This document shows, piece by piece, positions 1-43,471 of a DNA stretch of 43,471 bases. The notes beneath the pieces were generated by a model that saw only the letters and a list, made by a program, of their open reading frames with translations, did no database searches and was not told where the DNA came from. Location: the NCBI GenBank assembly GCA_017398805.1, contig JAFQEZ010000063.1:1-43471 (forward strand), read 5' to 3'. This DNA comes from Bacteroidaceae bacterium. GTDB taxonomy: Bacteria; Bacteroidota; Bacteroidia; Bacteroidales; Bacteroidaceae. Each line of letters starts with the position of its first letter. Within the stretch, counting starts at the first letter, position 1. The translations under genes and the position numbers were made by a program.

Positions 1-50
1 AGAGTAAAGGGGATTAACATTTTGAACGGTATCTTCAGTGCCAATGACAG

Positions 51-548
51 TTAATAATCTTTATCCTTTACTGCTTCTGTCCGCTTGCGAAGATAGCGAT
101 TTCTCGCTATCTTCGTTCCTTTATGCAAATATAGAATGACACCACCGGTTATGTATGTGCTGATATATTCTCTTATCTCATTAGGATTGGAAGCCCTCAA
201 TGCAGCAACAGTATCGGTATGTAGATAGTTCACAGCCTCACCATACAACCAGAGCATGTAGAGATTCATCATCAGTATCACCAATGCAATCAACATCAAA
301 GAATACTCATACACCAGGCAAAACGTCCTGTTCTTTATAAGCAAAGGCAAAGTAAGCAGATAACATAGAAGTATGCCGCTTGTAAGCTGTATATCCGGGA
401 ATTCCTCACGCTCGACAATCAAGAATAATATATCTGGCAGGTAAAGCATCAGGTAAAGCATCACAAAGAATGCCGGATGCGCAGCTATAGGCTTTGCAAC
501 GCATTTAAAGAATGTTGAGAAATCTTTTTTGACCTGTTCAATCTCCAT
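51..548 (-). CDS. Membrane protein resembling the N-terminal half of an LPS phosphoethanolamine transferase
   Basis: This is a 165-residue protein starting at the ATG at 548, outside the preceding nagB-like gene; a longer upstream extension would overlap that gene and is rejected. It has three clear hydrophobic helices (about residues 20-42, 50-70 and 72-95), followed by a hydrophilic DTVAALRASNPNE-type segment. That segment resembles the periplasmic stretch of the membrane domain in EptA-family phosphoethanolamine transferases. In that family a periplasmic sulfatase-fold catalytic domain of over 300 residues follows. Here the frame stops after a basic tail (RNRYLRKR), with only 50 bases left before the window edge. 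It may be a truncated or frameshifted transferase or a stand-alone membrane protein. The family assignment rests on pattern recognition only. Confidence 0.45.
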   Translation of the reverse strand: MEIEQVKKDFSTFFKCVAKPIAAHPAFFVMLYLMLYLPDILFLIVEREEFPDIQLTSGILLCYLLTLPLLIKNRTFCLVYEYSLMLIALVILMMNLYMLWLYGEAVNYLHTDTVAALRASNPNEIREYISTYITGGVILYLHKGTKIARNRYLRKRTEAVKDKDY

Positions 549-584
549 CTGATTATATATGTAGGCTGTTATATAAAAGGTTGA

Positions 585-606
585 CCCTTGCCTTATAAGG
601 CAAGAG
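585..606 (-). terminator. Hairpin downstream of the nagB-like gene
   Basis: The 18-bp perfect palindrome CTTGCCTTATAAGGCAAG (587-604), extendable by wobble pairing to an eight-pair stem, lies about 30 bases past the stop codon of the nagB-like gene. The U-run after it on the minus strand is weak (CUUUUAUAU a few bases later), so termination may be partial. It could equally be an operator for the downstream small membrane gene. Confidence 0.4.
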
Positions 607-633
607 CCAACACCATTAGTCTTATGGTTATTA

Positions 634-2556
634 TTACAGCAATCTTGCAAAAAGCTCGATAGCCTGATACTCGGGCAAGCCAATCTTGTTGAAAAGTGCA
701 GCTGTACCCTGTGTGCGCTCCTCAGCGCGCTGCCAGAACTCGCGTGCATCCTCGCCCGGGAACGGAACGATATCCTTCTGCGAGAGGTGACGGAAGATAG
801 CATGACGCTTGCGGATAAGTTCCTCGGGACTGAGGGGCACTGCCATGTCGGCAACTGCCAGATCCCACTCCTGCCATGCACCGCGGTAGAGCCATATGTG
901 GCACTCCTTTGCCCAAGGCTCATCCTTTACCTCCTCGAATGCACGCAGCACAGCCTCGATACATACACGGTGTGTGCCATGAGGGTCGGTAAGGTCACCT
1001 GCTGCATAAATCTGGTGGGGTTTTACCTCACGCATCAACGCCTTTACAATCTCAATATCATCATCGCTGAGCTTGCCCTTCTTTATTCCGCCTGTCTCAT
1101 AGAACGGCAAGTTGAGGAAGTGAGCATTCGTGCGGTCGTTCAAACCGATTGAACGGCATGCTGCACGTGCCTCGGCACGACGGATAGCGCCCTTAAGGTC
1201 GAGCAGGCGGCGTGGTTCGGGCTCGCCCACCTTTTTATTGGCAATAATCTCGCGAATCTCATCAAAAGCATCTCCGAAGCCCATCTCCTTGGCTGTATCG
1301 ATATTCTGCAGCACAACATCATCGTACACTGCCACGTTACCCGAAGTCTGGTATGCAACATGTACATCGTGCCCCTGCTCTATGAGACGGTTGAATGTAC
1401 CACCCATTGAGATTACATCATCGTCGGGGTGCGGAGAGAAGATAATCACCCTCTTGGGGAAAGGAGTCGACGGCACGGGGCGTGTAGAGTCGTCGGCATT
1501 GGGCTTGCCGCCCGGCCAACCTGAGATTATATGCTGAATCTCGTTGAATACACGGATGTTTATCTGGTCGTATGAACCCACACGGTCGAGAAGGTCGGAC
1601 AGCGAGTTCTTGATATAATCCTGACGGGTCAGCTTGAGAATTGGCTTGTCCACTGTCTGACAGAGCCAGATGACAGCCTTGCGTATGAGCTTGTCGCTCC
1701 ACTCCTGTGGAGGAGCTATCACCCACGGTTCCTTAACACGTGTAAGTTCCTGAGCAGCAGCTTCGTCAATGACAACCTGAATATCGTCATGGTCCTGAAG
1801 GAATGTTGCAGGAAACTCCTCATTCACTTCGCCTTCGATTAGGTCTCGTGCAATACGCGCCTTCTCCTCGCCCCACATCATAAGAACAATCTTCTTGGCA
1901 CTCATAATAGTCTCAAGACCCATTGTTATAGCCATTTTGGGAACCTCATTAGGATTTGAGAAGAACTTGTCCTGATTCTTGCGTGTGTTGTAGCTGAGCT
2001 GTACCACGCGGGTTGTGGAGTGAGCATAGCTACCCGGTTCGTTAAAACCTATCTGTCCCAGTTCTCCAACACCCATTATCATGAGGTCTACATTGCCGTT
2101 TACCATCTGCTCATACTGACGACAGTAGTCATTAAGTTTTTCAACAGGCACTGTTCCGTCGGGGAAGTGAACGTTTGCTGGGTCAATATCAATGTACTTG
2201 AGAAAATCCTCATTCACCCTGTGGTTACGGCTCTGAGGAGACGATGCTGCCATCGGATAAAACTCATCAAGGCTATAAACTTCCACGTTGGCAAAGCTAA
2301 CCTCACCTGCATTATATCTCTTTACAAGCTCATTGTAAAGACCGAGTGGAGTACGGCCTGTAGAAAGACCGAGTACAAAAGGCTTGTCGCCCTTATGTCC
2401 CTTGATGGCGTTCACCACAATGTCTGCGGCTCTCTGCACACCCTCACTCTCCTGGGCACAGATACGTGTTGGAACTTTCTCGAACTTGCAAATACTTTCT
2501 ATTGAAGCCAATATCGGCATCTCACCGATTTTGGGAAGTACAAAATTAGGATTCAT
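634..2556 (-). CDS. nagB: NagB-like glucosamine-6-phosphate deaminase fused to an LmbE/PIG-L deacetylase
   Basis: This 640-residue cytoplasmic fusion has an N-terminal NagB-type isomerase/deaminase domain (about 30-290) and a C-terminal LmbE/PIG-L N-deacetylase domain (about 368-600). NagB turns glucosamine-6-P into fructose-6-P and ammonia; LmbE enzymes are zinc N-deacetylases. The acid in SLDEF (Asp97) and Glu173 of the GFNEPG loop are present. However, the usual GxGxDGHIxFNEP loop reads GVGELGQIGFNEP, so the conserved Asp and His are Leu166 and Gln168. The deacetylase retains HPDDD (376-380) and DPHGTH (524-529), the expected zinc ligands. It follows the sulfatase and maturase genes on the same strand, 164 bases downstream of the maturase, fitting amino-sugar catabolism. 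Whether the NagB half is still a deaminase is open; the deacetylase half looks intact. Confidence 0.88.
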   Translation of the reverse strand: MNPNFVLPKIGEMPILASIESICKFEKVPTRICAQESEGVQRAADIVVNAIKGHKGDKPFVLGLSTGRTPLGLYNELVKRYNAGEVSFANVEVYSLDEFYPMAASSPQSRNHRVNEDFLKYIDIDPANVHFPDGTVPVEKLNDYCRQYEQMVNGNVDLMIMGVGELGQIGFNEPGSYAHSTTRVVQLSYNTRKNQDKFFSNPNEVPKMAITMGLETIMSAKKIVLMMWGEEKARIARDLIEGEVNEEFPATFLQDHDDIQVVIDEAAAQELTRVKEPWVIAPPQEWSDKLIRKAVIWLCQTVDKPILKLTRQDYIKNSLSDLLDRVGSYDQINIRVFNEIQHIISGWPGGKPNADDSTRPVPSTPFPKRVIIFSPHPDDDVISMGGTFNRLIEQGHDVHVAYQTSGNVAVYDDVVLQNIDTAKEMGFGDAFDEIREIIANKKVGEPEPRRLLDLKGAIRRAEARAACRSIGLNDRTNAHFLNLPFYETGGIKKGKLSDDDIEIVKALMREVKPHQIYAAGDLTDPHGTHRVCIEAVLRAFEEVKDEPWAKECHIWLYRGAWQEWDLAVADMAVPLSPEELIRKRHAIFRHLSQKDIVPFPGEDAREFWQRAEERTQGTAALFNKIGLPEYQAIELFARLL

Positions 2557-2612
2557 AATCTTTAAAATTTTAATTGTTAGTTATTTAGTAAAGTTATTTA
2601 TTTAATTTCTCA

Positions 2613-2725
2613 TTTTCAGTTTTCACCTTTCAGTTTTCAGCTTTCCGTTTTTACCTTTCAGTTTTCAGTTTTCAGCTTTCAGCTTTCCATTTTTACCTTT
2701 CAGTTTTCAGCTTTCCGTTTTTACT
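2613..2725. repeat. Pyrimidine-rich imperfect tandem repeat
   Basis: The gap between the maturase and nagB-like genes is filled by variants of CTTTCCGTTTTTACC and CTTTCAGTTTTCAG, forming a unit of about 28 bp repeated roughly two and a half times with internal 7-bp (TTTTCAG) slippage. The repeat runs into the stop codon of the maturase. In the mRNA it is purine-rich and unstructured. A shorter relative lies at 5679-5712. Confidence 0.8.
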
Positions 2726-3965
2726 TCCTCCATTCCATTACCTTGGATGCAGGTTCGCCTTTTTCTATAAGGGTCTTCATATAACGCATATATGGATCGG
2801 TATGACGGAAGAACATCTTGTATCCTTCGCACAGTACGTTCATATACGGCTCACCGTTCTGTGCATAGGCAAAACGGTGCTTGGGGCACTCGCCGTGACA
2901 AAGGAAGTAGTAGTTGCAACGCTTGCACTCCATGGGAAGGGCATCACGTTTGTCACGTCCGAAACTCTGCTGCTCCTCACTACGGTACATATCGGCAAGG
3001 TCACCTGTCATAATGTTGCCCAAGCGGTATTCGGGATAGACAAAATGGTCGCACGAATAGACATCGCCATTATGTTCTACCACCATTCCGTCGCCACATA
3101 TCTCACCGAAGGCGCATAAAGGGGGCTGCACACCACACCAGTTGGCAAGTGTAACGTCGAAAAGCTGGACAAAGCAGTTGCCGACATCGTACTTCACCCA
3201 CTCGTCAAAGACATCGCACATGAACTTGCCGTATGCAACAGCCGACACTGACCAAGGTGCTTGAACTGCATCTTCCTCGTCGGGAGAGACAATGAGCGGA
3301 CGCCTGCCCGGGCGCTCTCTCACATACTCCACGACAGGAAGGAACTGTATATAGTTGCATATCGAGCGCAGATAGCGGTACACCTCTACCCCACGTCCCT
3401 CGCTACGGGCATTCACGGTAGAGAGTATATTGAAATCCACGCCACACTGCTTCATCATCTCAGCGGCACGCAACACACGGGCGAAAGTGGGTGCGCCACC
3501 GCAATCTCGACGGAAGGCATCGTGTACATCCTCCGGACCATCAAGCGACAGACCTACCAGAAAATTATTCTCCCTGAAGAAGGTGCACCACTCTTCGTTT
3601 ACAAGTATACCGTTAGTCTGCAAAGTGTTCTCGATGACCTTATCTCCGGCATATTTCTTCTGCAGTTCCATTGCCTTGCGGAAGAATGGCAGACCTGCCA
3701 GAAGCGGCTCTCCGCCATGCCAACAGAAACTTATCATCTGCTGCGATGCGCCCTCGATATACTTCTTTATATATGTTTCAAGCAGTTCATCGCTCATACG
3801 TGGCATGGAACCGCTATATATTTCGCTTTTGTCGCGGTAGTAACAATAGTGGCAGTCGAGGTTACATGCCGATCCGATAGGTTTCACCATTGTCCCGAAG
3901 GCCGGTGCCCTTTTCATCTTCGCCACATCACCAAGATGCAGACTGTTCCTTTTGTTACTTCTCAT
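2721..3965 (-). CDS. Anaerobic sulfatase-maturating enzyme (radical SAM/SPASM)
   Basis: This 414-residue radical-SAM protein has the CxxxCxxC cluster at Cys34, Cys38 and Cys41, preceded by the anSME-typical MVKPIGSACNLDC stretch. A C-terminal set of cysteines (CGVQPPLC, CGDG, CDHF, CKRCNYYFLCHGEC) fits the two auxiliary clusters of a SPASM domain. The SLDGP motif around residue 140 is also typical. anSME enzymes oxidise a Ser or Cys in nascent sulfatases to formylglycine under anaerobic conditions. The gene lies 29 bases downstream of a Ser-type sulfatase on the same strand, its most likely client. The start is the ATG at 3965; an internal Met17 is an alternative because the N-terminal 16 residues are not typical of the family. 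Confidence 0.93.
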   Translation of the reverse strand: MRSNKRNSLHLGDVAKMKRAPAFGTMVKPIGSACNLDCHYCYYRDKSEIYSGSMPRMSDELLETYIKKYIEGASQQMISFCWHGGEPLLAGLPFFRKAMELQKKYAGDKVIENTLQTNGILVNEEWCTFFRENNFLVGLSLDGPEDVHDAFRRDCGGAPTFARVLRAAEMMKQCGVDFNILSTVNARSEGRGVEVYRYLRSICNYIQFLPVVEYVRERPGRRPLIVSPDEEDAVQAPWSVSAVAYGKFMCDVFDEWVKYDVGNCFVQLFDVTLANWCGVQPPLCAFGEICGDGMVVEHNGDVYSCDHFVYPEYRLGNIMTGDLADMYRSEEQQSFGRDKRDALPMECKRCNYYFLCHGECPKHRFAYAQNGEPYMNVLCEGYKMFFRHTDPYMRYMKTLIEKGEPASKVMEWRK

Positions 3966-3994
3966 AATCTCTTTTTAGAAATTCAAACAGTTTC

Positions 3995-5560
3995 TTACTC
4001 GGCAATGAACTGCTGCTCGCCATACTGTTTCTGCAGTTTCTTGAGCTTTTTCTTGAGTTTCGCGGTAACTTTCTCGGTTCCCGGTTCACCATATATATTG
4101 TTCAGTTCATGCTTGTCGTTACGCAAGTCATAGAGTTCCCAAACGCCATCCTCATAGAAATGGATGAGTTTGTGTGTCTCGGTACGTACGCCCAAATGAC
4201 GCTTCACAGCATGCTCGTCGGGATACTCATAATAGTGGTAGTAAACACCGTCGCGGTTGGGTTTCCACTTCTTCCCCTTGAGTACGGGAAGGAATGAGCA
4301 TCCATGGATATCGGAAGGGACCTTTGCACCTGCGGCCTCAAGGAATGTAGGAGCATAGTCGATATTCTGCACCATTGCCATCGATTCTCCTGACACACCG
4401 CCCGGGAGGCGTACTATTAGCGGAGTACGGAAAGACTCCTCATACATCCAGCGCTTGTCGAACCAACCGTGCTCACCCATGTAGAATCCCTGATCCGAGG
4501 TATAGACAATAAGAGTATTATCCATAAGTCCTTCGGCCTCAAGATAATCGAGCACGCGGCCCACATTGCGGTCTACCGATGTTATTACACGCAGATAGTC
4601 ACGCATATATTGCTGGTACTTCCAGGCATCGAGTTCCTTACCTGTGAGACCGGCCTTCTTGAACTTCTCGATTACAACATCATAGTGCGCATCCCAAGCT
4701 CTCTTCTGCTCTGCATCCATATTGTTGTACATGCGGCGCCCCCATGCCTCAAGGTCGGGACGGCTATGTATAGTGCTGTCCTTATCGGCAAGTTTGAGGT
4801 CATAGACAAGGTCCATATCCTTGCTTATGGACATCTTCTGCCCTGCGGCAGCAAGACGACCATCATAATTATCGTAGAATGTTGCCGGCAACGGGAAGTT
4901 GCTGTCCGAGAACAGGTCGAGGTCACAAGTATCGGGCATCCATGTGCGGTGCGGTGCCTTGTGATGCAGGAGAAGACAGAAAGGTTTCTCTGCATCGCGC
5001 CCGTTCTCAAGCCAATCGAGGGCAAGGTCTGTAGTCACATTGGTCGCATAACCTTTGCGCTGCACCTTCTCGCCGTTACAGATAAATGTAGGGTTATAAT
5101 AATCGCCCTGCCCTATGAGAATATCCCAATGGTTGAAACCTGTTGGTTCTGAAGTCAAGTGCCATTTGCCAATAACAGCAGTCTCATAACCCTGCTTCTG
5201 CAGAAGTTTCGGGAATGTCTGCTGGCTTCCGTCGAAAGATGAGCTATTGTCGGTAAATCCGTTGGTGAAGCTGTGTTTACCTGTAAGCATGCAGGCACGC
5301 GAAGGACCACTGATGGAATTTGCCACAAAACTGTTTGTAAAGCGCAGACCGTCGGCTGCGATCCGGTCGATATTCGGTGTCTTTATGAATGTAGAGTCAT
5401 AAGCACTGATTGTCTGGTACGAATGGTCATCGCACATGATAAAGAGGATGTTCATCGGTTTCTTGTCATCGCCGTCCTCCGCTGCAAAAGCAGGCATAAC
5501 AGCCAAACCGGCCATTGAAAGCCCAATGAGTCTCTTTGTTCCGTTGATAAGTTTTTCCAT
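3995..5560 (-). CDS. Secreted Ser-type sulfatase, possibly GlcNAc-6-sulfatase-like
   Basis: This is a type I sulfatase of 521 residues from the ATG at 5560. An in-frame TTG at 5578 would add six residues ahead of the signal peptide and is unlikely. A signal peptide (about 1-27, ending in FAA) is followed by the metal-binding DD at 44-45. The activation motif is SGPSR, with Ser84 to be converted to formylglycine and Arg88 conserved. The later SDQGFYMGEHGWFDKRWMYEES block supplies further metal and sulfate ligands. A Ser- rather than Cys-type motif requires an anSME, and one is encoded immediately downstream. Neighbouring hexosaminidase, sialidase and amino-sugar genes suggest 6-sulfated GlcNAc in mucin or glycosaminoglycans as substrate, but the exact specificity is inferred from context. 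Confidence 0.92.
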   Translation of the reverse strand: MEKLINGTKRLIGLSMAGLAVMPAFAAEDGDDKKPMNILFIMCDDHSYQTISAYDSTFIKTPNIDRIAADGLRFTNSFVANSISGPSRACMLTGKHSFTNGFTDNSSSFDGSQQTFPKLLQKQGYETAVIGKWHLTSEPTGFNHWDILIGQGDYYNPTFICNGEKVQRKGYATNVTTDLALDWLENGRDAEKPFCLLLHHKAPHRTWMPDTCDLDLFSDSNFPLPATFYDNYDGRLAAAGQKMSISKDMDLVYDLKLADKDSTIHSRPDLEAWGRRMYNNMDAEQKRAWDAHYDVVIEKFKKAGLTGKELDAWKYQQYMRDYLRVITSVDRNVGRVLDYLEAEGLMDNTLIVYTSDQGFYMGEHGWFDKRWMYEESFRTPLIVRLPGGVSGESMAMVQNIDYAPTFLEAAGAKVPSDIHGCSFLPVLKGKKWKPNRDGVYYHYYEYPDEHAVKRHLGVRTETHKLIHFYEDGVWELYDLRNDKHELNNIYGEPGTEKVTAKLKKKLKKLQKQYGEQQFIAE

Positions 5561-5576
5561 AATAACACGTTGTTCC

Positions 5577-5594
5577 AACCTGCATCGGCAGGTT
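5577..5594 (-). promoter_or_regulatory. Leader hairpin of the sulfatase transcript
   Basis: A 7-bp perfect stem (AACCTGC / GCAGGTT) with a 4-base loop lies between the likely promoter (5610-5617) and the ATG at 5560, close to the predicted 5' end of the mRNA. It may protect the mRNA end or be a regulator site. Confidence 0.4.
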
Positions 5595-5609
5595 TACATT
5601 ACTATCATG

Positions 5610-5617
5610 CGAAGATA
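5610..5617 (-). promoter_or_regulatory. Bacteroidota -7 box for the sulfatase operon
   Basis: The minus strand reads TATCTTCG followed by CA, matching the TAnnTTTG/TAnnTTCG -7 consensus, 50 bases upstream of the chosen ATG. No convincing -33 TTTG at the normal spacing was found. Confidence 0.45.
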
Positions 5618-5678
5618 TAATAATTTATTAAAATAAACAGGCAATTAAGTATTTTTAATGTTGGCCAAGCGAGCGAAA

Positions 5679-5712
5679 GCTTTCATCTTTCATCTTTCCA
5701 CTTTCCGCTTTG
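5679..5712. repeat. Short pyrimidine-rich repeat
   Basis: Three or four CTTTC(A/C)-type units (CTTTCATCTTTCATCTTTCC and CTTTCCGCTT) resemble the longer array at 2613-2725. It lies in the gap between the ROK terminator and the sulfatase promoter. Confidence 0.55.
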
Positions 5713-5756
5713 ACGGTGTTGCCAAAGATAAAAGCAGAAAAAGACCACGTATAGCA

Positions 5757-5785
5757 ACAAAAAAAGGACCGCTGCGGCGCGGTCC
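5757..5785 (-). terminator. Intrinsic terminator of the ROK kinase gene
   Basis: On the minus strand the stem GGACCGC / GCGGTCC (5779-5785 with 5766-5772, six-base GC-rich loop) is followed directly by a run of T (A-tract 5757-5765 on the plus strand). It sits 16 bases after the ROK stop codon. Confidence 0.9.
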
Positions 5786-5800
5786 ATTTGTCCATTAAAA

Positions 5801-6760
5801 TCAATCCTTCCAGCCTAAAGCCGAAGCGCCGAGCACGGCTGCATCTGCACCCGGAAGTGAAGACTTGAGGACTTTGACCTTATCTTTCCACAGGAACACT
5901 ACATTCTCGTTCATCTGCTTGCGTATAGGCTCAAGCAACAGTTCGCCTGCATTTGCAAGACCTCCGAACAGGATGATAGCCTCGGGAGCAGAGAATGCGA
6001 TGAAGTTACAGAATGCATCACCCAGCACCTTGCCTGTAAATTCAAAAATCTCAAGTGCAAGTTTGTCGCCCTGCATGGCTGCATCGAAGAGCATTTTTGA
6101 AGTGAGTTCATTCATGCATATATCACGCAAAGAACTTGGGGTATCACGCTCAACAAGCCATTTCTTTGCTGTACGCACAATACCGGTAGCAGATGCGTAT
6201 GTCTCAAGACAGTCGGTACGTCCGCAACCGCATGCACGGCCTTCCAACACCGGAGCCGTAACATGACCGAGTTCTCCCGCAAAACCGTCATGTCCATAGA
6301 TAAGCTGACCGTTGGCAACAATACCGCTACCCACACCTGTACCGAGAGTGATGTACACAAAATCCTTCATACCCTGCGCCACACCGTACTTCATTTCACC
6401 TATTGCAGCAGCATTGGCATCATTGGTAACCTTTGTAGGGAGACCGGTCTTCTTTTCGATGAGCCAGCCCAGAGGCACTATTCCTTTCCAGGGAAGGTTT
6501 GCGGCATTCACAATCTCGCCGGTATAATAGTTTGCCATGGGAGCACCTACACCCACACCTTCGAGTTTGCCTACACAGCCGTTCTCTTCGGCAAGTTTCT
6601 TTATGACTGCCGCAATAGAATCGGTATACTCCTCGATATCAGGGTGTGCCTGAGTCTTGATTGAATCATCCTTTGCCAAGATATGGCCCTTTGCATCTAC
6701 AAGACCAATAACGGTATTTGTTCCGCCAAGGTCAATTCCAATTACATACTTTTCGCTCAT
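5801..6760 (-). CDS. ROK-family sugar kinase (glucokinase-like)
   Basis: This 319-residue cytoplasmic ROK kinase phosphorylates a free hexose, probably glucose, GlcNAc or ManNAc, with ATP. Visible elements are the N-terminal phosphate loop DLGGTN (10-15), the catalytic Asp114 in NDANAAA, the LGTGVGSG phosphate-2 motif (139-146), GELGH (162-166) and the CGCGRTDC zinc motif (177-184). Length and motif order are normal for the family. It is divergent to the hexosaminidase gene with 135 bases between starts, and has its own terminator. The company of hexosaminidase, sialidase and a NagB-like gene makes GlcNAc or ManNAc a plausible substrate, but sequence alone cannot separate these from glucose. 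Confidence 0.93.
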   Translation of the reverse strand: MSEKYVIGIDLGGTNTVIGLVDAKGHILAKDDSIKTQAHPDIEEYTDSIAAVIKKLAEENGCVGKLEGVGVGAPMANYYTGEIVNAANLPWKGIVPLGWLIEKKTGLPTKVTNDANAAAIGEMKYGVAQGMKDFVYITLGTGVGSGIVANGQLIYGHDGFAGELGHVTAPVLEGRACGCGRTDCLETYASATGIVRTAKKWLVERDTPSSLRDICMNELTSKMLFDAAMQGDKLALEIFEFTGKVLGDAFCNFIAFSAPEAIILFGGLANAGELLLEPIRKQMNENVVFLWKDKVKVLKSSLPGADAAVLGASALGWKD

Positions 6761-6790
6761 GATTATTTCGGTTAGTTATTGTTCTGTTTG

Positions 6791-6798
6791 CGAATATA
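6791..6798 (-). promoter_or_regulatory. -7 box for the ROK kinase gene
   Basis: The minus strand reads TATATTCG followed by CA, about 30 bases upstream of the ROK start. It matches the Bacteroidota -7 pattern; the -33 element is not obvious. Confidence 0.4.
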
Positions 6799-6852
6799 GA
6801 CAAAAAAAATCAGTTTTTGCATTACAGCGAGATAAATTTGTGTTTTTTTGCT

Positions 6853-6860
6853 TACCTTCG
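6853..6860 (+). promoter_or_regulatory. -7 box for the beta-hexosaminidase gene
   Basis: TACCTTCG followed by CA lies 36 bases upstream of the GH20 ATG in the divergent intergenic region. A TTTG at 6837-6840 is too close to serve as a normal -33 element. Confidence 0.45.
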
Positions 6861-6895
6861 CAATATTGTCTGATTAAAAATAAAATTAATTATAT

Positions 6896-8545
6896 ATGAT
6901 TAAAAGATTTTTACCCACATTGGCTGCACTGTTCCTTTTAGCAGCCGTTTCGTCAGCGCAGACAGGATCCACACCGAGCATTCTGCCAAAGCCCACCAAG
7001 ATAGAGGCCGGAAATGTCAACGCCAAGTTCACATTGGCTCCTGAAGCGAAGATTGTTTGCAAGTTCGATGACAAGAACCTCAAGTTCGCCCTCAATGAGT
7101 TGGACCGTTTGACAACAGAGATTTTCGGCGTAAAATTCAAGAGAAGCTCAAAAGTCAAAGGCACAGGGAATGTAATCATCCGTCACGACTCATCAATAAA
7201 GGAGGAGGGTTACAAGCTTGCGATTACACCGGAGAACATCATTATCAAGGCAAAGGATGCTGCAGGAGTATTCTATGCAGTGCAGACATTGAAGCAGATT
7301 GTCCCCGTACAGGCTTACGAGACACCGCTCGACCTGAAGTCACTGGCATTGCCTACACTCTGCATCGAGGATGCGCCGCATTTCGTGCACCGAGGTTTCA
7401 TGCTCGACTGTTCACGTCACTTCTGGGACGTTGAGACAGTAAAGGAGATGATCGACATCCTTGCCATGCATAAGATGAACCGCTTCCATTGGCATCTTAC
7501 GGAAGACCAGGGCTGGAGAATAGAGATAAAGAAATATCCGTTGCTCACCGAAATAGGCTGCCTTCGTGAACAGACTACCACAGGACACAACGAGGGACTC
7601 GACGGCATACCTTATGGAGGCTACTACACACAGAACGACATCAAGGAAGTAGTCAAATATGCTCAAGAGCATTTCATAACAATCATCCCTGAAATCGAGA
7701 TTCCCGGACACTCTCTCGGTGCACTGAGCGCATACCCATGGTTAGGTTGTGAGGGCGAGAAGGGCAACTACAAGACATGGGCCTACTGGGGCGTATCGAA
7801 GCAGATTGCATGCGCAGGACGTGAAAGCACATTCAAGTTCTGGGAGGATGTACTCACCGAAGTGATGGATCTTTTCCCGGGCGAGTACATACATATCGGT
7901 GGCGACGAAGCACCGCGTGACATGTGGAAGGAGTGCCCCGACTGTCAGAAACGCATAAAAGAGAACAACCTCAAGAACGAGGCAGAACTGCAGTCATACG
8001 TAAATGCCCGCATCGAGAAATTCCTGAACCGGCACGGACGTAAGATGATCGGCTGGGACGAGATCCTCGAAGGCGGTGTAAGCAAGGAAGCGACCATCAT
8101 GTCATGGCGTGGCACAGAGGGAGGCATCGCGGCGGCAAAGAAGGGCAATAATGTTATAATGACACCAAGTGCATATTGCTACCTTGACTACCGTCAGACA
8201 ACTGACCGCAAAGACGAACTTGACAGCAACGGGAGTTATGTACCTTTGCGCAAAGCCTACTCATTCAACCCCTATGAGCAGTTGGCAAAAGATGAACAGA
8301 AATACATCATGGGTGTACAAGGCAACCTATGGACAGAGTATGTCACAACACCTATGCAGCTCCAATACAAGACATTGCCACGTTTGGGTGCCATTGCCGA
8401 AATCGGTTGGAGTAACCCCGACCCTGCAACCAAGGACACCGAAGAGTTCATCGGCCGTGCCAAGGAACTCGCACGCTACTACAGCGTATTCGGCTGGAGT
8501 TTCGGCCGTCACTTCTATGAGGACGGCGTACAGGTAGGTTGGTAA
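6896..8545 (+). CDS. Secreted GH20 beta-N-acetylhexosaminidase
   Basis: This 549-residue enzyme has a signal peptide (about 1-21, ending SSAQ), a GH20b-type N-terminal alpha/beta domain (about 28-150) and a GH20 TIM barrel. It releases terminal beta-GlcNAc or beta-GalNAc from glycans in the periplasm or at the cell surface. HWHLTEDQGWRIE and the catalytic GGDEAP pair (Asp337, Glu338) are present, as is the later WGNLWTEY-type motif (GVQGNLWTEYV). Length is typical for Bacteroidales GH20 enzymes. It is divergent to the ROK kinase and followed on the same strand by a sialidase, the enzyme that would expose its substrates. Confidence 0.95.
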   Translation: MIKRFLPTLAALFLLAAVSSAQTGSTPSILPKPTKIEAGNVNAKFTLAPEAKIVCKFDDKNLKFALNELDRLTTEIFGVKFKRSSKVKGTGNVIIRHDSSIKEEGYKLAITPENIIIKAKDAAGVFYAVQTLKQIVPVQAYETPLDLKSLALPTLCIEDAPHFVHRGFMLDCSRHFWDVETVKEMIDILAMHKMNRFHWHLTEDQGWRIEIKKYPLLTEIGCLREQTTTGHNEGLDGIPYGGYYTQNDIKEVVKYAQEHFITIIPEIEIPGHSLGALSAYPWLGCEGEKGNYKTWAYWGVSKQIACAGRESTFKFWEDVLTEVMDLFPGEYIHIGGDEAPRDMWKECPDCQKRIKENNLKNEAELQSYVNARIEKFLNRHGRKMIGWDEILEGGVSKEATIMSWRGTEGGIAAAKKGNNVIMTPSAYCYLDYRQTTDRKDELDSNGSYVPLRKAYSFNPYEQLAKDEQKYIMGVQGNLWTEYVTTPMQLQYKTLPRLGAIAEIGWSNPDPATKDTEEFIGRAKELARYYSVFGWSFGRHFYEDGVQVGW

Positions 8546-8619
8546 CGTTTTTATCCATAAATATTTAACCATTAATTAAAATTAAGAAAAATCATATCGC
8601 AATATAGCAGCAGATAGTC

Positions 8620-8627
8620 TATTTTTG
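8620..8627 (+). promoter_or_regulatory. -7 box for the sialidase gene
   Basis: TATTTTTG followed by CGG fits the TAnnTTTG consensus, 43 bases before the sialidase ATG, so the gene probably has its own promoter despite lying behind the hexosaminidase. No clean -33 TTTG is visible. Confidence 0.45.
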
Positions 8628-8669
8628 CGGAGTTCAAGAAAAGATATTAACTAACCTTTAATTCAACTT

Positions 8670-11600
8670 ATGAAAAAGACATTTACCTTTATTCTCTCAC
8701 TCTTTGCTGTGGCAAGTGTGTGGGCTCAGGTGCCTTTCAAGGTAACCACCATTGAGAATGGCGAGTTTGCCGAGGGTACAACCTGGTACACCATGGGCAT
8801 TGGCGAGGGCGCGAAACTTATCAAAGACAATGAAGGAGCCGAATTCATCACATTGGGTTCTGCTCTTGTAACAGGTGCCGATGAAGAGCTATGGTGCTTT
8901 GTCGGTAATGAAACCGACGGTTATGCTGTATACAACAAGCAAGCCGGTCCAAGCAAGGTGCTTGCTTCAAAGAAGACCATGAGTGCCATTGCCGGTTACG
9001 GAGGTACAGGTGGTTCAACCTATCCTACAATGCAGGACGCATCAGATCTTCCTGAGGGTTACGTTGGCCGTTGGGATTTCTCTACATCGGACAAGATTGC
9101 CGATGTTGACGGTTACTTCATGAAGATTCATGGAACGGACTACGCTGTGAACAACTTCGGCGGCATCGGAAAACTTGCTTTTTGGGCAGAGGGTGCAGAC
9201 GCAGGCTCAACAATCGTCTTCACCGCAGCTGAGGCATCTACAGAAATTCTTGCGTCAAACGGTAGCTTTACCGCAAGCAACGCAAACGGTACGTGGCACT
9301 CAAAATGGGAGAGCAGCGTGCTTGCAGGGTTCTCTCTTTCGGCAAATGCCAACAACATGACTACATCGGGCGATTACATTGCCGGATATTCAGGCCTGTC
9401 GGGTACATGTACCTATACTCTTACCGCCCCCGAGGGTTTGGTAGTGACTGGCTACAGCTTTGATTTTGTCAATACAAACAACGATGGCAGTTATGCGCTG
9501 ACACTCACGGCCGAGGGCAAGAGCTATACTTCATCAGCCACATCACAGCATCTTGATGTTGAAGTCGCTGAGCCTGCACGTATGGTATCTTTCTCACAGA
9601 CCGGTGCCAACAAGGGTATTACATACTCCAATTTCATTGTCTACATGAAGCTTGATGTGCGTACACCCGAGCCGTCGGTAGATGTATTTACAACCACTCC
9701 TGCAACAACCCCTTACCGTATTCCGGCAATCACAACCGCAAGCAACGGTAACATCATTGCGGTTGCCGACTACCGTCACAGCCGCGCCGATATTGGAATG
9801 GCAACAAACGGCCGTATCGATATCCGTGCCCGCATAAGCAAGGATAACGGTGAGACATGGGGCGATATTTTCGATGTTATTCAGGGTAAGGGTGCTGCAG
9901 GTATCGACCCCTCGAATAATGACATGTATGTAGGTTTCGGCGACCCGGCTATCGTTGCCGACCGCGAGAGCAACCGCGTACTCTTGATTACATGTTCAGG
10001 CAACGTTTCGTTCCCCAGCGGTACACGCAACAATCACCAGGGTATCGCCCATTTCTACAGCGATGACAATGGTGAGACATGGAGCGTACCCGAAGACCGT
10101 TCGGAACACATATATGCCCAGTTCGACAATACATCGCATGGTCCCGTGCGCGCAATGTTCGTGGGTTCGGGCAAGATTTCACAGAGCCAGTATATAAAGG
10201 TAGGCGATTATTACCGCATCTACTGCGCAGTGCTTGTGAAGAACGTGAACAGCACACACGTAAACTTTGTACTTTACAGCGACAACTTCGGTGAAAGCTG
10301 GACCGTACTTGGCGGCGGTGAGATTTCTCCAATCCCGAGCGGTGGTGACGAGCCAAAGGCCGAGGAACTCCCCGACGGTTCAGTAATCATCAGTTCACGT
10401 ACAAGCGGCGGACGTATCTACAACATCTTCTCATATACTGACAGCAAGAAGGCCGAGGGCTCATGGGGTACAGCACAGTACTCAAATGCAAACAATAACG
10501 GTACAATAGCTGTGAACAACTCTACCAATGGCGAAATCCTCTTTGTTCCTGCAAAGCGAACTGCTGATGACAAGAAGGTTTATCTTGCATTCCAGTCGGT
10601 TCCCCTGGGTTCCGGCCGTGCGAATGTAGGTATATATTACAAGGAGCTTGAGACACTTGCCGACTTTATTACTCCGCAGGCAATAGCTGCCGATTGGGAC
10701 GGTCGTCATCAGGCAAGCTACCTCTCGGGTGCATACTCTACAATGACCCTGCAACATGACAATAATATCGGTTTCCTTTATGAGGAGGATACTTATGGCG
10801 GCAACGGCGGTTACACAATCGTCTACAAGAACTACAGCGTAGAGTACCTCACCGACAGCGCATATGTATATGACGCAGATGTCGACAAGACGGCAATTGT
10901 TGCAGCAGGCCTTGATTCAAAACTCGATGCATTCGATTCAGACGCCCCTGCTTATGTGGGCGCAGCAGACAAGAACTCTGTTGACGCTCTTGGAGCACTC
11001 ATCGAGGCATACAAGACTGCTCCTTCATATGAGGCATATGAGGCTATCAACGCAGCCATTGCCAACCTCCCTAAACTTGAGGTCGAGGCTGGCAAGTGGT
11101 ACCGCATACGCAACACCGAGCGCAGCAGCGCGACTCTCTACCTCAACCCTGAGGCAAACCGTGTATCAACAGCAACATCAAATGTAAGCAACGCCAACCA
11201 GTTGTTCTCATTTGTTCCTACAGGCAACGAGAAAGAGTATTATCTCTACAACGGAAACTTCGAGTACTATCTCGGTCCTCTCGGTGCAAATGAGACACAG
11301 CCGGCCGTGCTTACAGAAACAACATCTGCCGGCAAATGGACCATAAGCAGCACTGCGGATGGCAAGAGCTCTATCATCTGCCAGAACAAGACAGGCAGCA
11401 ACACAGGACTTCACCTTGCCAGTGACAATGTGCGCCTTGTGCCTTGGACAAACAATGCTCCCGCATCATTGTGGTACATTGAACCTGTAGAGGAGTTCGA
11501 ACTCACTATTGACGGTTTCGCTGCAGTGTGCATGCCATTCACAATGACTCTCCCCGAGGGTGTTGTTGCTTATACTGCAGGCACAGCACAGGAGGTTGAG

Positions 11601-12035
11601 GGTGTAACAGTCGCTCCATTGACAGAGTACGGCAAAGAGGTTGTTGCTGCGGGTATTCCGGTAATCCTTGCAGCCGAGAACGGCACATATACAATCGGTG
11701 TAGGAGATGCAGCCGATACATTCGAGGGTGACAACCAGCTACAGGGTGTACTGAAGAGCAAGAGCGTAAGCGGATCGAATGTTTATACTCTCAGTGGCGA
11801 AGCATTCGTAAAACGTGCATCGGCATCCGGCACAATCAAGGCAAACACAGCTTACTACACAGCCGACAGCGAGGCTGCTTCAATTGAATTGAAGAAGGGC
11901 GAGACAACCTCTATCGAGGGCGTTGCCGTGGAAAATGGACAGACCAGATTCTACGACCTCAAAGGCAATCATGTAGAGAAACCAACCCGTGGTATATATG
12001 TAACATCCGAGGGTAAAAAGGTATTGGTAAAGTAA
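8670..12035 (+). CDS. Multidomain GH33 exo-sialidase with type IX-like C-terminal tail
   Basis: This 1121-residue secreted protein has a signal peptide (1-20, ending VWAQ). A beta-rich, probably carbohydrate-binding region of about 310 residues precedes the GH33 propeller. The catalytic arginine motif is YRIP (Arg350), and three Asp boxes are visible: SKDNGETW (Asp at 392), SDDNGETW (466) and SDNFGESW (538). The C-terminal third holds a helical FIVAR-like segment (about 730-805), a WYRIRN beta-trefoil-like region and a tail reading FYDLKGNHVEKPTRGIYV, resembling type A C-terminal sorting domains used by type IX secretion. It releases sialic acid from host glycans. It is much longer than a minimal sialidase because of the flanking binding modules. 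A strong terminator follows 22 bases later. Confidence 0.94.
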   Translation: MKKTFTFILSLFAVASVWAQVPFKVTTIENGEFAEGTTWYTMGIGEGAKLIKDNEGAEFITLGSALVTGADEELWCFVGNETDGYAVYNKQAGPSKVLASKKTMSAIAGYGGTGGSTYPTMQDASDLPEGYVGRWDFSTSDKIADVDGYFMKIHGTDYAVNNFGGIGKLAFWAEGADAGSTIVFTAAEASTEILASNGSFTASNANGTWHSKWESSVLAGFSLSANANNMTTSGDYIAGYSGLSGTCTYTLTAPEGLVVTGYSFDFVNTNNDGSYALTLTAEGKSYTSSATSQHLDVEVAEPARMVSFSQTGANKGITYSNFIVYMKLDVRTPEPSVDVFTTTPATTPYRIPAITTASNGNIIAVADYRHSRADIGMATNGRIDIRARISKDNGETWGDIFDVIQGKGAAGIDPSNNDMYVGFGDPAIVADRESNRVLLITCSGNVSFPSGTRNNHQGIAHFYSDDNGETWSVPEDRSEHIYAQFDNTSHGPVRAMFVGSGKISQSQYIKVGDYYRIYCAVLVKNVNSTHVNFVLYSDNFGESWTVLGGGEISPIPSGGDEPKAEELPDGSVIISSRTSGGRIYNIFSYTDSKKAEGSWGTAQYSNANNNGTIAVNNSTNGEILFVPAKRTADDKKVYLAFQSVPLGSGRANVGIYYKELETLADFITPQAIAADWDGRHQASYLSGAYSTMTLQHDNNIGFLYEEDTYGGNGGYTIVYKNYSVEYLTDSAYVYDADVDKTAIVAAGLDSKLDAFDSDAPAYVGAADKNSVDALGALIEAYKTAPSYEAYEAINAAIANLPKLEVEAGKWYRIRNTERSSATLYLNPEANRVSTATSNVSNANQLFSFVPTGNEKEYYLYNGNFEYYLGPLGANETQPAVLTETTSAGKWTISSTADGKSSIICQNKTGSNTGLHLASDNVRLVPWTNNAPASLWYIEPVEEFELTIDGFAAVCMPFTMTLPEGVVAYTAGTAQEVEGVTVAPLTEYGKEVVAAGIPVILAAENGTYTIGVGDAADTFEGDNQLQGVLKSKSVSGSNVYTLSGEAFVKRASASGTIKANTAYYTADSEAASIELKKGETTSIEGVAVENGQTRFYDLKGNHVEKPTRGIYVTSEGKKVLVK

Positions 12036-12057
12036 ATACTTAAACTGCCATACATGC

Positions 12058-12091
12058 AAGTGGGTGATCCAACGGGGTCACCCACTTTTTG
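12058..12091 (+). terminator. Intrinsic terminator of the sialidase gene
   Basis: A 10-bp perfect stem (AAGTGGGTGA 12058-12067 with TCACCCACTT 12078-12087) with a 10-base loop is followed by TTTTG. It sits 22 bases past the sialidase stop codon. Confidence 0.92.
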
Positions 12092-12443
12092 TTGAGGGTG
12101 AATAAAAAGCAAAGTTCAAGGCTTGTGCAAGTGAGCTAAACATAAAGTTTACTTTAATGTTTTACAGCGAACGAAGCCAAGGCTCGCCGCAGGCAGTGCG
12201 CTTGTGCAGGCTTCAAAACCGCAACCGACGCTGTAATGCGAGAGCAGAGAATGCTTGTATTATATGCCGAGCTACGAGGAGGAAAAGCCACTTAGTGGGT
12301 TAATTTACTAAGCGTAAATGAGGATTTTGAAGGCAAACGTAACACAGAAATTTACTTTTTAGTCACCCCCGTTTATAATGATTGACAAGATACAAGGCAA
12401 AAGGGATATACATTGCTACCCGACTGAGCACACCCCGCCAGAC
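12092..12443. other. Non-coding 350-bp gap with inverted repeats
   Basis: No convincing gene lies between the sialidase terminator and the 3' end of the PP2C gene. The segment is relatively GC-rich in the middle. It carries TTACAGCG (12162-12169) matched by inverted CGCTGTAA (12229-12236), enclosing a segment with GCTTGTGCAGGCTTC. A near-copy of part of it (GCTTGTGCAAGTGAGC) lies at 12121-12136. It resembles a dispersed intergenic repeat or the remnant of a mobile or structured RNA element, but nothing was matched. No clear terminator for the PP2C operon was found here. Confidence 0.35.
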
Positions 12444-13613
12444 TCATTTCTTCTTCGCTGATGGGTCCGGTTCATTATTCACGATCTGCAAAGAGATCGA
12501 ATCCGAAGCTATCGAATCATTCCGGATTGAATCATTTGCTACCGGCTCAACCGGTACTGTGGCATCCTCAACCTTATCACCGCCTTCTGCTTTAGGCAAA
12601 ACAGCACTCTTTTGTCCTTCACCTGCCGGAACTTCGTCACCTGCAACAAAAAGATATGAAAGTGCAAAACCTGCAAGCATTCCTATCAGGAAGGCCCCTA
12701 CTACCCACAGATACGGGAAAGCGGGCTTTTTATCGTCCGGCACAGTAATGGAATGCGCCTTGAGATTCTCGACCGGAGTGCCCGCCACATCGGGTTGATC
12801 TTCAACATCTTCACTTGCATCTTCATCCTTAACATCCGTCACAGGATCATCTATCGGAGCTATTGCAGCATCCACTACAATGACCGTAACATTGTCCTTT
12901 CCACCGGCACTTTTCGCATCCTCTATCAGAATATTCACTTTCTCTTCAGGAGATACCGTCATGGAGAGGACAGACGAAATCCTATCCGACGGGACAAGGT
13001 CGCTCAAACCATCGGAACAGAGCATAAGCGTTGAGGTGGGAACAAGAGGAAACGAAGATGTCTCTACATATTCACCGCCCTCCTCCTTGAACTCCTCGGA
13101 ACCGACATAATGGCTTATGACATTCCTTTGAGGATGCAACATAGCCTCCTCTTCCGAGATAAGGCCATTGTCCTCGAGATAACCTACTACCGACTGGTCA
13201 TGCGAGAGTTTTCTGAGTTTGCCGTATGCATATTGATAGAGACGTGTATCGCCCACATGCACCATATTCACCCTGAGATCGGCAACCTCTACAAGTACCG
13301 CAGTGAGCACGCAACTCATGCCACTCAGTTCCTCGCTTTTACTCTTCCCCTCCAGCACCTTGTCGTTGGCACTTATCACAGCCTGTTTCAGCAGCTCAAG
13401 ACGCTCGCCATTGGGGTATTTCCCAAGATACTCCACGATTGTGTCACGGGCTATCGCTGCAGCAACCTCACCTCCCTCATAACCGCCGACACCATCTACC
13501 ACAACCGCCAACAGATGTCCCTCGTCCCAGATATTCTGAACTACGAATGTATCCTCATTATTCTTGCGGACACATCCCATATCTGTATTTCCGAAAAAAG
13601 ATATACCCTTCAT
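12444..13613 (-). CDS. PstP-like PP2C Ser/Thr phosphatase with C-terminal TM helix
   Basis: This 389-residue PPM/PP2C phosphatase has a catalytic domain at about 1-248. Its metal ligands and motifs are NNED (18-21), DGVGG (40-44), GDTRLY (121-126), SHDQS (137-141), CSDGLSDLV (199-207) and GGKDNVTV (237-244). An acidic linker leads to one TM helix (about 300-323) and a short Asp/Ser-rich tail. The layout of catalytic domain, linker and single TM helix matches PstP, which dephosphorylates Ser/Thr kinases and their cell-wall substrates. It is the last gene of a five-gene unit containing a TM Ser/Thr kinase and FHA protein, so it most likely reverses that kinase. It starts four bases after the stop of the upstream gene. 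Confidence 0.93.
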   Translation of the reverse strand: MKGISFFGNTDMGCVRKNNEDTFVVQNIWDEGHLLAVVVDGVGGYEGGEVAAAIARDTIVEYLGKYPNGERLELLKQAVISANDKVLEGKSKSEELSGMSCVLTAVLVEVADLRVNMVHVGDTRLYQYAYGKLRKLSHDQSVVGYLEDNGLISEEEAMLHPQRNVISHYVGSEEFKEEGGEYVETSSFPLVPTSTLMLCSDGLSDLVPSDRISSVLSMTVSPEEKVNILIEDAKSAGGKDNVTVIVVDAAIAPIDDPVTDVKDEDASEDVEDQPDVAGTPVENLKAHSITVPDDKKPAFPYLWVVGAFLIGMLAGFALSYLFVAGDEVPAGEGQKSAVLPKAEGGDKVEDATVPVEPVANDSIRNDSIASDSISLQIVNNEPDPSAKKK

Positions 13614-13617
13614 AGCA

Positions 13618-14598
13618 CTACTTTTTTACCACTTTAAAATCCAGTCCCACAGTTCCCGACAACAACAGCGTCGAGTTGTTTGCAAGGTCGTACCAATGTA
13701 TTGAACCACCTTTACTCTCTTTCATAACCCTCTCATTAAGTATGGTCGGGGCAAATGCAGCCACCTGGAAGCGTCCGTCGATATGCTTTATCTGCAGATG
13801 CGAATCAATGACACTCGTGCTGTTCACCTTGATGAAGGAGTTTCCTTCACGCGCCTCATTCTGACCCGAGACATGGACAAGGTCCTCCACTATCGAATAG
13901 TCATAAATACAACTGCTGCTTGTGTAATAAAGTTTTGCTATGGCTGGTTTTGACAATGTCACATCATGCTGCTTTATAACATTGACATCCTCGCACATTG
14001 TCCTGTCAAATTCATAACGGAAATAGTTCTCTCCAATGATTACCTGACCTTTCATGGAACCGAAATCGATATTGAAATCCTTGAGAGACATCACATTCGA
14101 GTCATCGAGTTTGATGGATACGTGCACATTGGTCTGCATATTAGTGTTGCTGTGCCTTGCGCCACGTTTCTCTTCAAGTTCGGCAACCGTGGTGATATGT
14201 CCTTCACGTACCAGCAATGCATCCTTGCCGTTCTGTGAAATCTCGTCGACCCCACATGGCAGGATATTGAACGACCAGTGCTTGACGCTCATGACATTGC
14301 TCTTGTTGGCCTTGCCATAAGCCTTCAATATACCATAGAAACGTTTTATTACCGTCGGGAGCAATATCTTGAAATGGGGCAGCTCCACCTCATAGTCAGT
14401 AGGTGTCATGATTACCCTGAAATATGTAGGATATATCACAAGGTCATCTATAGACCACTTCTTCACTACGCTTTCAAAATGGCTGCAAAGTTCATCGACA
14501 ACTCTTTGATTGGTAATCTCGTCACCCTCATATACTTTGCCTGTACTTTTATGTCCTTTGGGCTTGAACAGGCCTATCATTCCTTTTAAAATTCCCAT
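13618..14598 (-). CDS. Uncharacterised cytoplasmic partner protein, possibly FhaA/DUF3662-like with a degenerate FHA fold
   Basis: This 326-residue soluble protein has no signal peptide or TM helix, and I do not firmly recognise the family. The N-terminal half (about 30-100) with VIYPTYFRVIMTPTDYE recalls the N-terminal domain that precedes FHA in actinobacterial FhaA. The C-terminal half is beta-rich and ends in a pattern (SHLQIKHIDGRFQVAAF, later LLLSGTVGLDFKV) that could be an FHA sandwich without the canonical phosphothreonine-binding residues. It lies between the FHA and PP2C genes with six- and four-base gaps, so it is almost certainly cotranscribed and functionally tied to them. The FhaA comparison is an inference. 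Confidence 0.6.
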   Translation of the reverse strand: MGILKGMIGLFKPKGHKSTGKVYEGDEITNQRVVDELCSHFESVVKKWSIDDLVIYPTYFRVIMTPTDYEVELPHFKILLPTVIKRFYGILKAYGKANKSNVMSVKHWSFNILPCGVDEISQNGKDALLVREGHITTVAELEEKRGARHSNTNMQTNVHVSIKLDDSNVMSLKDFNIDFGSMKGQVIIGENYFRYEFDRTMCEDVNVIKQHDVTLSKPAIAKLYYTSSSCIYDYSIVEDLVHVSGQNEAREGNSFIKVNSTSVIDSHLQIKHIDGRFQVAAFAPTILNERVMKESKGGSIHWYDLANNSTLLLSGTVGLDFKVVKK

Positions 14599-14604
14599 AA
14601 AATT

Positions 14605-15498
14605 TTATTCTTGCTTTGTAAAAAGAAGACGTACAGCCTTACTGAGCACAATCACATCACCGTCCTTCAATGGGAGCGGTATAAGAGTATCCTCAATGTT
14701 TACAGGGTCTCCTTCACCTCTTGCTACGGAGGTTCTCTTTCCCGAACGGCGCAGACCGCCTTCATCCACATACAACATGAAACCATGCTTCTCGCTGTAT
14801 GATATATGCGCATGATTGCGGCTCACATATTTGTTCTTGTCATATTGCGGTGACTCGACATTGTCATCAATGGCAATATCGTTCCGCCTTACAGAACCGT
14901 TGTCCAATGAAGCAATCCTGCCTACACCGATATTATACGCCTTCCCCGGTTCAAGGATGTAATACTGTTCTACAGTGGATCCCGAACCTGGAACAACCTC
15001 CACTCTTGCACGCATTACAGTATCCTCGCTCACCTCCTCATCAATTGTCATGCATATGCCTGTCAGGATTTCAAGAGCACCGGGCCTTTGCACGGTACTG
15101 TAGTTTCTCACACGGATAGAGGAGAATTTCACACCCTGCTCATCGTAAAGTTTCTTTGCAAGTTCATTCTTGAACTTGCTGTTGTCCAACAGCAGATTCA
15201 CCATGCTGTCCTCGGTCCAGAGAGTCAGATTCTTCTCTTCGAAATTGAACTTCTGTCCTTTAAAGTTCTTCTTTACATTCTTGAGTACAGCATCAATGAC
15301 TTTATCCTGTATATCAATTGAATTGGCGCCTATCGGTTTTCCCTTCGGTTCCACTTCACGGACCTCCTTGATCGTATTGTCTTGCTGCTCTACCTCACCG
15401 GACTGCACTGTAACCGGTTCACTTGCAGGAGCAGACGGTTTCTCACCCTTCTTCCCGTTTATCAATCCTGCAATAAACTCAAAAAATGATTTTCCCAT
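14605..15498 (-). CDS. FHA-domain phosphopeptide-binding protein
   Basis: This 297-residue cytoplasmic protein has a charged, Pro-rich N-terminal linker (15-60) and a mixed alpha/beta domain (about 60-180). A C-terminal FHA domain (about 186-297) has the hallmark GR (193-194) and SRNHAHI (226-232). FHA domains bind phosphothreonine peptides, often those of the neighbouring kinase. The alpha/beta-then-FHA order is like FhaA of actinobacteria rather than a stand-alone FHA. It sits directly between the kinase and the unknown 326-residue protein, with 36- and 6-base gaps. A loop in the FHA domain (KRTSVARGEGDP) is longer than usual. Confidence 0.9.
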   Translation of the reverse strand: MGKSFFEFIAGLINGKKGEKPSAPASEPVTVQSGEVEQQDNTIKEVREVEPKGKPIGANSIDIQDKVIDAVLKNVKKNFKGQKFNFEEKNLTLWTEDSMVNLLLDNSKFKNELAKKLYDEQGVKFSSIRVRNYSTVQRPGALEILTGICMTIDEEVSEDTVMRARVEVVPGSGSTVEQYYILEPGKAYNIGVGRIASLDNGSVRRNDIAIDDNVESPQYDKNKYVSRNHAHISYSEKHGFMLYVDEGGLRRSGKRTSVARGEGDPVNIEDTLIPLPLKDGDVIVLSKAVRLLFTKQE

Positions 15499-15534
15499 AT
15501 ATAAAACTGTTTAAAATCCGCAATAAAGTATATC

Positions 15535-17493
15535 TTATTTTGAACCTATTCTAAGAGTTTTCTGAGTCTTAGAGGCGGTACTCTTTCCATTTGTACTGCT
15601 CACGGGTACAAATTTCATTTTTGATTTGCCCGTCTGCGATTTTGGAGTACTCTTCTGTTCTTGCTCAAGTTCATTCACTTTATCCTCAAGACTCTTGTTC
15701 CGATTTTTGAGTTTTTCTATCTCGGCATCCTTCTTCTTTACAGCAGCAGATTTCTCATCAAGCATCTTCTTGTACATCTTTATCGTAGCCTCATACTGTT
15801 TGTTCTGATCCTTGTTTGAACCGCCTGCATTATCAAACTGTCTCTTCAGATCTTCAACCTTGGCCTCAAGAGTTCTTATCTCATCATTTTTGGCACTTAT
15901 TTCCTGTTCCATATTGGCCTTTAATGCCTCCATAGCCTCACCATTATCTCCGGAGCCTACAGCTGCCTGCAGCTCTTCGTTCACCTTCTTAAGACCAGCA
16001 ATCTCCTTATCCTTCCGGACCAATTGGTCAACCAGGTTCCGGGTATCTGCAGGAGCATTTGCTATTAATCCGTCAATGACACTCTGCAGACTGTCCCTTT
16101 CGTGTTGGAATGCCAAGGAGTCTACTGTCGCCGGCTGTTCATTGACCTTATTCCCGTCCGAGGACGTTGCAGATCCGGAACTGCCAGGAGTTTTCCCAAA
16201 CAGATACAAAGCCACTGCTGCGACTGTTGTCAGGAAGAATAACACAGCAAGGATTATCCAAAGGATTCCACCTCTCTTTTTCTTTCCTTTTTTGAGTGCA
16301 TCATTCTCCTCCGTCAGTGACTCAATCCTTAATGAGGAGTCATCGAGTCGTTGTTGCATCTCGACCAACTGCATCCTTGTCTGCTCCATATCCTCTTCAC
16401 CACCGGGTTGGGTATCCGAAAGCTCAGTTATTTCCGTTACCCCACTATCGCGTTGCGGACCTACCAGAGGAAGAGGCATCACTGCAGCCCCGCCTCCATC
16501 CTTACGCAGGAGCATAAGGAACTCGTCATACATCTCCTTGCAGTCGGCATATCGGTCATTCGGGTCTTTTGCAAGACACTTCATCACGATGCCCTCCAAC
16601 CACTCAGGATAATCCTGCTTGTAACTCTCTCCCGGATGCATCTGCTCAAATGCATTCTTCCTCAGTACAGAGATTGGCAATGGCATACTCTCCTGCTGTT
16701 CCTTGCGTAGCATTGCAAGGGCACTGTCAAGTTGCATGTTCTTAGGCAGTATAAAAGGCGGCCTGCCCGTAAGAGCCTGATATATGATAACACCGAAGCC
16801 ATAGACATCGACCTGCGGCGTAGGAACAAATCCCGGATCATTCTTCAATTTTTCAGGTGCGACAAACTCCGGTGCTCCTGCATTGAACTGCCCCACATCG
16901 CTCTTTATCTCAAGACCTACGGCGCGGTCAAAATCCAACAGCACATATCCTCCGTCATCACGGCGCATGATATTACCCGAGTGGACATCATTGTGTATTA
17001 CCCTGTATTTGGCAACAAGTTCTTTTCTTGCCTTTTCGTCAATGAATGCCTTTCTTCCGTCATTGGGGTCATCCTTCAGATCATCGGCAATCTTGTCATA
17101 ACAGCTGAGATAAATGTCATGATGACAATATGCAAGCGCACTGCCAACCTCATTGAAGAGCCTCATCACCTCATCTGCAGGAAGCACCTCCTGATTATCC
17201 TTGAAATAGTCTGTAAGGCAACAGCCATGGACATAATCCATGAGCACACGTCCTTTACCATCCTTTATATCACAACCATATACCCTTGTGATGTACGGGT
17301 GACAGCCGTTGCCAAGACGGAGCAATAGCCTGCAATGCTCCATGAACGACTCCTCTTCTCCTTCGGCGAGACTGGTTTCGCGCAATGCCCTTACATAACC
17401 GCCTTCCTTATTGCACAGTTTGTACACCGAGGCATTGCCGCCAATACCCGAACTGCGCACCTTGTCATATCCTTCAAGATTTATCTCTATCAT
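15535..17493 (-). CDS. Transmembrane Ser/Thr protein kinase with extracytoplasmic coiled coil
   Basis: This 652-residue protein has an N-terminal Hanks-type kinase domain (about 8-330), a short coiled coil (375-401), one TM helix (409-432) and a long coiled-coil tail (about 485-615) with a basic end. Kinase motifs present are the Gly loop GIGGNASVY (16-24), HNDVHSGN with Asp169 and Asn174, DFD (187-189) in place of DFG, and APE (212-214). The VAIK-like motif reads ALRE, placing Arg38 where the ATP-binding Lys is expected. About 35 extra residues lie just before the catalytic loop. The tail has coiled coil rather than the PASTA domains of PknB. The gene follows the SEDS-PBP fusion and precedes the FHA and phosphatase genes, so it probably regulates wall synthesis. 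Activity needs testing because of Arg38. Confidence 0.9.
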   Translation of the reverse strand: MIEINLEGYDKVRSSGIGGNASVYKLCNKEGGYVRALRETSLAEGEEESFMEHCRLLLRLGNGCHPYITRVYGCDIKDGKGRVLMDYVHGCCLTDYFKDNQEVLPADEVMRLFNEVGSALAYCHHDIYLSCYDKIADDLKDDPNDGRKAFIDEKARKELVAKYRVIHNDVHSGNIMRRDDGGYVLLDFDRAVGLEIKSDVGQFNAGAPEFVAPEKLKNDPGFVPTPQVDVYGFGVIIYQALTGRPPFILPKNMQLDSALAMLRKEQQESMPLPISVLRKNAFEQMHPGESYKQDYPEWLEGIVMKCLAKDPNDRYADCKEMYDEFLMLLRKDGGGAAVMPLPLVGPQRDSGVTEITELSDTQPGGEEDMEQTRMQLVEMQQRLDDSSLRIESLTEENDALKKGKKKRGGILWIILAVLFFLTTVAAVALYLFGKTPGSSGSATSSDGNKVNEQPATVDSLAFQHERDSLQSVIDGLIANAPADTRNLVDQLVRKDKEIAGLKKVNEELQAAVGSGDNGEAMEALKANMEQEISAKNDEIRTLEAKVEDLKRQFDNAGGSNKDQNKQYEATIKMYKKMLDEKSAAVKKKDAEIEKLKNRNKSLEDKVNELEQEQKSTPKSQTGKSKMKFVPVSSTNGKSTASKTQKTLRIGSK

Positions 17494-17533
17494 ATATAAA
17501 TGCTAATTTGTCAGCCACAGTACGGGCTGTCCA

Positions 17534-20500
17534 TTATTTCTTTTCAATGTATCCTAATTCCTCCAATGTCTTTACCACAACCTCCTTCAGCAGGTTTGTT
17601 GCCATAGACGACGTTCCGTCATAGGTTCTTTCCATACGGACCGCGACTGCAATATTTGACCTCTCTTCTATACGTTCCCCATCATTGACCCTGCCAACTG
17701 CAGCATCCTCGAAGAAACATATATACCAGCCGTCATTTGCCGTAACCATCTTTCCTGTCGAATTCTCAACCCAACGTTCCGGAGTTCCGGTCTTGCCGCC
17801 GACATCCTTTCTTGTAAACTTGTCGTGTCCCTGCGAGGTATATTTCATGTACTCATTCAACACATCGGCTCTTGCTTTATCCACAATCTTCACACGCTCC
17901 ACCTCTTCGTCCATCAGGAATCTTGTCTTTGTCATGTATCCGTCATTTACAGCGACAGATGCTACACGTGCCATTGCAAGCGGTGTAGCTTTTATATCAC
18001 GTTGTCCCCATGCCCATGACCACTGCGAAGGGAACGTGCCGTCATTCATCTTTATCCAGCGCGAATCACCGTTCTTCGCATCCTTGCGTTTCTTGTCGTA
18101 CCAACGGTATCTCTTCACAAAATTCTTTGTATCGGCAAGCACCATCTCATTCCATTTAACCGAAGGTTCCGAATACAACAGACCGCCATACGGTGATTTA
18201 TCATATATGTTCACTCCCATATGGCCATATACGTATGCCAGTTCCGGGTAAAGTTCAAAGTCATTCACAAGATTTATGAAATAACAGTTCGAAGAGTAGC
18301 GCAATGCCTCTTTCATGTTATAACGTTTACGTTGGCTCACCTCCGAAGGGTATATCGCCTCACTCTTGTTCACATGGTATACGGTATCTGTCACCTCGGC
18401 CAGACTCGTCCCCGGTTTACGCAATGCCGCAAGCGAGGTCATGACCTTAGCAGTTGAACCGGGTTCTGTCGGATACACAAGTCCAAGGTCCATATCCACA
18501 TACGATTGCCACTTGTTGTCCTTGCCGTTATCAGTGTAGTAGTTTCCGCCGTCAAGCATACGGTCAAAGTCAAGCATCGGATAGTTTGCCGAGGCGAGCA
18601 GGTCACCCTTGTTGGCATCAATCACTACCACCGACATTCTTATCTTGCTCCAGTCAATCTTAACCGTCTTGCCTTTGGACTTACGTGTCGGGGTATTCTC
18701 CTTGTAGTTGACGAGCTCCTGCTGCAGACGAGTCTGCAAAGCCGCATCAATGGTAAGATGCAGATCTCTTGGGGTATGTTTCTCCTCTACAAGCCCCTTG
18801 AGTTCTTTACCGCTCGCTCCGGACTTCAAATAAGGGAGCCACTGGGTATAATCGTGAATGGCAAACTCCTGCTCATACTTGACACTGCCGCCGGCAGCAA
18901 ACCTGTCGGGACGGAAATCGTCCGATTTCAGGACTACGCTCTTGTTCTTGCGTTCCTTTTCATCAAGCCCCTTCATGTAACTCAAATGCCTGCCCTCGGC
19001 CATGTATCCACGCCCGGTGTAGGTATATCCTCTGTTTATGTCGCCCAACATGAAGAAAAGGTGGTCACCGAAAGGATAATAACGTTCGTGGTCGGCCGAG
19101 ACATTAAGTTCGGACAATCCAAGGGAAGCATATACTGCGGAATAGTCGTCTAGTTTATGTCTGTCACTTGTAGCAAGAAGCACCCCGTTGCGGTCATATA
19201 TATCACCTGACTTCATGTATGAAGTTACCTTGCCTATTCGCGGATTATATTGGATTACCGGCACTCCGTTGTCATTGTCGACATACACAGGCCTTATAAG
19301 AATATTGTCACGGTCAATATACTGGTAGTTGAAGAATACGGCAAGGACAAGCGCTACAAGCATGCAATAGAGCCAGCTCAGTATCGATATCGGATAGCCG
19401 TATGTCTCGATGTTTCTCTGTTGCAGCAGTACCGCCTCGGAATCGTCACCCGAATCGGCATCCTTTCCCGATATCGAAAGTATCATTCCGAATGCGGCAA
19501 TATTGAGAATCATACTCACTTTTCCGTAACTGAGGAAAGGTACGGTCACTCCGGTCAGCGGAATAACGCCCGTACTGCCAAGAGCGATAATTACGAACTG
19601 CACTCCCGTAACAATTGCAATACCAAGGCAAAGATAGAATGCAAACGGATGTGTAGCCTTGTATCCTGCCAGCACAGTCCTGTACATCAGGAATGCCAAC
19701 AACAGCACTATTGAAGCGATACCGATGAAACCCATCTGCTCGCCGATACTCTCAAGCACCATATCGGTGTGAAAAGCAGGAATTACATGAGGGGCACCCT
19801 TGCCGAGACCCTGTCCATCGATACCGCCGGTTGCAAGTCCCCACAATCCCTCGGCCACCTGAGTATTCTCACCTGCATCAGCCTCTGCGCCATCAAGCGG
19901 CAACACACCCCATGTATTGGTACACATCTCGTTGCGGCTCTCCAATCGGTCGGCAACGCTGTCGACACCGATACTGCGCATGATTCCAGCACCAAAGATG
20001 AACGCTGCAATCACAAGATTGAAGAATATTGCGGTCTCATGCACCTGTTTGCTCAGCAAGCCTATCACTACCCAAAGGAAGAACCAGGCACAACATGCAA
20101 TTCCCATCATGTTGAACATGTTTCCCACATAAAGGGCTGCAATGAACGAAAGCACACCATATATGAGCATGGCCACATCGCACGAGAGTATCCTCAGCAG
20201 TTGCCTGCCCTCGGAAACGCCTTCAAGTTCAACCTTGGACTTTATTATTGAGTAAAGTATTATGAATGTAAATGTAAGCACCATTGCAGGGCCCATATCT
20301 CCAAGGTACATATAAAGCAGCACCAGAGCTACAAGACCGCCCAGAATACCGAGCATCATCTTCACCTTCTGCATAATAAGGCCGGCATTGCCTTTTGCCG
20401 AATAGAGCACAATCCTGTTGGCATTGGCACAGAAGAATGCTGCCATGAAGAATATTATGAGATACTTCGCAATCTCGCTCGGCTGGAAGAGGAAACCCAC

Positions 20501-21934
20501 ATTCAGGTTCACCTTCATTCCGCCCACCTCGGCTCCGAGAGGGGTGAAAAGCAGCATGGTAAGCAAGAGCGCCATTGCAAGATAGCCGAAACCCTTAGGC
20601 AACTTGTCAACTCCTCTTTCAACGACACCGCCCAAACGGGTAATCTGCAACAGATCCAACCATATGAAAACGACAAGTGCCAACAGTATCAGCACAAGTG
20701 CAAAGAGTTTCTTGAGCCATCCTGCACTGCGGTCGGTAAGCGTCTCAGTCAAATAACTGACTTTGGATCGGAAAGGTTTGAAAAGCCATTTGAGTATCTC
20801 GGCAGGGATATCGAACCCAATCCAATAACGTCCCTGATAGAACTTTATGAAATCGACACGCGAGAAGAGTACAATCATGACTACACCGAAGAGCGCACCA
20901 TAAGCCATATCCCTGCCCAGCAGTTTGTCGGTCAAAGGATTGTTTATGGAGAACATTGTCAAAAGGCACAATCCCGACAAAAGCATCAGAGCCGAGAATA
21001 TACCCACGTCAACCCTCTTGCCCAGAATGTAGAAAAGAAGGAATGCACCCCACCATGCAATGAAGAAGAGCGCCAGGAACTTGACAAGAGTATCGCCGAA
21101 CTCATCAGGAGTACGTACGGTCAAGGAGAGGTCCTCCTTGATTACCTTAAGCAGCGAGTTGCTGAAGAGTTTTATCTTATGATCCTGTTCTGTGAAGTTC
21201 AAATCAAGTTCACCACCCGAACATTTCCCGAGCGGGCCTCCTATTGTTCCTTTGGATGTTCCGTATTCATAGAACTCCCTTATAGGAATCACGCTGTATG
21301 ACAACGCTGTATCAAGACCGCAGAATTCCGCCTTTCCATCAGCACCTGTCTTAAGGAAATGCATCGTACGCCTCTCAGATGCATAGTTATTGAGAGAGTC
21401 AAGATACTGATGGGAAAGGCGCACCACCACACCTGGAACAGGTTCCTTGCTCTCCTTGGACTTTACAGTCACCGTAATCTTACCGCTATGGGAATCACTG
21501 TCAGTTATTGTGGCCGGCAACTCCTCACCCTTTCTTGCATGGAAAAGCGAATCCTGACCAAGCCCCAAACGTGAATCGAGCAGACGCGCCTTGTAATATT
21601 CACCGCCCAATGAATCTATCATTGCAGCCGGAAGCATCCACACACGTTTATTCAGATCGTATAATGTATTTAGCGACTCACCTTTATCAAGAAGCGATGA
21701 GATATGACGTGCAGCAAAAACAGCATCCTCCCTTGTCGGCAGATATTTCTGTCTCATAAGCACATCGGCCACCTTTGAAGTATCGCATCCCTTGGCAAGA
21801 TTCACCGCAGTAGGCTCATCCCCACCATAGCGTGCCTCTACCTCGCTGAAGCTTTCGGAATAGTTCATGTTCAGTTTCCAGAACAGAACACCCAGCAGAA
21901 GCGATACAAACAACAACGACAATATTCTTTTCAT
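17534..21934 (-). CDS. Fused SEDS (RodA/FtsW-like) glycosyltransferase and class B penicillin-binding protein
   Basis: This 1466-residue protein starts at the ATG at 21934; an in-frame extension to 22024 lacks support and crosses the predicted promoter. After an N-terminal TM anchor (3-20) comes an extracytoplasmic region (25-270) with a CnaB/carboxypeptidase-regulatory-like fold (about 150-215). A SEDS polytopic domain (about 285-825) follows, with QPSEIAK (484-490), HTDM carrying the putative catalytic Asp724, and TGVTVPFLSYG (794-804). After one more TM helix (about 848-868) a class B PBP transpeptidase carries STAK (Ser1160/Lys1163), SSN (1214-1216) and KTGT (1381-1384). Both enzymatic parts look intact, so it could polymerise and crosslink peptidoglycan alone. 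It is first in an operon with kinase, FHA and phosphatase genes. It differs from housekeeping RodA and PBP2, which are normally separate genes. Confidence 0.93.
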   Translation of the reverse strand: MKRILSLLFVSLLLGVLFWKLNMNYSESFSEVEARYGGDEPTAVNLAKGCDTSKVADVLMRQKYLPTREDAVFAARHISSLLDKGESLNTLYDLNKRVWMLPAAMIDSLGGEYYKARLLDSRLGLGQDSLFHARKGEELPATITDSDSHSGKITVTVKSKESKEPVPGVVVRLSHQYLDSLNNYASERRTMHFLKTGADGKAEFCGLDTALSYSVIPIREFYEYGTSKGTIGGPLGKCSGGELDLNFTEQDHKIKLFSNSLLKVIKEDLSLTVRTPDEFGDTLVKFLALFFIAWWGAFLLFYILGKRVDVGIFSALMLLSGLCLLTMFSINNPLTDKLLGRDMAYGALFGVVMIVLFSRVDFIKFYQGRYWIGFDIPAEILKWLFKPFRSKVSYLTETLTDRSAGWLKKLFALVLILLALVVFIWLDLLQITRLGGVVERGVDKLPKGFGYLAMALLLTMLLFTPLGAEVGGMKVNLNVGFLFQPSEIAKYLIIFFMAAFFCANANRIVLYSAKGNAGLIMQKVKMMLGILGGLVALVLLYMYLGDMGPAMVLTFTFIILYSIIKSKVELEGVSEGRQLLRILSCDVAMLIYGVLSFIAALYVGNMFNMMGIACCAWFFLWVVIGLLSKQVHETAIFFNLVIAAFIFGAGIMRSIGVDSVADRLESRNEMCTNTWGVLPLDGAEADAGENTQVAEGLWGLATGGIDGQGLGKGAPHVIPAFHTDMVLESIGEQMGFIGIASIVLLLAFLMYRTVLAGYKATHPFAFYLCLGIAIVTGVQFVIIALGSTGVIPLTGVTVPFLSYGKVSMILNIAAFGMILSISGKDADSGDDSEAVLLQQRNIETYGYPISILSWLYCMLVALVLAVFFNYQYIDRDNILIRPVYVDNDNGVPVIQYNPRIGKVTSYMKSGDIYDRNGVLLATSDRHKLDDYSAVYASLGLSELNVSADHERYYPFGDHLFFMLGDINRGYTYTGRGYMAEGRHLSYMKGLDEKERKNKSVVLKSDDFRPDRFAAGGSVKYEQEFAIHDYTQWLPYLKSGASGKELKGLVEEKHTPRDLHLTIDAALQTRLQQELVNYKENTPTRKSKGKTVKIDWSKIRMSVVVIDANKGDLLASANYPMLDFDRMLDGGNYYTDNGKDNKWQSYVDMDLGLVYPTEPGSTAKVMTSLAALRKPGTSLAEVTDTVYHVNKSEAIYPSEVSQRKRYNMKEALRYSSNCYFINLVNDFELYPELAYVYGHMGVNIYDKSPYGGLLYSEPSVKWNEMVLADTKNFVKRYRWYDKKRKDAKNGDSRWIKMNDGTFPSQWSWAWGQRDIKATPLAMARVASVAVNDGYMTKTRFLMDEEVERVKIVDKARADVLNEYMKYTSQGHDKFTRKDVGGKTGTPERWVENSTGKMVTANDGWYICFFEDAAVGRVNDGERIEERSNIAVAVRMERTYDGTSSMATNLLKEVVVKTLEELGYIEKK

Positions 21935-22004
21935 AGCATTTGCAAAACAATAAATGGAGATAGCCACACGCAAAAACACGCTCCTACCCCAAGATATAAT
22001 TTTG

Positions 22005-22012
22005 CAAATATA
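22005..22012 (-). promoter_or_regulatory. -7 box for the SEDS-PBP/kinase operon
   Basis: The minus strand reads TATATTTG followed by CAAAA, an exact TAnnTTTG match, 71 bases upstream of the ATG at 21934 and just downstream of the palindromic terminator of the preceding operon. It also argues against a start at 22024. Confidence 0.55.
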
Positions 22013-22031
22013 ACATTTTATCAAAAAATAT

Positions 22032-22065
22032 TAAAGCCGTTGCGGAAATTTCCGCAACGGCTTTA
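22032..22065 (-). terminator. Perfect 34-bp palindrome, terminator of the leftward vWA/tubulin operon
   Basis: Two 17-base arms (core GCCGTTGCGGA / TCCGCAACGGC) meet without an unpaired centre. On the minus strand the stem is followed by TTTAATATTTTTT, a typical terminator tail. It lies between the small lipoprotein gene and the promoter of the SEDS-PBP operon, and separates the two transcription units. Confidence 0.85.
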
Positions 22066-22114
22066 CATAAAACTGATAGGCTATTGAAAATCGCCTACGC
22101 GCTCCTCTTAACAG

Positions 22115-22345
22115 TTATTTATCATCCTCAAAGAGTCGAGCAGCATTATCGACGTTCTTTGCAGCCTCATTAATTAATGACGTACCGCCGCCGGCCTTAG
22201 TTGCAGACTTAAGGGGCTTCACTGCCTTTGCACCTTTAGATGCCGAACCACCTATTTTCTGTACCACCTTTGAACCTGATGGGCCACAACTTGCAACAAG
22301 TGCCACAAATCCCATAACTGCAAAAATAGAAATAATCTTTCTCAT
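22115..22345 (-). CDS. Small lipoprotein
   Basis: This 76-residue protein from the ATG at 22345 has a signal peptide and lipobox LVASC (Cys about 20), so it should be lipid-anchored. The mature part is short, rich in Ala, Gly, Lys and Ser, and ends in ARLFEDDK. That ending resembles the EKLFDDDEK segment of the upstream zinc-motif lipoprotein, suggesting the two are related by duplication. No catalytic motif is visible. It is the last gene before the operon's terminator, 47 bases after the previous gene. An in-frame extension to 22375 adds ten residues ahead of the signal peptide and is unlikely. Confidence 0.75.
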   Translation of the reverse strand: MRKIISIFAVMGFVALVASCGPSGSKVVQKIGGSASKGAKAVKPLKSATKAGGGTSLINEAAKNVDNAARLFEDDK

Positions 22346-22392
22346 AGTATCAATGTTAAAATTTAACAAAATCATGTAACGTAAAAACCTTC

Positions 22393-22827
22393 TTACTGAT
22401 AACTTTGCACCATACCATTGTCACAGAATGCACAATCATAGGCACACCCGGAATACATATCCACTATAACCCCTTGGCCACCACATGCGTTGCACGGAAC
22501 CAATACGGGCTGAGGCTCATAATAGTAATCCCGGGAGTCCTTCCTCATGTTAGGTACATTACCGGAATCCTCATCTCCATCATTATATTCAGCAGGTTCA
22601 TCATAATCATATGTATTGTAACTGCTACTGACATTCACTTTCTTTTCATCATCATCAAACAGTTTCTCTCCGGCTCTAATAACATCATCACCATATTTGG
22701 CAGCATCATCACCGAACTTTGCAATATCATCACCGAATTGGCTGAGTTTATTGGCATGGCGGCAACCCACAAAAGTCATGGAAACAGCCACCAAATATAC
22801 CAGCACTAAAAAACGGAAGTTTTTCAT
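22393..22827 (-). CDS. Lipoprotein with a DnaJ-type zinc-finger motif
   Basis: This 144-residue protein from the ATG at 22827 (an upstream TTG at 22833 is less likely) has a signal peptide and lipobox FVGC. A repeated segment FGDDIAK / FGDDAAK / YGDDVIR is followed by an acidic, Tyr-rich linker. The C-terminus carries CNACGGQG and CAFCDNG, a CxxCxGxG pair like half of the zinc-binding region of DnaJ (Hsp40). The motif may bind zinc and contact unfolded protein or redox partners. Being lipid-anchored it should face the periplasm or cell surface, unlike DnaJ, so interaction with the cytoplasmic Hsp70-like proteins of this locus is not straightforward. It lies between the TM protease gene and the small lipoprotein gene. 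Confidence 0.78.
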   Translation of the reverse strand: MKNFRFLVLVYLVAVSMTFVGCRHANKLSQFGDDIAKFGDDAAKYGDDVIRAGEKLFDDDEKKVNVSSSYNTYDYDEPAEYNDGDEDSGNVPNMRKDSRDYYYEPQPVLVPCNACGGQGVIVDMYSGCAYDCAFCDNGMVQSYQ

Positions 22828-22874
22828 AAACAACTATTCTAAATGTTCAACTAAAAGACTACGGTCCTACTACT

Positions 22875-25800
22875 TCATTTCTTACTCTTAGCTGGTGCTT
22901 GGAAAGCTACACACTCGTTGAACTTCATGGTCGCAACACGAACAAGAGTCATCTTATATTTATCCTCTGTTCCGATATATGACGATATCTGCAAATTATT
23001 CATTTTGTTTTGAAGCAGTCTTCTAGTTGCATTCAAATTTGGAGCAAACACAAGATTGTCAGTAGCAATTACCGCACGCTCGTTACTCTTTACATGTAAG
23101 AACACACCAGCCAGCCTATTCCATTTACTCAGCATCTCTACATCGACAATGCTGATAATATCCGAGTACTTGTCTGTTGCAACATGATCCGAGATATTGA
23201 ATACAATATTTTCCATCTTGACAAAAAGCTTTTCTGTAAGTTTTTTCTTAAGATCTACCTTATATTCGCCAAGATATTCTTTTGTAATCTCATACTTGTC
23301 AATATTCTCACATAGATTCAATTCACAGACATCACTCTCACTTATCTGTGTTTCGAAGAATTTATCAAGTATATCCTTATTCAGCAACGTTATGTTAGGA
23401 AATGAGGAAACAAACTTACTATCACTTGTTGAGCTCCGGGCCTCGTCATACCATACACGAAGATTGTTGATAAGGTTAAGCATCTTTAAGTACAAGTTCT
23501 CTAGTTTAGGATGTATCTCGCGCAGTGATGTTATAGCGACCCATGCAGCATAAATCTTATGCCCGATAGTTCTAATCCGCAACTCATTTGCAGAGATTTT
23601 CTTCTTACAATTATCGATATTGCTTTGAATTAAGTCCCTCTCTTCACGCCACTCATTACGAAGTTTTCTGTATCTTAAATATGAATATAGCGCATATATA
23701 CCACACAAAGGCAGTATCCAAATATAGCCCAGTCTCCAGTCTGACAGGAATTCATATCTTTCTATTTCTGCCACAAACTCATTGCCTATCCACCCGATAG
23801 CCGAATTCCAACAATAGAAAAGCAGTGTACAAATAATAACAACAGCAGTGAATATTCCCAACAACCACTTACATTTCTTCCTGAACGCTTCATAAGTCTC
23901 CTCCTGTAAACGTTCATGTTCTTTTATCTTCTCTTTCAGTTCAAGATTGTTCTCCTCTAGCAGTTTGATATTCTTGTCAACAAACTCATCGCGCGTATTC
24001 GGATCGGCATATATAGTCTTCAGTGCTTCCAGATATTGCAACAGTTCAACCCTGCGGGCCTTATACTGCTTCACTGCATCGAGTTGCACCTGCAGAGCTG
24101 CTACAGTAACATAATAACGTATTCTGGTATCTGCATTGTTTATCTCAAGAGCCGGAACAACTTTAAGTTCGCTCTGAGGCGATGACAAAGAGGCTACTTC
24201 TGTTATAATACAAGCGAAATTAAAGAGCCTCTGGTCATTGATATAAGAATATGGTATATAACAATATCCTCTGTCTCCCCAATCTTCACCCCAAGAGTTG
24301 CGTACAACAAAACGCTGTAATTTGTCACTGTAACCGACAATCACCATTGCATGGTATGAATGGCGCCATTCCGTCTCTTCTGCATTATTCTCCAGCATCT
24401 GAATCTCTTCTTCACTCGGCATTGGCACATAACCGTCCGACTGGCTGAATGAGTTGAAAAGCGTGAAGGAGGCAGCTACAGGATAACCGTCTGATAACGC
24501 CGACTTTATAGCATCCGCATTCCTATCAACATTGAGAGCTTTAATAAGCTTACGTGTCTCGGCATCCTTGTAAGCCTCTTCACTTGGTTTAGAGTCAAAG
24601 ACCTCCTCATTATATGGCCATACTTTCTCCAATGCTATACCATAGGTTCTAAGCGACTCAAGCGAAGGAACAAACTTTGAGCCACCATCATCGTTTACAG
24701 AGCCTTCCTCGTCCAAGTTCCTTGCGTTATAGTACAAGAAAGCCTCACTAAGGTCACAATCGTCTTTTTTGTTAACCTTCATCATGTACTCAAAAACAGA
24801 TGTCAAAGTGAAAGCGAGACATGAGCCTTGCTGTCCCTGGTTCTTGATTCGGCTGAAACTACTCCTCAAGTCTGCGCTATCTGCTGATACCTCATGGGGC
24901 ACATAAGTTTCTTCCAACGGCACCTCATCAACAGATGGCAACATACGGAATTTACTTTCACCGAAAGTAAAGAAGCCATCATCAATGAGACATTCCTTAG
25001 CCTTATCATTATTCTCCAGCTGCTCCTTGTATGTTTTAAGTTGCTCCTCAAGAGAACGGATAGTTACCTCGGACTGGATAAGCTTACTACTTATTGTCTG
25101 CAGTTCCTTAATAGGATTCACAGGTCTCTCACCGGCAATCTCATAATACTCTGCTGTATCCTCTTCTATAAAACGATCGATAGCCTCATTGTAAAGATCC
25201 TCAAAACTGGTACTGTTTGGTCTCTGCATTGAACTTGAAAATAGTTCGCACTCAGTCTTCGATAATAGAGCTGCAAGAACGGCTGTCTTTGCTGTCATAT
25301 CCTTGCAAGACTCAAAGTACTTCATGGTATCATCTACAATACTCTTCAACTCATTCTTTATATCCTCATATTCCTTGCAGTCCCTCTCCTGGCCTTCCCA
25401 TTTTTTCAAGAACCTTGAAAGTACATCATATTTGCCATTGAGTATGGAAGTCGCTGCGTCGTTAGCCCTATTTATATCTACGTGGTTGTTGTTCACCGAC
25501 TGGTTATCAATGGCCTTAAGCATTGTCTTCTTAAGAAGGTAGTCAGCAAATGCATACTTGTCAAAATATAACGAGGAAAAACCAATACCCATCACATCGT
25601 TTGCTTGAGCCTCGGCCAAAGAGAATACATCATTATAATGCGCTGAAAAGAGCAGGGCCATATTTGCCACCATATCGTAAAGCAGCGACGAGCCTTCATC
25701 ATCATTTAGTATTGAAACTCCATTCATAGACCTGTTCTGGATAGCAACGAACTTGCTCTGCTGAGAAGAATAATTAAGTTCGGCATACATTGACTTTATC

Positions 25801-26306
25801 TCCGCTACAGCATTGGAGGCCGGTTCAATTACATCCTTGCAACCAGGCTCTATGAACCTTGCCATGTCATCGCAATAACCAATAAAGTCAATATTTACAG
25901 GACGAGCCGATTCGTTAATTCCACGACAGAGCATCTTTGCAGTCTCGAAAGAGGCAGGCTTGTACAGCGGTAAATGTACGAAAACATACAGGACATCCTG
26001 AGCCGCCACATCAACTCTGAGTATTCTGTCAAATATATCATTAGACCAAAACTCACTAAGTTCTTCTATTGCGACACTCTGCCTTTCAGCAAACAGGTTT
26101 ACACTGTCAGGAACAGGCATTGACAGCTCCGCATATTCCTTAACATTAAGTTTTTCGAACGATATCTTGCCATTCTTCTCAGCCTGAACATTATAAAAAT
26201 GATTGAAATCTATTGCATCCTTATAATGGAGCAAGTATTGTCTGCCCACAGCATCAAGCAGTCTGGCAAATCCCTTATCTATAAAAATATGAACACTATG
26301 TAACAT
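22875..26306 (-). CDS. Large membrane-associated papain-like (C1) cysteine protease
   Basis: This 1143-residue protein lacks a signal peptide. An N-terminal helical/alpha-beta region of about 390 residues of unknown fold is followed by a coiled coil (about 400-435). A C1A-type peptidase domain (about 475-705) has the oxyanion Gln490, nucleophile Cys496 in QGSCLAF, His652 in HAMVIVGY and Asn670 in NSWGEDWGDRG. A second coiled coil (735-810) leads to two TM helices (about 814-834 and 859-877), another coiled coil and a C-terminal domain of about 220 residues. All catalytic residues are present. With two TM segments and no signal peptide, both N-terminal protease and C-terminus are predicted cytoplasmic. 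It sits between the tubulin-like gene and the lipoproteins. The target is unknown; operon partners are obvious candidates. Confidence 0.85.
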   Translation of the reverse strand: MLHSVHIFIDKGFARLLDAVGRQYLLHYKDAIDFNHFYNVQAEKNGKISFEKLNVKEYAELSMPVPDSVNLFAERQSVAIEELSEFWSNDIFDRILRVDVAAQDVLYVFVHLPLYKPASFETAKMLCRGINESARPVNIDFIGYCDDMARFIEPGCKDVIEPASNAVAEIKSMYAELNYSSQQSKFVAIQNRSMNGVSILNDDEGSSLLYDMVANMALLFSAHYNDVFSLAEAQANDVMGIGFSSLYFDKYAFADYLLKKTMLKAIDNQSVNNNHVDINRANDAATSILNGKYDVLSRFLKKWEGQERDCKEYEDIKNELKSIVDDTMKYFESCKDMTAKTAVLAALLSKTECELFSSSMQRPNSTSFEDLYNEAIDRFIEEDTAEYYEIAGERPVNPIKELQTISSKLIQSEVTIRSLEEQLKTYKEQLENNDKAKECLIDDGFFTFGESKFRMLPSVDEVPLEETYVPHEVSADSADLRSSFSRIKNQGQQGSCLAFTLTSVFEYMMKVNKKDDCDLSEAFLYYNARNLDEEGSVNDDGGSKFVPSLESLRTYGIALEKVWPYNEEVFDSKPSEEAYKDAETRKLIKALNVDRNADAIKSALSDGYPVAASFTLFNSFSQSDGYVPMPSEEEIQMLENNAEETEWRHSYHAMVIVGYSDKLQRFVVRNSWGEDWGDRGYCYIPYSYINDQRLFNFACIITEVASLSSPQSELKVVPALEINNADTRIRYYVTVAALQVQLDAVKQYKARRVELLQYLEALKTIYADPNTRDEFVDKNIKLLEENNLELKEKIKEHERLQEETYEAFRKKCKWLLGIFTAVVIICTLLFYCWNSAIGWIGNEFVAEIERYEFLSDWRLGYIWILPLCGIYALYSYLRYRKLRNEWREERDLIQSNIDNCKKKISANELRIRTIGHKIYAAWVAITSLREIHPKLENLYLKMLNLINNLRVWYDEARSSTSDSKFVSSFPNITLLNKDILDKFFETQISESDVCELNLCENIDKYEITKEYLGEYKVDLKKKLTEKLFVKMENIVFNISDHVATDKYSDIISIVDVEMLSKWNRLAGVFLHVKSNERAVIATDNLVFAPNLNATRRLLQNKMNNLQISSYIGTEDKYKMTLVRVATMKFNECVAFQAPAKSKK

Positions 26307-26451
26307 TCCTGGTTATTCTTAAAAGTTCCCATAAATTATGCCTGACAAAATTGTGCTCGGCATTAAACAAGCAACCCGTTATAGGCAAGACCAAGTCCCT
26401 TGAATACTCTTAGAATATTCAAAGAACTCAGTCCATTCACAAATATTTATT

Positions 26452-29343
26452 TTACTTCAGATTACCGATTGCATTCAGCAGATTCTTGCAAATGTAATCC
26501 CATTCTCTCTGGATTAGCTGTGTCTCTCCACTATTGGAAGTAAAATATGTCGAGCTATTCTTGTCCGAACAAACAACACGATCAATATACTCCTTAATTC
26601 CTCCATCAACAACACGTTTAATCTCTGCATCCCAAAACGATCTATTCATTGAATAGGTTGAATTGATCATCTTCTTGAACTTCTCCTTACACTCCGGGAG
26701 CACTATAGTCTTGAAGTTGTTAAACGCGGTATCGCGACGAGATGTATTGCCCAGTGACTGCCAACGATCATCCTTTCCAGCCATAGAGTCTTCATCCCAG
26801 TACATATACTTCTTGCGTAGGCAGCAGACATACTTCTTATGTTCTACACTCTCCTTACCAGTCTCGCGACCCTCAGCATCCATAACTCTCTCGTCTTCTT
26901 TAATAGTGACGCCGAAGAAGTGACCACAAACCCAATAGAACATAGCCTCATCCTTCATCTCCGGTTTGAGTTTAAAATCCTCGCTCTTCATCTTTTCAAA
27001 CAGCAACCTGTCAAAATGGGGATTAAAGACCGCCTCGCCATTAAGAGATGATCTTACAGCCTTCTCATATCTATCTGTCGCCATATCACTGAAGACATCT
27101 ATACAATAAGGAATCAAAGAACCATCAATACGACAGAAAATCATACGCTGCTTTGCACTCTCTTTGTCAACATAGAGGAAGTCCTTGCTCTCGACGTCTT
27201 GAAGGAAAGCTCTATCGTTGTGGAGACGAGAACGATAATTCTCGTATGGTTCATATATTGACACAATCCAATTCTTTGCAATAGCATCAGCTACTGACTG
27301 ACCAGTTGTGTTAACACACTGACCACGGTCATTTATCTTGAGCCAACGCGCTGACTTACGTGCAATCTCTGACTTGAGCTTTTTATATTCATCATCGGGC
27401 AATGCGTCTATAATTTCAGTTATGACCTTATTCTTGTACTCCTTAACCTTGTCAAGAGATGAAGTATAAGCAATTATTGAATGGTCAAGAACATCAATAT
27501 CATCTATATCAATCAAAGAATCCTTAAGGCTTTTTGTAAACTCTGAAACAACTACGCTTCCGCTGTCTACCGTCATATTAAGTCTTTCCTCGTATGAAAG
27601 GTCATACTCAAAGACAAGAGCGTCAGGAGTCACACTTTGAATATTGTTCAGCGCATCCTCATAACGCGCCTTAAGTTGCTCGAGTCCCTTGTCAACATCC
27701 TTGAGTTTAGCCAAAGAATTCTCGATATATGCCATCAACGCAACAAAGATATCACGTGCAACTTCACGACGTTTTGCCTGCAATGTAGCTTCGAGGATTT
27801 TCTTTGCAGGACGACCGACACACTCTTCTAGAACCTCCTGGTTCCTTGAATCAAGTTTAAAGCCCCAATTATGTTTATTGTCCTTATAGTCAATAAATGC
27901 TTTTGCATCAAACGCCTCTTTGGCCTCATCTCTCTCTTTATTCTTTATACGAGCTTCGTCTTCCATCTCACCCTTGTACTTGTTACACAAGAAATAGAGT
28001 TGGTCGAGAAACTTTATTGAATTGCCAACACCCTCCTCTTTCTTAAGGAAGCCATTCACCTTATCCCTCACAGCATCCTTCAGACTTGCGATTCTTGCAT
28101 TTATCATCTCCTCAGACGGGAAATCAACCAAATTCAAAAGATATTTCTTGATAATATCCTTGTTTCCTGTCTCCGTATTCTTTACATCAAGCAAAGGCAA
28201 TCTGGTAGCGGCAATTTGTTTTGGCGAGTATATGCTATCTATGAGCATGTTGTATTCATCGCCATCTTCGCGTATACCAACTTCCTGAGTCCACGCCAAC
28301 GCCTGCTGCTGAACATCAGAACCCTCCTGACGCATCTTGCGTATGAGCTCAACTGCAGCCTTGAGAGAATAAGCCTCAGCCATCAATTCTCCCTTATATA
28401 CAACCTGACATGCACCAAGACCCTGTACCCAACCAAGCTTCTGGCCTACATGATGTTTGCCTTCTTTAGGGCCAACATTATTGATAATGTTTTCAACCTT
28501 GTCACCGGCTTCTGCACCGCAAGCATAAAGACATGTACCGATTACCTCGCAAAGAGACCTTACATTCTTCAGAGTATAACCATTCTCTGATGTATTGTCT
28601 ATTACATAGAAACCGTCAAAGAACGGTTCGCGGAGAACCGATTTCTTACCGCCCATTTCAAGTTCTACAGGGTTCGCCTCACTTGCAGTCTGCAGATAGT
28701 CAAGATCAAGGATTGAAGAATACGCATTAAGTTCAACATTAGGTGTCTTGGTTCCTGCCACATCCATAGCCCTGAACACACTATGGGTAACACCATAACC
28801 ATAAAGGTTTACATGGTTGCCGTATTTCTGTTTGATAGCATTACCGATTGTAATGAAAGAGCCAGCACCTGTACCACCGGCAACAGACATTACCATATGA
28901 ATATTGACACCATTTGCGACATCGGCAGAATGATCTACGTTTGTTACCTCATTCACCAAAGCACTGATACGGTTCATAACAACATCTAGTACCATCTCTG
29001 TATACAAACGTCCTGTTGTTCTTACAGCCTTTGCACCTTTGGAAATTCTATTGTCAATATTATTGGTGTTTCCATCAAACATCCATGCGTACTGACCTTG
29101 ATTTTCGCGTCTTACCCTGTAGAACTCACGAGGATTAGATGCAGAAACAATCTTGATAAAGTTGTCTGTAATATTAGATGCAAGGCCTGCATCTTGATCC
29201 ATGTCAGTCTGGAAGTCAACTGTGCAAAACGCAACAGAAGAAGGAATGTTACCAACACCATGTTCCTCTTCATAAAGTTTCTTTGCAAAAGAAATTGCCA
29301 GGTTACCTGTACCACCCAGTCCTAAATAAATTGTAGGTTTCAT
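26452..29343 (-). CDS. Divergent tubulin/FtsZ-like GTPase (first copy)
   Basis: This 963-residue cytoplasmic protein begins with a nucleotide-binding glycine loop GLGGTG (8-13). It has the tubulin/FtsZ signature as AGGTGAGSF (155-163) after a hydrophobic strand, at the spacing expected for the GTPase domain. The rest (about 400-963) is largely helical and charged, far longer than FtsZ, and resembles the large tubulin-like (Tubulin_2-type) proteins of bacteria. I infer GTP binding and possible filament formation; the T7-type catalytic loop was not identified with certainty. The gene lies 17 bases after the lipoprotein/TM gene, in the leftward operon with vWA and protease genes. A second, shorter tubulin-like gene lies in the rightward operon at 39,779. 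Confidence 0.88.
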   Translation of the reverse strand: MKPTIYLGLGGTGNLAISFAKKLYEEEHGVGNIPSSVAFCTVDFQTDMDQDAGLASNITDNFIKIVSASNPREFYRVRRENQGQYAWMFDGNTNNIDNRISKGAKAVRTTGRLYTEMVLDVVMNRISALVNEVTNVDHSADVANGVNIHMVMSVAGGTGAGSFITIGNAIKQKYGNHVNLYGYGVTHSVFRAMDVAGTKTPNVELNAYSSILDLDYLQTASEANPVELEMGGKKSVLREPFFDGFYVIDNTSENGYTLKNVRSLCEVIGTCLYACGAEAGDKVENIINNVGPKEGKHHVGQKLGWVQGLGACQVVYKGELMAEAYSLKAAVELIRKMRQEGSDVQQQALAWTQEVGIREDGDEYNMLIDSIYSPKQIAATRLPLLDVKNTETGNKDIIKKYLLNLVDFPSEEMINARIASLKDAVRDKVNGFLKKEEGVGNSIKFLDQLYFLCNKYKGEMEDEARIKNKERDEAKEAFDAKAFIDYKDNKHNWGFKLDSRNQEVLEECVGRPAKKILEATLQAKRREVARDIFVALMAYIENSLAKLKDVDKGLEQLKARYEDALNNIQSVTPDALVFEYDLSYEERLNMTVDSGSVVVSEFTKSLKDSLIDIDDIDVLDHSIIAYTSSLDKVKEYKNKVITEIIDALPDDEYKKLKSEIARKSARWLKINDRGQCVNTTGQSVADAIAKNWIVSIYEPYENYRSRLHNDRAFLQDVESKDFLYVDKESAKQRMIFCRIDGSLIPYCIDVFSDMATDRYEKAVRSSLNGEAVFNPHFDRLLFEKMKSEDFKLKPEMKDEAMFYWVCGHFFGVTIKEDERVMDAEGRETGKESVEHKKYVCCLRKKYMYWDEDSMAGKDDRWQSLGNTSRRDTAFNNFKTIVLPECKEKFKKMINSTYSMNRSFWDAEIKRVVDGGIKEYIDRVVCSDKNSSTYFTSNSGETQLIQREWDYICKNLLNAIGNLK

Positions 29344-29360
29344 AGTTTTATATTTTTATA

Positions 29361-30296
29361 TCATGTTGTTTCAATTGTCACTTTTTTACCTTCCTCATTA
29401 GAGATAGTAATCTGTTCCCTGCGAACCTTCTCGCCATCAATATCATAGAATCTGGCTCCGGAGAATGCAATACGATTTCTTCTGGCTCCATTCTTGATTG
29501 TCACCGGAGATGTCCAGAAATCGTTTACCTCATACATCCTACTTCCTTTAAAAAGTTTCTCGAAGAATGTATCACGTTTTTTGCTGTCATTTGTACATAC
29601 AAGTTCATAACATCCACTCATCCTGATCGCTTTAGGCCCATATCCGTCATTATAGTCAATCATCACCTTTGTAAAGCCTGTTGAACCCCAGATAAAATAT
29701 CGAGATATTATAAACCATAATATACATAGAACAATAAAGCTGACAGCACCGATTATCAGTCCTTTCTTAAGCGGATTCATCTTATCAACCTTCTCAACAG
29801 AAAAGACTATCCTGTTGTCTTTATTGACTACAGCAACCTCCTCCATCATTTTCTTCTCGGTTTCAATTGTGCGTACTTCCCATTTATGTACACCGGTAGC
29901 AGCATCAGGATTGAAAACTACGCCAAGTTCAAGGGTCACATTCTCTACATATTTCCCATCAACTTTATTAGAGACCTCAAACTGATTATTGTCCACAGGC
30001 TCACCATTAACATACACCTGAGCAACATCAGTTCCCATAGGCTCTGTTTTGCCATCTTCACCAATCGTAAAGAATCCCATCTTGAAACTGGCATCTTCAC
30101 TCAATGCATCCGCTTCAAAGACAAATTTCAGTTGTTTCTTTTTCATAACAGGCGAGTATTCATTCCATAGAAAGTCATCATAACACTCCACTCTGCCCAT
30201 AGAATACTCTATACCACCCGCCTCTTCCTCTGAACAAGAACTAAAGCAGACGAAGGCAACAACAAATACAAGCAAGGAATACAATTTATTCAACAT
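29361..30296 (-). CDS. Lipoprotein with an internal TM helix and a cytoplasmic beta domain
   Basis: This 311-residue protein has a signal peptide with a lipobox-like SSC (Cys21). A periplasmic beta-rich region follows (about 25-165), with two Ig-like-looking segments. One strong TM helix (179-202) leads to a beta-rich domain of about 105 residues predicted in the cytoplasm. Lipid anchor plus TM helix is unusual and would fix both ends of the periplasmic part to the inner membrane. It could transmit a periplasmic state to the cytoplasmic tubulin-like or Hsp70-like proteins. I do not recognise the family. Its start overlaps the end of the vWA gene by 11 bases, implying translational coupling. 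Confidence 0.75.
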   Translation of the reverse strand: MLNKLYSLLVFVVAFVCFSSCSEEEAGGIEYSMGRVECYDDFLWNEYSPVMKKKQLKFVFEADALSEDASFKMGFFTIGEDGKTEPMGTDVAQVYVNGEPVDNNQFEVSNKVDGKYVENVTLELGVVFNPDAATGVHKWEVRTIETEKKMMEEVAVVNKDNRIVFSVEKVDKMNPLKKGLIIGAVSFIVLCILWFIISRYFIWGSTGFTKVMIDYNDGYGPKAIRMSGCYELVCTNDSKKRDTFFEKLFKGSRMYEVNDFWTSPVTIKNGARRNRIAFSGARFYDIDGEKVRREQITISNEEGKKVTIETT

Positions 30297-31707
30297 AAAT
30301 CTTCACTTTTCTATATGTTTCATTCATCAAAACTATCTCACAAGAACATTCTTCAAAAACGACATTCTTATAATCAGAAGAATGTTCCTCGCCTGAGGTC
30401 AGAATTATTCTAGCCCCTTTACACTCCTCATTAAAAGGCAAATCCGTTTTCGCTTGTGATTGAATCTTCGGTACAATTGTCATTGACAGGTTCTTGTCTA
30501 AAGAGAGTGTGCCGCTACCGCTTATCAGACCTCTCGGGTCTTCTATAACATAATTGACCTTGAAGCCCGGCTTTATAGTCTGGTTGTCACACTTGAAATC
30601 AACTACAAGACGTTCGTCCGGCTTACGCACATTACATACAACAGACCTGGTATCCAATTCAAGTGTCTGAAGAGGACTGACAAGGTTTATTACATGAGTG
30701 GGAGTTTCAAGTTTAACATCCTTGAATTTACCCTCCTTGACAACACTCAAGTTAAGCTTCACAAAACCGTCACCATTATGTTGAGCATATTCATCCACAA
30801 CAGGTCTTATTCTTACGGTATTACCTTTTTCATCAAATGGAACAATCTGGTTAATGTAAAAAGGCTCACCCTCACTGTTGTCCGTCTCACATTTGATTTT
30901 CATACCCGGCTCAATTTTGCCGTCACCCAATGACACACGGAATTTCAAAACTATATCCTTATTCCTGTCGGTCATAAGGTTATATTCCGAATTAAGATTT
31001 ATCAAGTTCAGTTGGCGCACATTTTGAATCGCGTCAAGACCGTCTTCTATGTAGAAACACAAAGAATCAACATGCAACTCAAGTTCACCTTTATAAGCTC
31101 TGGCCTTAGGAGTCAAAGTGATATAATAAGCATATACATTCAGCCTCTCCTTAACGGAGCACCAGTCATCTAACAGTTCATGAAAACTCTTTTTCTGATC
31201 ACAGCCGCCATCTGTCATAATCTTTGCATAGTCGACCCTATCTTTGGTAAAAATATTGTCAACCGCATATTTAAGCGCAGTGTATGTATTCGTATTACCA
31301 CTGTCAGGATTCTTTGCTACATTTTTCTCCCTACTTGTTGTAAAGTCCATCATCGCCTTGGCAAGTTCGTCCTTGCTGTAATCCTTTGCTACTCCCTTCC
31401 ATACCTTATAGCCTTTTCCCTCAAGATTACCACGAAAAGCCACAATATAGATTTCCGTATCAGGATTATCCGGAATACTTCTCATATCCTTAATTATAAG
31501 GTCTCTAACCTCATCATAGATATCCGGATTATTATCACCAGCACCAACCATGGAGATTGTAACATCCCACAAATATGTATAGCGTTCCTTCGGGGCACTA
31601 TATTCCTGCACTGCAGTATCCTGCTCAGGAACCACCTCTTGCGCAAATGCATTACCGCAAAGAAGCAGGGAAGCTATAGCAACTGTAAAATTCTTAATTT
31701 TCAGCAT
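30286..31707 (-). CDS. Periplasmic von Willebrand factor A-domain protein
   Basis: This 473-residue protein has a signal peptide (1-22, ending AFAQ) and no later TM helix. The vWA domain (about 42-235) has a MIDAS-like DVTIS (Asp48, Thr50, Ser52), a threonine in NTNTYTALKYA and a TDGG strand end, so metal binding is likely. The remaining 240 residues are beta-rich, probably Ig-like. vWA domains mediate metal-dependent protein contacts, and several here point to a periplasmic sensing or scaffold layer. It is the first gene of the leftward operon, 24 bases from the leader hairpin and divergent from the vWA-Hsp70 gene. Confidence 0.88.
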   Translation of the reverse strand: MLKIKNFTVAIASLLLCGNAFAQEVVPEQDTAVQEYSAPKERYTYLWDVTISMVGAGDNNPDIYDEVRDLIIKDMRSIPDNPDTEIYIVAFRGNLEGKGYKVWKGVAKDYSKDELAKAMMDFTTSREKNVAKNPDSGNTNTYTALKYAVDNIFTKDRVDYAKIMTDGGCDQKKSFHELLDDWCSVKERLNVYAYYITLTPKARAYKGELELHVDSLCFYIEDGLDAIQNVRQLNLINLNSEYNLMTDRNKDIVLKFRVSLGDGKIEPGMKIKCETDNSEGEPFYINQIVPFDEKGNTVRIRPVVDEYAQHNGDGFVKLNLSVVKEGKFKDVKLETPTHVINLVSPLQTLELDTRSVVCNVRKPDERLVVDFKCDNQTIKPGFKVNYVIEDPRGLISGSGTLSLDKNLSMTIVPKIQSQAKTDLPFNEECKGARIILTSGEEHSSDYKNVVFEECSCEIVLMNETYRKVKIYVE

Positions 31708-31730
31708 CTTTATACATTATAATATTAAAC

Positions 31731-31765
31731 ACCGCATGCATCTCTTTCGAAGAGATGCATGCGGT
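31731..31765 (-). promoter_or_regulatory. Leader hairpin of the leftward operon
   Basis: Two 16-base arms (ACCGCATGCATCTCTT / AAGAGATGCATGCGGT) enclose three bases. On the minus-strand mRNA it lies 24 bases before the vWA start codon. Its core, read in the transcript, is CATCTCTTCGAAAGAGATG, identical to the hairpin ahead of the divergent operon. Confidence 0.85.
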
Positions 31766-31932
31766 TGATAACAAGCGATACTTGATATGTGGTATTCAAT
31801 TAATTTTACTTGATTTTATGGGTGCTTTATGTTCGTTTCCAACTCCAACACGTATAAGTCAAGAATAACATGCCAGATTATTTTGTCATATAAAAAAATA
31901 ACTATTGAATCTTTTTTTATTTAAAAAATGTA

Positions 31933-31940
31933 TATATTTG
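31933..31940 (+). promoter_or_regulatory. -7 box for the rightward operon
   Basis: TATATTTG followed by CAAAATATAG is an exact TAnnTTTG match, about 150 bases before the vWA-Hsp70 start. The leader would then contain both the short (31991-32009) and the long (32037-32069) hairpins. Confidence 0.55.
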
Positions 31941-31990
31941 CAAAATATAGAAACAAAAGACTTGACTAATTGAGAGCTAACCAAGATTTG

Positions 31991-32009
31991 CATCTCTTCG
32001 AAAGAGATG
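31991..32009 (+). promoter_or_regulatory. Short leader hairpin sharing the common core
   Basis: CATCTCTTCGAAAGAGATG forms an 8-bp stem with a CGA loop. It is exactly the inner core of the two larger hairpins but lacks their outer GCATG arms. It is in the same orientation as the hairpin at 32037-32069. Confidence 0.75.
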
Positions 32010-32036
32010 TTGCTTGTCCAATCAGAGTTCTTTTCA

Positions 32037-32069
32037 CCGCATGCATCTCTTCGAAAGAGATGCATGCGG
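32037..32069 (+). promoter_or_regulatory. Leader hairpin of the rightward operon
   Basis: Two 15-base perfect arms (CCGCATGCATCTCTT / AAGAGATGCATGCGG) around a CGA loop end 22 bases before the first start codon. The sequence is the reverse complement of the hairpin at 31731-31765, so both divergent mRNAs carry the same element. Confidence 0.85.
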
Positions 32070-32091
32070 CGTTATTTAATTTTATATAAAC

Positions 32092-35000
32092 ATGTCAAAA
32101 ATGAAGAAGTTTGCGACTTTTATAGTCTGTCTACTACTTTGCAGTAATGCTGTTGCACAAGATGAAAAGTTTTATGACAGGCATATAATTATTGCAGTTG
32201 ACCAAAAAATGTTTGTTGACGCAAATCAAAAGGAGAACAGAAACTATGCAGAAGGTTTTGATAAACTTTATAAAGCATTGGAAGGTCTGATTATCAACGG
32301 AAACTTTGATAACGGCATTAACAAGGATATGTCACAAGTTTCATCCGGCTTTAAGTTTGATAAAGAGACTGACAGAATCTCTTTGTTTGCGTTTGGTCTT
32401 CCTTATAAGAATTATGAGAAAGTAAAGACGGATTTAAAGACAGAATATTCTTTCGACAAGATAACGGATGCTCATTTTCATGAACGTGCTTCATACTATA
32501 AAGGTTGTCAGAAAGATATAAGGTCATTTGCTGATAAAGAACTTTATTCGCTGTTCTACAACGATAAAGTAAGGAATGACTTTTTTGAGTCCGGTAAAAA
32601 ATATCATAACGACAAAAATCAACCATTATATGGTATTGAACTTTCGCATTATGTATATCCGTTGATCTTGAAATATATTGACACCTCGATAAAAGCAAAG
32701 GAATATTACCTGCTTATCGTCTCGGACTATGATGCTGCATCCGGTTTCAGCGATCCGGAGGACCGTATCAGAATAAATGAACTTCTGTCAAATGAGGTAG
32801 ATAAGTACAAGATGTTCTTTCATGACATGAACGAGGTTTCATCGCTGTACTCTTCGCCCGATGTCGTTAAGATAATTCCCGATGGTTTTGGAGAAAGAAA
32901 AAATCTTATTGACAAGGTAAATGGCAGAGAGTACTTTCCGTTTATAATGGGTAAGAGAATTATGCTTGATGCATGCCTTGGTGCATCGGCATTCGTATCT
33001 TCCGACATCACGCTTAAGCAAAAAGAACTTGACGGCTCTGATTACAAGTTATCTCCAATGTCCATTACATTCAATCATGATGGAGGTATAAAATTGGAGA
33101 AAATCAAGATGACAATGACAGGCCCCAAAGGTGAGATAATACTGGAACGTATATACAATGATGCCAATGAACTGCGCTCTATGTATAATGAGACAGGTAA
33201 ATGTTACAATATTCCCGGTGCAGATAGCCTGAACATAAAGAACCTTGCTGTTGGCGACACGTTATTTTTCAATTATGTTTTCTTTACTGATTCGGACTCT
33301 CCAGACAAGGGCAAGCAGGAAATAAGGCTTCCTTACATTTTCACGACTGAAAAGAAATATGTTATAACTGACTCAGTCTTTATTCCACAACCACAATATA
33401 CTGAAAGTGATTTAGTTACTATGTTTGCTTTTATTTCAACAATTTCGATTTTGCTAATCGCACTACTCAGCTGGTTGCGCCGTTACAGAGGAAAAAACAG
33501 AAATGTTAATTTTGACTTCAAGATTTGGCCAATAACGAACGAGCGTTTTATGGAGGTCAAAAATAAACATGTGATTGATTATGACTGCTGGTACTGGAAT
33601 GGAGAAAGAGACCACAACATACGTATTACAGGCCAATATGATGCGGAGAACAAGGTGTGGGCCAAAAGGTATAAGTATATGGTGGAGTTCAAGGTTGAGG
33701 ATGTTGATGCGAATGAAGACTTCTCATTCAGACCGAGCACTGACATTCTTAAACCGGACGGAAGTATGAGGGTTGCAGGCGAGTGGTATACAGCGCAGGA
33801 AGATTCAAGCGAAAACGGCAAATTCAGCTTGAATGCAAATGTATTCATCAGTGATGGTTTTATTCCCAATAATACAAAGATTCCAAACTTTGAAGTTGAC
33901 AATATCCTTAAAATAAAGGTAAGTGTCAGGGTTGCCATGGTTGATAAGAAGAACAATAAGGTAATCAAGTATATTAAGACCCGGGATGCAAAGGGCAACC
34001 AAGTAGAGATTATGGTAAAACGATATACATTTATCATAAAGCCACGTCTTGAAAACAGTAACCTGTGGATGGCATTTGACCCCGGAACGACAGGTTCTTG
34101 CGTTGCATACGGTGTAGCAGCACTGCCCGGTGATACCAACGACATACATCTGGCAAAGAATCCGTATCAAGATATTGATGGAGAATGGAAAGAAGGAGTT
34201 GTATTCCCGTCAAAGGTCAGAATAAATAAGAGATCAGCAAGAATCTTCGGCAACAATCCGTTTAAGGCCGAAGAACTAATTGAAGGAGAAGGTGTTAATG
34301 ACGACTACACATTTGGAAATAGAGCAGAGATGATGAGTTCCAAAAATGGAGCAAACACATTCCAGTCAATAAAGAAACTGCTTGGCTACACAACACCGCA
34401 GAAGGTTGTTAGCGACCAAGGCGAGGTGAAAGAGATTGCAGGTCAGGATATTGCTCACTTGTTAGTCCGAGGTCTATACAACCATGTTGAATCGTTCATT
34501 ACTGAAGAATCAAGAAAGAACACTCAGAGAAGCATGGAAGTCAAGGCCATGTTTATGAGAAACGGGTATTTCGAGCCCCAGCGAGCGATTGTAGCAGTGC
34601 CGAACAACTATACTCTTGTTAAGATTCAGGAGATGGTTGACAGTGTCAAACGAATGAATAAGTTCAAGGAAGTACACTATATTTATGAGTCAGAAGCGGT
34701 AATGATGACGTATCTCAGAGAGAACTTCATGACGCTGATTGCCGATTCTAATCAATTGAAAAACCGAGCATTCATCGTGTATGATATGGGTGGAGCTACA
34801 ATCAACGCCACTGCATTCAGGCTAAAGCTGGATATTGAATCCAACAGAGGTGTAAAGAACATACGAAGCATTGATGTTGAAACCGTGGCAAAGGTTGGCT
34901 ATGGAGTAGGTGGTGATGATATAGACTATGCTCTTATCCAACTGCTTTACGGTGCTCCTTCGGTAAGGAATGTCATAGGTGATAATGCAGAGTCGCATCA

Positions 35001-36048
35001 GAAAAAGAACAAGTATGTTCTAATCAAACTGGTTCGTGAAATAAAACTTAGTTGGATAGCCTCATGTAATGCCACAAATATGCCCGGCTTTATAAACAAC
35101 ATAGACGATCTCTGGCTAAGAATATGGAACGTATTTAGTGAACTTAATATAAATTTACCAGAGACACCTACCGCAAATGATGTTGAATATTTTGAGAACG
35201 AAGGTCGGAACCATGCCAATATGAAGAAGTATGTACTTGACTATGTCCAGGATGCAATAGAGAATCTATTGTGCACAGTTAATGACAAATCGGACATTGT
35301 GCTTATCATGAGTGGAAGAAGCGTTCTTTATCCAGGAATAAAGGAGTGTGTGAATAAATCACTTAAGGATTCCGGTTGCAAAAAGATACAACTTTGGAAC
35401 GGTTACAACAATGCAGACGGCAATTTCGACCCGGAAAAAGTAAAATCGGCTGTTGCGGTCGGAGCTTGTTGGTATGGCATGTACAATTATATGATAAACA
35501 TTCATCACAACCTTGTAACCTCTTCGTTCGGATATATCGATTTTTGCGGTGGCGAACAAAAGTTTATACCTCTCATTGAGCGAGGCTGCAAGTACGACGA
35601 TAATGGAGAGTGCCAAGGAGGTGGAGACACATTGGGAACTACGCTAAGAGCAGTCCGTTTTGTACAGATGCTCGGAATGAACTATGACGAGATATATGCA
35701 CAAGATATAAAACACAAAATGAACAGCCTTGATATTATACGAGGCCAGGAAATAAGTACATGGGCAAGCAGGATAGAGATCGTTATTGACAACAGGAATA
35801 ACTTCTCTTATGTGGTATACGACGGCAACAAAAAGATCACTAAAGAGAACAATCCAGACTCTCGCCTTTCTGTAAATGACATAAAGGCAGAGATTGTCGA
35901 CGAGAACAGCAAGGCATACATCTTTGCAACGCTTAACGCAATAGAAGAGAATGCGGCTGAGGTTATTGCTGCAGAAATAAGCACAAGCCCACGTCCGAGC
36001 ATAAACATCACAAGGAATACTTATAAAAGCAATAGGAATCGATTCTGA
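32092..36048 (+). CDS. Transmembrane fusion: periplasmic vWA-like domain plus cytoplasmic Hsp70/actin-fold ATPase
   Basis: This 1318-residue protein has a signal peptide (1-22; Met4 is an alternative start). A periplasmic vWA-like domain follows (about 28-300) with a degenerate metal site (AVDQKM for DxSxS) but a typical YYLLIVSDYD strand. After a beta-rich segment comes one TM helix (about 441-463), then a cytoplasmic beta domain (470-655) and an Hsp70/actin-type ATPase (656-1140). ATPase motifs are the phosphate-1 loop DPGTTGS (663-669), phosphate-2 YDMGGAT (897-903), GGDDID (940-945) and the adenosine-site LIMSGRS (1071-1077). About 180 further residues follow in place of a canonical substrate-binding domain. 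Ordinary Hsp70 is soluble, so this arrangement suggests ATPase cycling coupled to a periplasmic signal. It leads the rightward operon. Confidence 0.88.
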   Translation: MSKMKKFATFIVCLLLCSNAVAQDEKFYDRHIIIAVDQKMFVDANQKENRNYAEGFDKLYKALEGLIINGNFDNGINKDMSQVSSGFKFDKETDRISLFAFGLPYKNYEKVKTDLKTEYSFDKITDAHFHERASYYKGCQKDIRSFADKELYSLFYNDKVRNDFFESGKKYHNDKNQPLYGIELSHYVYPLILKYIDTSIKAKEYYLLIVSDYDAASGFSDPEDRIRINELLSNEVDKYKMFFHDMNEVSSLYSSPDVVKIIPDGFGERKNLIDKVNGREYFPFIMGKRIMLDACLGASAFVSSDITLKQKELDGSDYKLSPMSITFNHDGGIKLEKIKMTMTGPKGEIILERIYNDANELRSMYNETGKCYNIPGADSLNIKNLAVGDTLFFNYVFFTDSDSPDKGKQEIRLPYIFTTEKKYVITDSVFIPQPQYTESDLVTMFAFISTISILLIALLSWLRRYRGKNRNVNFDFKIWPITNERFMEVKNKHVIDYDCWYWNGERDHNIRITGQYDAENKVWAKRYKYMVEFKVEDVDANEDFSFRPSTDILKPDGSMRVAGEWYTAQEDSSENGKFSLNANVFISDGFIPNNTKIPNFEVDNILKIKVSVRVAMVDKKNNKVIKYIKTRDAKGNQVEIMVKRYTFIIKPRLENSNLWMAFDPGTTGSCVAYGVAALPGDTNDIHLAKNPYQDIDGEWKEGVVFPSKVRINKRSARIFGNNPFKAEELIEGEGVNDDYTFGNRAEMMSSKNGANTFQSIKKLLGYTTPQKVVSDQGEVKEIAGQDIAHLLVRGLYNHVESFITEESRKNTQRSMEVKAMFMRNGYFEPQRAIVAVPNNYTLVKIQEMVDSVKRMNKFKEVHYIYESEAVMMTYLRENFMTLIADSNQLKNRAFIVYDMGGATINATAFRLKLDIESNRGVKNIRSIDVETVAKVGYGVGGDDIDYALIQLLYGAPSVRNVIGDNAESHQKKNKYVLIKLVREIKLSWIASCNATNMPGFINNIDDLWLRIWNVFSELNINLPETPTANDVEYFENEGRNHANMKKYVLDYVQDAIENLLCTVNDKSDIVLIMSGRSVLYPGIKECVNKSLKDSGCKKIQLWNGYNNADGNFDPEKVKSAVAVGACWYGMYNYMINIHHNLVTSSFGYIDFCGGEQKFIPLIERGCKYDDNGECQGGGDTLGTTLRAVRFVQMLGMNYDEIYAQDIKHKMNSLDIIRGQEISTWASRIEIVIDNRNNFSYVVYDGNKKITKENNPDSRLSVNDIKAEIVDENSKAYIFATLNAIEENAAEVIAAEISTSPRPSINITRNTYKSNRNRF

Positions 36049-36065
36049 TAAAATAAGCAAAAAAA

Positions 36066-37956
36066 ATGAAAAGAATATTATTTTCGGCATTATTAGCCTT
36101 GATGTGCATCGCTCATGCAAGCAGTCAGAAATATGAGATAAGATACGATTCTATAACAAATAGCATCAAGTACATCAAGCAACCTGACAATCTAATAGTT
36201 GACGGCAAGTTCCATATATATAGTGGTAATGTAAAATTGTTCGCGTCACAAAAGTTCTATGGATATGACGGAAATACTAGACCGGGAGAGGGGATTGTAC
36301 CGGAAGGATATACTCCTAAATATAAAAAAGTGTGGAATACATATCCAACAAAACCTCAAACGTTCAATCTCAAGAAAAATGACCATTCAATATATATGCA
36401 AAAGTTACATGGGGGGGGAAATAAGTGACACTGTGGCAATATATGAATCATTTAATCCTCAAGATTCGATTCATAAAGAGATAATATTAGGACAGTTCAG
36501 CTTCGAGCATTATGTTATCTGCGAAGGCGACAGCCTTGTCTTAAAGATAAGAAAAAGCAACTCCGATATTTCTTTCAATGGAGGTCTATATATAAAGGAC
36601 GACACTCTTAAGGAAAAGCTGGAAATCAAGGCACAGGATACCATTACTGAGATCCGTGTTACGCTTCCTCCTGAATATGAAGATGCCAGACTCTGTATAA
36701 AGGGAAATTTTGCCTTTGGTAATGAAGAGTTTGAGTGCGAGCGTGAGATAAGCTCCATTTCTAGAACGGCTGATAAAACAGCTAATCTCAAAGACAGCAA
36801 TTCTGAATCGGAGGAATCCGGCACTAATTTTATAGTGTTAGCTGTTTTCGGTATCGGTATTGGTATAATAGTTATCATTTGCTACAAGAAAGGTATATTC
36901 TCGAAGATGAAGAAATTTGTCAAGCATGACAGTGAAGATGAAAAAGCAAATAACGATGTTGAAGCGACCAAGAAGGAACTCTCCGATATGAAAAAAAAGG
37001 TTAACGAGTTAAACCGGGAACTTAATGAAGCGCAGAGCGAAAAAGGTAGGTTCCAAAACCTGTTGGCACAAAAGGATACAGAACTTAAAAACGCACATAG
37101 CAAAATTGAGACAATCAAGGAGGATTGCAAAAGGGAATTCGATAAAAAATATTCAGCATTGCAGGAAGCAAAGGAAAAGAGTGACCGCGCGCTGATAAGC
37201 AGCAAGGAAGAGTGCAGGCGTCTCACGAATAATGTCGCAGTCCTTGACTCTGACCTTAAAGCAGCAAACGTAGTTATTGCAACAAAAGACGCAGCTATGG
37301 AGAAGTTTACATCAAGAATTACGTTTGTGCCGTTCGCCGAAAAATACTGTATTGAGATAAAGAAACTCATCAATGTAGCCGACAAGATAGCCAAGGAGGC
37401 CGAGTGCATGTACAACTTGGACACAATTCAGGACCCATGGCACATAATCAAAGCGATATCAAAATATAGCACCTCGGTCTGGGATATCAATTTGGAGCAG
37501 TTCTTTACCGAAGTGCAGATGGTATGCAGTGGGCAAGTGGTTCTCAATGATACTTTACTGTCAAAATTCAAGCAGGACTCCCCTGCGGCAGAACTGGAAA
37601 ATTCGTTAAAAGGATACTTCTTCAACAGCTACCTGGAGAAATATATAAATGCATTGGTTGTATTCAATGAGTCTTTAGCCGGACAGCATGTACTCACGGC
37701 AGGAGTTCAGGCATCAGAAACAGAAATATTCAGGAACTTCAGAAAAGAAATAACAGAAATTGTTGACAGCCTGGGAATCACAGTGATGTCTGTTAAACTT
37801 TTTGAGGATATCGGTCAAAAAGTTGATTTACAGGTAGAGATGGGAGATTTCGGTGAGTTTGCACCAGGTTCTATCGTAGAGATTGAGAATTGCATTGTAT
37901 ATCTTACGGGTAGTACAAAGCCAGACACAAAAATCAAAGTAAAAGTTCAAGAATAA
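36066..37956 (+). CDS. Transmembrane coiled-coil protein split by a frameshift at a G8 tract
   Basis: As written, the frame opened at 36066 stops at 36428 (120 residues), while the body continues in another frame to 37956. With seven instead of eight G at 36411-36418 the two halves join into one 629-residue protein. In that form it has a signal peptide (1-21), a periplasmic beta-rich region (about 22-245), one TM helix (253-273), a charged coiled coil (about 295-395) and a helical C-terminal domain of about 230 residues. The downstream half alone would lack a signal peptide, and its first Met codons are out of context. No known family was recognised. It starts 17 bases after the vWA-Hsp70 gene. 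The break may be phase variation, slippage during expression or a sequencing error. Confidence 0.8.
36411..36418 (+). repeat. G8 homopolymer inside the coiled-coil gene
   Basis: Eight consecutive G in an A/T-rich gene, at the exact point where the reading frame is lost. Deleting one G restores the frame. Confidence 0.95.
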
Positions 37957-37967
37957 AAAATATTGAT

Positions 37968-39323
37968 ATGAAGAAAATTATTTTTATCGGATTAGGCGTG
38001 CTTTTGCTATTTTATATAGTCCTTCAATGCACATCAAAGGATCCAAGAGAGAAATACAGTGGCAACTTTAAAGTTACGCTGCCAACATTAGGCGATGGAG
38101 AGTCAACTGGCACGCTCAAAAGAGTTTACATGGTAGTAGACGACTCAAAAAGTATGCTGGGTTATTTAGATTATTTAGATATGCAAAAAACAGAAAGTAG
38201 TGACAGCACAAAAGAAAGCAATTTCATATACAACATAAGCACATTCTTGAATAATTTCAAGTATAAATATAATGGAAACGCAGAAGTCTGCTGCAGTGGT
38301 AAGTATAATGATGTTGAGTTCTTAACAGCTCTAAGGAAGGAGCGTAGTAAGCTATTAAAAGCGGATTCATCGTTTGTTGACGAGCTCATAAAGAATGCAT
38401 GTGGAGAGGTTAATGACACGACTGTATCTGTTGTCGTTTCGGACATGGTTCTGTCATGGGGCTCAAATCGCCTTAAAAACGAAGGTTATGACTTCAACAG
38501 GAGAGATCTTGAAAACGGATTGAAGGGACAGGTTAACAAAGCGGCATTGGAAGTCAAAACCAAAGGATATGATATAATGATTGTAAAGTATGATTGTGAT
38601 TTCAACGGTCATTACTACTACAATAACAGGGAGAATCATATTGATAAGCTTAATAAGGAGCACCTGTTTGATTACAAACTTATGAGGAACAGACCATATT
38701 ATCTTATGTTTATTGGCAAAAAAGAATTCCTTGTCAACCTCTATAACGATTGTCTTGAAGAAAGCGACTTTGTGTATACTTCGTTTGGCCTTAATGAAGG
38801 TAAAGAGTCTGAATATAGGATTGCAGAGAAGAATACCAAACGCTGGACTAAGTGCGAGGCAAAGGATACTATGACAGGCACTTTCTATTGTGATAAAGAC
38901 TACAAGAATGAGGTTACTGAATTTGAGGTCGAGTATGACAAATTTATTTTGCCAAGATATATAAATATCGATAGTATCAGAGTTCATGTAAGTGATCGCG
39001 GTTTTAAGATAAAGGAGTACAGTTATAATTATAGCAAAAACAAATTCAGATATACATTGGTACTGCCCAAGCACAATGAAATAAACAAACCGGAGATTGA
39101 GGTCCAGATAATTCTGAAGCATAACATAAACCCATCATCTATCACAATAATGGATGATGTTGCAACTAAAGAAAACGTAAATGATATGCTCGATCAACTT
39201 AATGGAAAGACATGGGGATTCTCGGCAATTATTGATGCAATAGATGATGCTTATTATGGAAAGGATAAACGAGAGGAGTCTATTGTGATATCGAGAGCTA
39301 AGATTAAATTCATTAATGATTAA
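37968..39323 (+). CDS. Membrane-anchored vWA-domain protein
   Basis: This 451-residue protein has an N-terminal hydrophobic anchor (4-20) that could be a TM helix or a lipoprotein signal (LQC, Cys21). The vWA domain (about 50-260) has a complete MIDAS start DDSKS (58-62) and a second strand ending VVVSDMVLS. The C-terminal region (about 290-400) is beta-rich, followed by an acidic helical end. It should sit on the periplasmic face of the inner membrane or on the outer membrane if lipidated. With the proteins at 30286-31707 and 32092-36048 it makes three extracytoplasmic vWA-like modules in one locus. It begins 11 bases after the coiled-coil gene. Confidence 0.85.
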   Translation: MKKIIFIGLGVLLLFYIVLQCTSKDPREKYSGNFKVTLPTLGDGESTGTLKRVYMVVDDSKSMLGYLDYLDMQKTESSDSTKESNFIYNISTFLNNFKYKYNGNAEVCCSGKYNDVEFLTALRKERSKLLKADSSFVDELIKNACGEVNDTTVSVVVSDMVLSWGSNRLKNEGYDFNRRDLENGLKGQVNKAALEVKTKGYDIMIVKYDCDFNGHYYYNNRENHIDKLNKEHLFDYKLMRNRPYYLMFIGKKEFLVNLYNDCLEESDFVYTSFGLNEGKESEYRIAEKNTKRWTKCEAKDTMTGTFYCDKDYKNEVTEFEVEYDKFILPRYINIDSIRVHVSDRGFKIKEYSYNYSKNKFRYTLVLPKHNEINKPEIEVQIILKHNINPSSITIMDDVATKENVNDMLDQLNGKTWGFSAIIDAIDDAYYGKDKREESIVISRAKIKFIND

Positions 39324-39334
39324 AAAATACTACT

Positions 39335-39775
39335 ATGTTTAATTTTACTGAAAGATTGGCATCCATAATGTATGGTTGGACGATGGATGCAACGGAGAGT
39401 TCATTTGACCAAGTATTTGATAGCGCAAACGCAGGATACGGCATGGAATATTGTCTCTTTTTCTTGCTTGGGGTAAGTTTGCTGTCTACTCTTACATTTT
39501 ACTTTGGAATTTCATCCAACATAAGAAATTCTACCCCAAAAAACTATTTGCTGACTATGATTATTGGCTATTTGGTTCTTGTCGGAGCAAACTACCTTGG
39601 TATTGCAAGCATATACGGCAACGAAGCTATCGAATCATTCAACCTCGTCAAGATCTGCTTGATGGACATATTCTACTTTGTTGTTCTATATGAGATTTTC
39701 TCATTAGTATTCAAGGGTTTTTCAAATGCATCATGGATAGACCTGATATCAATTCTGTTTAACAAAAAAATCTAA
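39335..39775 (+). CDS. Small integral membrane protein with three TM helices
   Basis: This 146-residue protein has a short N-terminal amphipathic stretch and three hydrophobic helices (about 38-60, 70-92 and 108-130). There is no signal peptide, lipobox or catalytic motif, and I do not recognise the family. It lies between the membrane vWA gene (11 bases) and the second tubulin-like gene (three bases), so it may be a membrane anchor for the GTPase. The C-terminus ends in a short basic tail (NKKI). Confidence 0.7.
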   Translation: MFNFTERLASIMYGWTMDATESSFDQVFDSANAGYGMEYCLFFLLGVSLLSTLTFYFGISSNIRNSTPKNYLLTMIIGYLVLVGANYLGIASIYGNEAIESFNLVKICLMDIFYFVVLYEIFSLVFKGFSNASWIDLISILFNKKI

Positions 39776-39778
39776 TAT

Positions 39779-41368
39779 ATGGATAATTTATATGTATTTG
39801 CCATTGGCGGAAGCGGTGAAAGGGTTGTTAAGTCACTTGTGATGATGCTGGCAACGGGAATGAATGTCGGCGCCCAACGAATAATACCGGTATTTATTGA
39901 TAATGACGAGAAGTCAAAAGCATATCTTAAATGCAAAGACCTGATAAAATTCTATAATGCCGATCCAGAGGTAGACAGGAAATTTGGTGCTAATACCTTG
40001 TACAAGAGGTTTGATGCAAATCCAGAAAAATGGGGCAGTTTCTTCCATACACAGATTGCCGACCCCATTGTACTTAACAAAACTGGCGAGGCTATTGGTA
40101 ACCTCAGGGATGTCATAGGATTCAGGGAAGATAAGAGTAATGAAGTGGCATGCTCAATTTCGGAAGAGATCAACCTCCTCTTTACAAATGACGACCTTGA
40201 GATGCCGTTGAGCGTGGGTTTTGTTGGAAATCCGAACATTGGCAGCATTGTGCTTAACTCACTTTCTCTTCAGGATGAAAAATTTGAGGCAATCAAGAGA
40301 AGTATTACTCCAAACGATGGCGTTATTGCAGTAGGTTCTCTTTTCGGCGGCACAGGTGCTGCCGGCATGCCATTGGTTATCAACACGTTCAAGAATCTCG
40401 ACGAAACGCACAAGCCTATATTGGGTGGTATTGCCGTTCTCCCTTATTTTACAACAGATGGCCAGCCAGGAGATAACGAGAAAGTGAATCTTGACATCAA
40501 AAGGTATGATGTCAAATCCGATGCATTCTTGACCAAGACAAGAGCTGCGCTCATGTATTATGACAAACATATGAAGGTTGGTTATGACTATATGTACTAT
40601 GTTGGCAATAGCGAAGCACCCGATACATTCAGACACTGTCGCGGAGGTGCTAACCAAGACAATCCTTATCATATAATTGAGGCGATGGCAGCACTCTCTG
40701 TCATTGATTTCTCAAACATGAAAAAACAACAGGATATCGTATACAAGCGTCCTGTATTTGGCTTTAATCAAGAAAACGGTTCTCTGTCAACAAATCTCTC
40801 AGGCATCAAAAACCCTGACTTTGCAAGATGTCTGGTGAAGTTCCAGATTATGAAAGAGATGTTCAAGGGTGAGGCAAAAGAAGACTACATGCTTAAATGG
40901 GCTGTAGATACAAACAAAGACTATGTTTGTGAAATTGGCTTTGACAATGTATTCCGCGATTCGATATTGGGTAAAAACACAACAATAGATCAAGCGTGGG
41001 GCGTTTGCGGACTGATGAGAGAATTTGATGCGTGGATGGATGATTTGTCTAAGGATTACATTAAGCGAAGGTTCCTCCTCTATAATAAAACCGCACAGGG
41101 TGTTACCGCAGACAATGTGACAACGCATTTCTATACAGACGAGAATTACGGTATTGCAAAGATATCCCCTGCAGGTTTCATCGCATTATTGAACCCCGAG
41201 ACTTACAAAAAGGCAGACATTGCATCACATATGCAGAAAGCATTCAGAGGGGAATATCCTAATACAAACCGCAATAGAATAGCAGAAGGGGCAACCTTGC
41301 CGATGCTGTTCAAAACTATATCATTGGCCTTAGATAAAGTGCTGGATGAAAACTGTATTAAACTATAA
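39779..41368 (+). CDS. Divergent tubulin/FtsZ-like GTPase (second copy)
   Basis: This 529-residue cytoplasmic protein opens with a nucleotide-binding loop AIGGSGERVV (8-17). It carries the tubulin/FtsZ signature as FGGTGAAGMP (189-198), preceded by the strand GVIAVGSL. It lacks the long helical extension of the 963-residue paralogue and is closer to a minimal GTPase core plus C-terminal domain. The two copies share fold hallmarks but little obvious sequence, so heteropolymer formation or division of labour is possible. The gene is three bases behind the small membrane protein and ten bases ahead of the second Hsp70-like gene. Confidence 0.85.
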   Translation: MDNLYVFAIGGSGERVVKSLVMMLATGMNVGAQRIIPVFIDNDEKSKAYLKCKDLIKFYNADPEVDRKFGANTLYKRFDANPEKWGSFFHTQIADPIVLNKTGEAIGNLRDVIGFREDKSNEVACSISEEINLLFTNDDLEMPLSVGFVGNPNIGSIVLNSLSLQDEKFEAIKRSITPNDGVIAVGSLFGGTGAAGMPLVINTFKNLDETHKPILGGIAVLPYFTTDGQPGDNEKVNLDIKRYDVKSDAFLTKTRAALMYYDKHMKVGYDYMYYVGNSEAPDTFRHCRGGANQDNPYHIIEAMAALSVIDFSNMKKQQDIVYKRPVFGFNQENGSLSTNLSGIKNPDFARCLVKFQIMKEMFKGEAKEDYMLKWAVDTNKDYVCEIGFDNVFRDSILGKNTTIDQAWGVCGLMREFDAWMDDLSKDYIKRRFLLYNKTAQGVTADNVTTHFYTDENYGIAKISPAGFIALLNPETYKKADIASHMQKAFRGEYPNTNRNRIAEGATLPMLFKTISLALDKVLDENCIKL

Positions 41369-41378
41369 CTGAAAGACC

Positions 41379-43471
41379 ATGAAAAATTATATTTTTGGAA
41401 TGAAGGCAGAGAAGTCTGAGTCACAGAATATGGAAGACTTCTTTGTGAATACAAAAAATGAGGGCGATGACTGGAATCCGTATAACAATGCATATTTCAA
41501 CCTGCCAGAGAATCGACCGGAATGTAACGATACAGGAAGAATTACATCAATCCCATCTCCATATGCAAGAATGCACATAACAGACCTTGCATTTATGGAG
41601 AGTAACTGCGGAGCTGGAGTATTGCCAAGTGACTACTTCAAAGCAATGTCTCATTGTCTGGACATCTTTGAGCTGATGTTCCATTCCGACACAATCGATT
41701 TTAAGGAGAAGGAGATTAATGTAGAGAAAATTCCCCTTATCAGCACTCATAGCCATGATACCAATGTTATAAATTATCTTGAACAAAATCCTAAGGTCAA
41801 GAACTATATTATGACCTTGGACATGTTCCGCGATGAATATAATAGGATCATCCGTTCGAAGAATGTTCCTGGATATATGTTTGATTTCACTTCTCTTTAC
41901 TTGATAAAGAAGAATGGCAAGGTCATTGCATCGACATCGCCATTTACAGGATTCTATGCTAAAGCAGATTGTAATCTGTCAGGCCTTGTTGTGAATGGAA
42001 GAGAAATTCTTAGCGCAGATTCTAAGACTTGGAAGGACATTAGCACGCGTAGCGAAGAATTCCGCACCTTTATGTATTCGCTGTTAAAAGATACCGGTTT
42101 GAGTATGCTTTTTGTTAATCTCTATAACCATGTATTCTACAGCCTTAGTGAGGAGCAGAGAAGGAACATAGACAATGGACCCAGGTTCAAGGAGAACCCT
42201 GCGTATAGAAAATTCAATATAGGTGGCAGTGCATTACAACAATTGCAGGGATTCAACGTGTATATCAGACCAGACGGATTGGACTGCTCGTATCTGAAGT
42301 ACCTGCTTTACCTTGATAATGCAGTTGAGCTTGAAATAGATGAGAGTGATTATTGTGTTGATTTGGCAAACCGTCAGTTTAATGGAAGGTTGACCCAGTG
42401 GCTGGGAGTAAATGACATACTCGCAGACTCGCTGTTTGTGCTTACATATGATATCAACGATAACTATCTGACATTCCCATACAGGGATTATACAGATGGT
42501 CTACTGAAACACCGTTGTCTGATACCTATTAAGCGCGACGCCCTTAACTATTTCTCTATCATTCAGTTGCAGCAGCAAATTAAAATAGAGAGAAAAGATG
42601 CAGCTACATACCTGGTAACTTTGGTATTGCCACTCGCTAATGGCGGGACCACTGTAATACGCAGAGAGTACAAGTCTGGCGATGATGTAAAATTCCCTAA
42701 TGGAAAGGTGCTCCAGGGAGACGATATGAAACCGTTTGCATTCGGTATATATCCGTTCGTGAAGTGTAGTAACTATCGTAATATGTACAAAGTGCTGTTC
42801 TATAATAGCTTTAACGAGTATCGTCTGGAGTTCTTCAAGAGAGATGGAAACAATACAATCCAGCCACTTGCACTTAATGAACACTGTAGCAACAAGACCA
42901 ATAGCATTGACAATCAGGAATCTCGTGTCAACTGCGAGTATCATGACATCAATGTGCAAGCAGGCATTGAATTTGTCGAGGTGACAGTTGACGGGAAATA
43001 CACATCACTTATTGTTCCTAAACTGAGAGTCGTTGGTGCCCCGGGACAGGTTGGACACGCAGACATACCGCATAACCCAGGCAAAGTCACTGTAGCAATT
43101 GACCTTGGCACGACAAATACTTTCATAGCTTATACCCACACACCTATGGAAGGTATGCCAATGCAACCTATCAGGGAAATCAACACACACCACAGAGATG
43201 CTGCCGGAACCGAGTGGAACGAACTTACATTCATGAACAAAAGAGTCGAAAGGGAAATTATTGCAAACTTACCCGACAAGCACCGTGAGGACCTATATTT
43301 GCGAGTGAATGACCAAGCAGAGCAGGCTGCTGGATGGCAAAATGCACGTAGCCATGTTGCCACATGGCTGTCACCACAGTTAAATGAGTTCATTCCTTCA
43401 AGAATTGACCCAGTAGGTGATGGAACGAACTACAAGTTCCCAATCCCTACAGTTATCAATTTCCTGCGTAC
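41379..43471 (+). CDS. Hsp70-like ATPase, partial (continues past the window)
   Basis: An open frame starts at the ATG at 41379 and runs 697 codons to the window edge without a stop. There is no signal peptide or TM helix. The first 565 residues have no motif I recognise. Then the phosphate-1 loop of an Hsp70/actin ATPase appears as AIDLGTTNT, with Asp575. The rest of the ATPase domain must lie beyond the edge. The layout, a long N-terminal module followed by the ATPase, parallels the vWA-Hsp70 protein at the head of the operon, but here everything is cytoplasmic. It follows the second tubulin-like gene by ten bases. Confidence 0.85.
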   Translation, partial: MKNYIFGMKAEKSESQNMEDFFVNTKNEGDDWNPYNNAYFNLPENRPECNDTGRITSIPSPYARMHITDLAFMESNCGAGVLPSDYFKAMSHCLDIFELMFHSDTIDFKEKEINVEKIPLISTHSHDTNVINYLEQNPKVKNYIMTLDMFRDEYNRIIRSKNVPGYMFDFTSLYLIKKNGKVIASTSPFTGFYAKADCNLSGLVVNGREILSADSKTWKDISTRSEEFRTFMYSLLKDTGLSMLFVNLYNHVFYSLSEEQRRNIDNGPRFKENPAYRKFNIGGSALQQLQGFNVYIRPDGLDCSYLKYLLYLDNAVELEIDESDYCVDLANRQFNGRLTQWLGVNDILADSLFVLTYDINDNYLTFPYRDYTDGLLKHRCLIPIKRDALNYFSIIQLQQQIKIERKDAATYLVTLVLPLANGGTTVIRREYKSGDDVKFPNGKVLQGDDMKPFAFGIYPFVKCSNYRNMYKVLFYNSFNEYRLEFFKRDGNNTIQPLALNEHCSNKTNSIDNQESRVNCEYHDINVQAGIEFVEVTVDGKYTSLIVPKLRVVGAPGQVGHADIPHNPGKVTVAIDLGTTNTFIAYTHTPMEGMPMQPIREINTHHRDAAGTEWNELTFMNKRVEREIIANLPDKHREDLYLRVNDQAEQAAGWQNARSHVATWLSPQLNEFIPSRIDPVGDGTNYKFPIPTVINFLR

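What the first reader, a model, noticed from the sequence alone, without database searches (positions are those of the whole stretch)
22115..43471. Divergent locus combining two tubulin-like GTPases, two Hsp70-like ATPases, three vWA proteins and a TM papain-like protease
Sequence shows tubulin signatures (GGTGAGS at residues 156-162 of one protein, GGTGAAG at 190-196 of the other), Hsp70 phosphate loops (DPGTT, DLGTT), vWA domains facing the periplasm, several single-TM proteins and a catalytic-complete C1 protease, all in two divergent operons with shared leader hairpins. Divergent FtsZ-like families in membrane-linked operons with vWA genes have been predicted bioinformatically (Makarova and Koonin), but the combination with TM-anchored Hsp70/actin-fold ATPases and a papain-like protease is not one I recognise. 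I infer an envelope-spanning machine in which both major cytomotive folds work under periplasmic vWA sensing.
Basis: partly seen in the sequence, partly recalled or inferred. Interest (0 to 1): 0.9.

Follow-up and report, generated by a model that had tools for sequence, protein, structure and literature searches.

The report
Tubulin, Hsp70-like and vWA envelope machine
The locus holds a four-gene set (periplasmic vWA protein, small membrane protein, tubulin-like GTPase, Hsp70-like ATPase) that recurs in the same order in many Bacteroidota, usually followed by genes resembling a proton-driven motor and often by secreted protease or nuclease genes, so it looks like an undescribed envelope machine whose role is still untested.

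Summary
The genes are real. The right arm (32092 to 46722; it runs past the window) is a conserved unit. vWA lipoprotein, 3-TM protein, tubulin-like GTPase and Hsp70/actin-type ATPase all occur in 64 of 80 related loci, 60 of the 68 with enough flank. In 44 of 69 loci with room, MotA/MotB (ZorA/ZorB)-like genes follow; in 24 of 52 outside Hymenobacter, a secreted protease or nuclease. The tubulin gene is in 81 of 81 genomes of one genus, inferred to be Hymenobacter, but in only 13 of 395 across the phylum. The window's subtype lacks the motor. The left arm is a separate FtsZl1 (Makarova-Koonin) module, not found in the 80 right-arm loci. Yet both arms share an identical 33-nt leader hairpin found nowhere else in the assembly, so they are probably co-regulated here. 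Kaur et al. 2020 predicted tubulin, HSP70 and vWA conflict systems, with DO-GTPases that this genome lacks above cut-off. Best reading: an NTP-driven, envelope-spanning sensor controlling hydrolases, probably for conflict; a housekeeping envelope role is a serious rival.

The parts
30286..31707 (-). 473-aa secreted vWA-like protein, first gene of left arm
   Evidence: Pfam VWA E 0.042, sub-threshold; DVTIS at 48; N-terminal hydrophobic stretch 8-26; counterpart in G004 VWA_2 1.5e-5
29361..30296 (-). 311-aa predicted lipoprotein with a second TM (179-197)
   Evidence: a 268-aa protein with similar layout sits at the same place in G004
26452..29343 (-). Tub1, FtsZl1-type tubulin-like GTPase, 963 aa
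   Evidence: PF13809 E 8.1e-47
22875..26306 (-). 1143-aa papain-like (C1) protease with two hydrophobic stretches after the protease domain; no N-terminal signal seen, so the protease is probably cytosolic (inference)
   Evidence: Peptidase_C1 E 2e-17; QGSC 493, HAMVIVG 652, NSWG 670; 814-832 and 859-877; calpain-type (C2) protease at the same place in G004
22393..22833 (-). 146-aa small protein, predicted lipoprotein with a CxxC-type C-terminus
   Evidence: sequence; no Pfam match over cut-off
31732..31764 (-). leader hairpin of the left arm, 24 nt from the start codon
   Evidence: RNA fold z -6.8; two copies in assembly
32037..32069 (+). leader hairpin of the right arm, 23 nt from the start codon; exact mirrored copy
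   Evidence: RNA fold z -7.6; two copies in assembly
31989..32009 (+). 21-nt partial third copy of the hairpin core in the right-arm leader
31933..31940 (+). Bacteroidota-type -7 box TATATTTG pointing to the right arm
   Evidence: pattern match; consensus recalled, no test of function
31860..31867 (-). near-match -7 box TATTCTTG pointing to the left arm
   Evidence: pattern match
32092..36048 (+). VH, 1318 aa: signal peptide, periplasmic N-terminal part (vWA-like unproven), TM 441-459, cytosolic Hsp70/actin-type ATPase
   Evidence: family in 4 of 80 loci
36066..37956 (+). coiled-coil single-TM protein, reading frame broken in this assembly (ORFs 36066-36428 and 36259-37956)
   Evidence: uninterrupted 699-aa relative in G029
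37968..39323 (+). 451-aa vWA lipoprotein (core gene 1)
   Evidence: DDSKS at 58; family in 76 of 80 loci; Cys21 71 of 77
39335..39775 (+). 146-aa 3-TM protein (core gene 2)
   Evidence: family in 68 of 80 loci; 3 TM in 62 of 68; fused to the vWA protein in G082
39779..41368 (+). Tub2, tubulin-like GTPase, 529 aa (core gene 3)
   Evidence: family in 78 of 80 loci; T1/T4 invariant in 53
41379..43471 (+). 1177-aa Hsp70/actin-type ATPase (core gene 4); ends at 44912, beyond the window
   Evidence: family in 78 of 80 loci; phosphate loops 74 of 74

Best explanation
Shown by comparison: the right arm is the Bacteroidota core of an envelope-linked system made of a periplasmic vWA lipoprotein, a 3-TM inner-membrane protein, a cytosolic tubulin-like GTPase and a cytosolic Hsp70/actin-type ATPase. 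Inferred mechanism: the vWA protein senses or grips a ligand in the periplasm; the 3-TM protein passes this to the two NTPases, which assemble or switch at the inner membrane; in most relatives they work with a peptidoglycan-anchored, proton-driven ZorA/ZorB-like motor, and the output is release or activation of secreted hydrolases (aspartic, trypsin-like or transglutaminase-like proteases; NS-type, SNase or EEP-type nucleases) that attack an invader or a damaged envelope. In the window subtype the motor is replaced (inferred) by the TM-anchored VH ATPase and the TM coiled-coil protein, with a secreted transglutaminase-like protein as the candidate effector. The left arm is a second, FtsZl1-type module of similar logic with a papain-like protease, brought next to the first and placed under the same leader-hairpin control. 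Most likely role: biological conflict, such as response to phage or other envelope attack.
For: Core linkage: 64 of 80, contiguous 59, median gaps 9-17 nt. vWA-3TM fusion in G082. ZorA- and ZorB-like genes both present in 44 of 69 loci; ZorB-like profile to solved ZorB 1.9e-8 and a MotB-related protein 7.3e-15; ZorA-like to solved ZorA 3.8e-5 over the TM part, other hits there being coiled-coil chance; NCBIfam ZorB1 5.4e-8, ZorA 1.1e-5, below cut-offs; TM Asp invariant in 19 of 19. Interchangeable hydrolases: Pfam gag-asp 4.6e-17, Trypsin_2 2.5e-22, Endonuclease_NS 1.1e-50, SNase 5e-22, Exo_endo_phos 2.4e-6, transglutaminase 1.4e-12, and 1.9e-6 in the window operon; present in 21 of 33 non-Hymenobacter loci with ZorA- or ZorB-like genes against 3 of 19 without, those 3 being the window subtype (members of the subtype listed). 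Left-arm protease swapped, papain to calpain. A homologous Tub2/ATPase pair sits with DO-GTPases, GAP1-N2 and TIR in G033. Restriction and defence-type genes lie beyond the right arm. Two IMG/VR contigs carry the full six-gene set. Hairpins.
Against: Tub2 was in 81 of 81 genomes of one genus, inferred Hymenobacter, often with the same chromosomal neighbours: unlike a mobile defence gene. 28 of 52 non-Hymenobacter loci had no recognised hydrolase downstream, and 19 of 69 loci had neither ZorA- nor ZorB-like genes. Window proteins hit no PADLOC defence model beyond weak coiled-coil or chance matches. No defence-gene enrichment was tested against a control. Profile comparisons to FtsZ (probability 1%) and DnaK (11%) are weak. 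No structure or experiment.
Confidence: 0.45

Rival explanations
1. Housekeeping envelope machine: the core, with its motor, maintains or remodels the cell envelope (in the sense of Makarova and Koonin's membrane-remodelling proposal), and the neighbouring hydrolases are periplasmic quality-control enzymes.
For: 81 of 81 genomes in one genus and a shared chromosomal neighbourhood there; vWA, ZorB/OmpA-like and TM parts; the FtsZl1 proposal.
Against: Patchy elsewhere: 13 of 395 in the phylum at E 1e-20, 23 of 393 in the order, 13 of 120 relatives including own. Hydrolase types change from locus to locus, and several are nucleases.
Confidence: 0.3
2. Secretion, uptake or contact-dependent antagonism: the machine moves its hydrolases or other cargo across the envelope.
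For: Envelope-spanning parts with a motor-like pair; several secreted hydrolases per locus, e.g. protease plus nuclease.
Against: No outer-membrane channel or secretion ATPase recognised in the operons listed (only selected proteins were given to Pfam). The hydrolases have their own signal or lipoprotein N-termini by eye.
Confidence: 0.12
3. Left and right arms are unrelated systems that landed side by side in an island, and the shared hairpin is a copied sequence of no consequence.
For: The arms occur separately in congeners and did not co-occur in the 80 loci. The right flank carries restriction genes and serine-recombinase-like proteins.
Against: The hairpin is exact in mirror image over 33 nt, sits at the same distance from both start codons (24 and 23 nt) and occurs nowhere else in the assembly.
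Confidence: 0.35
4. The 270-nt stretch between the hairpins is an invertible promoter (phase variation).
For: Perfect 33-nt inverted repeats about 270 nt apart in a Bacteroidota genome.
Against: A promoter-like -7 box points outward on both sides, so inversion would swap promoters, not switch one off; each repeat is itself a palindrome.
Confidence: 0.08

Closest known systems
FtsZl1 / Tubulin_2 vWA systems (Makarova and Koonin 2010, PMC2875224; parts 1-2 of 5 read)
   Same: Tubulin-like GTPase in an operon with vWA proteins, TM proteins, kinases, OmpA-type proteins. Tub1 is a member by PF13809.
   Different: No Hsp70-like ATPase, ZorA/ZorB-like pair or proteases in the parts read. The Tub2 family is only distantly related: PF13809 in 9 of 14 members at E 0.01 or better, best 2.4e-7, not the window's own.
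GTPase-centric (DO-GTPase/GAP1) conflict systems with tubulin, HSP70 and vWA (Kaur et al. 2020, PMC7159879; passages and part 9 of 22 read)
   Same: Tubulin, HSP70, vWA, TM proteins, swapped effectors; a homologous Tub2/ATPase pair sits in such a locus in G033.
   Different: No DO-GTPase2 over cut-off in this genome. In the paper tubulin and HSP70 are separate themes, in firmicutes and actinobacteria; here they are adjacent genes in Bacteroidota. MotA, MotB, TolQ give 0 occurrences in the paper, Zorya 0.
Zorya anti-phage system (ZorA/ZorB)
   Same: Relatives have a ZorA/ZorB-like pair with TM Asp and OmpA-like C-terminus.
   Different: The window genome has no ZorB-like match. No ZorC, ZorD or ZorE was recognised among the proteins scanned; these were not searched for specifically.
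FtsA / MreB / DnaK (ASKHA ATPases)
   Same: Phosphate loops 74 of 74; weak profile hits to MreB 1.1e-4 and Hsc70 0.0035; Pfam FtsA in 16 of 40, Ppx-GppA 7, MreB 3 members at E 0.01.
   Different: PF00012 is not in the list of families matched by the 40 members; large N-terminal half of unknown fold.

Membership tests
FtsZl1 / Tubulin_2 (Tub1) | PF13809 domain | tested here: met
   E 8.1e-47 over cut-off
FtsZl1 / Tubulin_2 (Tub2) | PF13809 domain | tested here: inconclusive
   9 of 14 members at E 0.01 or better, not the window member; Tub1/Tub2 profiles align only over the T1 region, probability 71%
Tubulin/FtsZ superfamily (Tub2) | T1 and T4 glycine loops | tested here: met
   invariant in 53; PF00091 weak in 10 of 14
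Tubulin/FtsZ superfamily (Tub2) | three-dimensional fold and polymerising T7 loop | not testable with these tools
   structure prediction switched off; FtsZ profile comparison only 1% probability
Hsp70 (PF00012) | HSP70 profile match | tested here: not met
   the own-genome PF00012 matches lie on C81 and C23, not in this locus; none listed among 40 members
ASKHA (actin/Hsp70) ATPase superfamily | two phosphate-binding loops | tested here: met
   74 of 74 for the 1177-aa family; 5 of 5 for VH
Zorya | ZorA/ZorB motor pair in this genome | tested here: not met
   no ZorB-like match in G000
Zorya | ZorC/ZorD or ZorE effectors | not tested
   no targeted search; none among proteins scanned
DO-GTPase/GAP1 systems | DO-GTPase gene | tested here: not met
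   PF19993 best E 0.016, below cut-off, genome 87% complete; PF19975 not searched genome-wide
DO-GTPase/GAP1 systems | GAP1 protein | not tested
   not among Pfam matches of the locus proteins; no genome-wide search
vWA (MIDAS) domain | DxSxS motif and Pfam match | tested here: inconclusive
   motif-like in two proteins, Pfam sub-threshold or absent
Peptidase C1 | Pfam domain with Cys, His, Asn | tested here: met
   E 2e-17; motifs at 493, 652, 670

The most novel reading that the evidence does not exclude
A periplasmic immune machine: a proton-driven ZorA/ZorB-type motor, a tubulin-like GTPase and an Hsp70/actin-type ATPase act as one energy-driven switch under a periplasmic vWA sensor and unleash interchangeable secreted proteases and nucleases against invaders at the envelope; the window's form replaces the motor by a second membrane-anchored ATPase and runs two tubulin-based modules from one hairpin-controlled promoter region.
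Probability: 0.25. Interest if true: 0.92.

Novelty: new variant of a known kind. Interest (0 to 1): 0.7.

Why it matters
If it holds, members of the tubulin, actin/Hsp70 and MotA/MotB superfamilies work together in one bacterial envelope system. Its presence throughout Hymenobacter gives a tractable place to test what FtsZl1-like tubulins do, a question open since 2010. The swapped hydrolases suggest a common switch driving different outputs.

Tried and rejected
One single eight-part or larger system: rejected because the left arm, the FtsW-PBP/kinase cassette and the right arm occur separately in congeners and left-arm tubulin and protease were not found in the 80 right-arm loci (tubulin again, where the six profile hits were all Tub2 members). 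The protease check used a single-sequence profile only.

Plain Hsp70 chaperone: rejected as a family assignment. Plain Zorya or plain DO-GTPase system: rejected for this genome. Phage gene: no match for Tub2 in the phage collection. In plasmids, 6 records, the best a 1.77-Mb Prevotella replicon, plus cyanobacterial ones. Four IMG/VR contigs matched and at least two carry the whole six-gene set, but whether those contigs are truly viral was not checked.

Invertible promoter: considered, judged unlikely. Coiled-coil matches to JetC, LmuB and apolipoprotein- or spike-like chains were set aside as composition matches. Defence-island enrichment was not tested against a control; only the window's own flank was scanned (8 proteins, 5 with matches).

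Correction made on checking: the 'non-Hymenobacter' count (24 of 51) wrongly left out L107 (Solirubrum); one search gives 24 of 52.

Literature: searches, 106 of an open-access library found no description of this combination; subscription papers and preprints are largely not held. PMC11090510, PMC9871819 and PMC11890865 were seen as passages only; other titles as listings.
Full report
WHAT IS THERE. The window is the first 43,471 bases of a 128,657-base contig in an unnamed Bacteroidales-type genome of 2.71 Mb, 87% complete. Two divergent gene runs start from 31707(-) and 32092(+). Left arm: a secreted vWA-like protein, a lipoprotein with TM, Tub1, a 1143-aa papain-like protease, a 146-aa small protein. 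Right arm: VH (signal peptide, periplasmic part, TM, ATPase), a coiled-coil TM protein (frame broken), vWA lipoprotein, 3-TM protein, Tub2, a 1177-aa ATPase; then, beyond the window, a 211-aa protein and a 365-aa secreted protein with a transglutaminase-like domain (E 1.9e-6). Left of the left arm lies a cassette FtsW-PBP fusion, Ser/Thr kinase, FHA protein, 326-aa protein, PP2C.

RIGHT ARM IS A UNIT. From an alignment of 14 Tub2 proteins, 80 loci with named records were fetched (best 80 of 555, so biased to close kin). Profiles find the vWA family in 76, the 3-TM family in 68, Tub2 in 78 and the ATPase in 78 of 80. All four are in 64 of 80; of 68 loci with enough flank, 60 have all four (7 lack a recognised 3-TM gene, 1 a vWA gene); 59 are strictly contiguous. 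Median gaps are 12, 17 and 9 nt. In G082 the vWA and 3-TM proteins are one fused gene (profile E 4.3e-15 and 2e-10). The ATPase keeps both phosphate loops in 74 of 74.

WHAT FOLLOWS THE CORE. The next gene varies but four of its clusters share a C-terminal domain (pairwise hhalign 96-100%; a fifth, C18, matches unevenly at 4-98%). In 69 loci with 4 kb downstream, ZorA- and ZorB-like genes are both present in 44, ZorA-like only in 5, ZorB-like only in 1, neither in 19. The ZorB-like family has an invariant Asp in its single TM (19 of 19) and matches a solved MotB-related protein at 7.3e-15 and ZorB at 1.9e-8. The ZorA-like family matches ZorA at 3.8e-5 over the TM part. Outside Hymenobacter, 24 of 52 loci have a secreted aspartic, trypsin-like or transglutaminase-type protease or an NS-, SNase- or EEP-type nuclease downstream on the same strand: 21 of 33 with ZorA- or ZorB-like genes, 3 of 19 without (Pfam of one representative each). 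A subtilase follows in L128, and an S9 peptidase cluster occurs in 10 loci, nearly all Hymenobacter.

THE WINDOW'S SUBTYPE. VH is found in 4 of 80 loci. In a tree of 65 Tub2 proteins the window and L067, L068, L069 form a fully supported group, and all five VH rows fit one branch (support 94; L076 is a long branch, so its place is unsure). The window genome and three congeners with Tub2 have no ZorB-like match anywhere, whereas G071 and G044 have one each, at the Tub2 locus.

DISTRIBUTION. Tub2: 13 of 120 relatives, 23 of 393 in the order, some of a distant subfamily without the vWA gene, 13 of 395 in the phylum at E 1e-20 (counts include the own genome). In one genus it is in 81 of 81 genomes, five of them with split or partial matches; a member is 89% identical to Hymenobacter qilianensis, so the genus is inferred to be Hymenobacter. 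This is the strongest result against a purely mobile defence role.

LEFT ARM. Tub1 is FtsZl1. In 120 relatives only 5 match, own included. In G004 a vWA, a lipoprotein/TM protein, a Tub1 relative and a 1147-aa protein stand in the same order alone, the last with a calpain instead of a papain domain. The three other Tub1 relatives have different neighbours. The FtsW-PBP cassette recurs whole in G015 and G042 and in part, at a contig end, in G040, without tubulin genes in the stretches fetched.

LINK BETWEEN THE ARMS. Each leader carries the same 33-nt hairpin, 24 and 23 nt before the start codon, in mirror image; with up to 3 mismatches the assembly holds no other copy. Both leaders fold far better than shuffled sequence (z -6.0 to -7.6). 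The VH leader of G029 shows no such hairpin. This suggests joint control in this organism only.

KNOWN AND NEW. Makarova and Koonin 2010 and Kaur et al. 2020 predicted related systems. In G033, a congener, a homologous Tub2 and ATPase (profile E 1.8e-44 and 5.4e-18) sit with two DO-GTPase proteins (one over cut-off, one below), a sub-threshold GAP1-N2 and a TIR protein, which ties this family to the Kaur systems. New here, as far as the searches go, are the adjacency of tubulin and Hsp70-like ATPase in Bacteroidota, the ZorA/ZorB-like pair and the swapped secreted hydrolases.

MECHANISM. Shown: gene content, order, conserved catalytic motifs, signal and TM features. Inferred: that the vWA protein senses, that the NTPases assemble at the membrane, that the motor or VH transmits energy, that hydrolases are the output, and that the purpose is conflict. 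The rival housekeeping role is serious because of Hymenobacter.

Noticed in passing
window 12444-22024: FtsW-PBP fusion protein (1496 aa called; start probably about 30 codons later by its relatives) with kinase, FHA, 326-aa and PP2C genes: a cassette that recurs in congeners G015 and G042, and in part in G040.
   Followed up: partly
L035 and L036 (contig 46.9 to 80 kb): Right flank holds a type IIG restriction enzyme, a type II methyltransferase, a GIY-YIG-type PDC-S57 match, a PDC-S31 match and an Orf5/DUF262-like protein, plus serine-recombinase-like proteins.
   Followed up: partly
window 36066-37956: Coiled-coil gene broken by a frame change in this assembly; could be an assembly error. 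Uninterrupted in G029.
   Followed up: no
contig 44923-44955 (L035): Strong hairpin between the ATPase and the next gene; hairpins of other sequence at the same place in G029 and L069.
   Followed up: no
window 22032-22065: Perfect 17-bp hairpin upstream of the FtsW-PBP gene, of different sequence from the shared leader hairpins.
   Followed up: no
L029 (G033): A congener locus with Tub2, ATPase, DO-GTPase-type proteins, sub-threshold GAP1-N2 and TIR; its vWA and TM genes were not hit by the core profiles.
   Followed up: partly
L195 and L197: Two IMG/VR contigs (103.6 and 58.3 kb) carry vWA, 3-TM, Tub2, ATPase, ZorA-like and ZorB-like genes; viral nature not checked.
   Followed up: partly
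genome G000:C38:18106-18336: A second PF00091 match over cut-off (210-aa open frame) besides the main FtsZ.
   Followed up: no
G853, G855, G914 (genus of G844): Tub2 appears as two adjacent pieces in three of the 81 genomes, possibly broken copies or sequence errors.
   Followed up: no
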